A stretch of 61,078 nt of DNA from an uncultured Bacteroidales bacterium. Its GTDB lineage: Bacteria > Bacteroidota > Bacteroidia > Bacteroidales > F082. Of this stretch, positions 1 to 61,078 are shown piece after piece. The notes under the pieces are model-generated. The model did not search any database. It was not told the DNA's origin and was given only the letters and a program-made list of their open reading frames with translations. The position numbers and the translations under genes were made by a program. Numbering within the stretch: the stretch's first letter is position 1; the number at the start of each line of letters is the position of its first letter. The stretch spans positions 1 through 61,078 of the forward strand of contig CAJOIF010000025.1 of NCBI GenBank assembly GCA_905234765.1, in the 5' to 3' direction.

Positions 1-1
1 C

Positions 2-2491
2 CTTTATGAACTGGCAAAAAGTACTGGCTATGTTTCCAGTGACTTTCTCATTGATACGGCTATGCAACTCTATCCGCTCGATTTATTCTCAGCATACGCC
101 ATTACGACAGCTATTCAACGATATGGGCAGAATGAGCGTTCTCTGTTTACGTTCTTGGCTTCTTTAGGAAGTATCTCAACTGATGAAAAGATATACAATC
201 TTCAGAAAGTATACGATTACGTCTATTACAGTTTCTATTCTTATTTGAAAGATGCCAATGCCGACTCAATGAGTTGGAGCTCAATGCAGATTTCCATCGA
301 AAGAGTGGAAGGACAGAGTTGGGATTCTGAGGAACAAATGCTTTATGCCATCAACATCATCAAAGCAATTGGATTGCTCAATCTTTTTGGTGTCGCTGGG
401 CTCCGATTGTCCAAAGAGTCGCTTGCGGAATATGCGACTCTCGCGATGGATATTCCAGATGCACAGAACATAATAGAAAAGTTGGAGAGCAAGAAGATTA
501 TTCGCTATGCTGCCTATAAAGACCGTGTGATGCTGTTTGAAGGTACGGATGTGGACCTTGAGGCTGAGATTCGCGAGGCAGGGTTGATGGTTTCACGACC
601 TGTTGCTTTTGTGGATGAACTAACCGTATTCTTCAATCACCGTATTTCTCCTGTGAAAGCCCATTTTTATCAAAAAGGCACACCCCGTTTCTTCGACTAC
701 AAACTGTTTGAGGAACCGACGGAATTGGTACCTAAGGGTGATACTGACGGTTATATAGAACTGATATTTTCGACAAGGAAAGATGCGCTGGAAGAGATCA
801 AGAGATTTAGCGCTGATTCTGAACATGCTTTGATTTTTGCCCTCTTCATTGATACGGACAATATTATAGATCATCTGTATAACATTAAGAAATACCACTA
901 CTTGACGGATAAGGTTATCAAGAAAGAAGACCTCGTTGCTGTCAAGGAAATTCAGAAACTGAAAGAATACGAAGAGAATCTGCTGAACAAAGCTATTAGC
1001 GACAATCTTTTTTCCTATAAGAATCGCGTGGTTTGGATATTCAAGGGTGAAGTGCGGAAGGTAGAGTCTCATCGTGATTTCAACATATTGTTGTCAAGAG
1101 TATGTGATAAGATATACAGCGAGACGCCTGTGATGAACAATGAACTGTTCAACAAGCATAAACTGAGTGGTACCATTACGGCAGCAAGAAAAAGTTATTT
1201 AACCTATCTCATTGAGCATAGTACTGAAGAGAATCTTGGATTTCCGGAAGACAAGTTTCCACCAGAAAAGACCATATACTTCTCACTGTTGAAAAATACT
1301 GGGTTACATCAAGATGGTGAGTTTGCAGATGCTCCTGCAAATGAAGGATTCTTTTCTGTCTGGACTGCTTGTGAAGATTTCCTTAAGAGTACAGAAAACA
1401 AAGCCCGTAAGATTTCAGAGCTGATAAAGATTCTTTCTACTCAGCCTTACAAACTGAAACAAGGCTTTTTGGACTTTTGGATTCCCACATACTTGTTTAT
1501 TAAGAGGCAGGACTTCGCCCTCTATGATGCATCAAAAGGCGCATTTATGCCGGAGGTGAATATGGAGTTTTTCGACTTGCTGCAAAAACATCCGCAGGAC
1601 TTCGAGGTAAAGAAGTTTGCCGTAGATGGAGTGAAGTTAGGTTTCTTTAACCAGTACCGTCGATTCATCAATCTTGGCGATGAGTTTACCATCACCAAGG
1701 ATAGCTTTATTGAGACTATTAAACCATTCCTCTTTTTCTATGCCCGATTGGATGATTACACAAAATACACCCGCAAGTTCGACCATGCGTCAACAATGAA
1801 GTTCCGCGATGTGCTGGCTAAGGCAAAAGACCCAGAAAAGGCTTTCTTTGAAGATCTACCAGAGGCTTTGGGCTTCAATCAGGAAAAGTTGAAACAAGAG
1901 GAGTTTATCCGAGAGTATGGCGTTATTATTCAGCGGGCCATCCGTGAACTACGTTCTTGTTATTCAAGATTGATTGACCGTATTGAGGAACGGTTGGTAG
2001 ATGGATTCGGCTTGCAGTCCTGCGATTACAATGAGTATGTCGTTGAAGTGCGCGAAAGGCTTGCCCATGTGAAAACCTATCTTTTGACAGACAAGCAACG
2101 CGAGTTCTACCATCACGTTATGACCGAGTATGACAATCGTACACAGTGGTACCAATCAATCTGCTATACCATCTTGGAACAACGTCTTGACTCTCTTCGT
2201 GACGAACAAGAAGACAAATTGGCAGATGATTTGGTGTATCTGTTCCGTGAGTGTGAAAAATATTCATCTATCTCGCAGCGTTTGACCGATTCAGAAACGA
2301 GTGATGCCTATTCGTTTGATATGGTGACAAATAAAGGAACCAATGTTAGAACACAGACTTATATTCTACCTGAGAAAGATAGGAGAAAGTCTGATAATCT
2401 CGAAAAAGAAATCAGCAAATTGCTTTCGGGTGACACTAATCTTGATGTATGTACTTTGCTGTCGATACTTAACAAGAAAATGAACGAATGA
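2..2491 (+). CDS. Large ATPase-like defence protein, 5' end outside window (partial)
   Basis: The reading frame is already open at base 2, ahead of the first ATG at 62, so the visible ~829 residues are the C-terminal part of a longer protein. No Walker A is visible. About 90-185 residues in there is a segment ending in LFEGTDVDLE, which resembles the winged-helix region that follows the P-loop module in large ATPases of defence islands; that comparison is from memory. The rest is charged and mostly helical, with no motif I recognise. Its stop overlaps the next start (ATGA at 2488-2491), so it is translationally coupled to the PAPS-reductase-like gene. Inference: the motor or sensor ATPase of the island. 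Exact family not identified. Confidence 0.6.
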   Translation, partial: LYELAKSTGYVSSDFLIDTAMQLYPLDLFSAYAITTAIQRYGQNERSLFTFLASLGSISTDEKIYNLQKVYDYVYYSFYSYLKDANADSMSWSSMQISIERVEGQSWDSEEQMLYAINIIKAIGLLNLFGVAGLRLSKESLAEYATLAMDIPDAQNIIEKLESKKIIRYAAYKDRVMLFEGTDVDLEAEIREAGLMVSRPVAFVDELTVFFNHRISPVKAHFYQKGTPRFFDYKLFEEPTELVPKGDTDGYIELIFSTRKDALEEIKRFSADSEHALIFALFIDTDNIIDHLYNIKKYHYLTDKVIKKEDLVAVKEIQKLKEYEENLLNKAISDNLFSYKNRVVWIFKGEVRKVESHRDFNILLSRVCDKIYSETPVMNNELFNKHKLSGTITAARKSYLTYLIEHSTEENLGFPEDKFPPEKTIYFSLLKNTGLHQDGEFADAPANEGFFSVWTACEDFLKSTENKARKISELIKILSTQPYKLKQGFLDFWIPTYLFIKRQDFALYDASKGAFMPEVNMEFFDLLQKHPQDFEVKKFAVDGVKLGFFNQYRRFINLGDEFTITKDSFIETIKPFLFFYARLDDYTKYTRKFDHASTMKFRDVLAKAKDPEKAFFEDLPEALGFNQEKLKQEEFIREYGVIIQRAIRELRSCYSRLIDRIEERLVDGFGLQSCDYNEYVVEVRERLAHVKTYLLTDKQREFYHHVMTEYDNRTQWYQSICYTILEQRLDSLRDEQEDKLADDLVYLFRECEKYSSISQRLTDSETSDAYSFDMVTNKGTNVRTQTYILPEKDRRKSDNLEKEISKLLSGDTNLDVCTLLSILNKKMNE

Positions 2492-3591
2492 CAAAGGTTA
2501 GACATATATTAGGCATATCAGGAGGAAAGGATAGTGCGGCACTCGCCATCTATCTGAAGCAGAAGTACCCGACATTGAAAATTGAGTATTACAATTCAGA
2601 TACGGGCTGCGAGTTGACTGAGACCGAGACGCTTATCAATCGATTGGAAGCCTATTTGGGAAAAATAGAAAGGCTACGTGCTGCCGAGGGTAGTCCTGAG
2701 CCAACGCCTTTCCATCATTTCCTTAAGGCTATGGGTGGATACTTACCCTCTCCACAAGCCCGTTGGTGTACTCAAAAGATGAAATTGGCAGAATTTGAAC
2801 GTTATGTTGGTGATGATTTGGCAATTTCATATGTTGGCATTAGGGGTGACGAGGACCGCGACGGCTATATTTCAAACAAGCCGAATATTCAGGCGGTTTT
2901 CCCTTTCCGTCGGAATATTTGGAGCATTGATGTGATAAACAAGGTTCTGCATAATGAGAATTTGGAACAATTGATAGCTCTGTATGACAATCTTTGCCCT
3001 GATGGAATGCTGAAAGAAGATATAATGGGGATTGTACGCAAGCCCTTGTCTAAAGCATTTTATTATTCGAAGAAGATGAACGCATTGCTTGATTATGATG
3101 TCAAGTTGTTCAATCATGTTGTGTTCGAGTACCTAAAAACAACTGATTATCCTGTAGGTAAGTTGGAAGAGTTTCCATTACTTGACAATACCGATGTACT
3201 TGTGAAAGATGATATCTTTAGGATTTTGAGGGATAGTGGCGTCGGTGTTCCTGCCTATTATGAAGAGATTCCGTTTGAGGTGGATGGTAAGACAGGAACA
3301 TACTGCCGTAGTCGTTCTGGATGTTATTTCTGCTTTTTCCAGCAAAAAATCGAATGGATTTGGCTCTATGAGCAACATCCAGACCTTTATGCTAAAGCAA
3401 TGGAATTTGAGAAAGATGGCTACACATGGAATCAAGGCGAAAGTCTTGCTGAATTGTGTAAGCCCGAACGTGTTCGACAAATCAAACTAGATATAATAAA
3501 ACGTCAAGAAGAGAATCGCAAGCAAAGAAAAGGCACGACGCTTGTTGATATTCTTGGCGATGATATAATGTGTGCAAATTGTTTTATATGA
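2488..3591 (+). CDS. PAPS reductase/DndC-like PP-loop sulfurtransferase
   Basis: A 367-residue protein. The N-terminus carries the PP-loop ISGGKDSAALAIYL (about residues 9-23), which binds ATP in the adenine nucleotide alpha-hydrolase/PAPS reductase superfamily. Further family signatures are QARWCTQKMK (about 89-98), SYVGIRGDEDRDG (about 113-125) and RSRSGCYFCFFQQ (about 275-287), with cysteines suited to an Fe-S cluster or persulfide. In phosphorothioation systems DndC and SspD use this fold to activate the DNA backbone for sulfur insertion. The neighbouring SMC-like ATPase strengthens the Dnd comparison, but no cysteine desulfurase, DndB or canonical DndE is visible. Start chosen from the ATGA overlap with the upstream gene; it ends in an ATGA overlap with the next. 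Sulfur modification of DNA is an inference. Confidence 0.8.
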   Translation: MTKVRHILGISGGKDSAALAIYLKQKYPTLKIEYYNSDTGCELTETETLINRLEAYLGKIERLRAAEGSPEPTPFHHFLKAMGGYLPSPQARWCTQKMKLAEFERYVGDDLAISYVGIRGDEDRDGYISNKPNIQAVFPFRRNIWSIDVINKVLHNENLEQLIALYDNLCPDGMLKEDIMGIVRKPLSKAFYYSKKMNALLDYDVKLFNHVVFEYLKTTDYPVGKLEEFPLLDNTDVLVKDDIFRILRDSGVGVPAYYEEIPFEVDGKTGTYCRSRSGCYFCFFQQKIEWIWLYEQHPDLYAKAMEFEKDGYTWNQGESLAELCKPERVRQIKLDIIKRQEENRKQRKGTTLVDILGDDIMCANCFI

Positions 3592-5804
3592 GTGATTTAC
3601 AGATTGTTATGGAAGGAAATCAAATTGTAAATGAGGTTGGTTTTACCGTAGATTCAGGTTTGGTGAGCCGTTTAGGTATTGAATTAGTTGGCAAAGCCGA
3701 AACAGCTGTTTCTGAGCTTATTAAGAATTCATATGATGCAGATGCAACAGAAGTTACCGTTGAGTTTTTAAATACAGATGAAAAAGGTGGAACATTAATT
3801 ATTACTGACAATGGCGTTGGGATGACAGAAGAACAATTGATTAATGGGTTTATGAGAATTTCATCAACGGAAAAAATTCATAATCCAAAATCATTGTTGT
3901 TTGGCAGAACAAGGGCTGGTAAAAAAGGTATTGGACGTTTTGCAACTCAACGACTAGGAGAACACCTAATAATAATAACTCAAGCGAGGGATTCGTATCA
4001 GCAAACGAGAATCGAAATTGATTGGAATAAGTATGTGTCCGATACGGATTTGGAATCTATAAAATTTCCTTTGAAGCGAGAATCCGTAGAATTTCAAAGA
4101 AGCGGTACGCAGTTAATAATAAGCGGGTTAAGAGAAAAATGGACAAAATCTTCGATAGAAAAGATTTTCTCCTATGTTAATTCCTTGTTCCAACCAGACT
4201 ACTTGTCAGATAGGAGTAAAGAAAGTAATATTGCTGTAATTAATGAATCTTCTTTTAAGTTTACTATTTCAAAAGATGGAGTTGCGATAAAAAACGTTAT
4301 TGAAAGTTTTTATGATAAGGCTTTGGTTGAGATTGAAGGATATGTTGGGAATAACCACGAAGGAATAGTTGCTATAACTAAAATTAATATAAAGGATAGT
4401 ATAGATGATGCAATACTTCCTGTTACGTATAAAGACAATGGAGAGGAAATAACTTCGTTCCCTTTGTTGCAAAATGTCAGATTCAAAGCATATTACTTTA
4501 TTTATGACAGAACAGAATATTATAAAGACAACATAACGAAGAAGGAATTAGATTCAATAAAAAATCTGGCTAACACCGCAAGTGGCATCAAATTGTATCG
4601 TAATGGATTTAGAGTATTACCTTTTGGCGAGCCAAGTGATGATTGGATAAAGATAAATCAAAGATGGGCTAGCGATAGCGGTAAAACTAATATTCCGTTT
4701 AGAACGAATAGTTTATTTGGTTTTGTAGAATTATTAGATAATTCGGAAAAGAATATTTTTGAAGAAACATCAAGTAGAGAAGGTTTAATTGAGAATGAAG
4801 CATATATTCAATTAATTCAATTTGTTTACAATGCGATGAAAATCGCAAGAAATAATATTGGAGAAAGAATATTTCAATTGAGAAAAGCAAAATTGAGTAA
4901 TGATAATGGTGATGTTACTCAATATTCAGAGGCAAAAGAGACAACGATAAAAGAGGTTGTGGATTCCATCAAAACAACTATAAATACAGAAATTGAAACA
5001 AATCAAGCATATAGCAAGGAAGAAAAAGAAACTAAAATAAAAGAACTGGCATATAGTTTCGATCAGTTGTATGATTTGATTGATGAAAATGAGATGTTAC
5101 GTGTATTGGCAGGATTAGGTTTGATATTAGGAGAATATGTTCATGAAATTAAACAGAATAAAGCAGCAATTAATAGTTTAATATATAGCGTTCAACAACA
5201 AGACGAAAGTTTTTTTGAATCAATTAACGAATTGAAAAGTTGTATACAAGAATTATTCGGTTACAATAACTATTTTTCTACCACAATATCTCAAAATACA
5301 AATAGAGAAATTATGCCCATCAATTTAAGAGCGGTAGTGAATAGTTTTAAGAAAATGATGTCAGGAGATTTAAAGAATAATAGAATTGAATTGGAACCAT
5401 TGTTTTCAGACGGCTTATTAGAGACAATCCCAATGCACCCATCAATTTGGACAACAATCTTACAGAATTTATACTCGAATTCCAAAAAAGCAATCAAACG
5501 AAGACATATTGAAGGCAAAATATTAATTGAGGTTTTTGAACAAGAAAACAAAATTGTTTTTCGTTTTAATGATAATGGTTGCGGAATAGAAGAAGGTAAC
5601 AAGGACAGAGTTTTCAACGCGTTCTATTCAACAACGACTTCGGATAGTTTTAATGCAACTAACGAGGAACAATTAATTGGGACTGGTTTAGGTCTTAAAA
5701 TTGTGAAAGATTTGATAGTATCAAACAAGGGCACGATAGAGGTTGTTAATCCGAAAGAAGGGTATGCCACGTGTTTTGAAATCAAAATTGACAAAAATCA
5801 ATAA
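3588..5804 (+). CDS. Double GHKL ATPase: MORC/Hsp90-like N-terminus plus histidine-kinase-like C-terminus
   Basis: A 738-residue protein. N-terminal GHKL ATPase: N-box SELIKNSYDAD (E43, N47, D50), G1 box DNGVGM (74-79) and the lid GKKGIGRFA near 115. A second GHKL module sits at the C-terminus: N-box-like NLYSNSKKAI (about 625), DNGCGIEEG (about 660) and GTGLGLKIVKDL (about 698-709), the arrangement of histidine kinases. Between them GEYVHEIKQ places H519 where a dimerisation/phosphoacceptor histidine would be. No membrane segment, so cytosolic. ATG 3588 is preferred over the in-frame ATG at 3570 because it overlaps the upstream stop as ATGA. A receiver protein follows after 3 nt, so a phosphorelay pair is likely. 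The gene is far more AT-rich than its flanks, suggesting a separately acquired cassette. Confidence 0.8.
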   Translation: MSDLQIVMEGNQIVNEVGFTVDSGLVSRLGIELVGKAETAVSELIKNSYDADATEVTVEFLNTDEKGGTLIITDNGVGMTEEQLINGFMRISSTEKIHNPKSLLFGRTRAGKKGIGRFATQRLGEHLIIITQARDSYQQTRIEIDWNKYVSDTDLESIKFPLKRESVEFQRSGTQLIISGLREKWTKSSIEKIFSYVNSLFQPDYLSDRSKESNIAVINESSFKFTISKDGVAIKNVIESFYDKALVEIEGYVGNNHEGIVAITKINIKDSIDDAILPVTYKDNGEEITSFPLLQNVRFKAYYFIYDRTEYYKDNITKKELDSIKNLANTASGIKLYRNGFRVLPFGEPSDDWIKINQRWASDSGKTNIPFRTNSLFGFVELLDNSEKNIFEETSSREGLIENEAYIQLIQFVYNAMKIARNNIGERIFQLRKAKLSNDNGDVTQYSEAKETTIKEVVDSIKTTINTEIETNQAYSKEEKETKIKELAYSFDQLYDLIDENEMLRVLAGLGLILGEYVHEIKQNKAAINSLIYSVQQQDESFFESINELKSCIQELFGYNNYFSTTISQNTNREIMPINLRAVVNSFKKMMSGDLKNNRIELEPLFSDGLLETIPMHPSIWTTILQNLYSNSKKAIKRRHIEGKILIEVFEQENKIVFRFNDNGCGIEEGNKDRVFNAFYSTTTSDSFNATNEEQLIGTGLGLKIVKDLIVSNKGTIEVVNPKEGYATCFEIKIDKNQ

Positions 5805-5807
5805 GCT

Positions 5808-6908
5808 ATGATTACATATTTATACATTGATGATGACTATGAAAACGCAAAGCGTTTGTCTATGCAATTCAAAAGAAAAGGTAAATTAGATTGTGTACCA
5901 AAAAAGTGTGAAACAGATTTTAATGAACAAATCTCCGATATAATAGATTCAACCTATTCGGGTTTAATTATGGATCTGAGATTAGATGATAAAGCCGATG
6001 ATTCTGGTGTATATGCGCCATATCGCGGAACCACATTGGCGCAACAAATTAGAACATGCCAAAAAGAAGGTAATCTGAAAAGTTTTCCGCTGGTATTGTT
6101 TTCGGCTAATGACAAATTGAAAGAGTCAATGGGAATCTCGGACTATAATCTTTTCGATTATTGCATCAGCAAAGATGATAATGACAATGAAGTCAAAATA
6201 GAAGAATACCAATTAAAACTTATTGCTATTGCAAATGCATATCAGCAGTTGGACTCGAAATTTTTGCTGGATATGTTTGATATTGACCAATCGCTTTTGG
6301 ATGAACGTTTTGTTTACGAATTGAAAGTGCTTAGCAAACAACCTAAAAATGTTATTGTTAAATTTCTGATAACCCAAGTATTAGAGAAACAAGGCATCTT
6401 GATTAACGAAGATGTATTATTTGCAAGATTGGGGATTGATAAATCATCAACTTCTGAAGATACTATCAAGAGGATTAAAAATAAACTAATTAAGATAAAA
6501 TACAAAAATATTCTTTCAGAAGGATGGGAACGTTGGTGGGCTCCTAAATTGGAGAAATTGTGGGAAGATGAAATTGATGAAGGTACATATTTGCGTGCTG
6601 CTTCTGCAACATATCGTGTGGAAAAGTTCTCTCAGTTTTTCAATATCGATAACTTGAAAGTCCAAAGCAAAATAGGAATGGCCAATAGTGATAGATTTTG
6701 GACTGTATGTAAGGACAGCAACAAACCCCTTGATCCTGTTGATGGTTTTCTTATTCAAGGTCAAGATGCATTTTATCCTTGGCAGGAAAAAGAATATGTT
6801 TCCAAGTATTATGCTAAATATAGTGAAAATAAAGATGTTTGGATAGATGTTGCTCCGATTGAAAAAGACCGATACAATAACCTTCTTAAACAATCAGACA
6901 ATGGATAA
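5808..6908 (+). CDS. Receiver-domain protein, partner of the double GHKL ATPase
   Basis: A 366-residue protein. Residues 1-125 read as a receiver domain: acidic cluster IDDD (D8-D10), phosphoacceptor in LIMDLRLDD (D56), switch serine in LVLFSAND (S99) and conserved lysine in CISKDD (K122). The loop after D56 is longer than in typical receivers. No HTH output domain is visible. The remaining ~240 residues include WERWWAPKLEKLWEDE (about 238-253) and look mostly helical; I do not recognise the fold. It starts 3 nt after the kinase-like gene and overlaps the next gene by 8 nt. Inferred role: phosphorylation-controlled effector or adaptor rather than a transcription factor. Confidence 0.72.
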   Translation: MITYLYIDDDYENAKRLSMQFKRKGKLDCVPKKCETDFNEQISDIIDSTYSGLIMDLRLDDKADDSGVYAPYRGTTLAQQIRTCQKEGNLKSFPLVLFSANDKLKESMGISDYNLFDYCISKDDNDNEVKIEEYQLKLIAIANAYQQLDSKFLLDMFDIDQSLLDERFVYELKVLSKQPKNVIVKFLITQVLEKQGILINEDVLFARLGIDKSSTSEDTIKRIKNKLIKIKYKNILSEGWERWWAPKLEKLWEDEIDEGTYLRAASATYRVEKFSQFFNIDNLKVQSKIGMANSDRFWTVCKDSNKPLDPVDGFLIQGQDAFYPWQEKEYVSKYYAKYSENKDVWIDVAPIEKDRYNNLLKQSDNG

Positions 6909-7617
6909 GAAAGAACTTATCAGATCGATTCAAAAGATTATTGATATTTTGGTCGAAAAAGAATACGTTAAAGATCCGAGTCCTGTATCAAGATTAAATT
7001 GTACAAATACGGGTTGCGCATTTGATGCATTGGAGTTTTCAATCAACAAAAATATTCCTGCACATTTGAATCACAATTGTAATAGTTTGAGAATAGTTTT
7101 AGGTGCTTCTATTACAGATAATAGCAATAAAAGTTCGAATCCTTTTTTTGACTATAACTATCAATTCAACGTATCTATATTGGGGGACGAAATAAATGGA
7201 CGAACTGTAATCAATTGTTTCCATATTGATTATGATGATGGAAGTAAATCCTCGAACATTCACCCTTTGTATCATTTGACATTTGGGGGAATGGGATTGG
7301 ATGGTTATAAAGTAGGTGATTTTTTAAATATACCTTCTCCTCGATTTCCAATATTACCGATGGATGTGATATTGATTATTGATTTTATTTTGTCTAATTT
7401 TTTGGATAAAAAAGACTATGCCAATGTTACAACAAATTCAATTTATTATGAGGAATTGCGAAAATCACAAACTAATTATTGGAAACCATATTTTCAAAAC
7501 ATTGGAATAAAATGGGCGAATACTATCAATTTGAAAGGGAAAGATATATTGGCTTTTGAGGCAATGTACAACGACTCTGGTTTTAGGAAACGTATATTGC
7601 CAACATTGATAGAATAA
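6901..7617 (+). CDS. Unrecognised 238-residue protein of the defence operon
   Basis: Start at ATG 6901 overlaps the receiver gene's stop by 8 nt; an upstream in-frame ATG at 6847 would give a much longer overlap and is less likely. The most distinctive stretch is HPLYHLTFGG, followed about 20 residues later by IPSPRFPILPMDVILIIDF. The spacing of His, Gly, Pro-Arg and hydrophobic residues suggests a conserved core, but I cannot assign a family. There is no signal peptide and no membrane segment. Two cysteines near the N-terminus (NCTNTGCAF) could bind metal. It shares the strong AT bias of the two preceding genes, so the three probably travelled together. Function unknown. Confidence 0.6.
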   Translation: MDKKELIRSIQKIIDILVEKEYVKDPSPVSRLNCTNTGCAFDALEFSINKNIPAHLNHNCNSLRIVLGASITDNSNKSSNPFFDYNYQFNVSILGDEINGRTVINCFHIDYDDGSKSSNIHPLYHLTFGGMGLDGYKVGDFLNIPSPRFPILPMDVILIIDFILSNFLDKKDYANVTTNSIYYEELRKSQTNYWKPYFQNIGIKWANTINLKGKDILAFEAMYNDSGFRKRILPTLIE

Positions 7618-7619
7618 TT

Positions 7620-9921
7620 ATGCTAAAAGAAATCCCATATCCGCCACATCGCCGCTACAAATCGCGCACCCAATGGGAGCCAGTAGGCTTCTTTTCGGAG
7701 TGCTTGTGTAATGCCACCCAGTTCGATTTGATGTTGGGCTTTTTCTCATCATCAGCAATCAATGTGCTGGCTGATGGGTTTGCATCTTTTTTATATAACG
7801 GAGGTCGAATGAAGTTGATTATTAACGACATTTTGACCGAACAAGACAAAGCAGCTTTTGCCAATGGAACATTAGACAACCTGCCATTTTTCGACCTCAC
7901 CAATTTAGAAAAGTTAAAATCCACTCTCTCGGAACGTGACGCACATTTCTTTGAATGTCTTTCTTGGCTCATTCGAAATAACAAACTTGAAGTGAAAATA
8001 GTGGCGCCCAAAGAAGGCATTGGCATTTCACACACAAAAACTGGTATTTTTGGCGACGGAGAGGACTATGTGGCGTTTGATGGTTCATGCAACTTCTCTC
8101 GGACGGCTTTGGTTGATAACATTGAGAGCCTTACCGTGTCATGTGAATGGGATGGAAACATTGAGGCTGAAAAGGCAAGAGACATCAAAGAAGACTTTGA
8201 AACAGTTTTCAACGGAAAAGATGAAACGATTGTTTATAAGGCGACAGAGCAAGTGAGGACACAACTCATAGACGGATTCAAGGACAAATCTTTAACCGCT
8301 TTGCTTGAAGACGAATACAAGTTGATTGAACGTCACACCAAAGAGAAAGATTTGCCATCCTCTGTGAAGCATGCACTGGAAAAAGCCAGGCAAAGAGTTT
8401 CTGCGGCCATTGACAAATTGAAAGAAGAAAAAATAGAGAAGAGAGAAGTCGTTATAACACAAGAAATTGAGCCTTGTTTTCCATATCCAACTGGTCCAAG
8501 AGATTATCAAAATCAAGCCTTTGAAAACTGGAAAGCCAATAACCAAAAAGGTCTTTTTGCTATGGCAACCGGAACGGGAAAGACTATTACTTCGTTGAAC
8601 TGCCTGTTGGAGATATACAAACGGAATGGTTATTATAAGGCTATCATTCTTGTGCCTACCATCACCCTTGTAAATCAATGGGAACAGGAATGTGAAAAGT
8701 TCCATTTCTCCAATGTCATCAAGGTATACTCCAAAAACTCTGAATGGCGTTCAAGGATAGAACGTCTTCAAATGGCTGAGGAGTACAAAAAAGCAAAAGA
8801 GTCATCGCAAAACTTTATCATCATTTCCACATACGCATCTTTCACAAGGGGTAATGTCTTTGATATTCTAAATGGTTTTGAAAAGTCAAAAGTCTTGTTG
8901 ATTGCCGATGAAGCTCACAATATGGGTTCGCCAACGATTATGAAACGCATAGGCGACATCAAGTATCTGCGCCGCATAGGACTATCGGCAACTCCAGAAC
9001 GGCAGTTTGATGATGACACAAACAGGAAGCTGTTTAGATTCTTTGGTGCTGAGAAACAATATACATACGAGTATTCAATGGAAGAAGCCATCGAGAATGG
9101 CGTTCTTTGCCGTTACTTCTACTATCCTCACCTTGTTAGATTGACTGATGATGAGTTTGAGAAATATGTGGAACTGTCATTGAAGATTTCAAAGTATTTC
9201 AATTTCAATACATGCTCGTTTGACAACAAAGATGAAATTTTGATGAGCATGTTGTTGGCTCGTAAGCGCATCGTTCATAAGGCTGCCAACAAATTAACGG
9301 CATTCAATCAAATCATCAATGAACGATACCAGAAGAAAGGTAACCTAAAATACTCTCTTGTCTATGTTCCTGAAGGGACAAAGCCCGATTACATTGCCGA
9401 TTCGGATGTTTTCGATAGTACAGACCAAGTGGCCGACGATATTGTTTCTGACCGCTTGATTGACGATTATACGGAATCGGTGATGAAATTGGACAAGTAT
9501 ATCACGGTTAAAAAGTTTGTCTCAGGACAGAAAGACAGGGATAAGGTCTTGAGTGATTTTGCTTCAGGTAAATTGCAGGTGTTGACTTCAATGAAATGCC
9601 TTGATGAAGGTGTTGATGTTCCAAGAAGCGAATTGGCCATCTTTTGTGCAAGCACGGGCAACCCACGACAATTCATCCAACGTAGAGGTCGTATCTTGCG
9701 AAAGCACCCAGACAAATTCAATACACGACCTTGTTGTCGCTCCCGAAGTGAATCCAGGTTCTGACAGTTTCAGGATGGAAAGGGCTTTGCTGAAAGGAGA
9801 GCTTATGCGAGTAAAAAATTTCTCGTTACTGTCAGAAAACCCGTCTTTTTCCCAAATTGAATTGAAATCTGTCATGGAACATTACGGTTTGAATATGTAT
9901 AATAATGATCATATAATATGA
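7620..9921 (+). pseudogene. PLD-nuclease/DEAH-box helicase, frameshifted near its 3' end
   Basis: The N-terminal ~200 residues form a phospholipase-D-like module with SHTKTGIFGDGED and DGSCNFS (HxK plus GSxN). A superfamily 2 helicase follows: Walker A ATGTGKT (about 320), DEAH box IADEAH, SATPER and motif VI QRRGRILRKH. After RKHPDKF the frame breaks near 9720: one base lies between TTC and ATA, and the protein resumes in the +1 frame as IHDLVVAPEVN to a stop at 9921. This equals a net gain of 1 or loss of 2 (mod 3) bases. The downstream frame keeps a coherent tail and an ATGA overlap with the next gene, so the lesion is recent or an assembly error. Likely role in the intact form: nucleic-acid translocation plus cleavage. 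Confidence 0.8.
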
Positions 9922-10157
9922 CACAGAAAGACAAAATGTTACAAATGGTCTTGGACGACCCCAAGCTACAAGAACTATACGAATACACCCGAAAAGACTA
10001 TGACGAAGGTGTATATGAAGCGATTAACTCAAGCAATGCAATCGTTTCAGCCGTCGCCAAAATCATCGTTGAGTTGAATGGCTCTGATGACCCAAGCGAA
10101 CAAAAGCGCGTGTATCAAACTATTTTCAAATATCTAAATGACAATTTGTTAGCATGA
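9918..10157 (+). CDS. Small unrecognised acidic protein (79 aa)
   Basis: Short, acidic and apparently all-helical, with no recognised motif, signal peptide or membrane segment. It is probably real: it overlaps the restored helicase frame by ATGA at 9918-9921 and the SMC-like gene by ATGA at 10154-10157, so three genes are translationally coupled. By position it could be an adaptor between helicase and SMC-like ATPase. Size and context are loosely like the small accessory subunits of Dnd-type operons, but I see no sequence basis to call it DndE. Confidence 0.6.
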   Translation: MTQKDKMLQMVLDDPKLQELYEYTRKDYDEGVYEAINSSNAIVSAVAKIIVELNGSDDPSEQKRVYQTIFKYLNDNLLA

Positions 10158-12293
10158 TTATCAAAAACATAACTATAGAGAATTTCAGGAGTTATTATAA
10201 AGAAAGCTCTATTGATATTGGCAACGGTTTAACACTAATAATAGGCTCAAACGGTGACGGAAAGACAACTTTGTTTGAAGCTATTGAATGGCTGTTTGAT
10301 ACCGTTGGCTCTTTGCCAAAAGCTGACAACAAATACATCTCCAAGAAGAGAATCTCTGAACTTATGGATTCTGAATCGGATTATGTCAGGGTTTCAATGA
10401 CTTATGTAAATGATGGGAGCGAAAGGCTAATTCAAAAATCCTTCAAATTCACCAAAAGCCTCAGCGGTGAAATTTCCACTTCCAATTTTTCCTACGATTT
10501 GTACATACAACAAGGAGTGGAAAAAGACTTAAAAACTGGTGAAATTGCCACTCGACTATTTGAAAGAGATTTCCCGACTTCTATCAGAAAGTATTGCTTG
10601 TTTAAGGGCGAACAGAACTTGGACATTTTCAAGAATGATGAGGCCATGAGCTATCTTGTTGAAACATTCAGCCAAATCCGTGATTTTGACCCCTATCTGT
10701 CTTTTATGGAAAACTCAAAAGCTTGGGCGGAAAAAGCCACCGACAATGCCATTAGAGCGGACAGGAAAAACTCTAGTGAGGCACAACGATTGCGCTACTT
10801 GATTACTAGTGAAGAAAAGCAAATTGGCGAATTGGAAACCGAACTTCGGAACAAAAGGGATGAAGCCATCAATTTTCAAACCTTATTGGAAGACCTTGAA
10901 AAGAACAAAGAGGCATCAAGTCTGTTGGTTGATACCAATTCAAGGCTGGCAAGCCTAAAAGCACAAAAAGAGCAGGTCCAAAGAGAACTTAATGAGAACT
11001 ACACCTTCCGCTTATTAGATGACATGTGGATACTCATGGGTTATGAGTCCATCGCCGAAGAATACAGGGATTTGGTTGGTCGTCTCGATAAAGAACAAAG
11101 GAAACAACAAAGCAAGTACGACCAAGAAGTTGGTGCTAAAAAGGTCATTGCCCAAATTAACAGGGATTTGAGTCACGGTCATGTTCCTTTGGCGATAAAC
11201 ATTCCAGACGAAAACACAATGCGTGAAATGCTTGATGAGGAGTTTTGCAAGATTTGTGGTCGCCCTGCACCTAAAGGCTCCGAGCCTTATCTCTTCATGA
11301 AAAAGCGTCTTGAAACTTATTTGGCCTCCTTGGAAAGTGAAGAAGAAAAAGAAGTAGAGGTTGAACCGTTGTTCAAAAATGCTTTCATCAAGGAACTATA
11401 TGACAGATACTCGGTTCTTCACAACAATATGAAGTTTCTGAACAGGTTGAATGGCTTTATTGACAATGGAATACGTGAGAATTTGAAAAAGCACGACATC
11501 ATCGACAGCCTGTCTTCAAATATTGAACAAGCAGAAGAGAAGAAGAAACGAATTCTTGCCCAAACAGACGGACTTTCAGAGGATGAGCTTGTTTCCGCAT
11601 ACAACAACATATCTGAATGGTGGAAGGCGAGGTCTGATGCAGAACGCCGCTCGGACATTTTAGAAGCACAAATTAAAAAGCATAAAGACTCTTTGGAAGA
11701 TTATAGAACACAATTCTCCAAGATTTCAGAAGACTCTTCTGCTGCAATGTATAGTAGGACAAGCCAGGCCATCAGAAGAATACTTGATTCGTTTGTGTCG
11801 GCGAAGAAAAAGAACAAAAGGGACTTTCTGGATCAACTTGAAGAGGTAACCAATGAATACCTTGGACTTTTGAATAAAGGTGATTTTAGAGGCTATGCGC
11901 AAATCGTTGAAAAGCCCAATTCAAGCGCTGAGATTATTTTGATTGATACAGATGGCTCACGCATTTACAACGCCAACACAGCATTGAAGACTACAATGTA
12001 CATGTCGTTGCTGTTTGCAGTTGCCAAATTGACCACCGTCAAGCACGAAAACGATTATCCTTTGATCTTCGATGCCCCTACGTCATCGTTCACGGCTGCA
12101 AAGGAAAGCGATTTCTTTGGTGTGATTGCTGGTATCAACAAACAGACCATAATCGTCACCAAGAGTTTCCTTGTTGAAGACTCTGATGGAAATTCCACTT
12201 TGGACAAACTGCGTCTAATACCGCATCGAAAAAGCACGGCCTTTTGATGAAAAAGACCTGTCCACCATCCAAACCTATGTTGAATCCATCTAA
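10154..12293 (+). CDS. SMC/DndD-like ATPase with CxxC hook, frameshift near 3' end
   Basis: N-terminus IIKNITIENFRSYYKESSI then GSNGDGKTTLFEAIEW is the RecF/SMC/Rad50 Walker A region. Long charged coiled coils follow, split by FCKICGRPAP (about residue 360), a CxxC zinc-hook-like turn. Walker B is DYPLIFDAPTSS near residue 638. The frame opened at 10154 stops at 12247, but one base before TAC at 12219 the sequence shifts to a frame reading YRIEKARPFDEKDL and on to TAA at 12291-12293, 10 nt before the next gene. That tail looks genuine, so the shift (net +1 or -2 mod 3) is a recent lesion or assembly error. DndD, the ATPase of phosphorothioation systems, has this architecture; RecF- or RloC-like defence ATPases are alternatives. 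Confidence 0.75.
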
Positions 12294-12303
12294 AACTAAA
12301 GCC

Positions 12304-12906
12304 ATGCCAATTAGTAGCAACAACAAATACCGTGAAGACATTTTCGATGTGTGGGGAAGAAAAACTCCGTCATACGAAAAGCATTACGAAACCGAGGTGA
12401 TAAAGCCGCTTGCTGATTTTGGTGTTGGAACCAATGCCGTCTCAGATGCTAAAGGCAAAATACTGGGAGCAGCTTACGAAGTGCTTATCATGGCCTATTT
12501 CATCGGACTGTATTCAAAAAGACAAAAGCCTTTTGGCGATTATGCTGACATAAAAGATTGTGGTCAGCCAATCCAATATTGGGGCAATTTGGATTCCAAG
12601 AAAGGAAGAAAGGCATATCCGAAACTCAGGGAGTACATGTTTATGTCATTGGTGGCTCGTACACCTGACATTGATTGGATTGCCCTCGACAAAGGCCAAC
12701 GGACGGTAAATGAAACGGTGAATATGCTGATGCTCACGATGGAGGAGTACATCAATTACGGACTATCCGTATTGGCTGAAAAACTAAAGGAAGACGAAGG
12801 CTATTTCTATAACAAGAACTCGTTCTTGGACATCTTTAAAGACTTGACTCGCCCTAAACAAGAAAAGGACGATGAATCTGGAGATATGCCCGAGGCTCTT
12901 GATTGA
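12304..12906 (+). CDS. Unrecognised 200-residue protein closing the defence operon
   Basis: The frame extends upstream to ATG 12244, but those ~20 residues coincide with the restored SMC tail read in another frame, so ATG 12304 (10 nt after the restored SMC stop) is the better start. The protein is helical and soluble, with REDIFDVWGRKTPSYEKHYE near the N-terminus and a central KILGAAYEVLIMAYFIGLY. No catalytic motif is visible. By position it parallels DndE, the last gene of Dnd operons, but it is nearly twice DndE's size and I see no clear homology. Function unknown. Confidence 0.6.
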   Translation: MPISSNNKYREDIFDVWGRKTPSYEKHYETEVIKPLADFGVGTNAVSDAKGKILGAAYEVLIMAYFIGLYSKRQKPFGDYADIKDCGQPIQYWGNLDSKKGRKAYPKLREYMFMSLVARTPDIDWIALDKGQRTVNETVNMLMLTMEEYINYGLSVLAEKLKEDEGYFYNKNSFLDIFKDLTRPKQEKDDESGDMPEALD

Positions 12907-13039
12907 ATAGCTTCTCCGCACAAAAACTTCAAGGCATTCCGTCCCTTAAGGCTGTTGTCTCTTATCAAGCGATGTTTCCAAAACTATAATTCCTCTGCTG
13001 AGCACATCCCTAACATGTAAGCATACAGTGAAATGCACG

Positions 13040-13088
13040 TGCAGCCTTCCCTAAAAATGTAAACTTCCCCTTTTTAGGGAAGGCTGCA
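13040..13088. repeat. Perfect 18-bp inverted repeat with 13-nt loop
   Basis: The left arm TGCAGCCTTCCCTAAAAA (13040-13057) is the exact reverse complement of the right arm (13071-13088), separated by a 13-nt loop. No U-tract follows on either strand, so it is not a typical intrinsic terminator. It lies just upstream of the remnant at 13089 and could be the end of a small non-autonomous element or a protein-binding palindrome. Confidence 0.7.
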
Positions 13089-13274
13089 TCATCTAGTAAG
13101 TCGCACTGGCATCTTCAACTCAGAATAGAAGCTGGAAGAGGGGAGACCCCTTCAAAAGCATGGCTCAAGGATAATGTGATGGGTGCTCGTCTTGACGATG
13201 ACTTGTGGGTGCTACTTCAAAACACAGAATGGCGTGAACGTCTACGTAACTTCATCGTGAGCCATAAACTTTAA
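13089..13274 (+). pseudogene. C-terminal remnant of an unidentified protein
   Basis: An open frame of 61 codons reads SKSHWHLQLRIEAGRG, then WLKDNVMGARLDDDLWVLLQ, and ends VSHKL. The composition is that of real coding sequence, but there is no start codon and the frame degenerates into the palindrome upstream. I do not recognise the parent family. It sits between an intact operon and other decayed genes, consistent with a deletion-eroded boundary of the island. Confidence 0.45.
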
Positions 13275-13317
13275 ACAATCAACCAATGCCCCCAATCCTA
13301 CATAAAAAAACCTTGTG

Positions 13318-13469
13318 GTAGAACAAAACTGTGTCTATCAGGACATGGATGGCGATGACCAGCAATCTATCCACCTATGGCTGACCGTAGGGGAGAAGGT
13401 GGTGGGGCATCCGAAACCTTCATGCTCGACGGCATCCCACATATCCAGATGACCTGGACGAAAGGATAA
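13318..13469 (+). pseudogene. ElaA-like GNAT acetyltransferase remnant with internal deletion
   Basis: Two pieces in different frames. From 13318 the frame reads VEQNCVYQDMDGDDQQSIHL then VGEKVVG, matching the N-terminal signature of ElaA-type GNAT acetyltransferases (VEQ..YQD.DG.D). From 13419 another frame reads FMLDGIPHIQMTW and stops at 13469, which matches the C-terminal DGIPHI.M motif of the same family. The central acetyl-CoA-binding part, about 80-90 residues, is missing. The order and spacing show one gene that lost its middle. Confidence 0.6.
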
Positions 13470-13582
13470 AACGTCCTGGCTTTCACAGACTATTAAAAGG
13501 AGCTTCCATAAACTTCAGGGCAATAATCCTTAGAAGGTTTCGTATCTTGATGTGCAAAAAACTAACTTTTTTCGAAAAACCC

Positions 13583-13612
13583 TTGCAAGTTGAAAAAAAG
13601 TTTGTATTTTTG
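13583..13612 (+). promoter_or_regulatory. Strong Bacteroidota-type promoter upstream of the abiF leader RNA
   Basis: The -33 element TTG is at 13583-13585 and the -7 element TATTTTTG at 13605-13612, separated by 19 nt, a textbook match to the TTG-N19-TAnnTTTG consensus. Predicted transcription start about 13619, at the foot of the first hairpin and more than 100 nt before the abiF-like ATG. Confidence 0.75.
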
Positions 13613-13618
13613 CAGCAA

Positions 13619-13671
13619 CCATTCTCACCGCGCGAGCTGAAAGGCAGCGTACCAGGGTGAGACTTTTTTTT
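13619..13671 (+). ncRNA. Short terminator-ended RNA upstream of abiF, candidate ncRNA antitoxin
   Basis: From the predicted start (~13619) the RNA folds at once: TCTCACC (13623-13629) pairs with GGTGAGA (13656-13662), enclosing an inner hairpin GCGC...GCGU with a GCUGAAAGGC tip. It is followed by eight U residues (13664-13671), so the unit resembles an intrinsic terminator and would give an RNA of about 53 nt. A second hairpin, GGCAT (13672-13676) with ATGCC (13694-13698), lies before the gene. AbiF-family HEPN proteins have been described with adjacent non-coding RNA partners acting as antitoxins; the promoter-RNA-terminator-abiF layout fits that. Alternative: an attenuator controlling abiF read-through. 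Confidence 0.55.
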
Positions 13672-13725
13672 GGCATGACCGTCGAGATGCAATATGCCAG
13701 GGTTTGATTTTTATAGTATTAGCTT

Positions 13726-14622
13726 ATGGATTATAATAAGATTGCACTCGACACGCCCGATTTGCTTGCTATGTTAAAACAGCGCGGGCTCCAAGTTCCT
13801 AATGAACAGGAAGCACTTGACATTCTTTCAGTTATTAGTTATTTCCGATTGGCCTGCTATTTTCGACCAATGGAAATTGACAAACGTACGCATGAGTTCC
13901 GACAAGGTGCTACCTTAGAACAAGCATTAACACTATACTCCTTCGACACCATACTAAGAGATAAGGTGTTTGGAGCCATAGGGCAAATTGAAGTGGCACT
14001 CCGTTCTCGTGTCAACCACCATTTCTCACGTCACCATACCCCTTTTTGGTTTACTCAAGTGGATATGGCAACAGATGGACATCTTTTTACTGAACACTTA
14101 AGCAGTGTTGATCGTGAATTGCATAGAAGTAAAGAGGAGTTCATTAAAGAGCACTTTGAACGATATGATAGACCGTCTTTCCCACCGGCTTGGAAGACGT
14201 TGGAGACGGTTTCTTTCGGGACACTATCTAAACTTTACCAAAACTTCTTCGATAAAACCGATAAAAAAGCCGTTGCCGTGGATTTTGGACTTCCACAACA
14301 TGAATTCTTGATCAGTTGGTTAGAGAGTTTAACCGTACTTCGCAATTTATGCGCCCATCATTCTAGAATTTGGAATCGTCGGTATGCCTTGAAACCGCAG
14401 ATGCCAAAAACATTGTCTGGTCACAAATGGCTGACGATTTTTTCTTTTCCCCCTGACAAGATATATCCACAACTATGCTGCATCGCCTATTTGCTCAATG
14501 CTATTGATCGACATAATGCTTTTACCAGCAACATTCAAAAACTTATAAACACACACCTTTCAATAAACCCTGCCGCTATGGGTTTCCCAAACGGATGGGA
14601 ACAAGAACCTCTTTGGAAATAG
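13726..14622 (+). CDS. AbiF/AbiD (Abi_2) family HEPN protein
   Basis: A 298-residue protein, the usual length of Abi_2 proteins. ALDTPDLLAMLKQRGL and ISYFRLACYFRPME are typical of the N-terminal region. Two HEPN R-x4-H motifs are present: RSRVNH (R93-H98) and RNLCAH (R206-H211), the second inside the family hallmark LRNLCAHHSRIWNR. HEPN proteins of this type act as RNases in abortive infection; AbiF has been proposed as a relative of the Cas13 ancestor. No membrane segment, so cytosolic. It is intact although its neighbours on both sides are decayed, which suggests it is maintained. The structured leader upstream is probably its RNA partner. Confidence 0.85.
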   Translation: MDYNKIALDTPDLLAMLKQRGLQVPNEQEALDILSVISYFRLACYFRPMEIDKRTHEFRQGATLEQALTLYSFDTILRDKVFGAIGQIEVALRSRVNHHFSRHHTPFWFTQVDMATDGHLFTEHLSSVDRELHRSKEEFIKEHFERYDRPSFPPAWKTLETVSFGTLSKLYQNFFDKTDKKAVAVDFGLPQHEFLISWLESLTVLRNLCAHHSRIWNRRYALKPQMPKTLSGHKWLTIFSFPPDKIYPQLCCIAYLLNAIDRHNAFTSNIQKLINTHLSINPAAMGFPNGWEQEPLWK

Positions 14623-14713
14623 TCTCACTCATCCATTTGCGAGCGTTATGGCGTTTAATTCCGCTGTGTACTGTAGTTTTCCAAAGTAGTTGAAATTTAT
14701 CTTAATAATTAAT

Positions 14714-14744
14714 TGCTATATATAAAATATTGTTGTTATCTTTG
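14714..14744 (+). promoter_or_regulatory. Promoter of the ORF6N pseudogene
   Basis: The -7 element TATCTTTG lies at 14737-14744, and a TTG about 20 nt upstream (14714-14716) serves as -33 element in an AT-rich stretch. The ATG at 14753 is only 9 nt past the -7 box, so either the transcript is almost leaderless or translation starts at ATG 14768. Confidence 0.55.
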
Positions 14745-14752
14745 CAGACTTA

Positions 14753-15255
14753 ATGGTCAGCAAGAAAATGGAAGAAAACAGTTTGGTGGCTCTAACCGAA
14801 AAATACCTGATGTCGAAAATCTACGTCATTAGGGGAGTTCAAGTAATGCTCGACGTGGATTTGGCAGTTATTTATGGATATACCACAAAAAATTTTAATC
14901 GTCAAGTTAAAAACAATATTGATCGTTTCGATGATGATTTTAGATTTCAACTTACAGATATAGAAGTGAATATCTTGAGGTGCAAAAACTGCACCTCAAG
15001 TTGGGGAGGGCCTTCATCCGACCGAGTTAGCTGATTTTAAACGAGAATATCCAAATGTTGACATTACCCTGAAACCCTCAGGTGGGATTTATCACGATCG
15101 TTACATATTCATTGATCACGGAACACCAAACGAAATGATTTTCCACTGCGGATGGAGGTAGACGGATTACCTCCATAAGCCGAGTCGAGGATGTAAAGCT
15201 TTATCAAAACATCATCAGTGATTTGGAGGTTCGTCAATCCACCTTGTCAATGTAA
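14753..15255 (+). pseudogene. ORF6N-domain protein, broken by two internal deletions
   Basis: Residues from MSKIYVIRGVQVMLDVDLAV through CKNCTSSWGG are the N-terminal ORF6N (KilA-N-related) domain common in Bacteroidota. The frame then runs into a stop at 15034, while another frame continues LHPTELADFKREYPNVDI and HDRYIFIDHGTPNEMIFHCG, the conserved C-terminal part of these proteins. After FHCG the expected A-S-S-K-D-A/G-G block is missing; the sequence looks like a 14-bp loss between two GGA triplets, then RRITSISRVEDVKLYQ continues in a third frame to TAA at 15253-15255, inside the parE 3' end. The middle of the protein is also deleted. Not functional. Confidence 0.7.
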
Positions 15256-17132
15256 GTGTCGTCTTCAATCCTCAGATTGTCGATGATAAACCGCTGACGC
15301 TCAGGGGTGTTGTTGCCCATATAGTATTTGAGCAATTCCTTGATGCCAAAGTCGTATTGAAGAATAACAGGTTCCAGTCGCATATTGGGTCCAATGAAGG
15401 CGCGGAACTCATCGGGGGAGATCTCGCCCAGACCTTTGAATCGGGTGATCTCAGCCTGCTTGCCACATTTCAAGATGGAGTCGATGCGTTCCTCCTCGGA
15501 ATAGCAGTAATAGGTCTCCTTCTTGTTGCGCACACGGAACAGGGGAGTCTGCAGGATGTAGACATGGCCGTTACGAACCAGGTCGGGGTAGAACTGCAGG
15601 AAGAAGGTAAGCATCAGCAGACGGATGTGCATGCCGTCGACATCGGCATCGGTGGCGATCACAATGTTGTTGTAACGGAGGTTCTCGATATCCTCGTCGA
15701 CGTTCAAGGCGGCCTGCAGGAGGTTGAACTCCTCGTTCTCGTAACAGACTTTTTTGGTCATGCCCAGACAGTTCAAAGGCTTTCCTCTCAAGCTGAACAC
15801 AGCTTGGGTCTGCACGTCGCGGCTCTTGGTGATGCTTCCCGAAGCGGAGTCACCCTCAGTGATGAAGATGGTGCTCTCCAAGCGTTTCTCGTGGTTGGTA
15901 TTGAGGTGGATGCGGCAGTCGCGCAGTTTCTTGTTGTTGAGGCTGACCTTCTTGGCGCTCTCACGGGCGGCCTTCTTGATGCCGGCAATCTCCTTGCGTT
16001 CTTTCTCGTTGGCTTGGATCTTGGCCTGCAACACACTGACGGTCTCAGGATTCTTATGGAGATAGTTGTCGAGATGGCGTTTCAGGATATCGAATACATA
16101 AGTCTTGAGGAAGGGACTGTCGTTGGTGCCGTCGGGGTTGTTGGGCGCGAGGTGGGTGGAACCGAGTTTGGTCTTGGTCTGTGCCTCGAACACCGGCTCC
16201 TGAATTCTCACACATAAAGCGCATATCAGGCCTTGACGGATGTCGGCGGGTTCGTATTCCTTCTGGAAGAACTCACGCACAACACGGGCATAGCCTTCGC
16301 GGAAAGCGGACTGGTGGGTGCCGCCTTCGGTGGTGTGCTGACCGTTGACGAACGAGTAAAAATAGTCGCTCGATTGGTTGTTGACATGGGTGAATGCTGC
16401 CTCAAAGTCGCCATCCTGGATGTGGATGACAGGGTAGAGGCCTTCGCCTTCCATGTTGTTCTGCAAGAGGTCGAGCAAGCCGTTTTTCGAATAATACCGC
16501 TTGTCGTTGTACATCATGGTCAAGCCACGGTTCAGATACACATAATTCCACACACGCTTTTCCACATATTCGTCCACATAGTGGTAGTTGCCGAACAGGG
16601 CACTATCGGGGACGAACTCCACCAGGGTGCCGGTTTCATCGGCTTTTTCATAGGCAACGATGCCGCTGTCGGTGGTCTTCTTGCCCTGGGCAAATTCCAC
16701 AATGCGGGTCTTGCCGTCGCGGATCGACTGCACCTTGAAGTAGGAGGAGAGGGCGTTGACGGCTTTGGTACCCACGCCGTTCAGACCCACCGACTTCTGG
16801 AACACCTTGCTGTCGTATTTGGCGCCAGTGTTCAACTGTGAGACAGCCTCCACCAGCTTCCCGAGCGGGATGCCTCGACCGTAATCCCGTATCGAGACCT
16901 TCTTCTCCGCCTTGTCGATGGTCAATTCTATCCTTCGACCATAACCTGAAGTAAACTCATCTATCGAGTTGTCAATCACCTCTTTAATCAACACGTAGAT
17001 ACCATCATCCTGAGAGGCGCCGTCGCCGAGTTTGCCGATATACATACCGGGACGGCGGCGGATGTGTTCCATATCCTCCAGGTGGACAATTTTATCGTCA
17101 CCGTAATCTTCTACTCTATACTCGTTTTCCAT
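15234..17132 (-). CDS. parE: DNA topoisomerase IV subunit B (ParE)
   Basis: A 632-residue GyrB/ParE family ATPase. The N-terminal GHKL ATPase shows [30 protein letters not shown] and [15 protein letters not shown]; the TOPRIM region shows [10 protein letters not shown] and [12 protein letters not shown]. The length and the absence of the GyrB-specific insert favour ParE of Bacteroidota over GyrB. With ParC it decatenates daughter chromosomes. Its start overlaps the flippase gene by 17 nt, so the two are co-transcribed. Downstream of its stop lies the decayed edge of the defence island rather than parC, which is not in the window. Confidence 0.9.
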
Positions 17133-18429
17133 CCGTTTTATTTTTTTGCAAAAATAGCGAAATTTCGGCTTTACACCAAGCCCAATCGTCTTTTGTCAGC
17201 AATAAATCTTTCGTTCCAACCTCGGCCATTCGTTTGAACACCAGCCATTGATAGACCATAACGACAGCATAGGTGCATGAAAACGAAATGGCTGCGCCTG
17301 CAATACCCATCATCGGAACCAGGATGAAGGTGGTGGGAAGGGTCACCGCCAGTCCGACCAGCGAGGCGTAAAGGTTGTATTTTGGGATGCCTGTGCCCGA
17401 GAAATAATGGGTGAAGACCAGATGGGCCGAATAGCACAGAAGCCCGGGCGACAGCAGCAATATGACCTGTTTCACCTGTCCAAAGGCTCCGGTGAACAGC
17501 CATTCGAAGAAACCCACAGGCAGACAAGCCAGCACCAAAAGGCCAAAGAATGTCAAAAGCAGGGTGATTTTGAGGAATTTGATCGTCAAACTCACGATCT
17601 CTTTCTTGTCGGTAAGGTTGCTCAATCGCGAGAACTGTACCATCGCGACACTCATGCCGAACACCTTCACGCCTTCGCCCACTTGGGAGCCGGCGCCATA
17701 CACGCCTACGGAATCTTCGGTACAATGCTGGCGTATCAGGTACACACTCATACGGCGGTTCAAGGTACTCACCAGCGTTGAGAGTTGAATCACATAGCCA
17801 TATCTCAGCATCTCCTTGGCGGTCGGCAGGAGAGGGTCGCCACCGTCACGTTCGAGCATTCTGGCCATCAACACGAAGCCCACTACAAAAGCGATGGTAT
17901 AGCCGCACAACAGCGAATACACGAAGGCGCGGGCGTCGGTGATGCCCAGCACAAAGATGAACAGCGCCATCGAGCATACCTGCACGAATATCTGCAGCAG
18001 GAATACCCAGTTGTACGTTCCCACCTTCTCCTTGCCCAGAAACACACTTAGGTTGAAGCTATGGAAACTGTAAACGAAAGTCAGAATCAACGTGATGCCT
18101 TCGTAGCCGTGCGGAACGATATGGTCGAAGGTGGCGGGGTAGTGCGACAATATCCAGAACAGCAGGACGTAGAAGGCGGTCACCATCACGATCCACAGGT
18201 AGGAGACCTTCAACAGCGTGGAGAGTTTCTTGCGCGGAGTGAAGTACACCAATCCGCTGCCGGCGATGAACTCGATGCCGATAAGCAGGAAGGTGACGTC
18301 GGTGAGCACCGTAAAGCCGATGCCCCATTCCGCCGGACCCAGCACTTTGGTACCCATCAGCATGGTGACAAACCCGACCAACAGGTTCGTCAACCTCGTC
18401 ATGCCCGTGCCTAAGATCTTCTTTAACAT
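17116..18429 (-). CDS. Polysaccharide flippase (Wzx/MATE-like)
   Basis: A 437-residue integral membrane protein with about 12 hydrophobic segments, first residues [20 protein letters not shown]. This is the profile of polysaccharide-transport (PST/MATE superfamily) flippases that move lipid-linked oligosaccharide across the inner membrane. The frame opens at a TTG (18441) that lies inside the TAATTTTG promoter box, so ATG 18427-18429 is taken as the start; this leaves almost no leader. It is divergent from a glycosyltransferase, which supports a role in surface polysaccharide assembly. Confidence 0.8.
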
Positions 18430-18438
18430 TATTCGGCT

Positions 18439-18446
18439 CAAAATTA
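18439..18446 (-). promoter_or_regulatory. Promoter -7 box for the flippase-parE operon
   Basis: On the minus strand this reads TAATTTTG, matching TAnnTTTG. It sits about 10 nt before the chosen ATG, implying a very short leader. Confidence 0.55.
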
Positions 18447-18499
18447 CAATTCTTTTCGGGATTATGCGTTAATACTTCACTCCTTGTGAGATTTTTTCC

Positions 18500-18507
18500 T
18501 AATTTTG
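18500..18507 (+). promoter_or_regulatory. Promoter -7 box for the glycosyltransferase gene
   Basis: TAATTTTG matches the Bacteroidota -7 element; a TTG at 18484-18486 is a possible, rather closely spaced -33 element. It lies 17 nt before ATG 18524 and is divergent from the flippase promoter. Confidence 0.5.
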
Positions 18508-18523
18508 ACGGATTTTTAGCGGT

Positions 18524-20482
18524 ATGAAGCTTTCCATCGTCATCGTCAACTACAACGTCGAGTATTTTCTCGAACAGTGTCTTTATTCGGTCCGTCGATC
18601 GTTGCAAGGCATTGAAGGTGAGGTATTTGTGGTGGACAACAACTCCGTCGACGGTTCCCTGAAGATGCTTGCCGAGAAGTTCCCCGAGGTGAAAGTCATC
18701 GCTAATAAGGAGAACGTGGGCTTCAGTAGGGCCAACAACCAAGCCATCAAGGCGTCCACGGGCGAATACGTCCTTTTGCTCAACCCTGACACGGTAGTCG
18801 AGGACGACACCTTCGCCAAGTGCATCGCCTTCATGGATGCCCATCCCGATGCCGGCGGCCTTGGGGTGAAGATGGTCGACGGCAAAGGCAACTTCCTGCC
18901 TGAGTCGAAACGAGGACTGCCCACGCCGGCTGCCGCTTTCTACAAGATGTTCGGTCTGGCAAAGCTGTTTCCCCACAGCAAACGTTTTGCCCATTACTAC
19001 ATGGGGCATCTCTCCAACGACGAGACCAACGAGTGCGAGATTCTGGCGGGCGCTTTCATGTTGATGCGCCGCGAGACCCTCGACAAGGTGGGGCTGTTGG
19101 ACGAGACCTTCTTCATGTACGGCGAGGACATCGACCTCTCGTACCGCATCACCCAAGGAGGCTACAAGAACTTTTATTTCCCTGAGACCCGCATCATCCA
19201 CTACAAGGGCGAGAGCACCAAGAAAACCAGTGTCAACTACGTGCTGGTGTTCTACAAGGCCATGGAGATCTTCGCCAAGAAGCACTTCGGCCAAAAACGC
19301 GCCTTCTGGTTCTCCTTCTTCATCAATATTGCTATCTATTTCAAGGCTTTCCTTGCCCTCCTCAGTCAGTTCTTCCATAAAATCGCCATTCCCTTCCTCG
19401 ATGCCGTGCTGGGCTATGGAGGACTGGCCGCCATCAGTTATTTTTGGGGCAGAAGCATGGTATACCATGGAATGGGAAGCTATCCCACCACGCTGTTTGC
19501 CGTGGTGTTACCGGCATACATCCTGATTTGGCTGATATTCAACTACTTCGCTGGGGGCTACGATAAACCCTACAGTATCGGGAAAAGCGTGTTCGGCGTG
19601 GCCATCGGCAGTGTTTTTGTGCTGATGCTCTACGCACTGCTGCCTGAGTCGCTTCGTTTCTCCAGGGCCTTGATCGTCTTCGGCACCTTGTGGCTGGCCT
19701 TGGAGATGACCCTGACCAGACTTGTCGGCATTGCCATGGGGAAGGAGACGTTCCTCTCGAAACGCAACGCCAAGAAACGTTTTGTTTTGATTGGAAGTCC
19801 CGACGAAGCACACCGCGTGGAGTCACTGATCCAAAGCACCTCCATCAAGCCCGACTTCATCGGGCTGGTAAGCTCCGACGTGAAAGGGGAGACCCCCGAG
19901 GGTTTCATTGGCAAGATCAACCAGGTGCCCGACATCATCACCATCTACAAGATCACGGAAATCATTTTCTGCTCGAAGGATGTGCCGCACCAGGTCATCA
20001 TCGACAAGATGGTGGAATGGCATGCCTCCAACGTGGATTACAAGATTGCCCCGGAGGACAGTCTCTCCATCATCGGAAGCAACAGCATTAATACGCGCGG
20101 CGACCTTTATACGGTCGACATCAAAGCCATCGACACGGTGGCCAACCGTCGCAACAAACGGCTCGTCGACTTCATCCTGGCCGGTTTCAGCATCGTGTTC
20201 TGGCTGCCGCTGGCGCTGGTGGTGAAAAAGCCCGTGCGTTTCCTGAAAGACGCTATTTTGGTATTGCTGGGCCGCCGAACCTGGGTAGGATACTGCAATG
20301 CCTCCGACGAGGTGCAGAAGCTGCCCAAGATCCGCCGTGGCGTGTATTCGCCCGCCACACCCATGCAAAAACTCGGCACCGAAATCGACACCGAGTTGCA
20401 AAATCAATTGAATTTACTGTACGCCCGCGACTATACCGTGTGGAAAGACGCAGAGATCTTTTTCAAATCCATTTCGAGATAG
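18524..20482 (+). CDS. GT2 glycosyltransferase fused to a degenerate polyprenyl sugar-transferase-like module
   Basis: A 652-residue protein. Residues 1-260 are a GT-A family 2 glycosyltransferase: MKLSIVIVNYNVEYFLEQC, VVDNNSVDGS, ENVGFSRANNQAI, LLNPDTVVEDD and the acceptor-side YGEDIDLSYRI, typical of rhamnosyltransferase-like enzymes. Four or so membrane segments follow (about 265-410). The C-terminal part starts with a Rossmann-like RFVLIGSPDEAHRV and ends with KRLVDFILAGFSIVFWLPLA, VGYCNAS and YARDYTVWKDAEIFF, echoing polyprenyl glycosylphosphotransferases but lacking the usual catalytic block between them. Inference: a membrane-anchored glycosyltransferase with a regulatory or scaffolding tail. 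It converges on the GH109-like gene with only 2 nt between stops. Confidence 0.75.
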   Translation: MKLSIVIVNYNVEYFLEQCLYSVRRSLQGIEGEVFVVDNNSVDGSLKMLAEKFPEVKVIANKENVGFSRANNQAIKASTGEYVLLLNPDTVVEDDTFAKCIAFMDAHPDAGGLGVKMVDGKGNFLPESKRGLPTPAAAFYKMFGLAKLFPHSKRFAHYYMGHLSNDETNECEILAGAFMLMRRETLDKVGLLDETFFMYGEDIDLSYRITQGGYKNFYFPETRIIHYKGESTKKTSVNYVLVFYKAMEIFAKKHFGQKRAFWFSFFINIAIYFKAFLALLSQFFHKIAIPFLDAVLGYGGLAAISYFWGRSMVYHGMGSYPTTLFAVVLPAYILIWLIFNYFAGGYDKPYSIGKSVFGVAIGSVFVLMLYALLPESLRFSRALIVFGTLWLALEMTLTRLVGIAMGKETFLSKRNAKKRFVLIGSPDEAHRVESLIQSTSIKPDFIGLVSSDVKGETPEGFIGKINQVPDIITIYKITEIIFCSKDVPHQVIIDKMVEWHASNVDYKIAPEDSLSIIGSNSINTRGDLYTVDIKAIDTVANRRNKRLVDFILAGFSIVFWLPLALVVKKPVRFLKDAILVLLGRRTWVGYCNASDEVQKLPKIRRGVYSPATPMQKLGTEIDTELQNQLNLLYARDYTVWKDAEIFFKSISR

Positions 20483-20484
20483 CT

Positions 20485-21897
20485 TTACTTCACAGCGTGC
20501 TTGTAACCTTGTACCTTGTTCCAATCCCCACGGGTGAAGTCGGGCATGGCAACGGGCATGCCGCCGTTGGCGATGGAGGCTGCGGTGAGCTCGCCCAGGC
20601 ATGACCACTCGGCAGCGTCATACACGTCTTGGTCCAACGGCAGACCGTTCTGCAGGCAGTAAATCAGGCGATAGTCCATCACGAAGTCCATGCCGCCGTG
20701 ACCGCCCACTTCCTTGGCTTTTTCTTCAATCTCAACAGCGATGGGGTGGAGGTATTCCTTCAAGATCTTGTCGCGCACCTCAGCAGGAACGAAGCCATGG
20801 GGGTTCAGATGCTGGCCCTCTGCCAGGAAACCGGCCGGTAGGTTCTCTTCCAACACGGTGAAACCCTGGGTGGGATATTTGTTGGCGAAGCCAGTGGTAC
20901 CCGTGAGTTGGTACAACCGGTTGTAGGGACGGTAGGTATAGACGTCGTGTTCAATCAGCAGGGTCTTGCCTTTCTCGGTCTGGATCATGGTGGTGGTCAT
21001 GTCGCCGTTGGCGAAGTCGTCGACACCCATCATCTCCTTGGCCACTTCCTTGCCTTTATAGGAAGGCGTACCCATCGAGACGAGGGTCTTCATGCGGTCG
21101 CCGCGATGGATGTTGAACGCTTGACAGAGGGGTCCGAGACCGTGGGTGGGATAGACGTCGCCCACATGGCTCTGGTTGAATTCCAGGCGCCAGTTCTCGT
21201 AGTATTCGTGCCAATAAGGCTCCAGGTTATGGATGTAGGCACCTTCGCCGTGGATGAGTTCGCCCAACATACCTTGCTGGGCCATGTTCAAGGCAGTCAA
21301 CTCGAAGAAGTCGTAGCAGCAGTTCTCCAGCATCATGCAGTGACGCTGGGTCTGTTCGGCCACGTCGACCAGTTGCCAGCACTCTTCGATGGAAGTGGCG
21401 GCAGGGACCTCGACGGCCACGTGTTTGCCGCATTGCATGGCATAGACCGCCATCATCACATGGGTCTGCCAGTTGGTGCAGATATACACCAGTTCGATGT
21501 CGTCGCGCTCGCAGAGCTCACGCCAGGCTTCGCGACCGGTATAGGCAGCGGCACGGGGAAGTCCCTTGGCTTCCAGAATGTCAGTCTGGACCTTTTCCAC
21601 ACGGTCGGGCTCGATGTCGCACAGGGCGACCACGGTCACTCCGTCGATATAGGTCATGCGATCTACGGCATCCGGGCCGCGCATGCCCAGACCGATGAAG
21701 CCGATGCGGACGTTCTCGATGGGGTCGACAGCGAACTGGAGGACGCTCTTCTGGCCTTCCTGACGCTGGGGCTCATCGAAGACGATGGTGTTATCCTTGA
21801 TGACATAGTTGCCGTGACGGTCCTCCTGGACCTTTGGGGTACAGGCCGAGAAGAGACATGTCGCCACGAGGATCAATGCGAAAAGTTTCGTTTTCAT
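20485..21897 (-). CDS. Gfo/Idh/MocA-fold lipoprotein, probable GH109 alpha-N-acetylgalactosaminidase
   Basis: A 470-residue protein beginning with the lipoprotein signal MKTKLFALILVATCLFSAC. The NAD-binding Rossmann motif VRIGFIGLGMRGPDAV (about 63-78) and the downstream CNWQTHVMMAVYAMQCGKHV, EVPAATSIEECW and NWRLEFNQSHVGDVYPTHGL match the GH109 branch of the Gfo/Idh/MocA family, which cleaves alpha-GalNAc by an NAD-dependent oxidation-elimination route. The export signal fits periplasmic or surface glycan degradation. It is divergent from a NahK-like sugar kinase, which suggests linked amino-sugar use. Substrate is inferred from family. Confidence 0.8.
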   Translation of the reverse strand: MKTKLFALILVATCLFSACTPKVQEDRHGNYVIKDNTIVFDEPQRQEGQKSVLQFAVDPIENVRIGFIGLGMRGPDAVDRMTYIDGVTVVALCDIEPDRVEKVQTDILEAKGLPRAAAYTGREAWRELCERDDIELVYICTNWQTHVMMAVYAMQCGKHVAVEVPAATSIEECWQLVDVAEQTQRHCMMLENCCYDFFELTALNMAQQGMLGELIHGEGAYIHNLEPYWHEYYENWRLEFNQSHVGDVYPTHGLGPLCQAFNIHRGDRMKTLVSMGTPSYKGKEVAKEMMGVDDFANGDMTTTMIQTEKGKTLLIEHDVYTYRPYNRLYQLTGTTGFANKYPTQGFTVLEENLPAGFLAEGQHLNPHGFVPAEVRDKILKEYLHPIAVEIEEKAKEVGGHGGMDFVMDYRLIYCLQNGLPLDQDVYDAAEWSCLGELTAASIANGGMPVAMPDFTRGDWNKVQGYKHAVK

Positions 21898-21923
21898 AGT
21901 GATAGTTTTGGATGTTTGACAGG

Positions 21924-21931
21924 CAAATATA
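21924..21931 (-). promoter_or_regulatory. Promoter -7 box for the GH109-like gene
   Basis: On the minus strand this reads TATATTTG (TAnnTTTG), 26 nt before the ATG at 21897. It is part of a divergent promoter pair in a 70-bp intergenic region. Confidence 0.6.
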
Positions 21932-21943
21932 AGAAAAGATTTG

Positions 21944-21951
21944 TATTTTTG
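21944..21951 (+). promoter_or_regulatory. Promoter -7 box for the sugar kinase gene
   Basis: TATTTTTG matches the -7 consensus and lies 16 nt before ATG 21968. The frame of the kinase extends through this box to a TTG at 21941, but that TTG is promoter sequence, not a start codon. Confidence 0.65.
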
Positions 21952-21967
21952 TCAAAAACAAACCACT

Positions 21968-23038
21968 ATGTACGATAATAACCACCTTCTTTCCATCGCC
22001 TCCCGTTTCATTCATCCTTCGGAGATTGCTGCCATTCAGCCTCTGGGCAACGGGTTGATCAACGACACCTTTAAGATCATGACGCCAGGTCAAGACCAGC
22101 CCAAATATGTTCTCCAGCACATCAACGACAAGGTCTTCACTGACGTGGAGATGCTCCAACGCAACATCGAGATTGTCACGACCCACATACGTCGAAAGTA
22201 CGAGGCCGCTGGGTTGCCCGACATCGACCGTAGGGTGTTGCATTTCTTGAAAGCCGACTCGGGTAAGACCTATGTGAAGGTAGGAGAGGAGTACTGGCGT
22301 GTGATGGACTTCATCACCGACAGTGTGACCCAGGAAGCTGTGACCCCGCAATCCGCCTACGATGCCGGACGTTCCTTCGGCGACTTCGAGTCGTTGCTCG
22401 CCGATGTCGAGGAGCCGATAGGGGAGATCATCCCCAACTTCCACAACATCGAATTCCGCTTGAAGCAGTTGAACGAGGCCATCGCCGGCGATACTGTAGG
22501 GAGGATGAAAGACCCTGAGGTGCAAGATTATGTTAAAAAGATCAAGTACGTCGCCGACGAGATGTGTCTGGCCGAGCGTTTATTCCGCGAGGGAAAGCTA
22601 CCCAAGCGCATTTGCCATTGCGACACCAAGGTCAACAACATGCTCTTTGACAAGCAAGGCAATGTTTTGTGTATCATCGACTTAGATACGATAATGCCAA
22701 GTTTCGTGTTCTCCGATTTCGGTGACTTCCTGCGTTCAGCCGCCAACACCGGGGCCGAAGACGACCCCGATCTTGGCAACATCCATTTCAACATGGACAT
22801 CTATAACGCTTTCTTGGAGGGTTATTTGGCGGGCACCAAGTCATTTCTGACGCCTTTGGAGCGTGAAATGCTACCATATGCAGCCAGGTTGTTCCCGTAC
22901 ATGCAGGCGGTGCGGTTCTTTGCCGATTACCTTAATGGCGACACCTATTATAAGGTTAAGTATCCTGAGCACAACATGGTGAGGACCAGGGCGCAGTGGA
23001 AGCTCTTTGAAGAAGCAACACTGTCATTGCGAGCATAG
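21968..23038 (+). CDS. APH-fold sugar kinase, NahK-like (N-acetylhexosamine 1-kinase)
   Basis: A 356-residue protein of the aminoglycoside phosphotransferase fold. Start at ATG 21968 because the upstream TTG lies in the -7 box. Motifs: IQPLGNGLINDTFKI (nucleotide-binding loop), RICHCDTKVNNMLFD (catalytic Brenner-like motif HxDxxxxN) and CIIDLDTIMPSFVFSDFGDFLR (metal-binding aspartates). This pattern matches bacterial N-acetylhexosamine kinases, which phosphorylate GalNAc/GlcNAc at C1. Divergence from the GH109-like gene supports a GalNAc release-and-phosphorylate pair. The last codons lie inside a long inverted repeat. Confidence 0.75.
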   Translation: MYDNNHLLSIASRFIHPSEIAAIQPLGNGLINDTFKIMTPGQDQPKYVLQHINDKVFTDVEMLQRNIEIVTTHIRRKYEAAGLPDIDRRVLHFLKADSGKTYVKVGEEYWRVMDFITDSVTQEAVTPQSAYDAGRSFGDFESLLADVEEPIGEIIPNFHNIEFRLKQLNEAIAGDTVGRMKDPEVQDYVKKIKYVADEMCLAERLFREGKLPKRICHCDTKVNNMLFDKQGNVLCIIDLDTIMPSFVFSDFGDFLRSAANTGAEDDPDLGNIHFNMDIYNAFLEGYLAGTKSFLTPLEREMLPYAARLFPYMQAVRFFADYLNGDTYYKVKYPEHNMVRTRAQWKLFEEATLSLRA

Positions 23039-23105
23039 CGAAGCAATCCAACCTGAACTATTCTTGGTCGGGTCAGGTTGGATTGCTTCGCTGCGCTCGC
23101 AATGA
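23024..23105. repeat. Long imperfect inverted repeat (about 34-bp arms) overlapping the kinase stop
   Basis: The left arm starts TCATTGCGAGC (23024-23034) and runs through GCGAAGCAATCCAACCTGA. The right arm TCAGGTTGGATTGCTTCGC...GCTCGCAATGA ends at 23105. The core CATTGCGAGC/GAAGCAATCC is a recurrent intergenic palindrome in many bacterial genomes (REP/MITE-like). It supplies the kinase stop codon and reaches to within 4 nt of the DUF3127 stop, so it may act as a bidirectional terminator between convergent genes. Confidence 0.8.
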
Positions 23106-23108
23106 CGG

Positions 23109-23504
23109 TTAAAACGGCAGGTCGTCTCCGTTGTTTGAATCCGGTCCAAAGAACTCTTCGGGTCCGCCGGCGGGCGGTGGGGTTTGGTGGACGGCTTGTG
23201 GAACGGGTTGTTGTGCCGGTTGTGTTCCCGTGGTTACGCCAACGGGTTCAAAACGCCAAACGCGGACGTCGGTATACCATTTTCCGTTGAACTCTCTGGA
23301 GGAGATATCGATTTGTGCTTTGACGAGTTGTCCGGGGACCATTTTTTGGATTTCATCGATTTGGTTGGTCCAGCAGGTCAGGCAGACCGTCTTAGGGTAT
23401 TGCTCGTCGGTTTCAATGATTAGGTCTTGTTTGCGCCAGGGTCCACGGGCGCTTGTTCCTTCGGTGAGACCACCCAGTCTCACGACTTTTCCTGTGATTT
23501 CCAT
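23109..23504 (-). CDS. DUF3127 protein, single-strand-binding-like
   Basis: A 131-residue protein. MEITGKVVRLGGLTEGTSAR, WRKQDLIIETDEQYPKTVC and IDISSREFNGKWYTDVRVWR are the DUF3127 signature, a small OB-fold-like family confined largely to Bacteroidota. The tail is Pro/Gln-rich and ends in an acidic FGPDSNNGDDLPF, strikingly like the C-terminal tip of SSB that recruits DNA-repair partners. That resemblance supports nucleic-acid binding, though the family's role is not established. Monocistronic with its own promoter. Confidence 0.8.
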   Translation of the reverse strand: MEITGKVVRLGGLTEGTSARGPWRKQDLIIETDEQYPKTVCLTCWTNQIDEIQKMVPGQLVKAQIDISSREFNGKWYTDVRVWRFEPVGVTTGTQPAQQPVPQAVHQTPPPAGGPEEFFGPDSNNGDDLPF

Positions 23505-23560
23505 TGTATTGATAGTTTAATTATGAATTATTGAATTGTTGAAATAGCTATTTCCTTTGC

Positions 23561-23568
23561 AAAGATAA
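23561..23568 (-). promoter_or_regulatory. Promoter -7 box for the DUF3127 gene
   Basis: On the minus strand this reads TATCTTTG (TAnnTTTG), 56 nt before the ATG. I see no clear -33 TTG at 19 nt. Confidence 0.5.
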
Positions 23569-23699
23569 GTAGGTATTACAATAAATTGTTCACTATGTCG
23601 AAAACATTTCAAAACAATTTACTAAAACTTTGTCAATCAGCCAGGTGCCACTTTTCAAATATAATCAATATTATGTTAAATAGAAGTCGTTAAAAAGAG

Positions 23700-23732
23700 A
23701 CAGAAGGAAGAATTCTGCCTTCTTCCTTCTGT
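23700..23732 (-). terminator. Intrinsic terminator after the TPR gene
   Basis: ACAGAAGGAAGA (23700-23711) pairs with TCTTCCTTCTGT (23721-23732). On the minus strand the stem is followed by TCTCTTTTTAAC. It lies 24 nt beyond the TPR gene stop and would end the gyrA-TPR transcript. Confidence 0.75.
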
Positions 23733-23755
23733 TTAAAATGCTCTGTTCTCAATAA

Positions 23756-24931
23756 TTAGAGCTCCTTCAGCTTCTGCTCCAAAGCATCGGCCTCATCCAT
23801 CATCTTCAGACGGACGTAGATGCTCTTCAGCACTTGACCCAGTTCAGGACTCGGCTGGGCTTCGAAAGCACGCTCGGCGTGAGGCAGACCAGCTCTCAGG
23901 TATTCGTCACCTTCTTTTACGAGGGCGTCGTAACGCTCCATTTCCTTCTTCGAGATACCGGTGATCTCGTTGGCTTCAGCGTTTTTCTTGTTCGAGAGGT
24001 TCACATACAAAGCAGCGAGGTTATAATCGGCATCGTAGAACTCAGAATTCACAGCCAATGCAGCTTCGTAGAATTGAATGGCTTTGTCGGCATCAAAGAT
24101 CTCATGCGTGTCGTCACCGTAGATGGTGCCAAGGATGAACAAAATCGAAGGGTTCTCAGGATCCATCTCATGGAGCTTGTTGAGGTCGTTAATGGCTTCC
24201 TCGCCCTTACCCTGCTTCAGGTACAGATTCACTTTCTCGATGATCAAACTTCCGTCGCCAGGGAACTGTTCCAAACCGTTCTGGATCATCTCAAGGCTCT
24301 TCTCGTCGTTGTTCAGACCCGTGTAGCAGGCAGCAAGGTTCTTGTAGATATCCACCTTGTTGTAACCGAGGTCTTTCAGTTCCTGATAGTTGGTCAGGGC
24401 TTCGTCGAACATGCCAGCTCTCTGGTAGGCCAAAGCGGCGTTGATCAATGCGGAGGTGTCGGGGGCAATACCCGTCAGCGAGATCTCATAGGATTTCCTG
24501 AAGCTGGTGCCTGCCTTCGGATAGACTTCGTTGTTGAAGTTGTCCACACCATCCTGGAAGTAGTTGACGGCGATGGCGCCGATTCTCGGATAGATCTCCT
24601 GTGAATTGTCCTTGGCGTAGCTGGCATCGGCAGCGATGCACTTCGTCAGTGATTCGTATGCCTTTTCCAGGGCATCGGGATACTTGGCGGCCAGTTCGGG
24701 ATTCTGGTGTACGTTCAGGTAGATGGTGCCACGATAGAGCCAAGCCTGAGCCTGGTCTTTGGGTTTCATACCCAGGAAGCCCTCGTGGTTGACGCACTTC
24801 TCAATAGACTCGACGGCCTTTTCGTACTGACCGTTTCTATTGTAGTTGTATGCGTTTGTACGGTCCATTTTCTGAGCCATCATCACGTTGGTGGTGAGAG
24901 CGATGGCCAATAAAATCAATACTTTTTTCAT
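23756..24931 (-). CDS. Exported TPR-repeat protein
   Basis: A 391-residue protein with signal peptide MKKVLILLAIALTTNVMMAQ. The mature part consists of helical TPR units (for example YNRNGQYEKAVESIEKCV, ALAYQRAGMFDEALTNYQEL and FILGTIYGDDTHEIFDADKA), so it is a periplasmic protein-interaction scaffold. It follows gyrA by 27 nt on the same strand and is probably co-transcribed with it. An intrinsic terminator follows. No specific partner can be inferred. Confidence 0.8.
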   Translation of the reverse strand: MKKVLILLAIALTTNVMMAQKMDRTNAYNYNRNGQYEKAVESIEKCVNHEGFLGMKPKDQAQAWLYRGTIYLNVHQNPELAAKYPDALEKAYESLTKCIAADASYAKDNSQEIYPRIGAIAVNYFQDGVDNFNNEVYPKAGTSFRKSYEISLTGIAPDTSALINAALAYQRAGMFDEALTNYQELKDLGYNKVDIYKNLAACYTGLNNDEKSLEMIQNGLEQFPGDGSLIIEKVNLYLKQGKGEEAINDLNKLHEMDPENPSILFILGTIYGDDTHEIFDADKAIQFYEAALAVNSEFYDADYNLAALYVNLSNKKNAEANEITGISKKEMERYDALVKEGDEYLRAGLPHAERAFEAQPSPELGQVLKSIYVRLKMMDEADALEQKLKEL

Positions 24932-24958
24932 TTTCAGTTTGTTTATGGTGATACAATA

Positions 24959-27521
24959 TTACTCTTCAGTAGTGGTTTGGACATCGGTGCTGTCTTGCAA
25001 ATCCTGTTCCATTTTTTCGGAGGCCTCCTCCCCTTCCATTTCTTCTTCCTCTTCTTCGTCTTCGCGTTTCACTTTGGTGACAGCGGCAATCTCGTCGTTG
25101 CCCCGCAGGTCGATGAGTTTCACGCCTTGGGTAGCGCGGCCCATCACGCGGAGGGTGTCGGCGCCGATACGGATCAGGATGCCCGACTTATTAATAATGA
25201 TAAGGTCGTCTTCGTCGGTGACGTCCTTGATGGCAATCAAGTCGCCGGTCTTATCGGTGATATTCAAGGTCTTCACACCCTTACCGCCGCGGTTGGTGAT
25301 GCGGTAGTCGTCGATGTCGCTACGCTTTCCGAAGCCCTTCTCGGAGACCACCAGTACGGTTTGTTCGGGGCTGTGGAGGCAGATCATGCCGATGACTTCG
25401 TCAGCTTCGGAGGCCAAGGTGATTCCTTTCACGCCGGAGGCGTTACGGCCCATCGGACGCACGGTCTTCTCGTTGAAGCGTACTGCCTTGCCCGAACGCA
25501 GTGCCATCAGCACCTCGTCCTCGCCGCTGGTCATGTTGGCGGTCAGCAGCTCGTCGCCTTCGCGGATGGTGATGGCGTTGATACCTGCCTTACGCGGACG
25601 CGAATAGGCTTCCAAGGTGGTCTTCTTGATGATGCCCTTCTTGGTGCAGAGAATCACATAATGGTTGTTGATGAACTCCTCGTCACGCAGATCGCGCACA
25701 TTCAGCACGGTGATCACCTTGTTGTCCTTATCCACATTGAGCAGGTTTTGGATGGCCCTACCCTTGCTGCTCTTGCCTTCTTCAGGGATCTCGAAGGCGC
25801 GCAGCCAGTAGCACTTGCCTTGTTCGGTGAAGAACAGCAGGTAGTTGTGATTGGTGCAGGTGAAGATATGCTCAATGAAGTCGGTGTCGCGTGTGGAGGA
25901 GCCTTTGGACCCCTTGCCTCCCCTGCTTTGGCGGCGGTATTCCCTCAACGGGGTACGTTTCACATAGCCCAGGTGTGAGATGGTGACCACCACGGTGTCG
26001 TCGGCGATCATGTCTTCGATGCGGAACTCGCCAGCGGCGGGAACGATCTGGGTGCGGCGCTCGTCACCGTACTTATTCTTAATCTCAGTCAACTCGTCCT
26101 TGATGATCTGGAACTGCATGTCGACATTGTTCAGGACCTCGTTGTAGTGGCGGATCTTCTCCCTGAGGTCTTCCAGTTCATCCATGATCTTCTTGATCTC
26201 GAGGCCGGCCAGTTGTCCCAGACGGTAGGCTACGATGGCAGAAGCTTGTGGATCGTCGAACCCGAATCGCTCCATGATGGCCTGCTTGGCTTCGGCTGAG
26301 CCGCCCTTACAGGCGCGGATGGTGGCGATGATCTCGTCGACGATGTCGATGGCGCGTGCCAGGCCTTCGAGGATATGGGCGCGTTCTTCGGCCTTCTTCA
26401 GGTCGAACCTGGTACGGCGGATGACCACCTCGTGGCGGTGTTCCACGAAGTATTCAATCAGCTGTTTGAGGTTCAAGGTATGCGGGCGGCCGTTGACCAG
26501 TGCCACATTGTTCACGTTGAACGAGCTTTGCAGGGCGGTCATCTGGAACAGTTTGTTCAGCACCACTTCGGCATTGGCGTCGCGTTTCAGCGATGCGGAT
26601 GCCTTTGCGGTCCGACTCGTCGCGGATGTCGGAGATGCCGTCGAGTTTCTTGTCGTTGACGAGGTCGGCGGTATTCTTGATCATCATGGCCTTATTGACC
26701 TGATAGGGTATGGAATGGGCGATGATGCGTTCGTGGCCGTTATGTTCTTCGATGGTGGTCTCGCCACGCACCACGATGCGTCCCCTACCCGTCTCAAACG
26801 CTTCGCGGACGCCTTCATAGCCGTAGATGACACCTGCGGTCGGGAAGTCGGGGGCTTTGATGTACTCCATCAACTCTTGGATGGTGATGTCGCGGTTGTC
26901 GATATAGGCGATGATGCCGTCGACGCATTCGCTGAGGTTGTGGGGAGCCATGTTGGTGGCCATACCTACGGCGATGCCGTTGGAGCCGTTGACCAGCAGC
27001 GTGGGAATCTGAGTGGGCAACACGGTAGGTTCCTGCAGCGAGTCGTCGAAGTTGTTCTGGAAATCGACCGTATCCTTGTCGAGGTCGTCGAGCATCTCCT
27101 CGGCGATCTTCTTTAGACGCGCTTCGGTGTAACGCATGGCTGCCGGGCTATCGCCGTCGACTGAGCCGAAGTTGCCTTGGCCGTCGACCAAAGGATAGCG
27201 CAGCGACCAGCTCTGGGCCATACGCACCATGGCGTCGTAAACCGACGAGTCGCCATGAGGATGGTACTTACCGAGCACTTCACCGACGATACGGGCTGAC
27301 TTCTTGTAAGCGCTGTGCGAACTCACGCCCAGACCCAACATGCCATAAAGGACACGGCGGTGGACTGGCTTGAAGCCGTCCCTCACATCGGGCAAGGCAC
27401 GTGAGATGATGACCGACATCGAATAGTCGATATATGCGGATTTCATCTGGTTCTCAAGGTTCACCTTGATGATTTTTTCACCAGACTGCATTTCTTCATT
27501 ATTCAAATTGTTCTCTTCCAT
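24959..27521 (-). CDS. gyrA: DNA gyrase subunit A, with a frameshift in the assembled sequence
   Basis: The N-terminal part (27521 to about 26592) has [40 protein letters not shown] and the active-site tyrosine in [10 protein letters not shown]; the C-terminal part has the beta-pinwheel repeats and an acidic tail. The frame breaks at 26591: coding sequence goes from RKGIRI directly to [14 protein letters not shown] with a single base between. GyrA proteins have three residues there (typically V-I-E or V-V-D), so an 8-nt loss best explains the gap. An inactive gyrA would be lethal, so an assembly error, or a second intact allele, is likely. Followed by a TPR gene in the same transcript. Confidence 0.88.
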
Positions 27522-27547
27522 TTTAAGGGCTTTTTTCTTAGAAACTG

Positions 27548-27555
27548 CAAAGGTA
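27548..27555 (-). promoter_or_regulatory. Promoter -7 box for gyrA
   Basis: On the minus strand this reads TACCTTTG (TAnnTTTG), 26 nt before the gyrA ATG and divergent from the clpC promoter. Confidence 0.6.
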
Positions 27556-27648
27556 CAAAAATTTCCTTTATGACATACGAGAAAGACGTTTTTTCACGAA
27601 ATTTTGTCAAAAAGGCCCCAAAAACGAGCAAGGAGCGATTTTTGTTCT

Positions 27649-27656
27649 TATCTTTG
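27649..27656 (+). promoter_or_regulatory. Promoter -7 box for the clpC-cca-miaA operon
   Basis: TATCTTTG matches the -7 consensus, 27 nt before ATG 27684. In-frame codons upstream to 27570 are excluded because they overlap this box. Confidence 0.6.
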
Positions 27657-27683
27657 CATGTCATAAACCTTTCAATTGAACAC

Positions 27684-30224
27684 ATGGATGCCAAATTTTC
27701 TCCCAGAGTACGTGACATTATGTCATTAAGCCATGGTGAAGCCGTACGGTTGGGAAACCCCTATATTGGCCTGGAACATCTTTTTCTGGGCATGGTGAAA
27801 GAAGGTGGCAGCTGTGCCATCCAATTACTCCACAACTTGAACCTCAACATCGAGATCTTTCAGCAGAAGCTGGAAGCCTCGGTCAGGGTGGTCAACGTCT
27901 CGAAGCCTGTGGGCGACAACCTGCCGCTGACCAAGCAAGCTGAACGCGTGTTGAAATACACCTACATCGTCGCCAAGGAGTTCCGGAGCGACATGGTGCG
28001 TTCGGAACACCTCATGCTGGCCATCCTGCACGAGCGGAACAACATCATCTCCCAAAACCTTGAATTTGAGGGAATCACCTATGAGAACTTCCGTGAGGAG
28101 CTGATCAAATACAACGCGGAGATGGGACGCGAGTTGCCCAAGGACGCCACGGAGCCCGAGACACCGAAGGGCATCTTCGGCGACGATGACGACGACGATG
28201 TGGAAGACGAAGTGAAACCCCGTCAGGAGAAGCCAAAGAAGGCTGGCAACGGCAAAAGCAAGACGCCGGTGTTGGACAGCTTCGGACGCGACTTGACACG
28301 GGCCGCCGAGGAGAACCGCCTCGACCCCATCGTGGGCCGCGAGAAGGAACTGGAGCGCATCGCCCAGATCCTGAGCCGCCGCAAGAAAAACAACCCCATC
28401 CTGATCGGTGAACCCGGCGTGGGCAAGTCGGCCATCGCCGAGGGCCTCGCCATCCGCATCACCCAGCACAAGGTGTCGCGCACCCTGCTAAACAAACGCA
28501 TCGTGATGCTCGACCTCGGCAGCGTGGTGGCCGGCACCAAATACCGCGGACAGTTCGAGGAACGCATCAAAGCCATCCTCAACGAGCTTGAGAAGAACCC
28601 CGACATCATCCTGTTCATCGACGAGATCCACACCCTGGTGGGCGCTGGCAACGCCAACGGCTCGCTCGACGCATCGAACATGTTCAAGCCGGCATTGGCC
28701 CGCGGCGAGCTGCAATGCATCGGGTCGACCACCCTCGACGAGTACCGGCAATACATCGAGAAAGACGGAGCACTGGAGCGCCGTTTCCAGAAAGTCCTCG
28801 TCGACCCCACCACCCCCGAGGAGACCATCGAGATCCTGAACAACATCAAAGGCAAATACGAAGACCACCACATGGTGAGCTACACCCCTGAGGCCCTCGA
28901 GGCTTGCGTGAAGATGACCAACCGTTACATGTCGGACCGTTACCTTCCCGACAAGGCCATCGACGCCCTTGACGAAGCCGGCGCCCGGGTGCATATCCGC
29001 AATATCAACGTGCCGGAGGAGATTACCTCGCTCGAGCATGAGATCGAAGCGGTGAAAGCGCTGAAGAAACAAGCCATCGCCGAACAGAAGTTCGAGGATG
29101 CCGGCGTGTACCGCGACAAGGAGCTGAGGCTGACCGACAAGCTCGACACCGCCAAACACGCATGGGACAAAGATAGCAGTAGCCATCGCACCCCGGTGAC
29201 CGAACAAGACGTGGCGGAAGTCATCGCCATGATGACCGGCGTGCCCGTGCAACGCATCGCACAGAATGAAGGCGCACGGCTGATGAACATGGAACAAGAG
29301 CTGGCCGGGACCGTCGTCGGACAAGACGACGCCATCAGCAAGGTCACCAAGGCCATCCGTCGTAACCGCGCGGGACTGAAGGACCCGAACAAGCCCATCG
29401 GATCGTTCATCTTCCTCGGTCCCACCGGCGTAGGCAAGACCTACCTCGCCAAGGTGCTGGCCAAATACCTGTTCGACTCGGAAGAGGCCCTGGTGCGCAT
29501 CGACATGAGCGAGTACATGGAGAAATTCGCCGTGTCGCGCCTCGTCGGCGCCCCTCCAGGATATGTCGGCTATGAAGAAGGTGGACAACTTACCGAGAAG
29601 GTGCGTCGCAAGCCCTACTCCATCGTCCTCCTCGATGAAATCGAGAAAGCACATCCCGATGTGTTCAACCTGCTACTGCAGGTGTTGGACGATGGCGTGC
29701 TCACCGACAGCCTGGGGCGCAAGGTCGATTTCAAGAACACCATCATCATCATGACCTCGAACATCGGAAGCCGACAGCTGAAAGAGTTCGGCCAAGGTGT
29801 GGGATTCGGCACCGAGGCCAAACGCAACTCGGCCAACGAATACTCGCACACCGTCATCGAGAACGCCCTCAAGCGCACCTTCGCGCCGGAGTTCCTCAAC
29901 CGCATCGACGACGTGGTGATGTTCAACTCGCTCAAGCGGGAGGACATCCACAAGATCATCGACATCGAGCTGCGCAACATCTTCAAACGCGTCGAGGAGA
30001 TGGGCTATACGCTGGAACTCACCGACAAAGCCAAGGACTTCATCGCCGACAAGGGCTGGGACGACCAGTTCGGTGCCCGTCCGCTGAAACGCGCCATCCA
30101 GAAATACATCGAAGACGTGCTGGCTGAAGAGCTGATCACCCATCCGTCCACCACAGGCAGCAAGATCAACATCGACCTCGACGAGGAAAGCCAAGAGATT
30201 AAGGTACACATCGATGGAGTTTGA
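27684..30224 (+). CDS. clpC: ClpC-type AAA+ unfoldase
   Basis: An 846-residue Hsp100 protein. [20 protein letters not shown] and [14 protein letters not shown] form the double Clp-N domain. An acidic linker ([12 protein letters not shown]) precedes the first AAA+ module (Walker [10 protein letters not shown], Walker [15 protein letters not shown]). A UVR-like middle segment follows ([20 protein letters not shown]), then the second module ([25 protein letters not shown] Walker B, sensor [10 protein letters not shown]). Works with ClpP in protein quality control. Start at ATG 27684 fits the family N-terminus and the promoter. Its stop overlaps cca by 11 nt. Confidence 0.92.
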
Positions 30225-31689
30225 CTTCAGGAAACATATCGACACGCCGTTGTTCCGGCTGGTCTCCACCTGCTGTAAAGAGCTGGGCGTCAGAGGCTAT
30301 GTCATCGGAGGCTATGTGCGCGACCTGCTCCTCAACCGCAAGTCGAACGACATCGACATCGTGACGGTGGGCAGTGGCATCGCCTTGGCCAAGAAGGTGG
30401 CGTCGCACCTGCCGGGACATAAAGAGGCCAAATACTACGGCGCTTTCGGGACCGCCATGATCAACTACAAGGGCATGGAAATCGAGTTTGTGGGCGCCCG
30501 GCGCGAGTCGTACGACCGCAACAGCCGCAAACCCGTGGTGGAGGATGGCACCTTGGAGGACGACCAAAACCGGCGCGACTTCACCATCAACGCCATGGCC
30601 ATCAGCCTCAACGAGGACGACTTCGGAGCCTTCCTCGACCCCTTCGACGGCATGAACGACCTCGAGGAACTCACCATCCGCACGCCACTGGACCCCGACA
30701 TCACCTACTCCGACGACCCGCTGCGCATGATGCGGGCCATCCGCTTCGCCACACAGTTGCATTTCTATATCGACCCCGACTCGTTCAACGCCATCACCCG
30801 CAACGTGGAACGCATCAAGATCGTCTCCAAGGAACGCATCACCGACGAGCTGAACAAGATCATGATGTCGAAACGCCCCTCCACGGGATTCCTACTCCTC
30901 GACGAATGCGGGCTGCTGAAACACGTATTCCCTCAACTCACCCTTCTCAAAGGCGTGGAGGTCATCCACGGCAGAGGACACAAGGACAACTTCTACCACA
31001 CCCTCCAGGTGCTCGACCAGGTGGCCGAGAAGAGCGACAACCTTTGGCTCCGTTGGGCCGCGCTGCTGCACGACATCGCCAAGCCACAGACCAAACGCTG
31101 GGAAGACGGCATCGGATGGACCTTCCACGGACATGAGTTCAAAGGCTCCAAGATGGTCCCCAAGATCTTCGCCCAGATGAAACTGCCCCTCAACGAGAAG
31201 ATGAAATACGTCGAGAAACTGGTGCTGCTCCACCTCCGCCCCATCGTACTGGCCGAGGACATCGTCACCGACTCCGCCGTGAGGAGGCTTTTGTTCGACG
31301 CCGGCGACGATATCGACGACCTGATGCTGCTGTGCCATGCCGACATCACCTCGAAAAACGAGGAGAAAATCAAGAAATACCACCATAACTTCGAGATCGT
31401 GGAGCAAAAGCTCAAGGAGATCGAAGCCAAGGACCATCTGCGCAACTGGCAGCCGCCCATCGACGGCAAAGCCATCATGGAAGCCTTCGGCATCGCCGAG
31501 GGACGCGAGGTGGGCGTCATCAAGAACGCCATCCGCGAAGCCGTCCTCGACGGCGTCATCGGGAACAATTTCGAGGAAGCCTATGCCTTCATGAAAAAGA
31601 TCGGCGAGGAACAGGGCTTGAAGGTCGTGAAGGAAATCGAAGCCCCCGTGGTAGTCAACAACAGCGGACCCGTACCCAACAAACTATGA
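30214..31689 (+). CDS. cca: CCA tRNA nucleotidyltransferase/poly(A) polymerase family with HD domain
   Basis: A 491-residue protein. The class II nucleotidyltransferase head has GGYVRDLLLNRKSNDIDIVT (GG/DxD motif) and RRDFTINAMAISL; the neck reads DDPLRMMRAIRFA. A downstream HD region reads HTLQVLDQVAE and WAALLHDIAKP, as in Cca/PcnB proteins with phosphohydrolase activity. Adds or repairs the 3' CCA of tRNAs. Overlaps clpC by 11 nt and miaA by 4 nt (ATGA), so this is a translationally coupled operon. Confidence 0.88.
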   Translation: MEFDFRKHIDTPLFRLVSTCCKELGVRGYVIGGYVRDLLLNRKSNDIDIVTVGSGIALAKKVASHLPGHKEAKYYGAFGTAMINYKGMEIEFVGARRESYDRNSRKPVVEDGTLEDDQNRRDFTINAMAISLNEDDFGAFLDPFDGMNDLEELTIRTPLDPDITYSDDPLRMMRAIRFATQLHFYIDPDSFNAITRNVERIKIVSKERITDELNKIMMSKRPSTGFLLLDECGLLKHVFPQLTLLKGVEVIHGRGHKDNFYHTLQVLDQVAEKSDNLWLRWAALLHDIAKPQTKRWEDGIGWTFHGHEFKGSKMVPKIFAQMKLPLNEKMKYVEKLVLLHLRPIVLAEDIVTDSAVRRLLFDAGDDIDDLMLLCHADITSKNEEKIKKYHHNFEIVEQKLKEIEAKDHLRNWQPPIDGKAIMEAFGIAEGREVGVIKNAIREAVLDGVIGNNFEEAYAFMKKIGEEQGLKVVKEIEAPVVVNNSGPVPNKL

Positions 31690-32597
31690 GCACCCTGATC
31701 GTCATCGCCGGACCCACCGCCTCGGGCAAGACCTCCGCAGCCATCCAGCTCGCCAAGGAGCTCCATACAGTCATCGTCTCCGCCGACAGCCGCCAGATTT
31801 ACAAGGAAATGCGCATCGGCACTGCCGTTCCATCACCTAAAGAATTACATGAAGTAAAGCATTATTTCATTCAGAATATCAGTATATTAAGTAATTTCGA
31901 TGTTGCCGATTACGAACGTGACTGCCTAAAACTGCTGAACCTTTTGTTCAAGGAGCATGAGCAGGTGGTGATGACAGGCGGGACAGGTCTTTACATCGAC
32001 GCCGTGTGCCGGGGGATCGACCCCATGCCCGACATCACGGAGGCTACGCGGCAGCGGGTGAGCGAGTTATATGAAGAGCGGGGACTGGAAGGTCTGCAGA
32101 CCGAGGTACGGAGGCTCGACCCCGAATATTGGAGCATCGTCGACTGGAAGAACCCGCGCCGGCTGCAACGGGCTTTGGAAGTGTGTTACCAGACCGGTCA
32201 GACTTTCACTTCCTTTCGAAGCAACAAGGCGGCAAAACGCGATTTTAACATTGTAAAATACGCATTGGGCCGCGACAAGCAAGACCTTTACAACCGTATC
32301 AACCAGCGCGTTGAAGTGATGTTGGCCCAGGGTTTGGTCGACGAGGCCCGCAAACTGGTTCCCTACCGTCGACGCAACGCCCTCAACACGGTGGGATACA
32401 AGGAGTTGTTCGATTATTTTGATGGAAAAACCAGTCTCAATGAGGCCATTGAACAAATCAAACTGAACACCCGCCACTACGCCAAGCGGCAGATGACCTG
32501 GCTACGCAGGGATCAGGAGTACATCTGGATCAACCCATCCATCGGCGAGCGCATCACCTTCCCCATGGTCAGGCCTTCGGCCGATAGGCATTCGTAA
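31686..32597 (+). CDS. miaA: tRNA dimethylallyltransferase
   Basis: A 303-residue protein. The P-loop AGPTASGKTSAAIQLAKEL, SADSRQIYKEMRIGTAVPS, MTGGTGLYIDAV and NPRRLQRALEV are the MiaA signatures; the C-terminus keeps NTRHYAKRQMTWLRRD. Transfers a dimethylallyl group to A37 of tRNAs reading UNN codons. Coupled to cca by ATGA. Its last 85 nt overlap, antisense, the 3' end of the GlcNAc-kinase-like gene. Bases about 31830-31915 are more AT-rich than the rest of the gene. Confidence 0.92.
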   Translation: MSTLIVIAGPTASGKTSAAIQLAKELHTVIVSADSRQIYKEMRIGTAVPSPKELHEVKHYFIQNISILSNFDVADYERDCLKLLNLLFKEHEQVVMTGGTGLYIDAVCRGIDPMPDITEATRQRVSELYEERGLEGLQTEVRRLDPEYWSIVDWKNPRRLQRALEVCYQTGQTFTSFRSNKAAKRDFNIVKYALGRDKQDLYNRINQRVEVMLAQGLVDEARKLVPYRRRNALNTVGYKELFDYFDGKTSLNEAIEQIKLNTRHYAKRQMTWLRRDQEYIWINPSIGERITFPMVRPSADRHS

Positions 32598-33346
32598 AGC
32601 AGGGTCTGGAAATAAAACGCCACCGAGCCCACGAAGCAAACGGGCATCTCACGGCATTCCTTGTAACGTAGCACAAACACCTTGATGAAGTCGGTGAGGC
32701 ACTCCTTCACCAACGTCTTGACATAAGGATGATCGAGATGCTCACCGGCGAATTCGGTGAAACCCGCCAGGTACTTTGAGGCTTCTTTTTGGTGATAAAC
32801 CCTATCGATGAACTCACGGATTTCAAGATAATAGGTATTATCGAATTCCAGTTTTAGGTCAGGTGGCATCAAATCGTAGAAATAGGCGCGGGTGAGTTTC
32901 CTTCCGATGTAGCAGCCACTCCCCTCGTCGCCTACCAGATAGCCCAGCGACACGGCACGGTCGACGATGTCGTTGCCGTCGTAGACGCAGGAGTTGGCGC
33001 CGGTGCCCAAGATGCAGACGATGCCTTCACGGTGTCCCAGCACCGCATGGCAGGCCCCCATCAGGTCATGGGTGACCATCACCTCGTGGGCTTCTTCGAA
33101 ACGCACTTTGAGAAACTGATGCATCTCCTGTCGGGCGGCTTCGTTGCCACAGCCAGAGCCGTAGTAATAAACAGCATCCACGGCAGGGAGGTCCTTGAGC
33201 TCCTTGTAAAGGATATCGAGAAACACGATGGTATCGGCATAGTTGGGGTTAAAGCCCCTCGTGGCGACCCGTTGGACCACCGTTCCGTTTTCCAAAACCA
33301 CCCATTCGGTCTTGGTAGAACCCGCATCTGCAATCAGCACTTTCAT
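32513..33346 (-). CDS. BadF/BadG-family ATPase, N-acetylglucosamine-kinase-like
   Basis: A 277-residue protein of the ASKHA fold: N-terminal phosphate loop MKVLIADAGSTKTEWVV, central HDLMGACHAVLGHREGIVCI and ILGTGANSCVYDG, then GYLVGDEGSGCYIGRKL. This matches the BadF/BadG family members annotated as N-acetylglucosamine kinase in Bacteroidota. Its ATG overlaps the tssF stop (ATGA at 33343-33346), so it is translated from the tail of the T6SS transcript. It converges on miaA with an 85-nt overlap. Cytosolic amino-sugar recycling is the likely role; a link to the injection machine is only positional. Confidence 0.75.
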   Translation of the reverse strand: MKVLIADAGSTKTEWVVLENGTVVQRVATRGFNPNYADTIVFLDILYKELKDLPAVDAVYYYGSGCGNEAARQEMHQFLKVRFEEAHEVMVTHDLMGACHAVLGHREGIVCILGTGANSCVYDGNDIVDRAVSLGYLVGDEGSGCYIGRKLTRAYFYDLMPPDLKLEFDNTYYLEIREFIDRVYHQKEASKYLAGFTEFAGEHLDHPYVKTLVKECLTDFIKVFVLRYKECREMPVCFVGSVAFYFQTLLYECLSAEGLTMGKVMRSPMDGLIQMYS

Positions 33347-34989
33347 CTTTTGTCTTTTACGATCATCACCCTCACGGGCATCAGTCCTGAGCTATGGACG
33401 TCGATAACGCGTTGGAGCCTTTGCTGGATGGCTTCGATATCCAGTCCCGGGTCGACTTCCGACACGAAGGCTACCACGGTACGGTTGTCGTCCTCGTCGG
33501 CCACCTCGATACGGTCGACGCTGCCGATGTCGTATTTATATAGCTCCTTGACGCAGAACGACTTCAAGTCGGAGCGGGTCACGATCTTGTCGTTGGTCAA
33601 AGTATAGTAATGCGCCAGCATCTTTCTCTCGTCCTCGTTGGTCACCTCATCTCTTCCGCCGGAGGTGCGTGTCAACAGCCGTGTCTGGCCCAGGTCGAAA
33701 TCGCTGGGGGCCGCCACGATGGGAGCTCCTGCTTCGATGTCGTTGCCTTTGGCCCCGTCAGTATAAAGGGCTGTGAGCGGAATGGAGACGTCCACTTTGG
33801 CATCTTCCTTCAACAAGGCATAAACGCCAGTCTTGGGATTGCCCTCTTTTTTCACCGCGGTGATGATGTCCTTCAGCAACACCTTCAGTTTGCGCATCTT
33901 GTCGCCGTCTTGCAAGGACGTGATGGTTTGGTAGGCATAGAAATCGGTGCTGTTGCGTTTTTGGAGGGTATCGGCCAGGCGGAGCAGCTCGTTCAAGCCG
34001 AAGCGCTCGCAGCCGTAGCGACGGAGGATGAATTTGTCGGCCTCTTCCACGGTGTCGTACTCCCCTACCAGATTCATGAAGTAATCCACATCGTCGGCAA
34101 TCTTCACGATAGGTTCCGAGGGAGTCAACGCGAAATGCTTTTTTGTGACGTTTACTATGGGGAATGCGTTGATGCAGATGTTGTTTACATCGACGCTCTT
34201 ATTCTTCAGCCCTTCGAAATCGAGGATAAGTTCCACGGTGCCTTGACTCAGGAGGATGGGCGTATAAGGATCGGTCATGTAATATGGCACACCGGTCTCC
34301 GCCCAAAGGTCGAACCACTGCTCGTTGGTGCCAAAGGCCAGTGATTTGTTGTAGATGAGGTTCCAGAACGAGAAGTCGGGATTCATCGGAAAGCTGTCGT
34401 ACTCCCAAGGACTGATCAGAGGGACTTCTTTGTCGCCATAGTGCATGGTCACATCGTCGAATTCCAGGTTTCTGAAGAGGAATCCCACACCGCCCAGCAC
34501 GGTTCGTTCGTCGGTGACTTCGAGGGTCAGTTTACATTTCCCGTCAAGCATACGTGTAAATGAGGTGACGGTGGCACCGATGATGTTCGATTCGAACAGC
34601 GGTTTAAAATCCAGTTTGTCGCGTCCTTGAAAGGTTTCTTTCAGCACCGTGAAGGTGGTGTCCTCCCCTACCAGGCAACGTGTTGGATTCCCTGGGGCTT
34701 TGGCGGTGCACATCATGGCGACGGCCGGGTTGGCTTTCATCAGGTGGTAGGGCAACATGGTTTCCTCCAGCTCGCTCACCATGCCAGTGCGGAACTGTTC
34801 GATGTCGTTCTCAATCTGGTATTCCTGATAGGCCAACGCGGTAATCAGCAACGACACCAAGGGATCCTTGTCCATCCCATATAAAGGTGAGTTGGGGTTG
34901 TCGCGCTCCCATTTCCCCTCTTTGGCCCACAGCGCAAACACTTTGTTTTTCAGCTCAGTAGTTCGGTTTCTAATATCGTCGTTGTTCAT
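33343..34989 (-). CDS. tssF: T6SS baseplate protein TssF, copy 1
   Basis: A 548-residue TssF-like protein. The N-terminal region KDPLVSLLITALAYQEYQI then EETMLPYHLMKANPAVAMM is the hallmark of TssF (a block of D-P-x-x-x-x-L-L-x-A-x-A-Y followed by L-P). RRYGCERFGLNELLRLADTL is shared with the second copy at 45631. TssF forms the baseplate wedge with TssG, TssK and TssE. It ends the first baseplate module and is 2 nt from tssE. Confidence 0.8.
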   Translation of the reverse strand: MNNDDIRNRTTELKNKVFALWAKEGKWERDNPNSPLYGMDKDPLVSLLITALAYQEYQIENDIEQFRTGMVSELEETMLPYHLMKANPAVAMMCTAKAPGNPTRCLVGEDTTFTVLKETFQGRDKLDFKPLFESNIIGATVTSFTRMLDGKCKLTLEVTDERTVLGGVGFLFRNLEFDDVTMHYGDKEVPLISPWEYDSFPMNPDFSFWNLIYNKSLAFGTNEQWFDLWAETGVPYYMTDPYTPILLSQGTVELILDFEGLKNKSVDVNNICINAFPIVNVTKKHFALTPSEPIVKIADDVDYFMNLVGEYDTVEEADKFILRRYGCERFGLNELLRLADTLQKRNSTDFYAYQTITSLQDGDKMRKLKVLLKDIITAVKKEGNPKTGVYALLKEDAKVDVSIPLTALYTDGAKGNDIEAGAPIVAAPSDFDLGQTRLLTRTSGGRDEVTNEDERKMLAHYYTLTNDKIVTRSDLKSFCVKELYKYDIGSVDRIEVADEDDNRTVVAFVSEVDPGLDIEAIQQRLQRVIDVHSSGLMPVRVMIVKDKR

Positions 34990-34991
34990 GG

Positions 34992-35459
34992 TTACCAGAT
35001 TTTGATTTTGTTGAAGTAACTGTAAGGGGTATCGTAGCCATCGTCGATGATGCCGGTGACATTGACCAGCAAGACGGTGCCGTGCATGATGAATTCCATG
35101 GCGACTTGCACGTCCTTAAGCCGTTGTTCATATTGGGTTATGGTCTCGTAAAGATGGGTGGCGAAAGTATCGGTGTTGATGCTGGAGCCATTGATTTTAG
35201 ATTTGTGGACAGGATCTTCGATGGAGGCTATGATATCTTTCTTTTTCTTTTTCTCGACATGATGGAACAATCCCGTTTCGGGGCTATAGATCTCGAACCT
35301 GAAATCCTCCAGGGCAAAGCCGAAGTCGTCATCGGCCTTGAAACTGTCCTTGCCCGAGGCAATCAGCAGGTCGAGGAACGCATCGATCGACTTTTTGATG
35401 CCGTCCTGTCCTGGGACGACATTGGTATTTTTCATGATAAGAGGTCGCTTGACGTACAT
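34992..35459 (-). CDS. tssE: T6SS baseplate protein TssE (gp25-like), copy 1
   Basis: A 155-residue protein of the GPW/gp25 family. Hallmark DDDFGFALEDFRFE (about 41-54), and a C-terminal part with YEQRLKDVQVAMEFI and LVNVTGII. gp25 proteins nucleate sheath assembly on the baseplate. The copy at 47394 shares these motifs but little else. A lysine run VEKKKKKDIIA distinguishes this copy. Confidence 0.8.
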   Translation of the reverse strand: MYVKRPLIMKNTNVVPGQDGIKKSIDAFLDLLIASGKDSFKADDDFGFALEDFRFEIYSPETGLFHHVEKKKKKDIIASIEDPVHKSKINGSSINTDTFATHLYETITQYEQRLKDVQVAMEFIMHGTVLLVNVTGIIDDGYDTPYSYFNKIKIW

Positions 35460-35469
35460 GACAGCTCAA

Positions 35470-36357
35470 TTATAAGATGGGGCACTCGGGTTCCAGCTCA
35501 GGTTCCGGTTCTGGTTCTGGTTCTTGTTTTACAACTTGTTGATATTCAATAATTTCTACAGTTGGAAGTATCTCATAAGCTTTGATGAGGAAGCCACAGA
35601 CCTGGGTAAGGAACAACTGTATGTCGTAAGGGTTGTATTTGGTGAAATGGACAGGGTCCTCGGTGATGACATAGGAAAGCAGGCGGACGAAGCGGCGGCA
35701 CAGGGTCGCAAAGGCGCTTGGCTTTTGGCTTTTGTCGACGCTATCCATCTCTTCGGACAGCATCCTCATCATGTCGTGGTTGCGGAGATAGTTGAATTTC
35801 TCGTGAGCGGTGATTTGCCTGACCAATTGCATCATGGCATTGATCATCTCACCCAAGACCTGGGAATCGGCGATGGTCATCACGGGAACGATGTAATCGT
35901 CTTGGAGTTTCCAATGGCCGTTTTCGCAGACCACTTTGGCGATGGGCATGGTTCCTGGAAGCGTTTCCAAGCTACGTAGCCCGAATTCATATTCATTGGC
36001 GACGAAGGGCACCTCGTCGAGTTCGTATTCACGTTCCTTGTCAGAGAGCCAGACAGCGAGATAGCCGCTATCGGATAGGCTTGAGAGGTTCCATTGTTGT
36101 CCAACCTCGCTTTTAACATCCACCAGGCCTCCGTCTTGCAGGAGGGCGTGACATTCCAAGCCCTTGACGAAGAGGGTCTGGTCTTCAACGCTTGCCTCTA
36201 CTTCGAACGGCATACCGGGAATCAACCCGAACTGTTGCGCGGCCTGCACTTTACGCAACAGCGTACGGTATTCGGCCAGCTGGTTCTCTAAATGGATGAA
36301 GGTCTCCGGGAGAAGCTCCATTCCAGTGTTCCATTTGATTCTGATGTCCTTGTTCAT
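35470..36357 (-). CDS. tssK: T6SS baseplate protein TssK, copy 1
   Basis: A 295-residue TssK-like protein. The N-terminus IRIKWNTGMELLPETFIHLEN is the T6SS-iii form of the canonical W-x-x-G-M-x-x-x-P-x-x-F motif. TssK bridges the baseplate to the inner-membrane complex. The C-terminus is a Glu-Pro repeat (EPEPEPELEPE), a shorter version of which occurs in copy 2, so the tail may be an extended linker. Overlaps tssG by ATGA at 36354-36357. Confidence 0.78.
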   Translation of the reverse strand: MNKDIRIKWNTGMELLPETFIHLENQLAEYRTLLRKVQAAQQFGLIPGMPFEVEASVEDQTLFVKGLECHALLQDGGLVDVKSEVGQQWNLSSLSDSGYLAVWLSDKEREYELDEVPFVANEYEFGLRSLETLPGTMPIAKVVCENGHWKLQDDYIVPVMTIADSQVLGEMINAMMQLVRQITAHEKFNYLRNHDMMRMLSEEMDSVDKSQKPSAFATLCRRFVRLLSYVITEDPVHFTKYNPYDIQLFLTQVCGFLIKAYEILPTVEIIEYQQVVKQEPEPEPEPELEPECPIL

Positions 36358-37136
36358 AGTTCTGTGGTGTTATTACGGGGGTGGTTGCCAAGGGTGGCGT
36401 TGTAGTCGAGTAATAGTTTGTTGGGTCCATCGATACGGTCATCTCGCTCATAGTCCCTTACCTTGAAGTCGCATTGCAGTTCGAAGGGAACGAACCATTC
36501 CTTCACGAAAAGGAAGAAGGGTTCCAGTTCTTCCAGATAGTGAAGGAAATCGGGGCGGCTCAATCCTGGGCGGTTGACTATGAAGCGAAGGTGGCTGTTG
36601 GTGAGCTTATAGTGGGTCCTGAACCCGAGGATAAGGGTAATGGCTTTGCACAGGAAACGGTAGTCACCTCTGACGCGTGCCACTTGGGGCATCAAAGGCA
36701 TCATCTTGCGGACATAAGGGTCGCGTTGCTCGGTGAACTCATCTCCGAAAAAGGTCTGAAGCAGCGTTTTGTCCTTGTCGGCCAGAGTCTCGTTCACCTC
36801 GCGTTCCAGTGCGAGCGAGTGGTTGAAGTACGATGAGTCAAATGGCAGTAGCACAGTCTTGATGCGTTCACGTCGTTGTTTCAGCACCTTCTCGGTCCAT
36901 TCGAAATCGCTTTCGTTGACGCCTTGCAATTCGTTGCCTTTGAAAAACAGCCCATTAGGGAGTATCTCATAGAGGCCGTCGCGTGACAGCTCCACGCTGG
37001 CATTCTCGGCATTGCAGGAACGGAGATCTTCGGCGTAGTCCCTTGAGAAGATGCCTTTGGTATGGGCAATCCACTCTTTCTGGGTGGGATGGGACGCTGA
37101 CAGCCAGGTTTCCGCTTTGATTTCCTTGCCTTCCAT
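36354..37136 (-). CDS. tssG: T6SS baseplate protein TssG, copy 1
   Basis: A 260-residue protein. SVELSRDGLYEILPNGLFFK and YFNHSLALEREVNETLADK match positions in the second copy (VELSRNGLYELIPEKLFFN at 48799-49572), and both lie between TssK and a membrane-protein gene. This is the TssG wedge partner of TssF in subtype iii systems. Its start shares a base with the stop of the vWA-RING-FHA gene, so the two are coupled. Confidence 0.72.
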   Translation of the reverse strand: MEGKEIKAETWLSASHPTQKEWIAHTKGIFSRDYAEDLRSCNAENASVELSRDGLYEILPNGLFFKGNELQGVNESDFEWTEKVLKQRRERIKTVLLPFDSSYFNHSLALEREVNETLADKDKTLLQTFFGDEFTEQRDPYVRKMMPLMPQVARVRGDYRFLCKAITLILGFRTHYKLTNSHLRFIVNRPGLSRPDFLHYLEELEPFFLFVKEWFVPFELQCDFKVRDYERDDRIDGPNKLLLDYNATLGNHPRNNTTEL

Positions 37137-40100
37137 CAGATTCGGTCTTTTTCAATATACGTAAACACGGTCTTCCCTATGCGGAACGAAGTGCCGTGCG
37201 ACAGTTTGCTGACTGCGTTGGAACTCATGTTCTTGAGGTAAGGCATGTCGTTTTCCATATAGACTTCGGCTTGAATGCCATCAAGTCCCTCAGTATCATC
37301 CCAATCCATGTCGATATAGCAGCGGTCTGAGCGGCCGATGGTGACCACGCGGTAGCCACCGGTGCGGTTCATCCATTTGTATATGGCCACGTCGCGGCTC
37401 TTCAAGTTGCCATCGATATGGAGGAAGTAACGTTTGGAGACGTGTTCGTGTTGGGCGATGCTGGCATAGAAGCCTCCGGCGAAGACCATGACTCCGATGA
37501 GGCAGAGCATGTTGGCCAGCAGACCGAGATAATGGAATTCAAAGTTGCTTCCGTCGAAGCTGAACAGGTATAGGACGGCAAAGCCGAGCATGGCGAACAG
37601 GAAGCCACACAGCACGCCTCGTTTCATGGGCACCGACGAGCGGTATGAGACGACGAACCCCACCCCCGCTCCGGTCAGCAGCCACGGGATAATGTCAACC
37701 AGGAAGTTGTTGTAATCCTTGCCAGTACCCAGCGCCACCACGCTGCCGATGAGGAAGGCCACAAAGCCAACAAGCAGGCCACAGAACGCACGTAGTACGA
37801 TGATGCCGACACGTTTGGCGGTTTTTTTGCGGCGTTCCACAAGCCACGAGGCGCCTAGGGTGACGATGAATCCGACGATGACCCCGAAGAACAGGCTGTC
37901 GTGGATCTTTTCCACGAAGGCGTTGCCCGAGGCATCCAGTCCGACTTTGTCGGAGAGCATCACCATGTCGCTGATGAAGTCATAGAACAAAGTGTTATGG
38001 GTGGTGAGTCGGAACAAAAGCCAGCTGACGAGACCGACAAAGCAGCCTGCGATAAGCCATTTCAGGAAATGCGGAGCGTTGCGGGGGTCCCAACGACGGT
38101 CTTCGTTGTAGAAATAGTTGCCGTTGTCGCATTCCTTGCCGAACTCGGGGCACTGGTGTCCGTTTTCCTTCCAGCACTCGTAATGCATGGTATGCTCACA
38201 ACGGGTCACAATTTCGTCGCCTGGCTGGAAGGCATCCTTGCAATAATAGCACTTCTGACCCACGTAGTCGCTGGCTTTGGTAGGCAGAAGGTTGGCGCGG
38301 TCGAAACGTTTGACATATTTCTTCTTGAAGATCTTATACCTGCATCTTGGATAGGTGATGCGGAAGACGATGAACAGCAGTCCAATCAGAATCAGTGCTA
38401 TTAGGGTACATTGTCCGATGATGGTGAGTTGCCGTTGGAAGCTGTCGTGCACATAAACAGGGTCGAGCAGCGAGCCTTTGGTGAAGGAGCGCGAGCCGAA
38501 GGCATCCAATCCCTCTTGTTGCACATAGGCATAAAGCGTGAGTTTCTGCCCATCGTACAGCTTTTGTGAAAGGTTGGTGATGACCATGCGGTAGTCCATG
38601 GCTTTCGGGTCGGGACGCATGATCTGGTCTTCCTTCAGGGTCTCAAAATCGTATTCCGGGTAGAAGCAGTCGCCATTCTTTGACACGTACTGCACCTCGC
38701 TATGGAAGTCGTCTCTCTGGAATCCGTCGCCGAAATAAATGAAGTTCACTTGGGCGTTTCCACGCAAGTCCTGTTCAGAAATCAAGGTCATCTTGATGCG
38801 GAAGAAGTCTTCTCCGCCGATATAGGTGCCGTCGGCGTTTTTGTAAACCCCGTTGGTCATCACAATGATTTCCTTTTTGGCGTCGTTTTTCAGACCGGCG
38901 TTGTATTCGACCTCGGGATAGAAGTCGTGTGTGTCGTGTTGGGAAGACTCCTCCAATACAGACGCCAATGCCTTATAGATGAATTTCTCCTGGGTCGATG
39001 GTAAGTTAAAGCAGGTGTCGAGCCATTGGGTCAGTTGATAATAGTCTTTGATTTCGGCTGTCGGTGTGCGCGAGCCGTCCATGGCGGTGATATAGAAATG
39101 CGCTTTCGGGAAACCCTGATAGATCTCGGTGATGGCTTGGCGTTGGGCTTGCATCTGTTCGGTGGTGGCAGAGCGGTCGGCCAGCACGATAAGCGAGTAG
39201 TTGCCTGCGCTGTAGTCGGGATCGTAGTCGCGGATATCCAGCACGTCGACGAGGGTGGTACCTGAATTGTGGCCGTTGTATCCGGTTTCGGAGATGCTGA
39301 CCGACTCTTTGTTGATGGTACCGAGGTTGAGTTTCTTGCCATTGTCGACGACCTTGAAGTCGACGAACACCGTGTCGAGTCCGGGCCGGTAACGAGGATA
39401 GTCGAGCACAATCTCCTGGGCGTGCACCATGGGGGCCAGACACAAAAGCAACAGCAAACCGAGCACGGGGGTGTCATTGTTGCCCATGAGTTTGCTCATC
39501 TGTTGCTGTGCCTCTTTTGACATTTTCTTGGCTTTTACCTTGCTGCGCAGCATGTTGATGACGAGAAGTAGGGCGAAGCCCACCATGAAGATGCGGAAGA
39601 GCGACTCATAGAGTTTGTCCATGGAGCGGCATTCCAGTTCCTCGATATCCTCGTTGTATTGCTCGATGGTCCCCCAAAGCTGTTGCAGGGTCGGGTCTTC
39701 CATCAGGCTCTTCTGCGCTTCGCTTTCGGAAGAGGCTTTCAGGTAGGCTCTTGTGGCTTTTTTCTTGACGATGGCCAGCGAGTCGGGCTGTTTGTTTTCG
39801 ACGAACCCCTCCCCTTGTTCTTTCAGTTGTCCGAGTTGCACGATGGTCTGCTGGAAGCGGTCCATCAGATTGTCGTAGTCGTGTTGTCGTTCGTGGTCGT
39901 CCTGGAGGCTCTCGACACGTTTCTGAATGGTGTAGTAGGTATGGTTGCAGAGATCGTAGGTATCGTAGAGGGGGCTGTCTTTGGCGACAATGGCGGCGAA
40001 CGATTTTAGACGGTTGCCGGCTTCCTGGAACTCATAGTCGTAGTTGGCGATATCGTCGTAGGTCTGGATACTGTTGTTGAGATTGTTGAGGTCGCTCAGC

Positions 40101-40198
40101 AGGGTATTGAGGTTGGTTTCCAGGGTGTTGTCTTCCTCTTCCTGAGGGAAAGCCAGGAATGGGAGGAACAGCAATATCAATAGAATGATTCTTTTCAT
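37136..40198 (-). CDS. Membrane protein: coiled coil, vWA-like, RING-H2 finger, six TM segments, FHA (candidate E3, copy 1)
   Basis: A 1020-residue protein. Order: signal peptide MKRIILLILLFLPFLAFPQ; periplasmic coiled coil (about 20-190); TM (about 197-215); basic loop; a second signal-like hydrophobic stretch (about 245-260, ending MVHAQ); a vWA-like domain with the MIDAS-type LIVLADRSATT; TM; RING-H2 finger C650, C653, C667, H669, H672, C675, C683, C690; six TM segments; C-terminal FHA-like domain with VVTIGRSDRCYIDM. RING and FHA are both predicted cytosolic. It equals the separate 258-residue and 792-residue proteins of module 2 fused in one chain. RING fingers recruit E2 enzymes, and an E2 gene is in the same operon. 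The last RING ligands deviate (C-x6-C) and the FHA lacks the usual histidine, so activity is not assured. Confidence 0.75.
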   Translation of the reverse strand: MKRIILLILLFLPFLAFPQEEEDNTLETNLNTLLSDLNNLNNSIQTYDDIANYDYEFQEAGNRLKSFAAIVAKDSPLYDTYDLCNHTYYTIQKRVESLQDDHERQHDYDNLMDRFQQTIVQLGQLKEQGEGFVENKQPDSLAIVKKKATRAYLKASSESEAQKSLMEDPTLQQLWGTIEQYNEDIEELECRSMDKLYESLFRIFMVGFALLLVINMLRSKVKAKKMSKEAQQQMSKLMGNNDTPVLGLLLLLCLAPMVHAQEIVLDYPRYRPGLDTVFVDFKVVDNGKKLNLGTINKESVSISETGYNGHNSGTTLVDVLDIRDYDPDYSAGNYSLIVLADRSATTEQMQAQRQAITEIYQGFPKAHFYITAMDGSRTPTAEIKDYYQLTQWLDTCFNLPSTQEKFIYKALASVLEESSQHDTHDFYPEVEYNAGLKNDAKKEIIVMTNGVYKNADGTYIGGEDFFRIKMTLISEQDLRGNAQVNFIYFGDGFQRDDFHSEVQYVSKNGDCFYPEYDFETLKEDQIMRPDPKAMDYRMVITNLSQKLYDGQKLTLYAYVQQEGLDAFGSRSFTKGSLLDPVYVHDSFQRQLTIIGQCTLIALILIGLLFIVFRITYPRCRYKIFKKKYVKRFDRANLLPTKASDYVGQKCYYCKDAFQPGDEIVTRCEHTMHYECWKENGHQCPEFGKECDNGNYFYNEDRRWDPRNAPHFLKWLIAGCFVGLVSWLLFRLTTHNTLFYDFISDMVMLSDKVGLDASGNAFVEKIHDSLFFGVIVGFIVTLGASWLVERRKKTAKRVGIIVLRAFCGLLVGFVAFLIGSVVALGTGKDYNNFLVDIIPWLLTGAGVGFVVSYRSSVPMKRGVLCGFLFAMLGFAVLYLFSFDGSNFEFHYLGLLANMLCLIGVMVFAGGFYASIAQHEHVSKRYFLHIDGNLKSRDVAIYKWMNRTGGYRVVTIGRSDRCYIDMDWDDTEGLDGIQAEVYMENDMPYLKNMSSNAVSKLSHGTSFRIGKTVFTYIEKDRI

Positions 40199-40210
40199 TT
40201 TAATCTTGTT

Positions 40211-40525
40211 TTATCCGGCGATGGGGTCAGGAACGACGTCGAGGGTATCGCCATTTTGGATGGCGTAGTCCGACATACGCATGTGGGTCTTGCCGATGCG
40301 GGGTTGCAGGATAATGCATTGTCCGGTGGTTTCGTCCATCTTACCGAAGTAGTATTCTGTCGGGGTGAAGTCGATCATCTCGGGCAGGTTGAAGAAGCGT
40401 TTGCCTTCTTTGTCGGCGGCGTTTTTAAGGCTATTCATCAGTTGTTCCATCTCGTAGTTGGGATCGGAGATCTTGAACTTGATGGATTTGTTACGATAGC
40501 GGATATGAACATAAAAGTCTTCCAT
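40211..40525 (-). CDS. Ubiquitin-like protein 1, ends in -DPIAG
   Basis: A 104-residue protein starting MEDFYVHIRYRNKSIKFKIS at ATG 40523-40525; a longer frame upstream only overlaps the PAAR gene. The beta-hairpin start, a helix (EMEQLMNSLKNAADKEG), ILQPRIGKTHMRMSDY and the end NGDTLDVVPDPIAG follow the beta-grasp ubiquitin order. It is about half identical to ubiquitin-like protein 2 at 58734 and shares the exact C-terminus DPIAG. A terminal Gly is the residue an E1 adenylates, so this copy would need no processing. Located between the candidate E3 and the PAAR-VgrG tip genes. Confidence 0.75.
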   Translation of the reverse strand: MEDFYVHIRYRNKSIKFKISDPNYEMEQLMNSLKNAADKEGKRFFNLPEMIDFTPTEYYFGKMDETTGQCIILQPRIGKTHMRMSDYAIQNGDTLDVVPDPIAG

Positions 40526-40545
40526 ATTTATATTTAATTTTACTA

Positions 40546-40929
40546 TTATATGTGTCCTGCGTTGGCGAAATCGATAACGCCACCCCACATGCACATCAGT
40601 TTGCTGGTGTTGGTGAGTGTTGGGAATCCTTGGGTGAGCACTTGCGGGTTGCCGGGAGTCCAGGGTGCCGTGGTGCAAGGAACGCATGGCATGGGGGTAA
40701 GCACGCCATAAGCCGCCGAGGTGGCTGAGGCTACGGTGGGGTTGGCCAGTGAGCGGCACATCCCAAAGGTTGGAATATTGGCCATAGGTTTGTTGTCCAT
40801 GATATTGGCCACAAATCTGCCTTGAATCATGGAGTTGCGTGGTGGTAGCACCACAAGGGGCGCTGGGGTCATCCCCATGCTGCACTTCATTGAAGCGCCC
40901 ATACATACTGTTTTTGCGTCACCTGCCAT
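40546..40929 (-). CDS. PAAR-like tip protein (DUF4280)
   Basis: A 127-residue protein. MAGDAKTVCMGASMKCSMGM, the PRNSMIQGRFVANIMDNKPM region, FGMCRSLANP and the Cys-Pro-rich PMPCVPCTTAPW are DUF4280 features, a PAAR-like family that caps the VgrG spike. The many cysteines probably bind a metal at the tip. It is next to vgrG and ends 20 nt before ubiquitin-like gene 1. Confidence 0.85.
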   Translation of the reverse strand: MAGDAKTVCMGASMKCSMGMTPAPLVVLPPRNSMIQGRFVANIMDNKPMANIPTFGMCRSLANPTVASATSAAYGVLTPMPCVPCTTAPWTPGNPQVLTQGFPTLTNTSKLMCMWGGVIDFANAGHI

Positions 40930-40956
40930 CTTAAATTTGAATTTATTAATAGAGAG

Positions 40957-43227
40957 TTATAAATCAATCCACTTGCCACTTCTCGTTCCTTGCGTCGTAG
41001 CCTTGATATTAAAGGAAGTGCCTGTAATGTCGGTGTTCTCTCCTTGAATTTTCATTGTCGGTCCAAGAAGATCGACCTTTTCAGCAGAATGGATGGAAGC
41101 ATTCTTCCCAACTGTCAATTTGAAATCATTTGCTGCATTGGTATCAATGGATTTTGCTTTAATTTCTGCACTATCACTAATTACAGAACTGAATGTTTTA
41201 GTCTGAATTTCGGTTTTCTGGTCGGTTTGCGACAAGAGATTTTTGGTAGATAATTCAGTGCTGTCAGAGGCATCTACAATGAATTTTGAAGCTTGTAAAT
41301 AGTTTTCTTTCTTTACGTGTACATTCCGGCTTTCGTTAGCGATAACTCTTGATGTTTTACTTTCAAAATACTGCTCTTGTTTCACTTTTACGATATCGTT
41401 TCCTTCGATATAGGCTGTTCTGTCGCCAGTGGTGTGGAATCGAATGTTGGCTGCATTCATAACAATATCGCCCGCGCCTGCATCGAGCATAATGTCGCCT
41501 CCGTTGCTACGCACCATGATTCTCAATTCACCAACTTCATATTTATCAAAACCTTGTTCTTTTTCGACTGATGCGCTGGTGATGCTATAAGATGTGTCTT
41601 TGTTCTGGCCTTTTTTGATTGGGTCGGTGGAAAGGACAATCTCGTAATTGGGGTCGTTGGGCTTGTTTTTGTTGTAGATTCTGATAAAGCCGAAGTTTTG
41701 GTCTCCGTTCACATCATGAAACTCGATGGTGTGTCCTTTCTTGGTGCGGAAGGCTTTCACTTCGTTGCCCTCGTTGACTTTGGTGCCGTTGTTATCCGCT
41801 TCACACCAGGTTTTCTCCGGCATCTGCTTTCTGTCGGCTTCGCCCGAGTTGTGGTACAAGGTGCCAATGACGAAGGGTTTCTCCATGTTGTCATGTTCGA
41901 AGCCCACCATTACCTCCTCTCCTATCTCGGGCAGGATATAGCATCCTTTTTCGTTGCCGCCGTATGGTTGAGCGATACGGATCCAGGGATAGTCGTCCAT
42001 TTGGGCTTGGGTAGGGCTCATTTGCCATACGAACTTCACACGCACTCTTCCCAATTGGTCAGGATCGACATTGTTGATGACCACGGCGCGTTGGGCACTC
42101 GACTTGGGATAGGCGTTGAAGTCGAGATATGGAGGGAAGATGTCTCCGGCTGTCATTTCTTCACTGGGCAGCACCATGGCAGTAACCTCGTTTTGGGGCG
42201 ATCCGTCACAGTCCCAAGTGAGATTAACAGAGGTCACCACCATCGAATTGTTGCTGTTGATAGTTACCCTGTCGCCTATGTCAATGTTAAAAAGATAGCT
42301 GACGAATTTGCATGTCACTAGATTGCTCAGGTTGGAAGCCATGGCAAATCGGCTATAAAAACCCTCACTTGGATTATCGGATAAACTATTGGGATCGTCG
42401 ATGCGGAATTTGTAATCCTTATCAAGTTTTTCTGAATGGTCAGCAGCCATTTTAACCAGTTTTTCAGGCGAAAAAATGTCGTAGCCCTCCCCTTCTGAAT
42501 CGAGTACTACGTCACCTACATAGTTATGGCTTACAAACCTGTAGTTGGGATCGCCTGTTTGGAACTCGTAACTGGCGGAGTAGTTCGATGCACTTGCGTC
42601 CTTGGACGCGCCCGGCAGTTGACCAAAAACAAATTGATTTTCATTATGAAACATGAATGCTCCGAAACGCTTTGCCAGCCTAACCAGAAAATCATAGTCG
42701 CTTTCGTTGTATTGGACGATAAACGGGAATTTATCGTCTTTGAGGAGTATGTTAATATTCACACTTTTGGTTACAGTGTCAGGCACCACTTCATTGAGGA
42801 TTTGCCCAAGCGTCTTATTGGTGAAGCATCGGCATCGGGGCGTTCCCTGCATGTCGGCATCAGGGCTGTAGGCGACGCAGGTCACAGTCTTTCCTTTCAC
42901 CGACACTTTGGCTATTTTGCCTTTAAAGGTGACTGATGTGTTGGTTCCCGAAATCTTAGAGGTGGCCTTGCATTCAACTTTCTTGCCCAGTAAACCATTG
43001 ACAATGTCGTATGATTTTGTACTATCACTCTTTTCAAGCCGATCACGACGCAAAGAAAAGGTGAATTCGTTGGGTTTCAGCAATTCCTTGGTCAAGGAAC
43101 AGTCAATCACCGAATAGGAGCGTAAGAGATCGGCATCCGCTTTTGAAGGAACTGGGGCCTTATCGCTTTTCTTGAGGATAAGATTGACAGTATCTATTTT
43201 GAAATTTTCAATCTCACACAATGCCAT
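40957..43227 (-). CDS. vgrG: T6SS spike protein VgrG
   Basis: A 756-residue protein. The gp27-like part holds FIVQYNESDYDFLVRLAKRFGAFMFHNENQF, the standard VgrG motif (cited here by position, about 168-198), and the gp5-OB part holds GRVRVKFVWQMSPTQAQMDDYPWIRIAQ (about 396-423). The C-terminal third is a repetitive beta-helix-like needle (IVMNAANIRFHT, GKNASIHSAEKVDLLGP), a T6SS-iii trait. It is longer than usual by about 150 residues, with no obvious effector domain fused at the end. Pairs with the PAAR-like gene downstream. Confidence 0.88.
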   Translation of the reverse strand: MALCEIENFKIDTVNLILKKSDKAPVPSKADADLLRSYSVIDCSLTKELLKPNEFTFSLRRDRLEKSDSTKSYDIVNGLLGKKVECKATSKISGTNTSVTFKGKIAKVSVKGKTVTCVAYSPDADMQGTPRCRCFTNKTLGQILNEVVPDTVTKSVNINILLKDDKFPFIVQYNESDYDFLVRLAKRFGAFMFHNENQFVFGQLPGASKDASASNYSASYEFQTGDPNYRFVSHNYVGDVVLDSEGEGYDIFSPEKLVKMAADHSEKLDKDYKFRIDDPNSLSDNPSEGFYSRFAMASNLSNLVTCKFVSYLFNIDIGDRVTINSNNSMVVTSVNLTWDCDGSPQNEVTAMVLPSEEMTAGDIFPPYLDFNAYPKSSAQRAVVINNVDPDQLGRVRVKFVWQMSPTQAQMDDYPWIRIAQPYGGNEKGCYILPEIGEEVMVGFEHDNMEKPFVIGTLYHNSGEADRKQMPEKTWCEADNNGTKVNEGNEVKAFRTKKGHTIEFHDVNGDQNFGFIRIYNKNKPNDPNYEIVLSTDPIKKGQNKDTSYSITSASVEKEQGFDKYEVGELRIMVRSNGGDIMLDAGAGDIVMNAANIRFHTTGDRTAYIEGNDIVKVKQEQYFESKTSRVIANESRNVHVKKENYLQASKFIVDASDSTELSTKNLLSQTDQKTEIQTKTFSSVISDSAEIKAKSIDTNAANDFKLTVGKNASIHSAEKVDLLGPTMKIQGENTDITGTSFNIKATTQGTRSGKWIDL

Positions 43228-43245
43228 GATATCGACCTCCTATAA

Positions 43246-44448
43246 TTAGAATAATGTGAATTCTGTCTCGCCGTTCGCAAAAGCGATGCCTGCAACTTCC
43301 CAACCTCCGACTGTCACTTTCTTTGGTTTGATGCCAATCTCGAGGGTCCAGGGGTAATGGCTGTCGAGTGTGCCTTTTGAATCGGGGTTGTTGTCGAAAT
43401 GCTCCTTCAGGCTGATGCAGTAAGCATTCTCGAATTTGATGGTTCTGGCACATTCAGCGACTCGTCGGTTCACTTCCTTGGTGACTTGTTTCGAAGTGGT
43501 AACCGTCCGTTTTTTCAGTTCGTCGGCTTTTTTGTATGCTGGAGCTAACGACTTGTTCTTCAATTCCTTATCACGATGATTTTCTTCGATGGGTTTCTGA
43601 ATATCTTCCTTCCTTTTCTTCTCTTTGTCAACCATATCCTGGATATTTACAATATCCTTATGCAATGCCACATACTTTTGATAGATCTCCAGGGTATCGG
43701 TCTCGGTTTTACCTTCATCAGGTGGATTCAAACCATGATCTTTGATATACTGATCCAACTCTGTTTTGGTCATTTTTGATGTGTCGCTGGCATCAGGCCA
43801 GGAAATCTCTTTGTATTCCTTTTTGAATTCATCCAGATCTTCTTGGGTTTTCATTTTGCCTTTGGTAATGAGACCGTCGCTGGCTTTTTTCATTTTATCA
43901 TATCTGGCATCGGTCTCTTTTTTGATGCGGATTTTTTCCCTGATGACATCGTCGGTGTCGCTTGAATTGACGGTGAGGCCTTCGCTCTCGGCCAGTTTTA
44001 CCAAATCCTTATGGTCCATCTCATCATAGATGTCATCGTGGGTGCCATAGTCCGAGGCTTGATCCATGGCTTCGTCCATGGCTCCACCCATCATATCGTC
44101 GGGGAGGTCGAGGATTTCTGATTCTTCAATCAGCGGTGTATCTGAGCCTGTGGTGTCTTGGAGGTTTGAGGAAATTATTCCGGCGGAATCGTAAATCTTG
44201 ATGACGCCGTTCATCAACTTGTCATCGCTGTTGATCCAGTCATGGAACGGAGTGCCACTTTGCTTTGCAGCACGGATGGTAACCGTGATCGCCGATATAT
44301 TGGATCCGCCCGAAGGCCGTCCCGTCTTGTCGCATGAGCGTTCAACGGTGTAGTTAAGATTCAACACCGTATAAATGTTAACAATGTTTTCCTGAAAAGC
44401 AGCAAATGCACCACCATCGCTAATCTGTAAAGTTGCGCTAATCGACAT
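43246..44448 (-). CDS. Hcp/TssD tube protein with a ~240-residue charged insertion
   Basis: A 400-residue protein. Residues 1-90 (ERSCDKTGRPSGG, AAKQSGTPFHDWINSDDKLM, GVIKIYDSAG) and 334-400 (ARTIKFENAYCISLKEHFD, HYPWTLEIGIKPKKVTVGG) together make one Bacteroidota-type Hcp/TssD of about 150 residues. Between them sits a ~240-residue, highly charged, helical and coiled-coil-rich insertion (AMDQASDYGTHDDIYDEMDH, then EKKRKEDIQKPIEENHRDKE). Such an insert in a tube-forming barrel would point into the lumen or outward. It may be a specialised cap or effector-bearing Hcp rather than the bulk tube subunit; no other Hcp gene is in the window. Confidence 0.75.
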   Translation of the reverse strand: MSISATLQISDGGAFAAFQENIVNIYTVLNLNYTVERSCDKTGRPSGGSNISAITVTIRAAKQSGTPFHDWINSDDKLMNGVIKIYDSAGIISSNLQDTTGSDTPLIEESEILDLPDDMMGGAMDEAMDQASDYGTHDDIYDEMDHKDLVKLAESEGLTVNSSDTDDVIREKIRIKKETDARYDKMKKASDGLITKGKMKTQEDLDEFKKEYKEISWPDASDTSKMTKTELDQYIKDHGLNPPDEGKTETDTLEIYQKYVALHKDIVNIQDMVDKEKKRKEDIQKPIEENHRDKELKNKSLAPAYKKADELKKRTVTTSKQVTKEVNRRVAECARTIKFENAYCISLKEHFDNNPDSKGTLDSHYPWTLEIGIKPKKVTVGGWEVAGIAFANGETEFTLF

Positions 44449-44468
44449 AACTCTAGGTATTTATATTA

Positions 44469-45629
44469 TTAATTCTTTATTAATTTCTTCGCCATCTCAT
44501 AGTTCTTCAACGACCCGCTGTCAACCTTCTTGCGGCAGGCCGGGGTGAGTGCGTTGAGTTTGGCGTCGGTCTCCTTCACCAGTCCGTCGAAGGCGAGTTT
44601 CTTGGCTTGCTTCACCGCCGGATCGGTGGCCGAAATCCAGTCGTTGGCATAGCCGTTCATCTTCACCACCGCAGCCTTCAGGTCGTCGTTCACCTTCTTC
44701 ACGTTGCAGTCGTCAGCGGCAGGACCCGCCGGAGGCGTCCCGCCTCCCACACCGGCACCTCCACCAGCGCCGCCACCCGAAGCGCCACCACCACCATCCT
44801 GCGGAATCTCATAGTTGGTGATCCGGTCGAACAAAGCCCTCAAAGTGTCAAGTTGCGCGTCGACATCAAGGCATTTTGTGTTCTCAAAACGCTTTAAGTC
44901 AACTTGTGTAAGCTCACTGACTAATAATGACTTAACCTTATCAGCACATGGGCTCTGGGCTTGTTTCAAGGCGTTCTCCCCTTTCCCGAACATCTTGTTG
45001 TATTCCTTCAGCTGGGTGAGCATCTCGGCACGGGGAGCACAGTAGTCGATGGTAACGTCGAAGTCCACACTGACTTCCTTTCCTACAAAGGCCAACTCAT
45101 ACTTCCCTCCGTTGTTGACGAGCATCAGAGGGTTGGTAAGGGTGAGGGTGACGTTTTCGGTCTCGGGAGCGACTTGCAGGTTCAGTGTCAGGGTCGAGCG
45201 GTTGTCAAGCGGAAGCAGCTGTTTCTGGATATTGGCCTTCACCCCTTCCTTGGTCTGGATGCTCATGGGACTGACCAGCTGAGCTCCAGTGATCTGTACG
45301 ACGGGATTAGCGGCCTTCTCGCTGAGGCCCATGAACTTCATCTGTTCCTTGACAAACGATGAGAAGGATAGCTTCCCGTCGTTCTGTTTGAAATACTTGT
45401 CCAACTTGCCATAGACAGTGGCATCCTGAAGGAGCCACAGGGTGTTGCACTCGGAAGTGTCGTCGCCCGTGAAGACCAGCTTCAGCAGGCCTTTGGTCTG
45501 GTCGAACTCCGATTTCACCTGCAAGGTCACCGACGCCACCTTGTCGTTGGGGCCTTCGATGACGATTTCCTTCTGGGCCCAAGCCCAGAATGGAAGCAAA
45601 GCCAATATGCAAACGATTAATCTTTTCAT
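44469..45629 (-). CDS. Exported protein with Gly-rich linker, paralogue A
   Basis: Start taken at MKRLIVCILALLPFWAWAQ (45629), one base after the tssF2 stop; an in-frame ATG 18 nt upstream would overlap tssF2. The 386-residue precursor has a cleavable signal, a beta-rich domain (LTLNLQVAPETENVTLTLTN), a helical segment, a glycine-rich linker (DGGGGASGGGAGGGAGVGGG) and a helical tail ending SLKNYEMAKKLIKN. The protein at 56947 has the same layout and matching motifs (NVTNKAKNVTLTLRNPI; LLKNYEFVKKLGK), so they are paralogues, one per module. Family not recognised; periplasmic component of the machine by context. Confidence 0.65.
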   Translation of the reverse strand: MKRLIVCILALLPFWAWAQKEIVIEGPNDKVASVTLQVKSEFDQTKGLLKLVFTGDDTSECNTLWLLQDATVYGKLDKYFKQNDGKLSFSSFVKEQMKFMGLSEKAANPVVQITGAQLVSPMSIQTKEGVKANIQKQLLPLDNRSTLTLNLQVAPETENVTLTLTNPLMLVNNGGKYELAFVGKEVSVDFDVTIDYCAPRAEMLTQLKEYNKMFGKGENALKQAQSPCADKVKSLLVSELTQVDLKRFENTKCLDVDAQLDTLRALFDRITNYEIPQDGGGGASGGGAGGGAGVGGGTPPAGPAADDCNVKKVNDDLKAAVVKMNGYANDWISATDPAVKQAKKLAFDGLVKETDAKLNALTPACRKKVDSGSLKNYEMAKKLIKN

Positions 45630-45630
45630 A

Positions 45631-47379
45631 TTACGAAACCACTGCAAGATAGTCTACCATTAATGGGATGATGTTGATGCTGCGAGCCTCGATGAGTTTC
45701 TTCATGCGGTCGATGAGCATGGGGACGTCTTCGCGGTCCTTCACGAAGTCGTTCTTCAGCTGTACGGTGACGTGTTGGGTGGCCCACCCGTCCTTGCGTT
45801 CGACGGTTGTGATGACGTCGAGGAGTGCGTCGCCCAGGCCGATCTGCGCGAAATAGCGTTGGCAGAAGGCTTTCAAGTCGGCACGTGTGACGATGCGGTC
45901 GGCGGTACGCATGTAGTACTTGGCCAGCATGTTCTTCTCTTCTTTGTCGACGACCTCGTTCTTGCCTCCGAAGGTCTTGATCATCATCCGGGTTTCCTTC
46001 TTGTCGAATCCCTTGGGCGGGGTCACCTCGCTGAACACGTCGATGTCGTTCGAATAGGCTCCGTCGGTGAACAGGCCTGTGATCTTCACGTTGGTATTCA
46101 CACCAACAGCGCCATGTTTCAGCACGGCATAGATGCCATTCTCAGGCACATTGTTGGTGGTAATCACCTCGATGATGTCCTTGAGCACGATGTCGAGACG
46201 GCGAATCTTGTCGGTATTCTGCATCTTATGAAGCTTCTGGAAAGCGTAGAAGTCCGATTCGTAACGCATGTGAAGTTCGTGGGCGAGGCGGATGAGGGCG
46301 TTGAGGTTGAAGCGTTCGTTGCCGAAGCGGCGGATGGTGACTTTGTCGAGGTCGTCCAGGTTGCTGTCGGGGTTCATCACCAGGTTCATGAAGAAATCGG
46401 GATGGTTGTTGTCGAAAGAACCGGCCTTCACCATACGCATGGGGTTCTCGTCTTGATCGTCATAGCCGGGTTCGACGGCCATCTTCACGATGGGTTCGGC
46501 GCTCGACAGGGTGTAGTCTTTTTTGATGATGTTGAGGCAGGGTACGCAGTTGAATGCCAGGTGGCCCATCTCGAAGTTGAAGGGCTTGGACATGCCTGAG
46601 AACTCGAACACGAAGTTGACCATGTCGGAGTCCAGCGGACGGCGGAAGGTCGGGGCCACCATGTAATAGTTCACATTGAGCGAAGCCCAGAGGTCCTGCC
46701 ACTTGGTCTCACCTTCGTAGAGCAACGATTTGTTGTACACCACGTTGGCATCGCTGAACCAGGGGTTGGTGGGGAAACGGTCGAACTCCCAAGGTTTGAT
46801 GAGCGGCAGCTTCTCGTTGTTCCAATACACATTCAGGTCGGTGTATCTCAGTCCGCTGACCATGAAGCCGAAATACGAGAGGTTGGCATCCTGGTCGGTG
46901 ACGTCGACGTTCACGTTCCATTTGTCGGTGGCGATCTTGGTGACGCCGCTGGGGGTCATGTTGATGATCTTAGTCCGGAACAGGGGTTGGAACGGGAAAT
47001 ACTCCTTCAAGCGCAGCGATTCCCTTTGCACAACGAAGGTGGTGCTGTCGTCGCAAAACATCTCGCTACGGTCCTCCGGGGTCTTTGCGGTTTTGATGAT
47101 GGTGAAGGCGGGAACGGCCTGGGTGAGTTGGTAAGGGAGTATGGAGGTCTGGAACTCGCTGACCACATCTCTTTCCACTTCCTGGACTTCCTTCTTCAGG
47201 CCATTGGTCTGATACACGAAAGCGGTCAGCAGGATGCGCAGCAGCGGGTCCTTCTCGAAGCCGTAGAAGGGCGAGTTGGGGTTGTTGCCATCCCATTTGC
47301 CCTCGCGTTTCCACGATTCCAGCACTTTATGCATCAGGTTGTCAACCTGCATCTGAATATCATATTCTTCTTGTGTCAT
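45631..47379 (-). CDS. tssF: T6SS baseplate protein TssF, copy 2
   Basis: A 582-residue TssF-like protein. EKDPLLRILLTAFVYQTNGL and FQTSILPYQLTQAVPAFTII are the N-terminal TssF block, and RRFGNERFNLNALIRLAHEL parallels copy 1. Overall the two copies are clearly related but divergent. Its stop TAA is one base from the ATG of exported paralogue A (TAATATG), so translation is probably coupled. Confidence 0.82.
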   Translation of the reverse strand: MTQEEYDIQMQVDNLMHKVLESWKREGKWDGNNPNSPFYGFEKDPLLRILLTAFVYQTNGLKKEVQEVERDVVSEFQTSILPYQLTQAVPAFTIIKTAKTPEDRSEMFCDDSTTFVVQRESLRLKEYFPFQPLFRTKIINMTPSGVTKIATDKWNVNVDVTDQDANLSYFGFMVSGLRYTDLNVYWNNEKLPLIKPWEFDRFPTNPWFSDANVVYNKSLLYEGETKWQDLWASLNVNYYMVAPTFRRPLDSDMVNFVFEFSGMSKPFNFEMGHLAFNCVPCLNIIKKDYTLSSAEPIVKMAVEPGYDDQDENPMRMVKAGSFDNNHPDFFMNLVMNPDSNLDDLDKVTIRRFGNERFNLNALIRLAHELHMRYESDFYAFQKLHKMQNTDKIRRLDIVLKDIIEVITTNNVPENGIYAVLKHGAVGVNTNVKITGLFTDGAYSNDIDVFSEVTPPKGFDKKETRMMIKTFGGKNEVVDKEEKNMLAKYYMRTADRIVTRADLKAFCQRYFAQIGLGDALLDVITTVERKDGWATQHVTVQLKNDFVKDREDVPMLIDRMKKLIEARSINIIPLMVDYLAVVS

Positions 47380-47393
47380 ATTGCTTCAAATGA

Positions 47394-47873
47394 TTACCAA
47401 ACTTCAATATTAAATTCATTGTAATACAACGTATTGGCTGCGTTGTTGATCACACCGGTGACGATGACGTGGATCAGGCGTCCGTTTTTCTGGAAGTCCA
47501 TGTTGACGCTCACGTCCTTCAGGCGTCTCTCGTAACGTTCGATACAGAGTTTCAACTCACGGGCGAAGGTATCGGGGCGTTTGCTATTGCCAATCAGCCT
47601 CTTGCCATACAAGGGATCGCGGATCTCCTTCAGCATGGTGTTCTCCGTGGGATCTTTGGTGACGGGTTTCCGATCCAGGAAGGTGCCAATTTCGGAGCTG
47701 AAGCCCTCGTAACGGAAGTCTTCCAGGCAGAATCCGAATTCCTCGTCGGCGATGCTGTCGTACTTGCTCGACGAGATCAGGAACTTCAAGAAGTTGTCAA
47801 TGGACGACTTGATGTTGTTGCTGTCAAGGTCGACAATCGGGTATCGGAATTTCAATGGGTTTCTAATCTGCAT
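47394..47873 (-). CDS. tssE: T6SS baseplate protein TssE (gp25-like), copy 2
   Basis: A 159-residue GPW/gp25-like protein. Hallmark DEEFGFCLEDFRYE (about 43-56) and the C-terminal YERRLKDVSVNMDFQKNG. Second of the two gp25 genes in this locus. It follows tssK2 by 19 nt and precedes tssF2 by 14 nt. Confidence 0.82.
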   Translation of the reverse strand: MQIRNPLKFRYPIVDLDSNNIKSSIDNFLKFLISSSKYDSIADEEFGFCLEDFRYEGFSSEIGTFLDRKPVTKDPTENTMLKEIRDPLYGKRLIGNSKRPDTFARELKLCIERYERRLKDVSVNMDFQKNGRLIHVIVTGVINNAANTLYYNEFNIEVW

Positions 47874-47892
47874 AACCTACTGTATTAAACGG

Positions 47893-48780
47893 TTAGATCA
47901 TAGGCATCCATTCGTCCACTACGGGTTGCTCCGGTTCCGGCTCTTTCTCCTTCACCTCCACCATCATGGGTTTCAGGTCGTTCATGGCCACTGACATGTC
48001 CTCGATGAACTGGGTGAAAGCGTCCAGATAAGGTTCCACGTTCATGATGTTTGGAGCGGGCAGCTCGGCTTTGTGTTTTTGGACGGCGTAGCCCAGCACG
48101 GCGGCGATGCGTTTGCAGAGAAGCACCAACTCGCGCAATGAGTCGTCGACAGAGAATCCAGTCAGCTGATCAATCAGCACCTGGGCCATCACACGGCTTT
48201 CCATGATGTTGATGTTCTCGTGCTCCATGATCTTCTGCACGCTCTGTTTCAGAATGTCGAGCTTCTCCAGCAACTTCACCGAGCTTCTCACCGTCATCAC
48301 GGGCATGATATAGCCGTCATAGACCGACCAGTTGCCATCATTTTGGACCAGCTTCAACAGGGGGATGGCCGTCTTGATTTCGTCCAAGCTCTTGATGTCG
48401 AACTTGATTTCGTTGGAAGCGATGGGAATGCCACCACGGACAAAGTTGTTCACCTTGTCGCCCAGCTCCACCGTCAGAAACAGCTCAGCCACGTCCTTGG
48501 GAGGGATGTTCAAGGTGACGTTGGTGTTGCTCATCTGGACCACCACCACCTGTCCCGTGGGCAAAAGCACATTGCAATCCATCTGTTTGAGAAGCAAAGT
48601 CCCGTTGAAGACCTCAGGGCTGATGGAGAACTTGGTACGTGGAATGATTCCAAAATTCTTGGCGGCAATCATCTTGCGGACCAACATGCGATACTCGGCA
48701 TTGTTGTTCTCCATGTCGATGAAGGTCTGCGGCGTGATTTCCATGCCCGACTGCCAGTCAATCCTAATATCTGTATTCAT
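47893..48780 (-). CDS. tssK: T6SS baseplate protein TssK, copy 2
   Basis: A 295-residue protein, the same length as copy 1. The N-terminus IRIDWQSGMEITPQTFIDMEN aligns with the copy 1 motif, and IPIASNEIKFDIKSLDEIK and YDGYIMPVMTV with its middle. The tail KEKEPEPEQPVVDEWMPMI retains a short Glu-Pro stretch. Likely bridges baseplate module 2 to the membrane proteins encoded upstream. Confidence 0.78.
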   Translation of the reverse strand: MNTDIRIDWQSGMEITPQTFIDMENNNAEYRMLVRKMIAAKNFGIIPRTKFSISPEVFNGTLLLKQMDCNVLLPTGQVVVVQMSNTNVTLNIPPKDVAELFLTVELGDKVNNFVRGGIPIASNEIKFDIKSLDEIKTAIPLLKLVQNDGNWSVYDGYIMPVMTVRSSVKLLEKLDILKQSVQKIMEHENINIMESRVMAQVLIDQLTGFSVDDSLRELVLLCKRIAAVLGYAVQKHKAELPAPNIMNVEPYLDAFTQFIEDMSVAMNDLKPMMVEVKEKEPEPEQPVVDEWMPMI

Positions 48781-48798
48781 ATTTTATATAATGTATTT

Positions 48799-49572
48799 TT
48801 ATATTTGTGTGTTATAATCAAGAACCAATGCACGCTCATCGGAGAGGATGAACCTTTGTTCGAAGTCTTTCACCCGATAGTCGCATTCCATCTCCATGGG
48901 CATGAACCAATACTGCACGAAGTGGAACAGCGGCTTCAGGTCTTTCATGAACTGGGCGTATTCCTTGCTGGTAAGTTGGAGTTTGTTGACGATGAACAAC
49001 ATCTTGTCGGGGCTGAGGATTCGGTACTCCACCTTGCAGTCCAAGATGGTCGAGAGGATCTTGGAAAGGAGGTCGATGTCGGCCCGGATGTCGGCCACAT
49101 GGGTCAGCAGGGGTGCCAGCATCTTGACGAAGGGATTCTCCTCGGCATCGATGTCGTAATCGAAGAACAGCTTGAGCAGCAGCTTGGTCTTGTTGTCCAG
49201 CATATGGGTGCCGATCTTCTGCAGGCGGAGCGACTGGTTGAAGAAATAGGAGTCGAACGGCTCGAAGTAGGCCTTGATGTTCTTTTCCTCCTCATAAACT
49301 TCGCTGAGTTTGAAGGCCAGGTCGCGGCTTTCGAGGAAACGCAGTTCCTCCTCGTTGAAAAAGAGTTTCTCCGGGATGAGTTCGTACAGGCCGTTGCGCG
49401 ACAGTTCGACGGTGTTGGTCTCGTCGTGGACCGATCGCAAGTCGCCCGAGTAGTTACGCGAGAAGAAGCTGCCGTATCGGGCATTCCACTCGCCCACCTC
49501 GGGGTAGTAGGTCGAGAGTAGCATCTCGGCCTTCAGTTCCTGTTGTTCAATATCTTTGAGATCCAAAGGCAT
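48799..49572 (-). CDS. tssG: T6SS baseplate protein TssG, copy 2
   Basis: A 257-residue protein. WNARYGSFFSRNYSGDLRSV and VELSRNGLYELIPEKLFFN match copy 1 at the same positions. Wedge partner of TssF in the baseplate. It starts 3 nt after the E1-like gene stop, so conjugation enzyme and baseplate are in one translational run. Confidence 0.72.
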   Translation of the reverse strand: MPLDLKDIEQQELKAEMLLSTYYPEVGEWNARYGSFFSRNYSGDLRSVHDETNTVELSRNGLYELIPEKLFFNEEELRFLESRDLAFKLSEVYEEEKNIKAYFEPFDSYFFNQSLRLQKIGTHMLDNKTKLLLKLFFDYDIDAEENPFVKMLAPLLTHVADIRADIDLLSKILSTILDCKVEYRILSPDKMLFIVNKLQLTSKEYAQFMKDLKPLFHFVQYWFMPMEMECDYRVKDFEQRFILSDERALVLDYNTQI

Positions 49573-49575
49573 AGT

Positions 49576-50787
49576 TTATTCTTTTATGATGATGGGGTAA
49601 CGGCCCTCATCGCCACTCAGTTCAAGATGATAGACGCCATGATCGGTGGTTACCTCGATGACGTCGTAATACGGGATTCCTATCTCCCTGAGGGTCAGGC
49701 GCTGGTACGGGAAGGTCTCGTCGATGTTCTCGTAGGCGTTCTGGTTGAGTTCCGAACGGGAGCGGGTATAGAGGTCGTAGTTGTTGTCGATATAGTCGGA
49801 GATCTTCGATTCGGGCAACATGGGCGTGAAGCGTTGGTTGTCGTTTTTCGACACGATGATGTCGACAAACTTGTCGTTGCGCAGGTTGATCTCCACTTGG
49901 TCGACGCCGAGGGCGTTCTTGATGAGAATGAAGGCATCGGCGAGACGGGTGTCGGCACTCAGGGCGGGCACCTTCATCACGTCGTCCCACAGCTCGTGCG
50001 AGGGGCAGTCTTCGAAGAAGGCCTTGGAGTCGTAGATGGAGACGTGGTTGTGCATCCCCTCGTAGTGGAACCACTGTCCGGTGAGGGTGGAGAACACGCC
50101 TTTCTCGACTTCTTCCTTATGGATGAGCTTCATGGCTTCCTGCACCTCGACGGCGCCGATGATGGAGGCGATGACGGGTGTGGTGGGGATGCGGCCTACG
50201 TTGACGTTGCGATGGGCCACACCGGCGCATGAGAGTTGCTGGAAGATGTTCTGCTTGGCATTCTCAGTGAGGCCGCACTCATAGCAGTTCTCCCCTTGTT
50301 TGAAGATACGCACATTGCCGGTGAGATTCTCCATGCCGCCTTCCACCCACGGGATGTTGGCGCGCATGCAGAGCCTGTTGAGTTGCAAGCGGGCCAGACG
50401 GCTGTCGAGACAGCCGATGACCACGTCCATCTTGCGGTACAGGCCCAGACCCACGTCGGTGTTGAGCTTGCCGAGGATGTACTGTACGTTGATGTTCGGG
50501 TTGATCTCCTTGATCTTGCGTGCTGCCACCTCCGCCTTGAAGAAGCCTTTGTCGGCATCGGCCTCCCTGAAGAGCACCGAGCGGGTGAGGTTGGTATATT
50601 CAATGGTGTCAAAATCTACGATATAAATATTGCCTACACCAAACAGAGCAAGGTTTTTCAGCACCTCGTTGCCCAAGGCGCCGGCGCCGACCACCATCAC
50701 TTTGGCGTTTTTGACGACGTCCATCTTGTACCACGACAGCAAGTCGAAGACTTCCTTGCCCCATTCTTTGATTTCGAGTTCTTCCAT
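49576..50787 (-). CDS. E1-like (ThiF/UBA) ubiquitin-activating enzyme
   Basis: A 403-residue protein. The Rossmann motif VVGAGALGNE (G34, G36, G39), DFDTIEYTNLTRSVLF (D58, D60, N66, R69), lysine in KGFFKAEVAARKI and CLDSRLARLQLN (D128, R133) are the full E1 adenylation set. C168-x2-C171 likely binds zinc. QLSCAGVAH offers C187 as catalytic cysteine, followed by PTTPVIASIIGAVEVQEAMK, as in E1/MoeB/ThiF proteins. Residues about 250-403 are an extra domain ending LREIGIPYYDVIEV, possibly for E2 or ubiquitin-like binding. Expected reaction: ATP-dependent adenylation of the Gly terminus of the two -DPIAG proteins, then thioester formation. Directly upstream of tssG2. Confidence 0.85.
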   Translation of the reverse strand: MEELEIKEWGKEVFDLLSWYKMDVVKNAKVMVVGAGALGNEVLKNLALFGVGNIYIVDFDTIEYTNLTRSVLFREADADKGFFKAEVAARKIKEINPNINVQYILGKLNTDVGLGLYRKMDVVIGCLDSRLARLQLNRLCMRANIPWVEGGMENLTGNVRIFKQGENCYECGLTENAKQNIFQQLSCAGVAHRNVNVGRIPTTPVIASIIGAVEVQEAMKLIHKEEVEKGVFSTLTGQWFHYEGMHNHVSIYDSKAFFEDCPSHELWDDVMKVPALSADTRLADAFILIKNALGVDQVEINLRNDKFVDIIVSKNDNQRFTPMLPESKISDYIDNNYDLYTRSRSELNQNAYENIDETFPYQRLTLREIGIPYYDVIEVTTDHGVYHLELSGDEGRYPIIIKE

Positions 50788-50795
50788 GGTGAAGT

Positions 50796-52151
50796 TTATT
50801 TAAGGGAGATAACGAGTCCAAATTCAAACGAGGGAATCACGGCTTTGCCGCCATTGGTAAGCAGTTGCATACCCTCGGTGGCTTTACCTGCGCCCATGAA
50901 GGGGATGTCGAGGCCGAGGCCGGCGTTCAGCAGCAAGGGTGAGTTGCCACAGGGCATGTAGCCGCCCAGCATCAGGTTGCCCCAAAGGACGAAGCCATTC
51001 AGGTCGGGTTCCACCTCGTTGTAACATTCTTTATCACTTCCGAAGCCCAGCTCCTGGATATTCTCGAGGGTCACATCCCATTGGGGATAGTAGCCTTTGA
51101 GGGTGTAGGTGCCTGTTCCGGTGAACGAGGAGGAGATTTTGACGGAGGGGGTGAGACCGACTTTGGCGTAGACGCTCATGTGGTTTCTAGCGGGCTGGCC
51201 GAAGCAGGCTCTGACGGGGATGTCGAGATAGGTCAGGCTAAGCCGTTCGGTACGGTTGCCGTAGGTATAGATGGCTTGATAGGTGTCGCCGTCGGCATCG
51301 GTGGCGTTCACCGTCTGCTCGCAAGCGGCGCCCGAGGTGGAGAGTGCATAGTTACGGATGCCCAGTCCCGCTTCGATGGAGAACGGGACCGACTTGGCCA
51401 TGCGGGCCGTGCCGAAATACACCTCTACCCTTTTCATCCAGTTGACGTCTCTCTTCCATCCGTCGGCTAGCGCGTCGCGCATGAAGGCTGGGCCGATTCC
51501 CATGACGACGCCGATGACGGGAGCCGGTTTGACGTAACCCGTCGACGACGAACTGGCCAAAGTCAGCTCTTTCTCCAAATCCTCCATCTGTTTCTCCAGC
51601 TTTTGCACGTCTTTTTCATATTTGTAGACGGTGTTGTTCAGCTTACGGATGGTGGCATCCTTGGAGACAATGCTGTCGCGCAAGCGTTTCATGCCTTCAT
51701 CGTCGTTGTTGTTTCCAACAGCGATGGTCGTTTTATTGGCTTTTTCGACCTTTGTCTGCAGATCGCTGTTGGCCGCAACCAACGAGTCGTTGCTCAGCTC
51801 GCTGGCCACCAACTGGTTTTGGAGTTTGTCGAGTGCCTGGTTCAATTCGCTGATCTCGGCGTTGAGGCGTTTGATCTCGGCGTTGTTGTTGCCCGACTGA
51901 CCGTTTTTCAGGTCTTTCAGCTGTTTGTTGGCGACATCCAGCTTGTCCTGGAGGTCGTTCACGCGGGCTTGCAGCTCGTCGACGAGTTGGTATTTCACCG
52001 ACTCTATATAGTCTTCAACGGTGCCTTGGTAGTATTCGACCTTGATGGTCTTGCCATCCTTGGTCTTGCCACGGACCGTGGTGAGCTGCGATTGCGACCA
52101 TGCCGTCGTAACCATCAGCGTTACCGCTATTGTGAGCAATATCCTTTTCAT
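50796..52151 (-). CDS. Exported protein: coiled coil plus outer-membrane beta-barrel-like domain
   Basis: A 451-residue precursor with signal MKRILLTIAVTLMVTTAWSQ. Residues about 55-200 form a long coiled coil (LQDKLDVANKQLKDLKNGQS, LDKLQNQLVASELSNDSLVA). The C-terminal half, with alternating hydrophobic and aromatic strands (MKRVEVYFGTARMA, LSLTYLDIPVRACFG, MSVYAKVGLTP) and a final strand FEFGLVISLK, looks like a small outer-membrane barrel. A periplasm-spanning anchor for the machine would fit. No family recognised. Located between the E1-like gene and the RING-FHA gene. Confidence 0.65.
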   Translation of the reverse strand: MKRILLTIAVTLMVTTAWSQSQLTTVRGKTKDGKTIKVEYYQGTVEDYIESVKYQLVDELQARVNDLQDKLDVANKQLKDLKNGQSGNNNAEIKRLNAEISELNQALDKLQNQLVASELSNDSLVAANSDLQTKVEKANKTTIAVGNNNDDEGMKRLRDSIVSKDATIRKLNNTVYKYEKDVQKLEKQMEDLEKELTLASSSSTGYVKPAPVIGVVMGIGPAFMRDALADGWKRDVNWMKRVEVYFGTARMAKSVPFSIEAGLGIRNYALSTSGAACEQTVNATDADGDTYQAIYTYGNRTERLSLTYLDIPVRACFGQPARNHMSVYAKVGLTPSVKISSSFTGTGTYTLKGYYPQWDVTLENIQELGFGSDKECYNEVEPDLNGFVLWGNLMLGGYMPCGNSPLLLNAGLGLDIPFMGAGKATEGMQLLTNGGKAVIPSFEFGLVISLK

Positions 52152-52169
52152 AGCTTACGATTTGTTCTG

Positions 52170-54548
52170 TTATTTATCCTTTTCGATGTAGGTGAACTTG
52201 GTGCCACCGATGGTGAAGTGGCTGCCATGCTGGAGCATGAAGGAGTCGCCTGCCTTCATGGGGCGGTGGTCATTTCCGTGGATGGTACCGTCGGTCAAGG
52301 CCAGGCAATACGGGTGGTCGTTGTCAATGTAGAGTTCCACCTGTTTGTCTTGGATGTCCTCGCTGGGGTCCCAGTTCATTTGGATGACGCAGTTGGGCGA
52401 TTTGCCGATGGTCACGTGGTTGGAGCCGCCGGCCACGTTCATCCACTTGTAGATGGCGATGTCGCGTTCCTTGGTTGGACCTTCGATATGGAGGTAATAG
52501 TTTTCAGAGGTGTAGTGCACCACGGCGATGGAAGCGCCCAGACCAGCGGCGTAGATCATGAATGCCAGGGCACCGACCAGCGGTGAGGCGCCGAGGCCGT
52601 AGATGGCCACGAAGCTGAGGACTGCGGAGACCAGACCGCCGAGGAAGGCCTCCTTGAAGCCGATGTCGGACTTGGCGGAGATCAACGGGGTGATGCTGAT
52701 GCCAAAGAAGAGCCACGGCAGCCAGTCGATCCACCAGCAGTTGCTGTATTTGCCCAAAGCGATGATGACGATGGCACCGAGCAGGAAGGCCAGGCAGCCG
52801 ATGATGGCGTTGCCCAATGACTTGAGGAACATCACCATGATGGTCTTGAACGTCTTCTTCCTGAATTCGATCAGGTAGCTGAAGAGGAAGGTGATGACGA
52901 AGCCCATGATGAGGCCGCACAAGAGCAAGGGTGAGAACTTGGAGAGGTAGGCCCGCATGATATCTTCGGTGACGTCGCCTTGCAGCAGGTTGACGATGGG
53001 GCGCAGCAGGAATCCCAGGAAGCCACGACTCGGGATGAGTTTGAAGAGGATCCATGAGATCAAACCACCGGCCAAGCCATAAAGCAGCCAGGAAGTGAAA
53101 TACGGCGAGTTGCGTTCGTCGGTAAGGTGTTTCTTATCATAGAAGTAGATGCCATCCTTGCAACTGTTCAAGCCATATTCAGGGCAACGGTCATGATTTT
53201 CCTCCCAGCATTCCCAGTGGACGGTGTGCTGGCATTTGGTGACGATGAGATCGCCTTCCTGGAAGTTGTCCTTGCAATAGTAGCATTGTTCCAGTACGAT
53301 GTTCTTGCCTTCCGACTGTACATCGGAGGGTTTGAACTTCTTGACGTATTTCTTCTTGAAGAGTTTATATTGGAGCCACGGTACCAGGAACTGCATGATG
53401 CCGTAGGTCAATCCGATGACGCCGATGCCCAGCAGGAGTCCATAGAGGACATCGAGCAGGGTCTTTCTCCAACGGCTTCCTCCCTTGAATCCGGCAGGTG
53501 AAATGGTGAGGGGTTTCAGAGGCGAACCGATGGAATAGTTCTTCGTGCCATGGGCTTTGGCTTTTTTGATGTCGAGGTTGAGTTCCACGGGTTGTCCATT
53601 GTAGGTCACCTTCTCTCCCACCGTGTAATACATGCGGTAGTCCATGGCAATGGAGTCGAGGGCGCCGAGCAGGACGCTCTTGACGGAGTCGACGGCGAAC
53701 TTCGAGTAGAAACGGCCTTCCGGAGTGCTGTTAGAGATGAATGCCAGTTCACCCAGGGTCTCCGTGTCGTCCTCATCGCCGAAGTAGATGCAGTAGATGG
53801 CCTTCAGCTGTTCAGGTATGGTGAGATAGCCATCGGAGTGCAGGATGAACTTGTCGCGGAAGAAGTTCTCGTCGTCGGAGTTGTCGACCCGGCCCGACAG
53901 TACGAAAAGGATCTTGTCGGAGAGCGTGTCGTTGCACAGTTCCTCGTTATGCGGCATGATGGTGTCGAAGTCGTAGAAGTAGTAGCATTCATCGACGGGC
54001 ACGTTGCCAATCTCCTGGATCTTGGAAATGATGGAGCCGTAAAGTACTTTCCTGCCGTCATCGGAACGTTCCGCCACCTTGTCGCTACGGACGAACGCTT
54101 CAATGTCGCTGCGTCCCTTGACGCGCTGGGTCTGGGTGACGCCGGTTTCGCCGTTACCCATCATGGAGATGTAGATCTTCACATAGTCGGGCAAGGCTTC
54201 GACGAACGAGACCAGGGCGCCCAGCAGGGTCTTGTACTCTTCTTCTTCAAGTTCGCTGCTCTGGTCGGCCAGGATAACCACGGTCAAGTTGTTGGAGACC
54301 ATCTTCTTTTTGCTGATGTCGATCAAGCTGTCGATACGCATCGTGACCGTGTCTCCGCTGATCATCTCGTAGCATACGCAGTCGTCGGCTTTCAGGCCGT
54401 AATAGGGCACTTTCTTGCCGTCCTGCATCAGCTTGAAGTCGATATGACGGGGTCTCCCCTCCATGGTTCCAAATTCGACTTCCACTTGGGCGAGCGATTG
54501 CCCAATGAAGGCAACCAACATTAAAAATAAAAATGATAAACGTTTCAT
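52170..54548 (-). CDS. Membrane protein: vWA-like, RING-H2 finger, six TM segments, FHA (candidate E3, copy 2)
   Basis: A 792-residue protein. Signal peptide MKRLSFLFLMLVAFIGQSLA; periplasmic vWA-like domain with NLTVVILADQSSELEEEE; TM at about 375-395; RING-H2 finger C422, C425, C439, H441, H444, C447, C455 and a late Cys in GLNSC; six TM segments; FHA-like end HVTIGKSPNCVIQM to FTIGGTKFTYIEKDK. RING spacing and sequence (CYYCKDNFQEGD, HTVHWECW) closely match copy 1, evidence of conserved metal binding. RING and FHA face the cytosol, the vWA the periplasm. Candidate membrane-bound E3 and phospho-peptide sensor. 3 nt from the JAMM gene. Confidence 0.78.
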   Translation of the reverse strand: MKRLSFLFLMLVAFIGQSLAQVEVEFGTMEGRPRHIDFKLMQDGKKVPYYGLKADDCVCYEMISGDTVTMRIDSLIDISKKKMVSNNLTVVILADQSSELEEEEYKTLLGALVSFVEALPDYVKIYISMMGNGETGVTQTQRVKGRSDIEAFVRSDKVAERSDDGRKVLYGSIISKIQEIGNVPVDECYYFYDFDTIMPHNEELCNDTLSDKILFVLSGRVDNSDDENFFRDKFILHSDGYLTIPEQLKAIYCIYFGDEDDTETLGELAFISNSTPEGRFYSKFAVDSVKSVLLGALDSIAMDYRMYYTVGEKVTYNGQPVELNLDIKKAKAHGTKNYSIGSPLKPLTISPAGFKGGSRWRKTLLDVLYGLLLGIGVIGLTYGIMQFLVPWLQYKLFKKKYVKKFKPSDVQSEGKNIVLEQCYYCKDNFQEGDLIVTKCQHTVHWECWEENHDRCPEYGLNSCKDGIYFYDKKHLTDERNSPYFTSWLLYGLAGGLISWILFKLIPSRGFLGFLLRPIVNLLQGDVTEDIMRAYLSKFSPLLLCGLIMGFVITFLFSYLIEFRKKTFKTIMVMFLKSLGNAIIGCLAFLLGAIVIIALGKYSNCWWIDWLPWLFFGISITPLISAKSDIGFKEAFLGGLVSAVLSFVAIYGLGASPLVGALAFMIYAAGLGASIAVVHYTSENYYLHIEGPTKERDIAIYKWMNVAGGSNHVTIGKSPNCVIQMNWDPSEDIQDKQVELYIDNDHPYCLALTDGTIHGNDHRPMKAGDSFMLQHGSHFTIGGTKFTYIEKDK

Positions 54549-54551
54549 ATG

Positions 54552-56162
54552 TTAAACTCTTTTTCTTCTAATCCATTCTTTCATTTGTGTGAGGGTGCTG
54601 TCGCCGACGTTCTCAAAGGACCCGTTGGCATTTTTCACCCAAACGATGACTTTGTCGTCGGAAGTGCAGTTGACGATCACTTTGCCATCGGCGATTTCGG
54701 TGGCATACTGCGACAGTTGCGAGGCATTGAGCCCATCGCCGAAGACCAGGCATCCCGCCTTCTCCTCGTTGTCGTAAGGAAGGCAGCAGCCGATCTCCAG
54801 ATAGCGGTCGTGCTCGTCGCCGAACAGGTACCCTACGACGCCTTTGCTGCACGAGTACAGTGTGGTGTCGATCTGGTTGATGGCATGGGGGGCAAGGCCG
54901 AGATAATCCATGGTATCGCCTTTGAGGGTAATGTTGAAGCAATCGGGGTTGGTACCGAAGCACTCCTCCTCTTTGGGTGTTTCCACTTTTCCTCCGTTGG
55001 AACGGCTCTTCTCACGGCCTTCGCGGTAGATGTCCTCGAACGAGAACCAGCGTTTCACGTCTTCCTGGTTGTTCATGGTACCGTCGTTCTTGGCAGTGAA
55101 GAATCCCGTCTTGAGTTCGGGGGTGTTGGTATCGATGACGATGGCCAGCAGGCGGTTCTTGTGTTCAGGATAGGTCAGCTGTTTCTGCACGATGAGGTCG
55201 TGGTTCGAAAGGAACAGGCCCAAGCCTGGGTGCGAGTGCATCCAGCAGGTGAGCAGGTAGTCGCGTTTGGTTTTCTGTGCCAGGTTGTCGATCACCGAGG
55301 CCATGTTGATGCTGATCTTTTTGCCGAAGTGCAGACTGTACTCGCCAAAGTCGGCATCATCGCCCGGTTCCACCATATACTCGAGGCTGATGTCGTAGCG
55401 TCCGTGTTTCCCTTTCTGCAGGTCCCAACAGCCCACGATGAAGCAGCCGGTCTCGTTGGTACGTCCGTCGCTTTCGAGTGAGTTGCTGAAGAACTCATAG
55501 AGGTTCTTGATCAGGGCGGTGCTAAGGTACACCCTGTCGATGGCGGTGTCGTCGTACACCGTATCCATGTCGAACGCGATGTATTCGTTGGGATGTTCCA
55601 CGACATGTTTCAGACCGCATTGGTATTGAACGGACTCGTCCTTGATGATGGAGATGACACTCGGATCGTATTTGATGGTGTCTTGGGCTTTTGAGGCCTT
55701 CTTTCTGCGGAGCAGGAAGAACACGAGTGCGACGAGGGCCAGCGCCACGACGGCAAGGATGATGTACAGGGTCAGTTGGCGTTTTTCCTGTTTTTCCACC
55801 ACATTGGGGTCGATGGGTTTGGGCTGTTGGACGGGACGCATCTCTACGTTGATGACGATGGGTTCGCCATTGAAGATTCCTTTGACGTTCACGGTCTCGT
55901 CGGTGGAAAGGCCGACGGGACGGAACTCATAGGCTTCGGTGCTGGCCATGAACATGCAGCTCTCGCGTCCTCCCCACTCGAAGCAGTCGCGGATGGCTTG
56001 GTTCTCGATGGCGTCGCGCTGGAACTCCAGGCGACCCGAGGGAACGGTGATCGTCAATTTACTGCCATTGAAAACCATAGTAGGCTCCTGGGCCATCGCT
56101 CCCAGGACAAGGAACAGGATGGCGGAGCATATCAATGTTATTCTGTGTTTCATGGCAATCAT
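54552..56162 (-). CDS. Membrane-tethered JAMM/MPN isopeptidase
   Basis: A 536-residue protein. Signal HRITLICSAILFLVLGAMAQ, a beta-rich periplasmic part (about 25-125), one TM (LTLYIILAVVALALVALVFF), then a cytosolic JAB1/MPN domain with the zinc motif HSHPGLGLFLSNHD (H309, H311, S319, D322), the exact H-x-H-x7-S-x2-D of deubiquitinating metalloproteases, preceded by TGCFIVGCWD. It should cleave isopeptide bonds to, or release, the -DPIAG proteins. The start at 56162 overlaps the previous stop as ATGA; ATG 56153 is an alternative. A third domain (about 400-536) is unassigned. Confidence 0.85.
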   Translation of the reverse strand: MIAMKHRITLICSAILFLVLGAMAQEPTMVFNGSKLTITVPSGRLEFQRDAIENQAIRDCFEWGGRESCMFMASTEAYEFRPVGLSTDETVNVKGIFNGEPIVINVEMRPVQQPKPIDPNVVEKQEKRQLTLYIILAVVALALVALVFFLLRRKKASKAQDTIKYDPSVISIIKDESVQYQCGLKHVVEHPNEYIAFDMDTVYDDTAIDRVYLSTALIKNLYEFFSNSLESDGRTNETGCFIVGCWDLQKGKHGRYDISLEYMVEPGDDADFGEYSLHFGKKISINMASVIDNLAQKTKRDYLLTCWMHSHPGLGLFLSNHDLIVQKQLTYPEHKNRLLAIVIDTNTPELKTGFFTAKNDGTMNNQEDVKRWFSFEDIYREGREKSRSNGGKVETPKEEECFGTNPDCFNITLKGDTMDYLGLAPHAINQIDTTLYSCSKGVVGYLFGDEHDRYLEIGCCLPYDNEEKAGCLVFGDGLNASQLSQYATEIADGKVIVNCTSDDKVIVWVKNANGSFENVGDSTLTQMKEWIRRKRV

Positions 56163-56935
56163 ATTGAGGGCAGTTCTTCTTCTTTTTTCTTCGCGGGTTT
56201 TTCCTTCTTGGGTTTCGTGAGTTTCGCCGCTTTGATCTTGGTGGAGATCATGGTGACGATCAGCACCACGGCGGCAAGGATGCCCACGATCTCCAGGATC
56301 ATGGTCAGGTCGACGGGGCTCTTCACGATCTCAAGGGCGGAGATGCGTGAATAGGTATCCTTGATCTGTTTCCATTGCTTCGTCAGGTCTTCATCTTCAT
56401 CGATGAAGTCGCGGTTGGCGCCGTAGTCGACGGTAGCCTCGTCGACGAAGCATTCTTGGGCCTGTTTCTTGATCAGGTTGAGCGAGTCGAGGCGTTTGTT
56501 GCCGACACAGCGGTTTCCGGCTTCCTCCAGCTCCGTCAACTGTTCCAGATAGCGGTTCAGCTTGACGGTGAGTTTGTCGAGACGTTCCTGCTTGGCTTTC
56601 TCGGCCTTCAGTTCCTCGATGCGCTTGCCGAGTTGCTGGTAGAGGTCGGTATAGTTCTCATACACGGCATACAACTTCTTGTCGTAGCGGAAATACTCGG
56701 TGTTGTCGTTGTAGCACGACTCCACGAGCTTGAGCTGGTTCTTGTAGCGGTTCTCCAGCCGTTCGGCGTCTTCGGCCGTCTCGATCTGCTGGTCGAGTTT
56801 CACCAGTTCCTTGTAATAGGAGGTCATTTCCTCGGTGACCATATCGAGGTACACGTCGTCCTGGGCCACCGCCGTGTTGGGCATGAAGAAGGCGAGAACG
56901 CCAAGAAGGAGGCTGATACAAAGGTATTTCTTCAT
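56159..56935 (-). CDS. Coiled-coil membrane protein with Lys-rich cytosolic tail
   Basis: A 258-residue protein. Signal MKKYLCISLLLGVLAFFMPN, periplasmic coiled coil (LVKLDQQIETAEDAERLENR, KLNRYLEQLTELEEAGNRCV), TM near 213-233 (MILEIVGILAAVVLIVTMIS), then a lysine-rich tail (KIKAAKLTKPKKEKPAKKKE). The first ~240 residues of the 1020-residue protein of module 1 share this plan (coiled coil, TM, then KVKAKKMSKEA), so this is the unfused counterpart. The lysine tail is a plausible acceptor for ubiquitin-like conjugation. Confidence 0.7.
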   Translation of the reverse strand: MKKYLCISLLLGVLAFFMPNTAVAQDDVYLDMVTEEMTSYYKELVKLDQQIETAEDAERLENRYKNQLKLVESCYNDNTEYFRYDKKLYAVYENYTDLYQQLGKRIEELKAEKAKQERLDKLTVKLNRYLEQLTELEEAGNRCVGNKRLDSLNLIKKQAQECFVDEATVDYGANRDFIDEDEDLTKQWKQIKDTYSRISALEIVKSPVDLTMILEIVGILAAVVLIVTMISTKIKAAKLTKPKKEKPAKKKEEELPSI

Positions 56936-56946
56936 AGCTCAGCGGT

Positions 56947-58104
56947 TTATTTTCCGAGTTTCTTCACAAATTCGTAATTCTTGAGCAGTTTGGCGTCAAG
57001 TTTGGCCTTGCAGCCTGAGGGCAGGTTGTTCAGCTTTTCATCGAAGCTCTTCACAGTGGCGTCGAAAGAGGCTTTCTTCTCTGCTTTGCTGGCGGCATCG
57101 GAGGCCATATTGATATCGTTGACCAGGTTGTTGAGTTTGTTGGAGATCGACTTGATCTCGCCGTTGAGTTTGGCCACGTCGCAGCCTGAGGGTTCGGGCT
57201 TTACGCCGCCGCCACCGCCGGTGGATTTACCCATTTCTTCGATGCGGCGCATGGTTTCCATCCAGTTGTCGTAGCTGGCTTCAATCTCGTCGCAGCCGGT
57301 ATTGGCAAAGCGGTCGACATCGATCTCGCCATAGAGGCGCATGATGAAATCCTTGTATGCCTTTTGGTTGGAGGGACTCTTCTTGAGTTCGATGAGTTTC
57401 TCTTCGGCGATGGCGAACATGTTTTCATACTCCTGGATGGTCAGGATGTTCTGTTCGGCGTCTTTGCAGCGGCCCAGTTCGATGTTGATGGTGATGTCTT
57501 GTGCGACGAAAGCCATATAGGCTTTTTTGCCGCCCTTACGGTTCAACGGGATGGGGTTGCGGAGGGTCAGGGTGACGTTTTTGGCTTTGTTGGTGACGTT
57601 GAAGGCCAGGTCGAGCACCATAAGGCCGTCGAGGGGCACCATTTGGTAGTCGAGTTGTTTCTTCACCTTCATCTTCTTGGGGACCTTCAGGTCATAGATG
57701 CCTTTGAAGGTCATGCCTTGGCATTTGATGGAGGCATATTCGGTATCGCTCTTGAAGCCGATGACTTTTTCCTGGTCGGTATAGGTCTTATCTTTTTTCA
57801 GTTTGATGCCGCGTTCTTTGGCATAGGCTTCCAGTCCGGTGAATGGCACGTCATGCTGGATCAACCACACCTTGTTGTAGGGGCAGTTGGTCTTGCCTTT
57901 GCCCATGTGGACCGTGAGGGTTTCGGTAGCCTGGTCGAACTCGAAGTTGAGGTTCATAGTGGCTTTGGCCACGCTGGCATTGTAACCTGGGATTTCGATT
58001 TCGAGGTCGACGGGTTCCTGATGGACGGCTTTCACTTGGTATTGGGCGGAAAGCATCGCCGGGAAGAGAATCAGTGAAACGAGTATTAATGATAATTTTT
58101 TCAT
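56947..58104 (-). CDS. Exported protein with Gly-rich linker, paralogue B
   Basis: A 385-residue precursor with signal MKKLSLILVSLILFPAMLSA. Layout as in paralogue A: beta domain (AFNVTNKAKNVTLTLRNPIP), helical segment, short linker STGGGGGVKPEPSGCD, and a helical tail ending LLKNYEFVKKLGK. It also shares the late CDVAKLNGEIKSISNKL pattern (CNVKKVNDDLKAAVVKM in A). Periplasmic by signal; function unknown. Located between E2 and the coiled-coil membrane protein. Confidence 0.65.
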   Translation of the reverse strand: MKKLSLILVSLILFPAMLSAQYQVKAVHQEPVDLEIEIPGYNASVAKATMNLNFEFDQATETLTVHMGKGKTNCPYNKVWLIQHDVPFTGLEAYAKERGIKLKKDKTYTDQEKVIGFKSDTEYASIKCQGMTFKGIYDLKVPKKMKVKKQLDYQMVPLDGLMVLDLAFNVTNKAKNVTLTLRNPIPLNRKGGKKAYMAFVAQDITINIELGRCKDAEQNILTIQEYENMFAIAEEKLIELKKSPSNQKAYKDFIMRLYGEIDVDRFANTGCDEIEASYDNWMETMRRIEEMGKSTGGGGGVKPEPSGCDVAKLNGEIKSISNKLNNLVNDINMASDAASKAEKKASFDATVKSFDEKLNNLPSGCKAKLDAKLLKNYEFVKKLGK

Positions 58105-58130
58105 AACGATTAATTCTAAATTCTAAGTTC

Positions 58131-58721
58131 TTAATTCTTTTTTCTCAACTCTTCGATCCAGCCTTGGGGTTCAGCTTGTTCCAGGATCCATTCGGCCACG
58201 AGGTTGTCTTCGGGGAACGGAGGGGTGTTGAGTGCGTGGTATTTCTCATATTTCAGATACGACATCACGCGGTCGATATACCAAGCCAGGTCGGTGAAGG
58301 TACCGCAGGCGGGAGTATTGAGGCATACGCGGCCGGCGAAGTCGCCATAGAAGCGGATGTTGGGATGCCAGGGGTGCGGTATCTCATTGCCTTGGGCGTC
58401 CTTGGTGATGAACTTGAACTCCAACTTGCTGTCCACGGCGGGATAGTTGTTGGGGATGGTGATGTTCATGCGGAACTCGTCGGCGGTGATGGGCTTGCGG
58501 AGGCCGTTTTCGTCGGGATCGCCCACGTTGCAGAACGAGGTCACCTTGAAGACGACTTCGTACTGGGTAGGCAGATTTTCCTGGTTGCGTCGCGTGATGG
58601 TGTAGGTGATGTCATGGTCGTCGTGAAAACGCTGGTCGATGGCCGACCACTCATGCATCAGGCGGCGGTTGCGGCCCACATAGCGATTCTGCTTGTATTG
58701 GTCAATTTCTCTTGCTTCCAT
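58131..58721 (-). CDS. E2-like ubiquitin-conjugating enzyme
   Basis: A 196-residue protein. The centre reads HPNIRFYGDFAGRVCLNTPA: H119-P120-N121 is the E2 HPN motif and C133 the catalytic cysteine, with the correct 14-residue spacing seen in eukaryotic E2s (HPN...G.ICL). The upstream FRMNITIPNNYPAVDSKLEF matches the E2 strand-loop (f.v..p..YP..pP...f), and the C-terminal LNTPPFPEDNLVAEWILEQA matches the late helix. This is one of the clearest E2 folds one can see in bacteria. It would accept the ubiquitin-like protein from the E1 and work with the RING proteins. 12 nt from ubiquitin-like gene 2. Confidence 0.88.
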   Translation of the reverse strand: MEAREIDQYKQNRYVGRNRRLMHEWSAIDQRFHDDHDITYTITRRNQENLPTQYEVVFKVTSFCNVGDPDENGLRKPITADEFRMNITIPNNYPAVDSKLEFKFITKDAQGNEIPHPWHPNIRFYGDFAGRVCLNTPACGTFTDLAWYIDRVMSYLKYEKYHALNTPPFPEDNLVAEWILEQAEPQGWIEELRKKN

Positions 58722-58733
58722 GATCGATGGCTT

Positions 58734-59048
58734 TTATCCTGCGATGGGGTCCGAAATAATCTCAAGGGTGTCGCCGGGCTTCACATTGTAGTCGAGCAAG
58801 GTCTTGGTGGTCTTTCCGATTTTGGGTTGCAAGATGATGTCGCGACCGGTGGCTTCGTCTTTCTTGCCAAAGAAGTACTCGGTGGGGACATAGTCGATCA
58901 TCTCGGGCAGGTCGAAGATGCGCTGGCCGGTGGTGTCGACAGCCTTGCGGAGGTTGTTCATCAAAATCTCAAGTTCGGTAGTGGGATCGGTAACTTTGAA
59001 CTTAATCGTCTTGTTCTTGTACCTGAGGAATAAAAAGAAGTCTTCCAT
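58734..59048 (-). CDS. Ubiquitin-like protein 2, ends in -DPIAG
   Basis: A 104-residue protein starting MEDFFLFLRYKNKTIKFKVT, with helix ELEILMNNLRKAVDTTGQ, ILQPKIGKTTKTLLDY and the end GDTLEIISDPIAG. The beta-grasp order and the exact length and terminus match ubiquitin-like protein 1. Substrate of the E1/E2 pair by context. It is adjacent to the E2 gene. Confidence 0.75.
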   Translation of the reverse strand: MEDFFLFLRYKNKTIKFKVTDPTTELEILMNNLRKAVDTTGQRIFDLPEMIDYVPTEYFFGKKDEATGRDIILQPKIGKTTKTLLDYNVKPGDTLEIISDPIAG

Positions 59049-59081
59049 GATGTTTAGTTTTTATTTGTTGATTAATTTAAA

Positions 59082-60584
59082 TTATTCGATGATTAATTTT
59101 TCAGTTTTGGAGTTTTCCTGTCCGGTGATGTTCACCATGTAAAGGCCGCTAGGCAGGCTTACGTTGAGCGATGCCTGGGTGCCGTTGACAGTTTGTTGGT
59201 GCAACAGCCGTCCGTCGAGGCTGTAGATGCTGATGGTAACTTCTCCCCCGCCATCGTTCACAACGAGGAGCCCTTCGTTGGATTGGGCCGGGTTGGGGCA
59301 CAGGCTGAGGGTAACGGGCGCTTCCACAGTATATTCAGTGGTGAAGGCGCCTCCAAAGAGGTTGCCGTTGGCGTCGGCATTGAAGCTGAGGTAAAGCTTA
59401 TAGGTACCGGCATCGAGGCCATTGGCTTGGTAGTAATATTGTCCTTTGGCGCCGCTGATGGGGGTACCGTCTTTGTACCATTGGTATTTATAGGTGTCTT
59501 TTGGATTGGGATAGATCAGGATGTATTCCCTGCCGTTGTTCTTCTTGGCCACCAGGTCTTGGACGTCGGCTGCGTTGACGTAGGAAATCACGTTGACTTT
59601 CATCTCGACGGTGCCGGAGCATCCTGTCTCGGTGTTCTCGGCCAAGAGGGTGACGGTGTGTTCGCCCGGGGTGGCCCAGGTCACGACGAGTTTCTTGCCC
59701 GTCGCGTTGGTAGTGGCGGCTTCGTCGCTGACGGTCCATGTCAGTTCGGTACCGTTGACGTGAGAGGCGGTATAGGTGCCTTTCTGCATCGTGCAGAGTT
59801 GGGTATCGCCTGTGAGTTCAGGTTCCACGGTATAGACCTTGATGCTGACCATGTTGCTATAGGTAGTTCCAGCGGCATTGGTGGCGTAGTAGCGCAGCTT
59901 CCATCCGTTGTAGCTGGCATCGAGTTCCTGGCCTTCGTAGACTACCGCTTCCTGGAAACTGTTGTTGGGGGCCATCTGCCATCCCTGTTCTTCGGCGAAG
60001 GCCACTTCGGGGGCGGTCAGTGTCAGCGTGTCGCCTGCACAGATGCCTTGTGGGGCTTCGATGTCGGCCACAGTGGGGGGTGTCATCTCGAAATGCGCCA
60101 CCAGTTCCACGTCCTCATTGATTTGGAAGACGTATTTCTGCCGTTGGCTCACCTCATCTGCACCTTGGGTCCAGTTCACGAAAGCATAGCCTTCGTTGGG
60201 TTCGGCTTCGACGGTCACCTCTTCCCCGTAGCCGAATACACCGGCGCCGGTGACAGTGCCGCCTTCCTCGGGTTCGGCTGAGAGCGTCACTCTGAACTTG
60301 TCGCTCGTATAAAGTACCGTTATTTCCACGCTCTGGGCGGGCATCCTCCCTTTCACGGTGTCCTTGTCGGCGTGATAGTGTTCGATGACGGGCGAAACCA
60401 CCAGATAACGGTCTCTTTCCTTCAAGGTGTCGTTGACATAGTCGTTGGCGGCCGTAGTGCTGTCAGCCGCATACAGGTAATGAATCGTCAATTTCAGCCT
60501 GTCTTTGGGCGACTGTTTGATGTCCTGCGCCTGCGCAAAGGAGGCGATCAGCAGCAACAGTGTGAAAATCAGATACTTTTTCAT
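59082..60584 (-). CDS. Secreted protein with InlB-type repeat and type IX sorting domain
   Basis: A 500-residue protein with signal MKKYLIFTLLLLIASFAQAQ. Residues about 110-170 (GGTVTGAGVFGYGEEVTVEA, GYAFVNWTQGADEVSQRQKY) are an InlB B-repeat/Bacteroides-Listeria repeat. Two Ig/PKD-like segments follow (LTWTVSDEAATTNATGKKLV). The last ~75 residues (VTISIYSLDGRLLHQQTVNG, LPSGLYMVNITGQENSKTEK) are a type A T9SS C-terminal signal, so it is exported to the surface by a different machine. Its presence inside the T6SS/ubiquitin-like operon is unexpected; possibly an adhesin. Confidence 0.75.
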   Translation of the reverse strand: MKKYLIFTLLLLIASFAQAQDIKQSPKDRLKLTIHYLYAADSTTAANDYVNDTLKERDRYLVVSPVIEHYHADKDTVKGRMPAQSVEITVLYTSDKFRVTLSAEPEEGGTVTGAGVFGYGEEVTVEAEPNEGYAFVNWTQGADEVSQRQKYVFQINEDVELVAHFEMTPPTVADIEAPQGICAGDTLTLTAPEVAFAEEQGWQMAPNNSFQEAVVYEGQELDASYNGWKLRYYATNAAGTTYSNMVSIKVYTVEPELTGDTQLCTMQKGTYTASHVNGTELTWTVSDEAATTNATGKKLVVTWATPGEHTVTLLAENTETGCSGTVEMKVNVISYVNAADVQDLVAKKNNGREYILIYPNPKDTYKYQWYKDGTPISGAKGQYYYQANGLDAGTYKLYLSFNADANGNLFGGAFTTEYTVEAPVTLSLCPNPAQSNEGLLVVNDGGGEVTISIYSLDGRLLHQQTVNGTQASLNVSLPSGLYMVNITGQENSKTEKLIIE

Positions 60585-60597
60585 TTATTCTATATTT

Positions 60598-61078
60598 TTA
60601 TTTTATTTTTGTCAAATACAACAATTCTCTTCCGTTCAATTGGTCCAAATCATGGTTGAACAATTTAATAAAAGCCTCTTTAAGATTAACTCTGCCACGG
60701 GTGTCGCGTTGCATTCCATTGCCGGTGGCAGACAGCATTTTGAGATTGAGATGCGCGCTTTCTTTTGGGTCTTCCATGATGGGTTCATGCATGATGCCAT
60801 CCAGGAAGCTCCATGAGCGTTCTGCATGGAAGTGCCGGTTTACATTGGTTTTCAGTTCGTTGTAGAATTTATGGTCGAACTCCTCTCCTATCTCGCCATA
60901 CACGTTCACATGGACCAGGTCGTGGGAGGCCACCAGCCGGTCGTAAGCCTGCCTGATGGCTTTCTGCACTTCGTTGCGGACAGCGCTTTGTTCGTAAAAG
61001 CCCAATCCAAAGTCCTTCTTCATCCGTATGGCAGGCAGATGCGGGAAGTAGTCGTAAAACTTGTCCTTTGTATTGAAA
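60598..61078 (-). CDS. Unrecognised protein, 5' end beyond the window (partial)
   Basis: The frame is open through the right edge, so an ATG at 61021-61023 is probably internal (KDKFYDYFPHLPAIR precedes it in frame). The visible ~158 residues include FGLGFYEQSAVRNEVQKAIR, YGEIGEEFDHKFYNELKTNV and LFNHDLDQLNGRELLYLTKI. No signal or membrane segment is visible. First gene seen of the minus-strand T6SS/ubiquitin-like operon, 13 nt from the T9SS cargo gene. Function unknown. Confidence 0.6.
   Translation of the reverse strand, partial: FNTKDKFYDYFPHLPAIRMKKDFGLGFYEQSAVRNEVQKAIRQAYDRLVASHDLVHVNVYGEIGEEFDHKFYNELKTNVNRHFHAERSWSFLDGIMHEPIMEDPKESAHLNLKMLSATGNGMQRDTRGRVNLKEAFIKLFNHDLDQLNGRELLYLTKIK

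Follow-up and report, generated by a model that had tools for sequence, protein, structure and literature searches.

A complete ubiquitin-like conjugation cassette interleaved with type VI secretion baseplate genes in Bacteroidales

The window analyzed here is the whole 61,078-nt stretch of contig CAJOIF010000025.1 (assembly GCA_905234765.1) from an uncultured Bacteroidales bacterium (F082). Positions 33343-61077 form one tightly packed minus-strand run of 24 genes, with intergenic gaps of -17 to 33 bp (the largest being 33 bp). The run contains two TssG/K/E/F baseplate sets with Hcp, VgrG, and PAAR, and it also encodes an E1, an E2, a JAMM isopeptidase, two ubiquitin-like proteins (Ubls), and two membrane RING proteins. 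An initial annotation had described the conjugation genes as interleaved with type VI secretion system (T6SS) genes in an unbroken run; the gaps bear this out, and every gene it named lies on the minus strand where it had been placed. Sec39 and Sec258 are labels coined in this analysis rather than established family names, transmembrane (TM) segments were predicted by a simple hydropathy rule, and the start of Ubl2 was set at MEDFYV, the longer automatic call being over-extended. Match values are given in brackets here and below.

59082..60584, minus: secreted protein with C-terminal sorting domain, in a variable slot upstream of Ubl1 (family in 13/80 related loci)
58734..59048, minus: Ubl1, ubiquitin-like, 104 aa, C terminus DPIAG (ubiquitin fold; conserved end Gly)
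58131..58721, minus: E2, 196 aa, WHPN motif and catalytic Cys133 (profile search, conservation)
56947..58104, minus: Sec39 family, 385 aa, N-terminal hydrophobic segment, predicted periplasmic membrane-complex part (79/80 loci; hydropathy)
56159..56935, minus: Sec258 family, 258 aa (76/80 loci; TM by hydropathy; tail)
54552..56162, minus: JAMM isopeptidase, 536 aa, membrane-anchored, predicted cytosolic catalytic domain (Pfam, profile, conservation, hydropathy; 17/80 loci)
52170..54548, minus: RING1, 792 aa, with vWA (predicted periplasmic), TM, cytosolic RING, about 5 TM, and FHA (Pfam, profile, model)
50796..52151, minus: coiled-coil and outer-membrane beta-barrel-like protein, 451 aa (OMP_b-brl_2, 0.0037, below cut-off; 15/80 loci)
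49576..50787, minus: E1, 403 aa, ThiF domain, invariant Cys187, C-terminal extension (Pfam, PDB match, conservation)
48799..49572, minus: TssG, unit 1 (profile comparison)
47893..48780, minus: TssK, unit 1, acidic tail ending P-M-I (profile comparison)
47394..47873, minus: TssE, unit 1 (profile comparison)
45631..47379, minus: TssF, unit 1 (profile comparison)
44469..45647, minus: second protein of the Sec39 family, unit 2 (34% identity with the first)
43246..44448, minus: Hcp/TssD with long extension, 400 aa (PF17642, 1.3e-17)
40957..43227, minus: VgrG, 756 aa (VgrG OB domain, 6e-21)
40546..40929, minus: PAAR-like spike tip, DUF4280 (1.4e-33)
40211..40525, minus: Ubl2, 104 aa, C terminus DPIAG, start at MEDFYV (60% identical to Ubl1)
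37136..40198, minus: RING2, 1020 aa, Sec258-like domain fused to RING1-like protein (encoded by two genes in relative G002)
36354..37136, minus: TssG, unit 2 (38% identical to unit 1)
35470..36357, minus: TssK, unit 2, ending C-P-I-L (similarity to unit 1)
34992..35459, minus: TssE, unit 2 (similarity to unit 1)
33343..34989, minus: TssF, unit 2 (38% identity with unit 1; Pfam TssF value just 0.15)

E1 was matched directly by the Pfam ThiF family (1.3e-52); its best solved relative was SUMO E1 subunit 2 (4.8e-26), ahead of MoeB (3.6e-22). Its catalytic Cys is invariant in 74/74 alignment rows, a length filter having removed some rows before conservation was counted (for E1, 74 rows remained from the window and 74 locus hits). 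E2 alone gave only 0.0034 with Pfam UQ_con, and an earlier profile of 21 closer relatives matched none of the solved structures; the profile built from 18 relatives retrieved ubiquitin E2s among them (UBE2K, 6.6e-5). The E2 carries an HPN-type motif, and its catalytic Cys is invariant in 81/81 rows. JAMM alone reached 8.8e-4 in Pfam, and its profile matched Rpn11 (1.3e-8) with an HSHPG and LS..D motif invariant in 18/18 rows. These sequence comparisons support placing E1, E2, and JAMM with the folds of eukaryotic E1, E2, and Rpn11, although their eukaryotic best matches must be read against a PDB rich in eukaryotic proteins. A search of viral contigs for E2 returned three stretches, none of which was confirmed.

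The best Pfam RING matches of RING1 (0.0024) and RING2 (3.1e-5) both fell below curated cut-offs. For Prok-RING_1 (PF14446), the best Pfam RING match of RING2, scores were 24.3 bits for RING2, 15.9 for RING1, and 19.6 for the L029 protein, against a curated cut-off of 29.1 bits; Burroughs et al. 2011 reportedly linked prokaryotic RING family 1, with transmembrane helices, to E1, E2, Ubl, and JAB. The best solved match of our RING profile was the RING domain of RNF126 (0.0038), and the closest solved relatives of the E1-E2-RING set are eukaryotic enzymes, which the PDB holds in plenty. The eight zinc ligands are invariant in 79/79 rows; in a 35-row set that included G031 and G061, seven were invariant and C455 was conserved at 90% or more. 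Structures were predicted for one Ubl and one RING protein. Structure matches to the RING model were dominated by its vWA domain, with FHA also appearing; this search did not retrieve the RING segment, across which model confidence was uneven (blocks of 53 to 85). The second match of the RING profile was an unrelated WD-repeat protein (0.0064).

Weak by sequence (Pfam, 0.025), Ubl gave a model with a pLDDT of 91.5 that matched ubiquitin-fold domains, including the EccD fold, with one Ubl domain per protein. The ubiquitin, E1, E2, RING, and JAMM folds proposed in the initial annotation were thereby supported by model or by sequence match, and two Ubls ending in Gly are present. The end Gly is invariant in 81/81 rows and is a single Gly preceded by Ala or Pro rather than a Gly-Gly. 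The annotation's proposal to look for DPIAG remnants on lysines needs a different protease: since the last Lys is located farther upstream, trypsin would not yield DPIAG, and, as read from the Ubl sequences, Asp-N cleavage would. In other secretion systems, Ubls of the YukD/EccD type have a structural role, and the EccD match and single end Gly would suit a Ubl that serves as a noncovalent adaptor between baseplate and membrane, with E1 and E2 activating it for something other than lysine conjugation. The invariance of the end Gly, the E1 Cys, and the E2 Cys, and the RING domain alongside (with a JAMM protease too in 17/80 loci), argue otherwise, and we consider such a use improbable.

TssF, TssG, TssK, and TssE of the window were barely detected by Pfam or NCBIfam. 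Profile comparison with their canonical T6SSiii counterparts gave probabilities of 99.4, 99.2, 98.3, and 97.5%, respectively, the canonical profiles holding 2 to 4 proteins per family and three mismatched controls giving 0.1-0.5%. TssD (PF17642) was matched in the window and in L014 and L029. Neither tssB nor tssC was found within the 61-kb window; in the close relative G001 (locus L125), sheath genes lie just past the homologous point. The window encodes one ClpV-like protein, a plus-strand Clp ATPase (27570-30224) outside the gene run. Sec258 has an N-terminal hydrophobic segment, a coil, one TM near the C terminus, and a basic cytosolic tail ending P-S-I, and 1/12 Sec258 proteins gave a weak match to TssO (0.0029). 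Pfam offered no convincing family for Sec39 members and none common to two of them. Ubl, RING, Sec39, and TssG/K/E/F are all duplicated across units 1 and 2.

We compared the window with 80 related Bacteroidales loci, the best 80 of 125 found with relatives of its E2 and hence biased to this lineage. E1, E2, Ubl, and RING occur together in 72/80, and at least two of TssG/K/E/F in 77/80; gene order is conserved, with the cassette interleaved with TssG/K/E/F, and we rejected a chance neighborhood on this ground. The T6SS sheath TssC (PF17541) was present in 15/15 carrier genomes picked by hand from these loci for spread, in agreement with the co-occurrence predicted by the initial annotation. 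Carriers comprise at least 80 species genomes, including Xylanibacter ruminicola D31d, Bacteroides mediterraneensis An793, Mediterranea massiliensis, and Parabacteroides distasonis An863. With these named strains, the role of bacterial RING-bearing ubiquitin-like systems is directly testable, with Hcp secretion as the read-out. This injection weapon type, common in gut Bacteroidales and carrying its own complete ubiquitin-like pathway in the same operon, is apparently undescribed; among the matches listed in the open-licence literature, none, in the parts of the text available, reports T6SS or contractile injection loci that contain genes for ubiquitin-like conjugation.

The related loci follow two layouts. 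Layout A has VgrG-PAAR followed by Ubl and E2, as might be expected if the cascade tagged Hcp, VgrG, PAAR, or effectors with Ubl, either to signal loading or to have the tag delivered, the baseplate linkage then reflecting one operon. In layout B, Ubl-E2 is flanked by TssF and the membrane proteins and stands apart from PAAR; moreover, the E3 candidate is a membrane protein and Ubl and RING have been duplicated together with the baseplate sets, all of which makes cargo tagging unlikely, even with the PAAR neighbor of one cassette described below. JAMM, which resembles Rpn11 of the proteasome lid, and ClpV-like genes, which occur at the same loci where the locus sequence reaches far enough, could instead point to a Ubl that flags spent or unassembled T6SS components, so that ClpV or a cell protease, for instance, takes them apart or degrades them. 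We hold such quality control to be distinctly unlikely: no protease but JAMM was seen in the cassette, JAMM was missing from 11/11 tested genomes with a layout-B or JAMM-less locus, and a separate Ubl per baseplate set would be unexpected for a general degradation tag. With JAMM genes at only 17/80 loci, and none in those 11 genomes, we rejected JAMM as a constant member of the set.

E1-E2-Ubl-JAB sets are known in defence, and E1 partly matched the E1-E2 models of PADLOC (1.7e-16). E2, Ubl, JAMM, and RING had no PADLOC match, a result on which we rejected a defence island; no other defence gene was noticed in the run in Pfam scans of window proteins, and the interleaving with TssG/K/E/F is conserved over 80 loci. 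An anti-phage conjugation system, like Bil or type II CBASS, that merely sits beside T6SS genes is therefore highly improbable. In CBASS type II, E1 and E2 share one chain, whereas here they are separate genes, and the Pfam matches listed for 19 window proteins included no cyclase. As far as the available text describes it, BilABCD likewise has Ubl, E2, JAB, and E1 in one operon, but BilA carries a pair of Ubl domains and the motif of BilB is CEHH (PMC11354881), whereas our proteins have one Ubl domain and the WHPN/Cys133 pattern with a RING. The ubiquitylation operon of the archaeon Caldiarchaeum subterraneum, in the portion of its description available, resembles this one in bringing Ub, E1, E2, RING, and Rpn11-like JAMM together and in the C-terminal extension of E1; it differs from the present system in the single-Gly rather than Gly-Gly end, the membrane vWA-RING-FHA protein, the T6SS linkage, and the frequent lack of JAMM here (PMC5654768). 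A precedent for a Ubl in tail building is offered by TAPI (Ubl) and TAPK (JAB), which lie inside the tail-assembly cluster of lambda- and T1-type phages; E1, E2, and RING are not named in the part of that source available (PMC1779556).

According to the available text of PMC10781749, T6SSiii is the only T6SS type in the phylum Bacteroidota and has a TssNQOPR membrane complex in which the cytosolic domain of TssN is ubiquitin-like. Shared with it, to the extent that text covers, are TssC (PF17541), TssD (PF17642), TssE/F/G/K, VgrG, ClpV, and a ubiquitin-fold protein. In contrast, the TssN profile matched no ORF of the 80 loci or the window. Among the 15 carrier genomes, TssN exceeded its cut-off in a single genome that also encodes a second, canonical TssC, and gave a sub-threshold match in one other; TssR was found in 1/15, on the same contig as that genome's TssN. 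Conversely, profiles of Ubl, E2, RING, JAMM, Sec258, Sec39, and E1 matched none of the ORFs of 19 canonical loci at 0.01, two of these loci spanning about 20 kb and the other 17 only 2-4 kb. In a TssC tree, midpoint-rooted and with a long-branch warning, carriers formed a clade separate from canonical T6SSiii (support 100/100), except for G061, a cassette-bearing lineage with a sheath near canonical T6SSiii. With TssC present, TssN and TssR scarce, and a conserved cascade linked to baseplate genes, the machine is a T6SS lineage distinct from described T6SSiii, with a dedicated ubiquitin-like cascade, and thus a second T6SS lineage in Bacteroidota. The label "T6SS-iii-like" in the initial annotation therefore fits the sheath and tube families and fails for the membrane complex. 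Six of 17 TssC genomes had neither E2 nor TssN (G288 being a fragment), which means that there are further membrane complexes or genes that escaped detection; overlap within the 344-genome set was small.

We infer that Sec39, Sec258, and the membrane RING are this lineage's own envelope proteins, replacing TssNQOPR. In the reading we favor, to which we assign a probability of about 50%, E1, E2, and membrane RING of this distinct lineage conjugate Ubl at the baseplate-membrane junction and thereby control docking. The initial annotation had suggested that the modification may govern assembly, firing, or cargo loading. E1 would activate Ubl via its end glycine and hand it to E2; the membrane RING, standing in with Sec39 and Sec258 for the membrane complex, would most likely be what conjugates Ubl at the junction, to TssK/G/F/E or to the membrane proteins' cytosolic tails. 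Once attached, Ubl might license or lock docking of the baseplate to the envelope, a job that the TssN domain would do noncovalently in T6SSiii. This analogy is one of fold, since profile comparison gave Ubl and TssN no sequence relation (0.1% probability); RING and TssN gave 18% over 50 columns of TM. JAMM, where present, could reverse or trim the modification, and its absence from the 11 genomes means that reversal by JAMM would not be general. Such a system would represent ubiquitin-like conjugation that assembles or controls a bacterial machine rather than serving defence, and suggests a weapon that is built, or controlled, through protein tagging of a eukaryote-associated kind.

Three wider genomes (G031, G422, and G516) have the cassette without TssC, a counter-case to co-occurrence, and we rejected the statement that every carrier has a T6SS. 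In G422 and G516, both Bacteroidota, 20-45 kb separate the related cassette from an extracellular contractile injection system (eCIS). Its occurrence in the main T6SS clade, in the G061 lineage, and near eCIS leads us to suggest, tentatively and as a doubtful extension, that ubiquitin-like conjugation may be a general, old control layer of Bacteroidota contractile injection systems, the conjugated Ubl serving in T6SS as a covalent baseplate-membrane latch with TssN as its noncovalent counterpart. In G422, the cassette adjoins a PAAR and an eCIS_core protein, a placement that would also suit cargo tagging. The RING of the two eCIS-linked cassettes lacks most of the zinc ligands.

The minus strand from 61077 down to 33343 carries 24 genes with neighbor spacings of −17 to 33 bp, and all genes named for this run in the initial annotation were present. 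They form two successive units.

Unit 1, minus strand, in gene order: partial unknown gene, secreted protein, Ubl1, E2, Sec39 (385 aa), Sec258, JAMM, RING1, beta-barrel-like protein, E1, TssG, TssK, TssE, TssF
Unit 2, minus strand, in gene order: second Sec39 (392 aa), Hcp, VgrG, PAAR, Ubl2, RING2, TssG, TssK, TssE, TssF
59082-60584, minus strand: secreted protein with a C-terminal sorting domain, within the T6SS run
56159-56935, minus strand: inner-membrane protein Sec258
47893-48780 and 35470-36357, minus strand: the two TssK proteins
43246-44448, minus strand: Hcp, with ∼270 residues more than the 130 of plain TssD, which may include a fused effector or chaperone portion

Paralogues of the two units share 32 to 60% identity, highest for Ubl (60%) and lowest for TssK (32%), and the run holds a single E1, E2, and JAMM versus two Ubl-RING-Sec39-TssG/K/E/F units. 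In two relatives (G001 and G002), the second unit again comes after the first; RING2 of the window is a Sec258–RING fusion, whose parts are two separate genes in G002. The content of the slot upstream of Ubl differs among relatives.

Aligning E2 against a species-genome collection gave 125 encoding loci, and the best 80 of these, whose record titles name Bacteroidales families or genera or, more broadly, Bacteroidia and Bacteroidetes, were searched with iterated profiles. Loci are truncated at 10 kb or by the end of their contig, which makes all counts lower bounds: among the cassette families, at least 80 loci had Ubl, 80 E2, 79 Sec39, 78 RING, 76 Sec258, 74 E1, and 17 JAMM; among the T6SS families, at least 75 had TssG, 75 TssK, 65 PAAR, 63 TssF, 62 TssE, 17 VgrG, and 3 Hcp; and at least 15 had the beta-barrel protein, 13 the secreted protein, and 8 the partial unknown. 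E1, E2, Ubl, and RING occurred together in 72 of these best 80 loci. The proposed association of the conjugation genes with T6SS genes held in these relatives, with at least two of TssG, TssK, TssE, and TssF in 77/80 loci and at least one of these or of VgrG, PAAR, and Hcp in 79/80, the exception being L053, which had none. Two gene layouts recur in the best 80, and one genome from horse feces (G004, locus L132) has a single run from ClpV to TssF, where TssC was named by profile, and ClpV and TssB were assigned from their positions and their resemblance.

Layout A (window and most JAMM carriers): PAAR - Ubl - E2 - Sec39 - Sec258 - JAMM - RING - barrel - E1 - TssG - TssK
Layout B (Prevotella, Alistipes, Bacteroides, Parabacteroides; without JAMM): PAAR - E1 - TssG - TssK - TssE - TssF - Ubl - E2 - Sec39 - Sec258 - RING
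L132: ClpV - TssB - TssC - Hcp - Hcp - VgrG - PAAR - Ubl - E2 - Sec39 - Sec258 - RING - E1 - TssG - TssK - TssE - TssF

We put the probability that this is a dedicated conjugation cascade belonging to the T6SS at about 0.9.

TssC was found in all 15 carrier genomes examined (332-365 bits), and one of them, G011, had an additional copy at 751 bits similar to canonical TssC. In a tree of 29 TssC proteins, 15 carriers grouped in one long-branched clade (100/100); TssC of one carrier, G061, whose JAMM-containing cassette is placed between Hcp/VgrG and TssG-K-E-F, fell on the canonical side. Profile comparison matched TssF (99.4% probability), TssG (99.2%), TssK (98.3%, limited to approximately the first 200 columns), and TssE (97.5%) to their canonical counterparts, versus 0.1 to 0.5% for three mismatched controls. 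Among the 15 carriers, TssN and TssR exceeded the cut-off in G011 alone, on the same contig and, for TssN, outside its cassette locus (L037); a TssN match in G009 was subthreshold. A TssN profile built from eight sequences found no match among the ORFs of the 80 loci and the window. Across 344 genomes sampled evenly from one order, E2 was present in 5, TssC in 17, and TssN in 7 over the cut-off and a further 6 below it; E2 coincided with TssC in 4 and with TssN in none. Zero overlap at such numbers has a 9% chance, so the lack of overlap between E2 and TssN is support, not proof. Sheath, tube, and baseplate thus relate this T6SS to T6SSiii, but its membrane complex sets it outside that type. 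Six of the 17 TssC genomes had neither E2 nor TssN over the cut-off, one of them (G288) with only a fragment. Since the T6SS loci L117 (G262), L118 (G346), and L119 (G273) have TssC with neither TssN over the cut-off nor E2 detected, further membrane-complex variants may exist.

Three features place the likely site of action where the baseplate meets the membrane. RING, the candidate E3, is a large membrane protein with a predicted vWA domain outside and RING and FHA domains inside, and JAMM and Sec258 also have predicted TM segments. The Ubl-RING-Sec39-TssG/K/E/F set is doubled in the window while E1, E2, and JAMM are single, and a separate Ubl for each baseplate is what one would predict for a modifier dedicated to the machine rather than for a general tag. 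Excerpts of a T6SSiii study describe TssK as docked by the membrane protein TssN, whose cytosolic domain is ubiquitin-like, with a fold akin to that of EccD, entry 7b9f (PMC10781749); Ubl matches this same entry in structure, which again points to the junction. Profile comparison found no sequence similarity between Ubl and TssN in support of common descent. In the mechanism we propose, Ubl is attached at this junction by E1, E2, and RING, where the attached Ubl would license docking and JAMM, in loci having one, would reverse the attachment. We give even odds to the cascade acting on the baseplate or membrane complex; that conjugated Ubl is a covalent stand-in for TssN is a rather unlikely extension.

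The very C termini of TssK and Sec258 carry a common motif, P-x-I/L. In 60 TssK/Sec258 pairs (56 from the 80 loci and 4 added from relatives), Pro occupied the third-last position in 59/60 TssK and 60/60 Sec258, and the last residues were Ile/Ile in 55 pairs, Leu/Leu in 2, Met/Ile in 2, and Leu/Ile in 1; just 1 of 723 other cassette proteins ended in P-x-[ILVM]. TssK tails are acidic, with a charge of −3 or lower in 58/60, and Sec258 tails are basic, with a median of +5 after the TM segment (74 proteins). Neither G014 nor the few canonical TssK inspected showed this motif. A simple explanation would be that both tails are recognized by a common reader at the baseplate–membrane junction.

An E2 profile matched three of 395 genomes in a phylum-wide sample, G003 and, newly, G422 and G516. 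TssC was not found in the latter two, whose cassette (L138-L145) reads PAAR - NTPase - E1 - Ubl - E2 - JAMM - RING-like. In G422, extracellular contractile injection genes (phage-type sheath, gp19 tube, CIS tube protein, VgrG-like hub, and gp25) lie ∼20 kb from E1, and a PAAR protein, an eCIS_core protein, and an nSTAND NTPase adjoin the cassette (all Pfam-confirmed); by eye G516 is similar, with large intervening genes and ∼45 kb from sheath to E1. In both genomes, most zinc ligands are gone from the RING homologue, and it starts with R-D-P-I-T, which we take to be reminiscent of zinc-free U-boxes. G031, a genome without TssC, has an E1-Ubl-E2-JAMM-RING cassette with a complete RING (L121, L129), next to SrfB, an SrfC-like protein, a subtilase, and a second JAB protein. 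Ubl in G031 and G516 has residues beyond the end Gly, which JAMM could trim.

Bacterial E1-E2-RING-JAB sets were reportedly described by Burroughs in 2011, and T6SSiii itself is already known. Such sets in bacteria and archaea also appear as known in excerpts of PMC5654768. Among the papers listed from the open-license literature, none describes, by title, abstract opening, or excerpt, a T6SS lineage that has an E1-E2-RING-JAB set and lacks TssN and TssR. For one carrier strain, Bacteroides mediterraneensis An793 (L037/G011), an excerpt of PMC11204068 gives a high TssD level in chicken cecum; because An793 has two TssC genes, this TssD is assignable to either of its systems.

Elsewhere in the window, positions 24959-27521 encode what by eye resembles DNA gyrase subunit A, split across two overlapping frames, perhaps through a sequencing or assembly error, and positions 2-12906 hold genes (PAPS-reductase-like, histidine-kinase-like ATPase, response regulator, and SMC-like ATPase) that by eye suggest an island of the defense or mobile kind.
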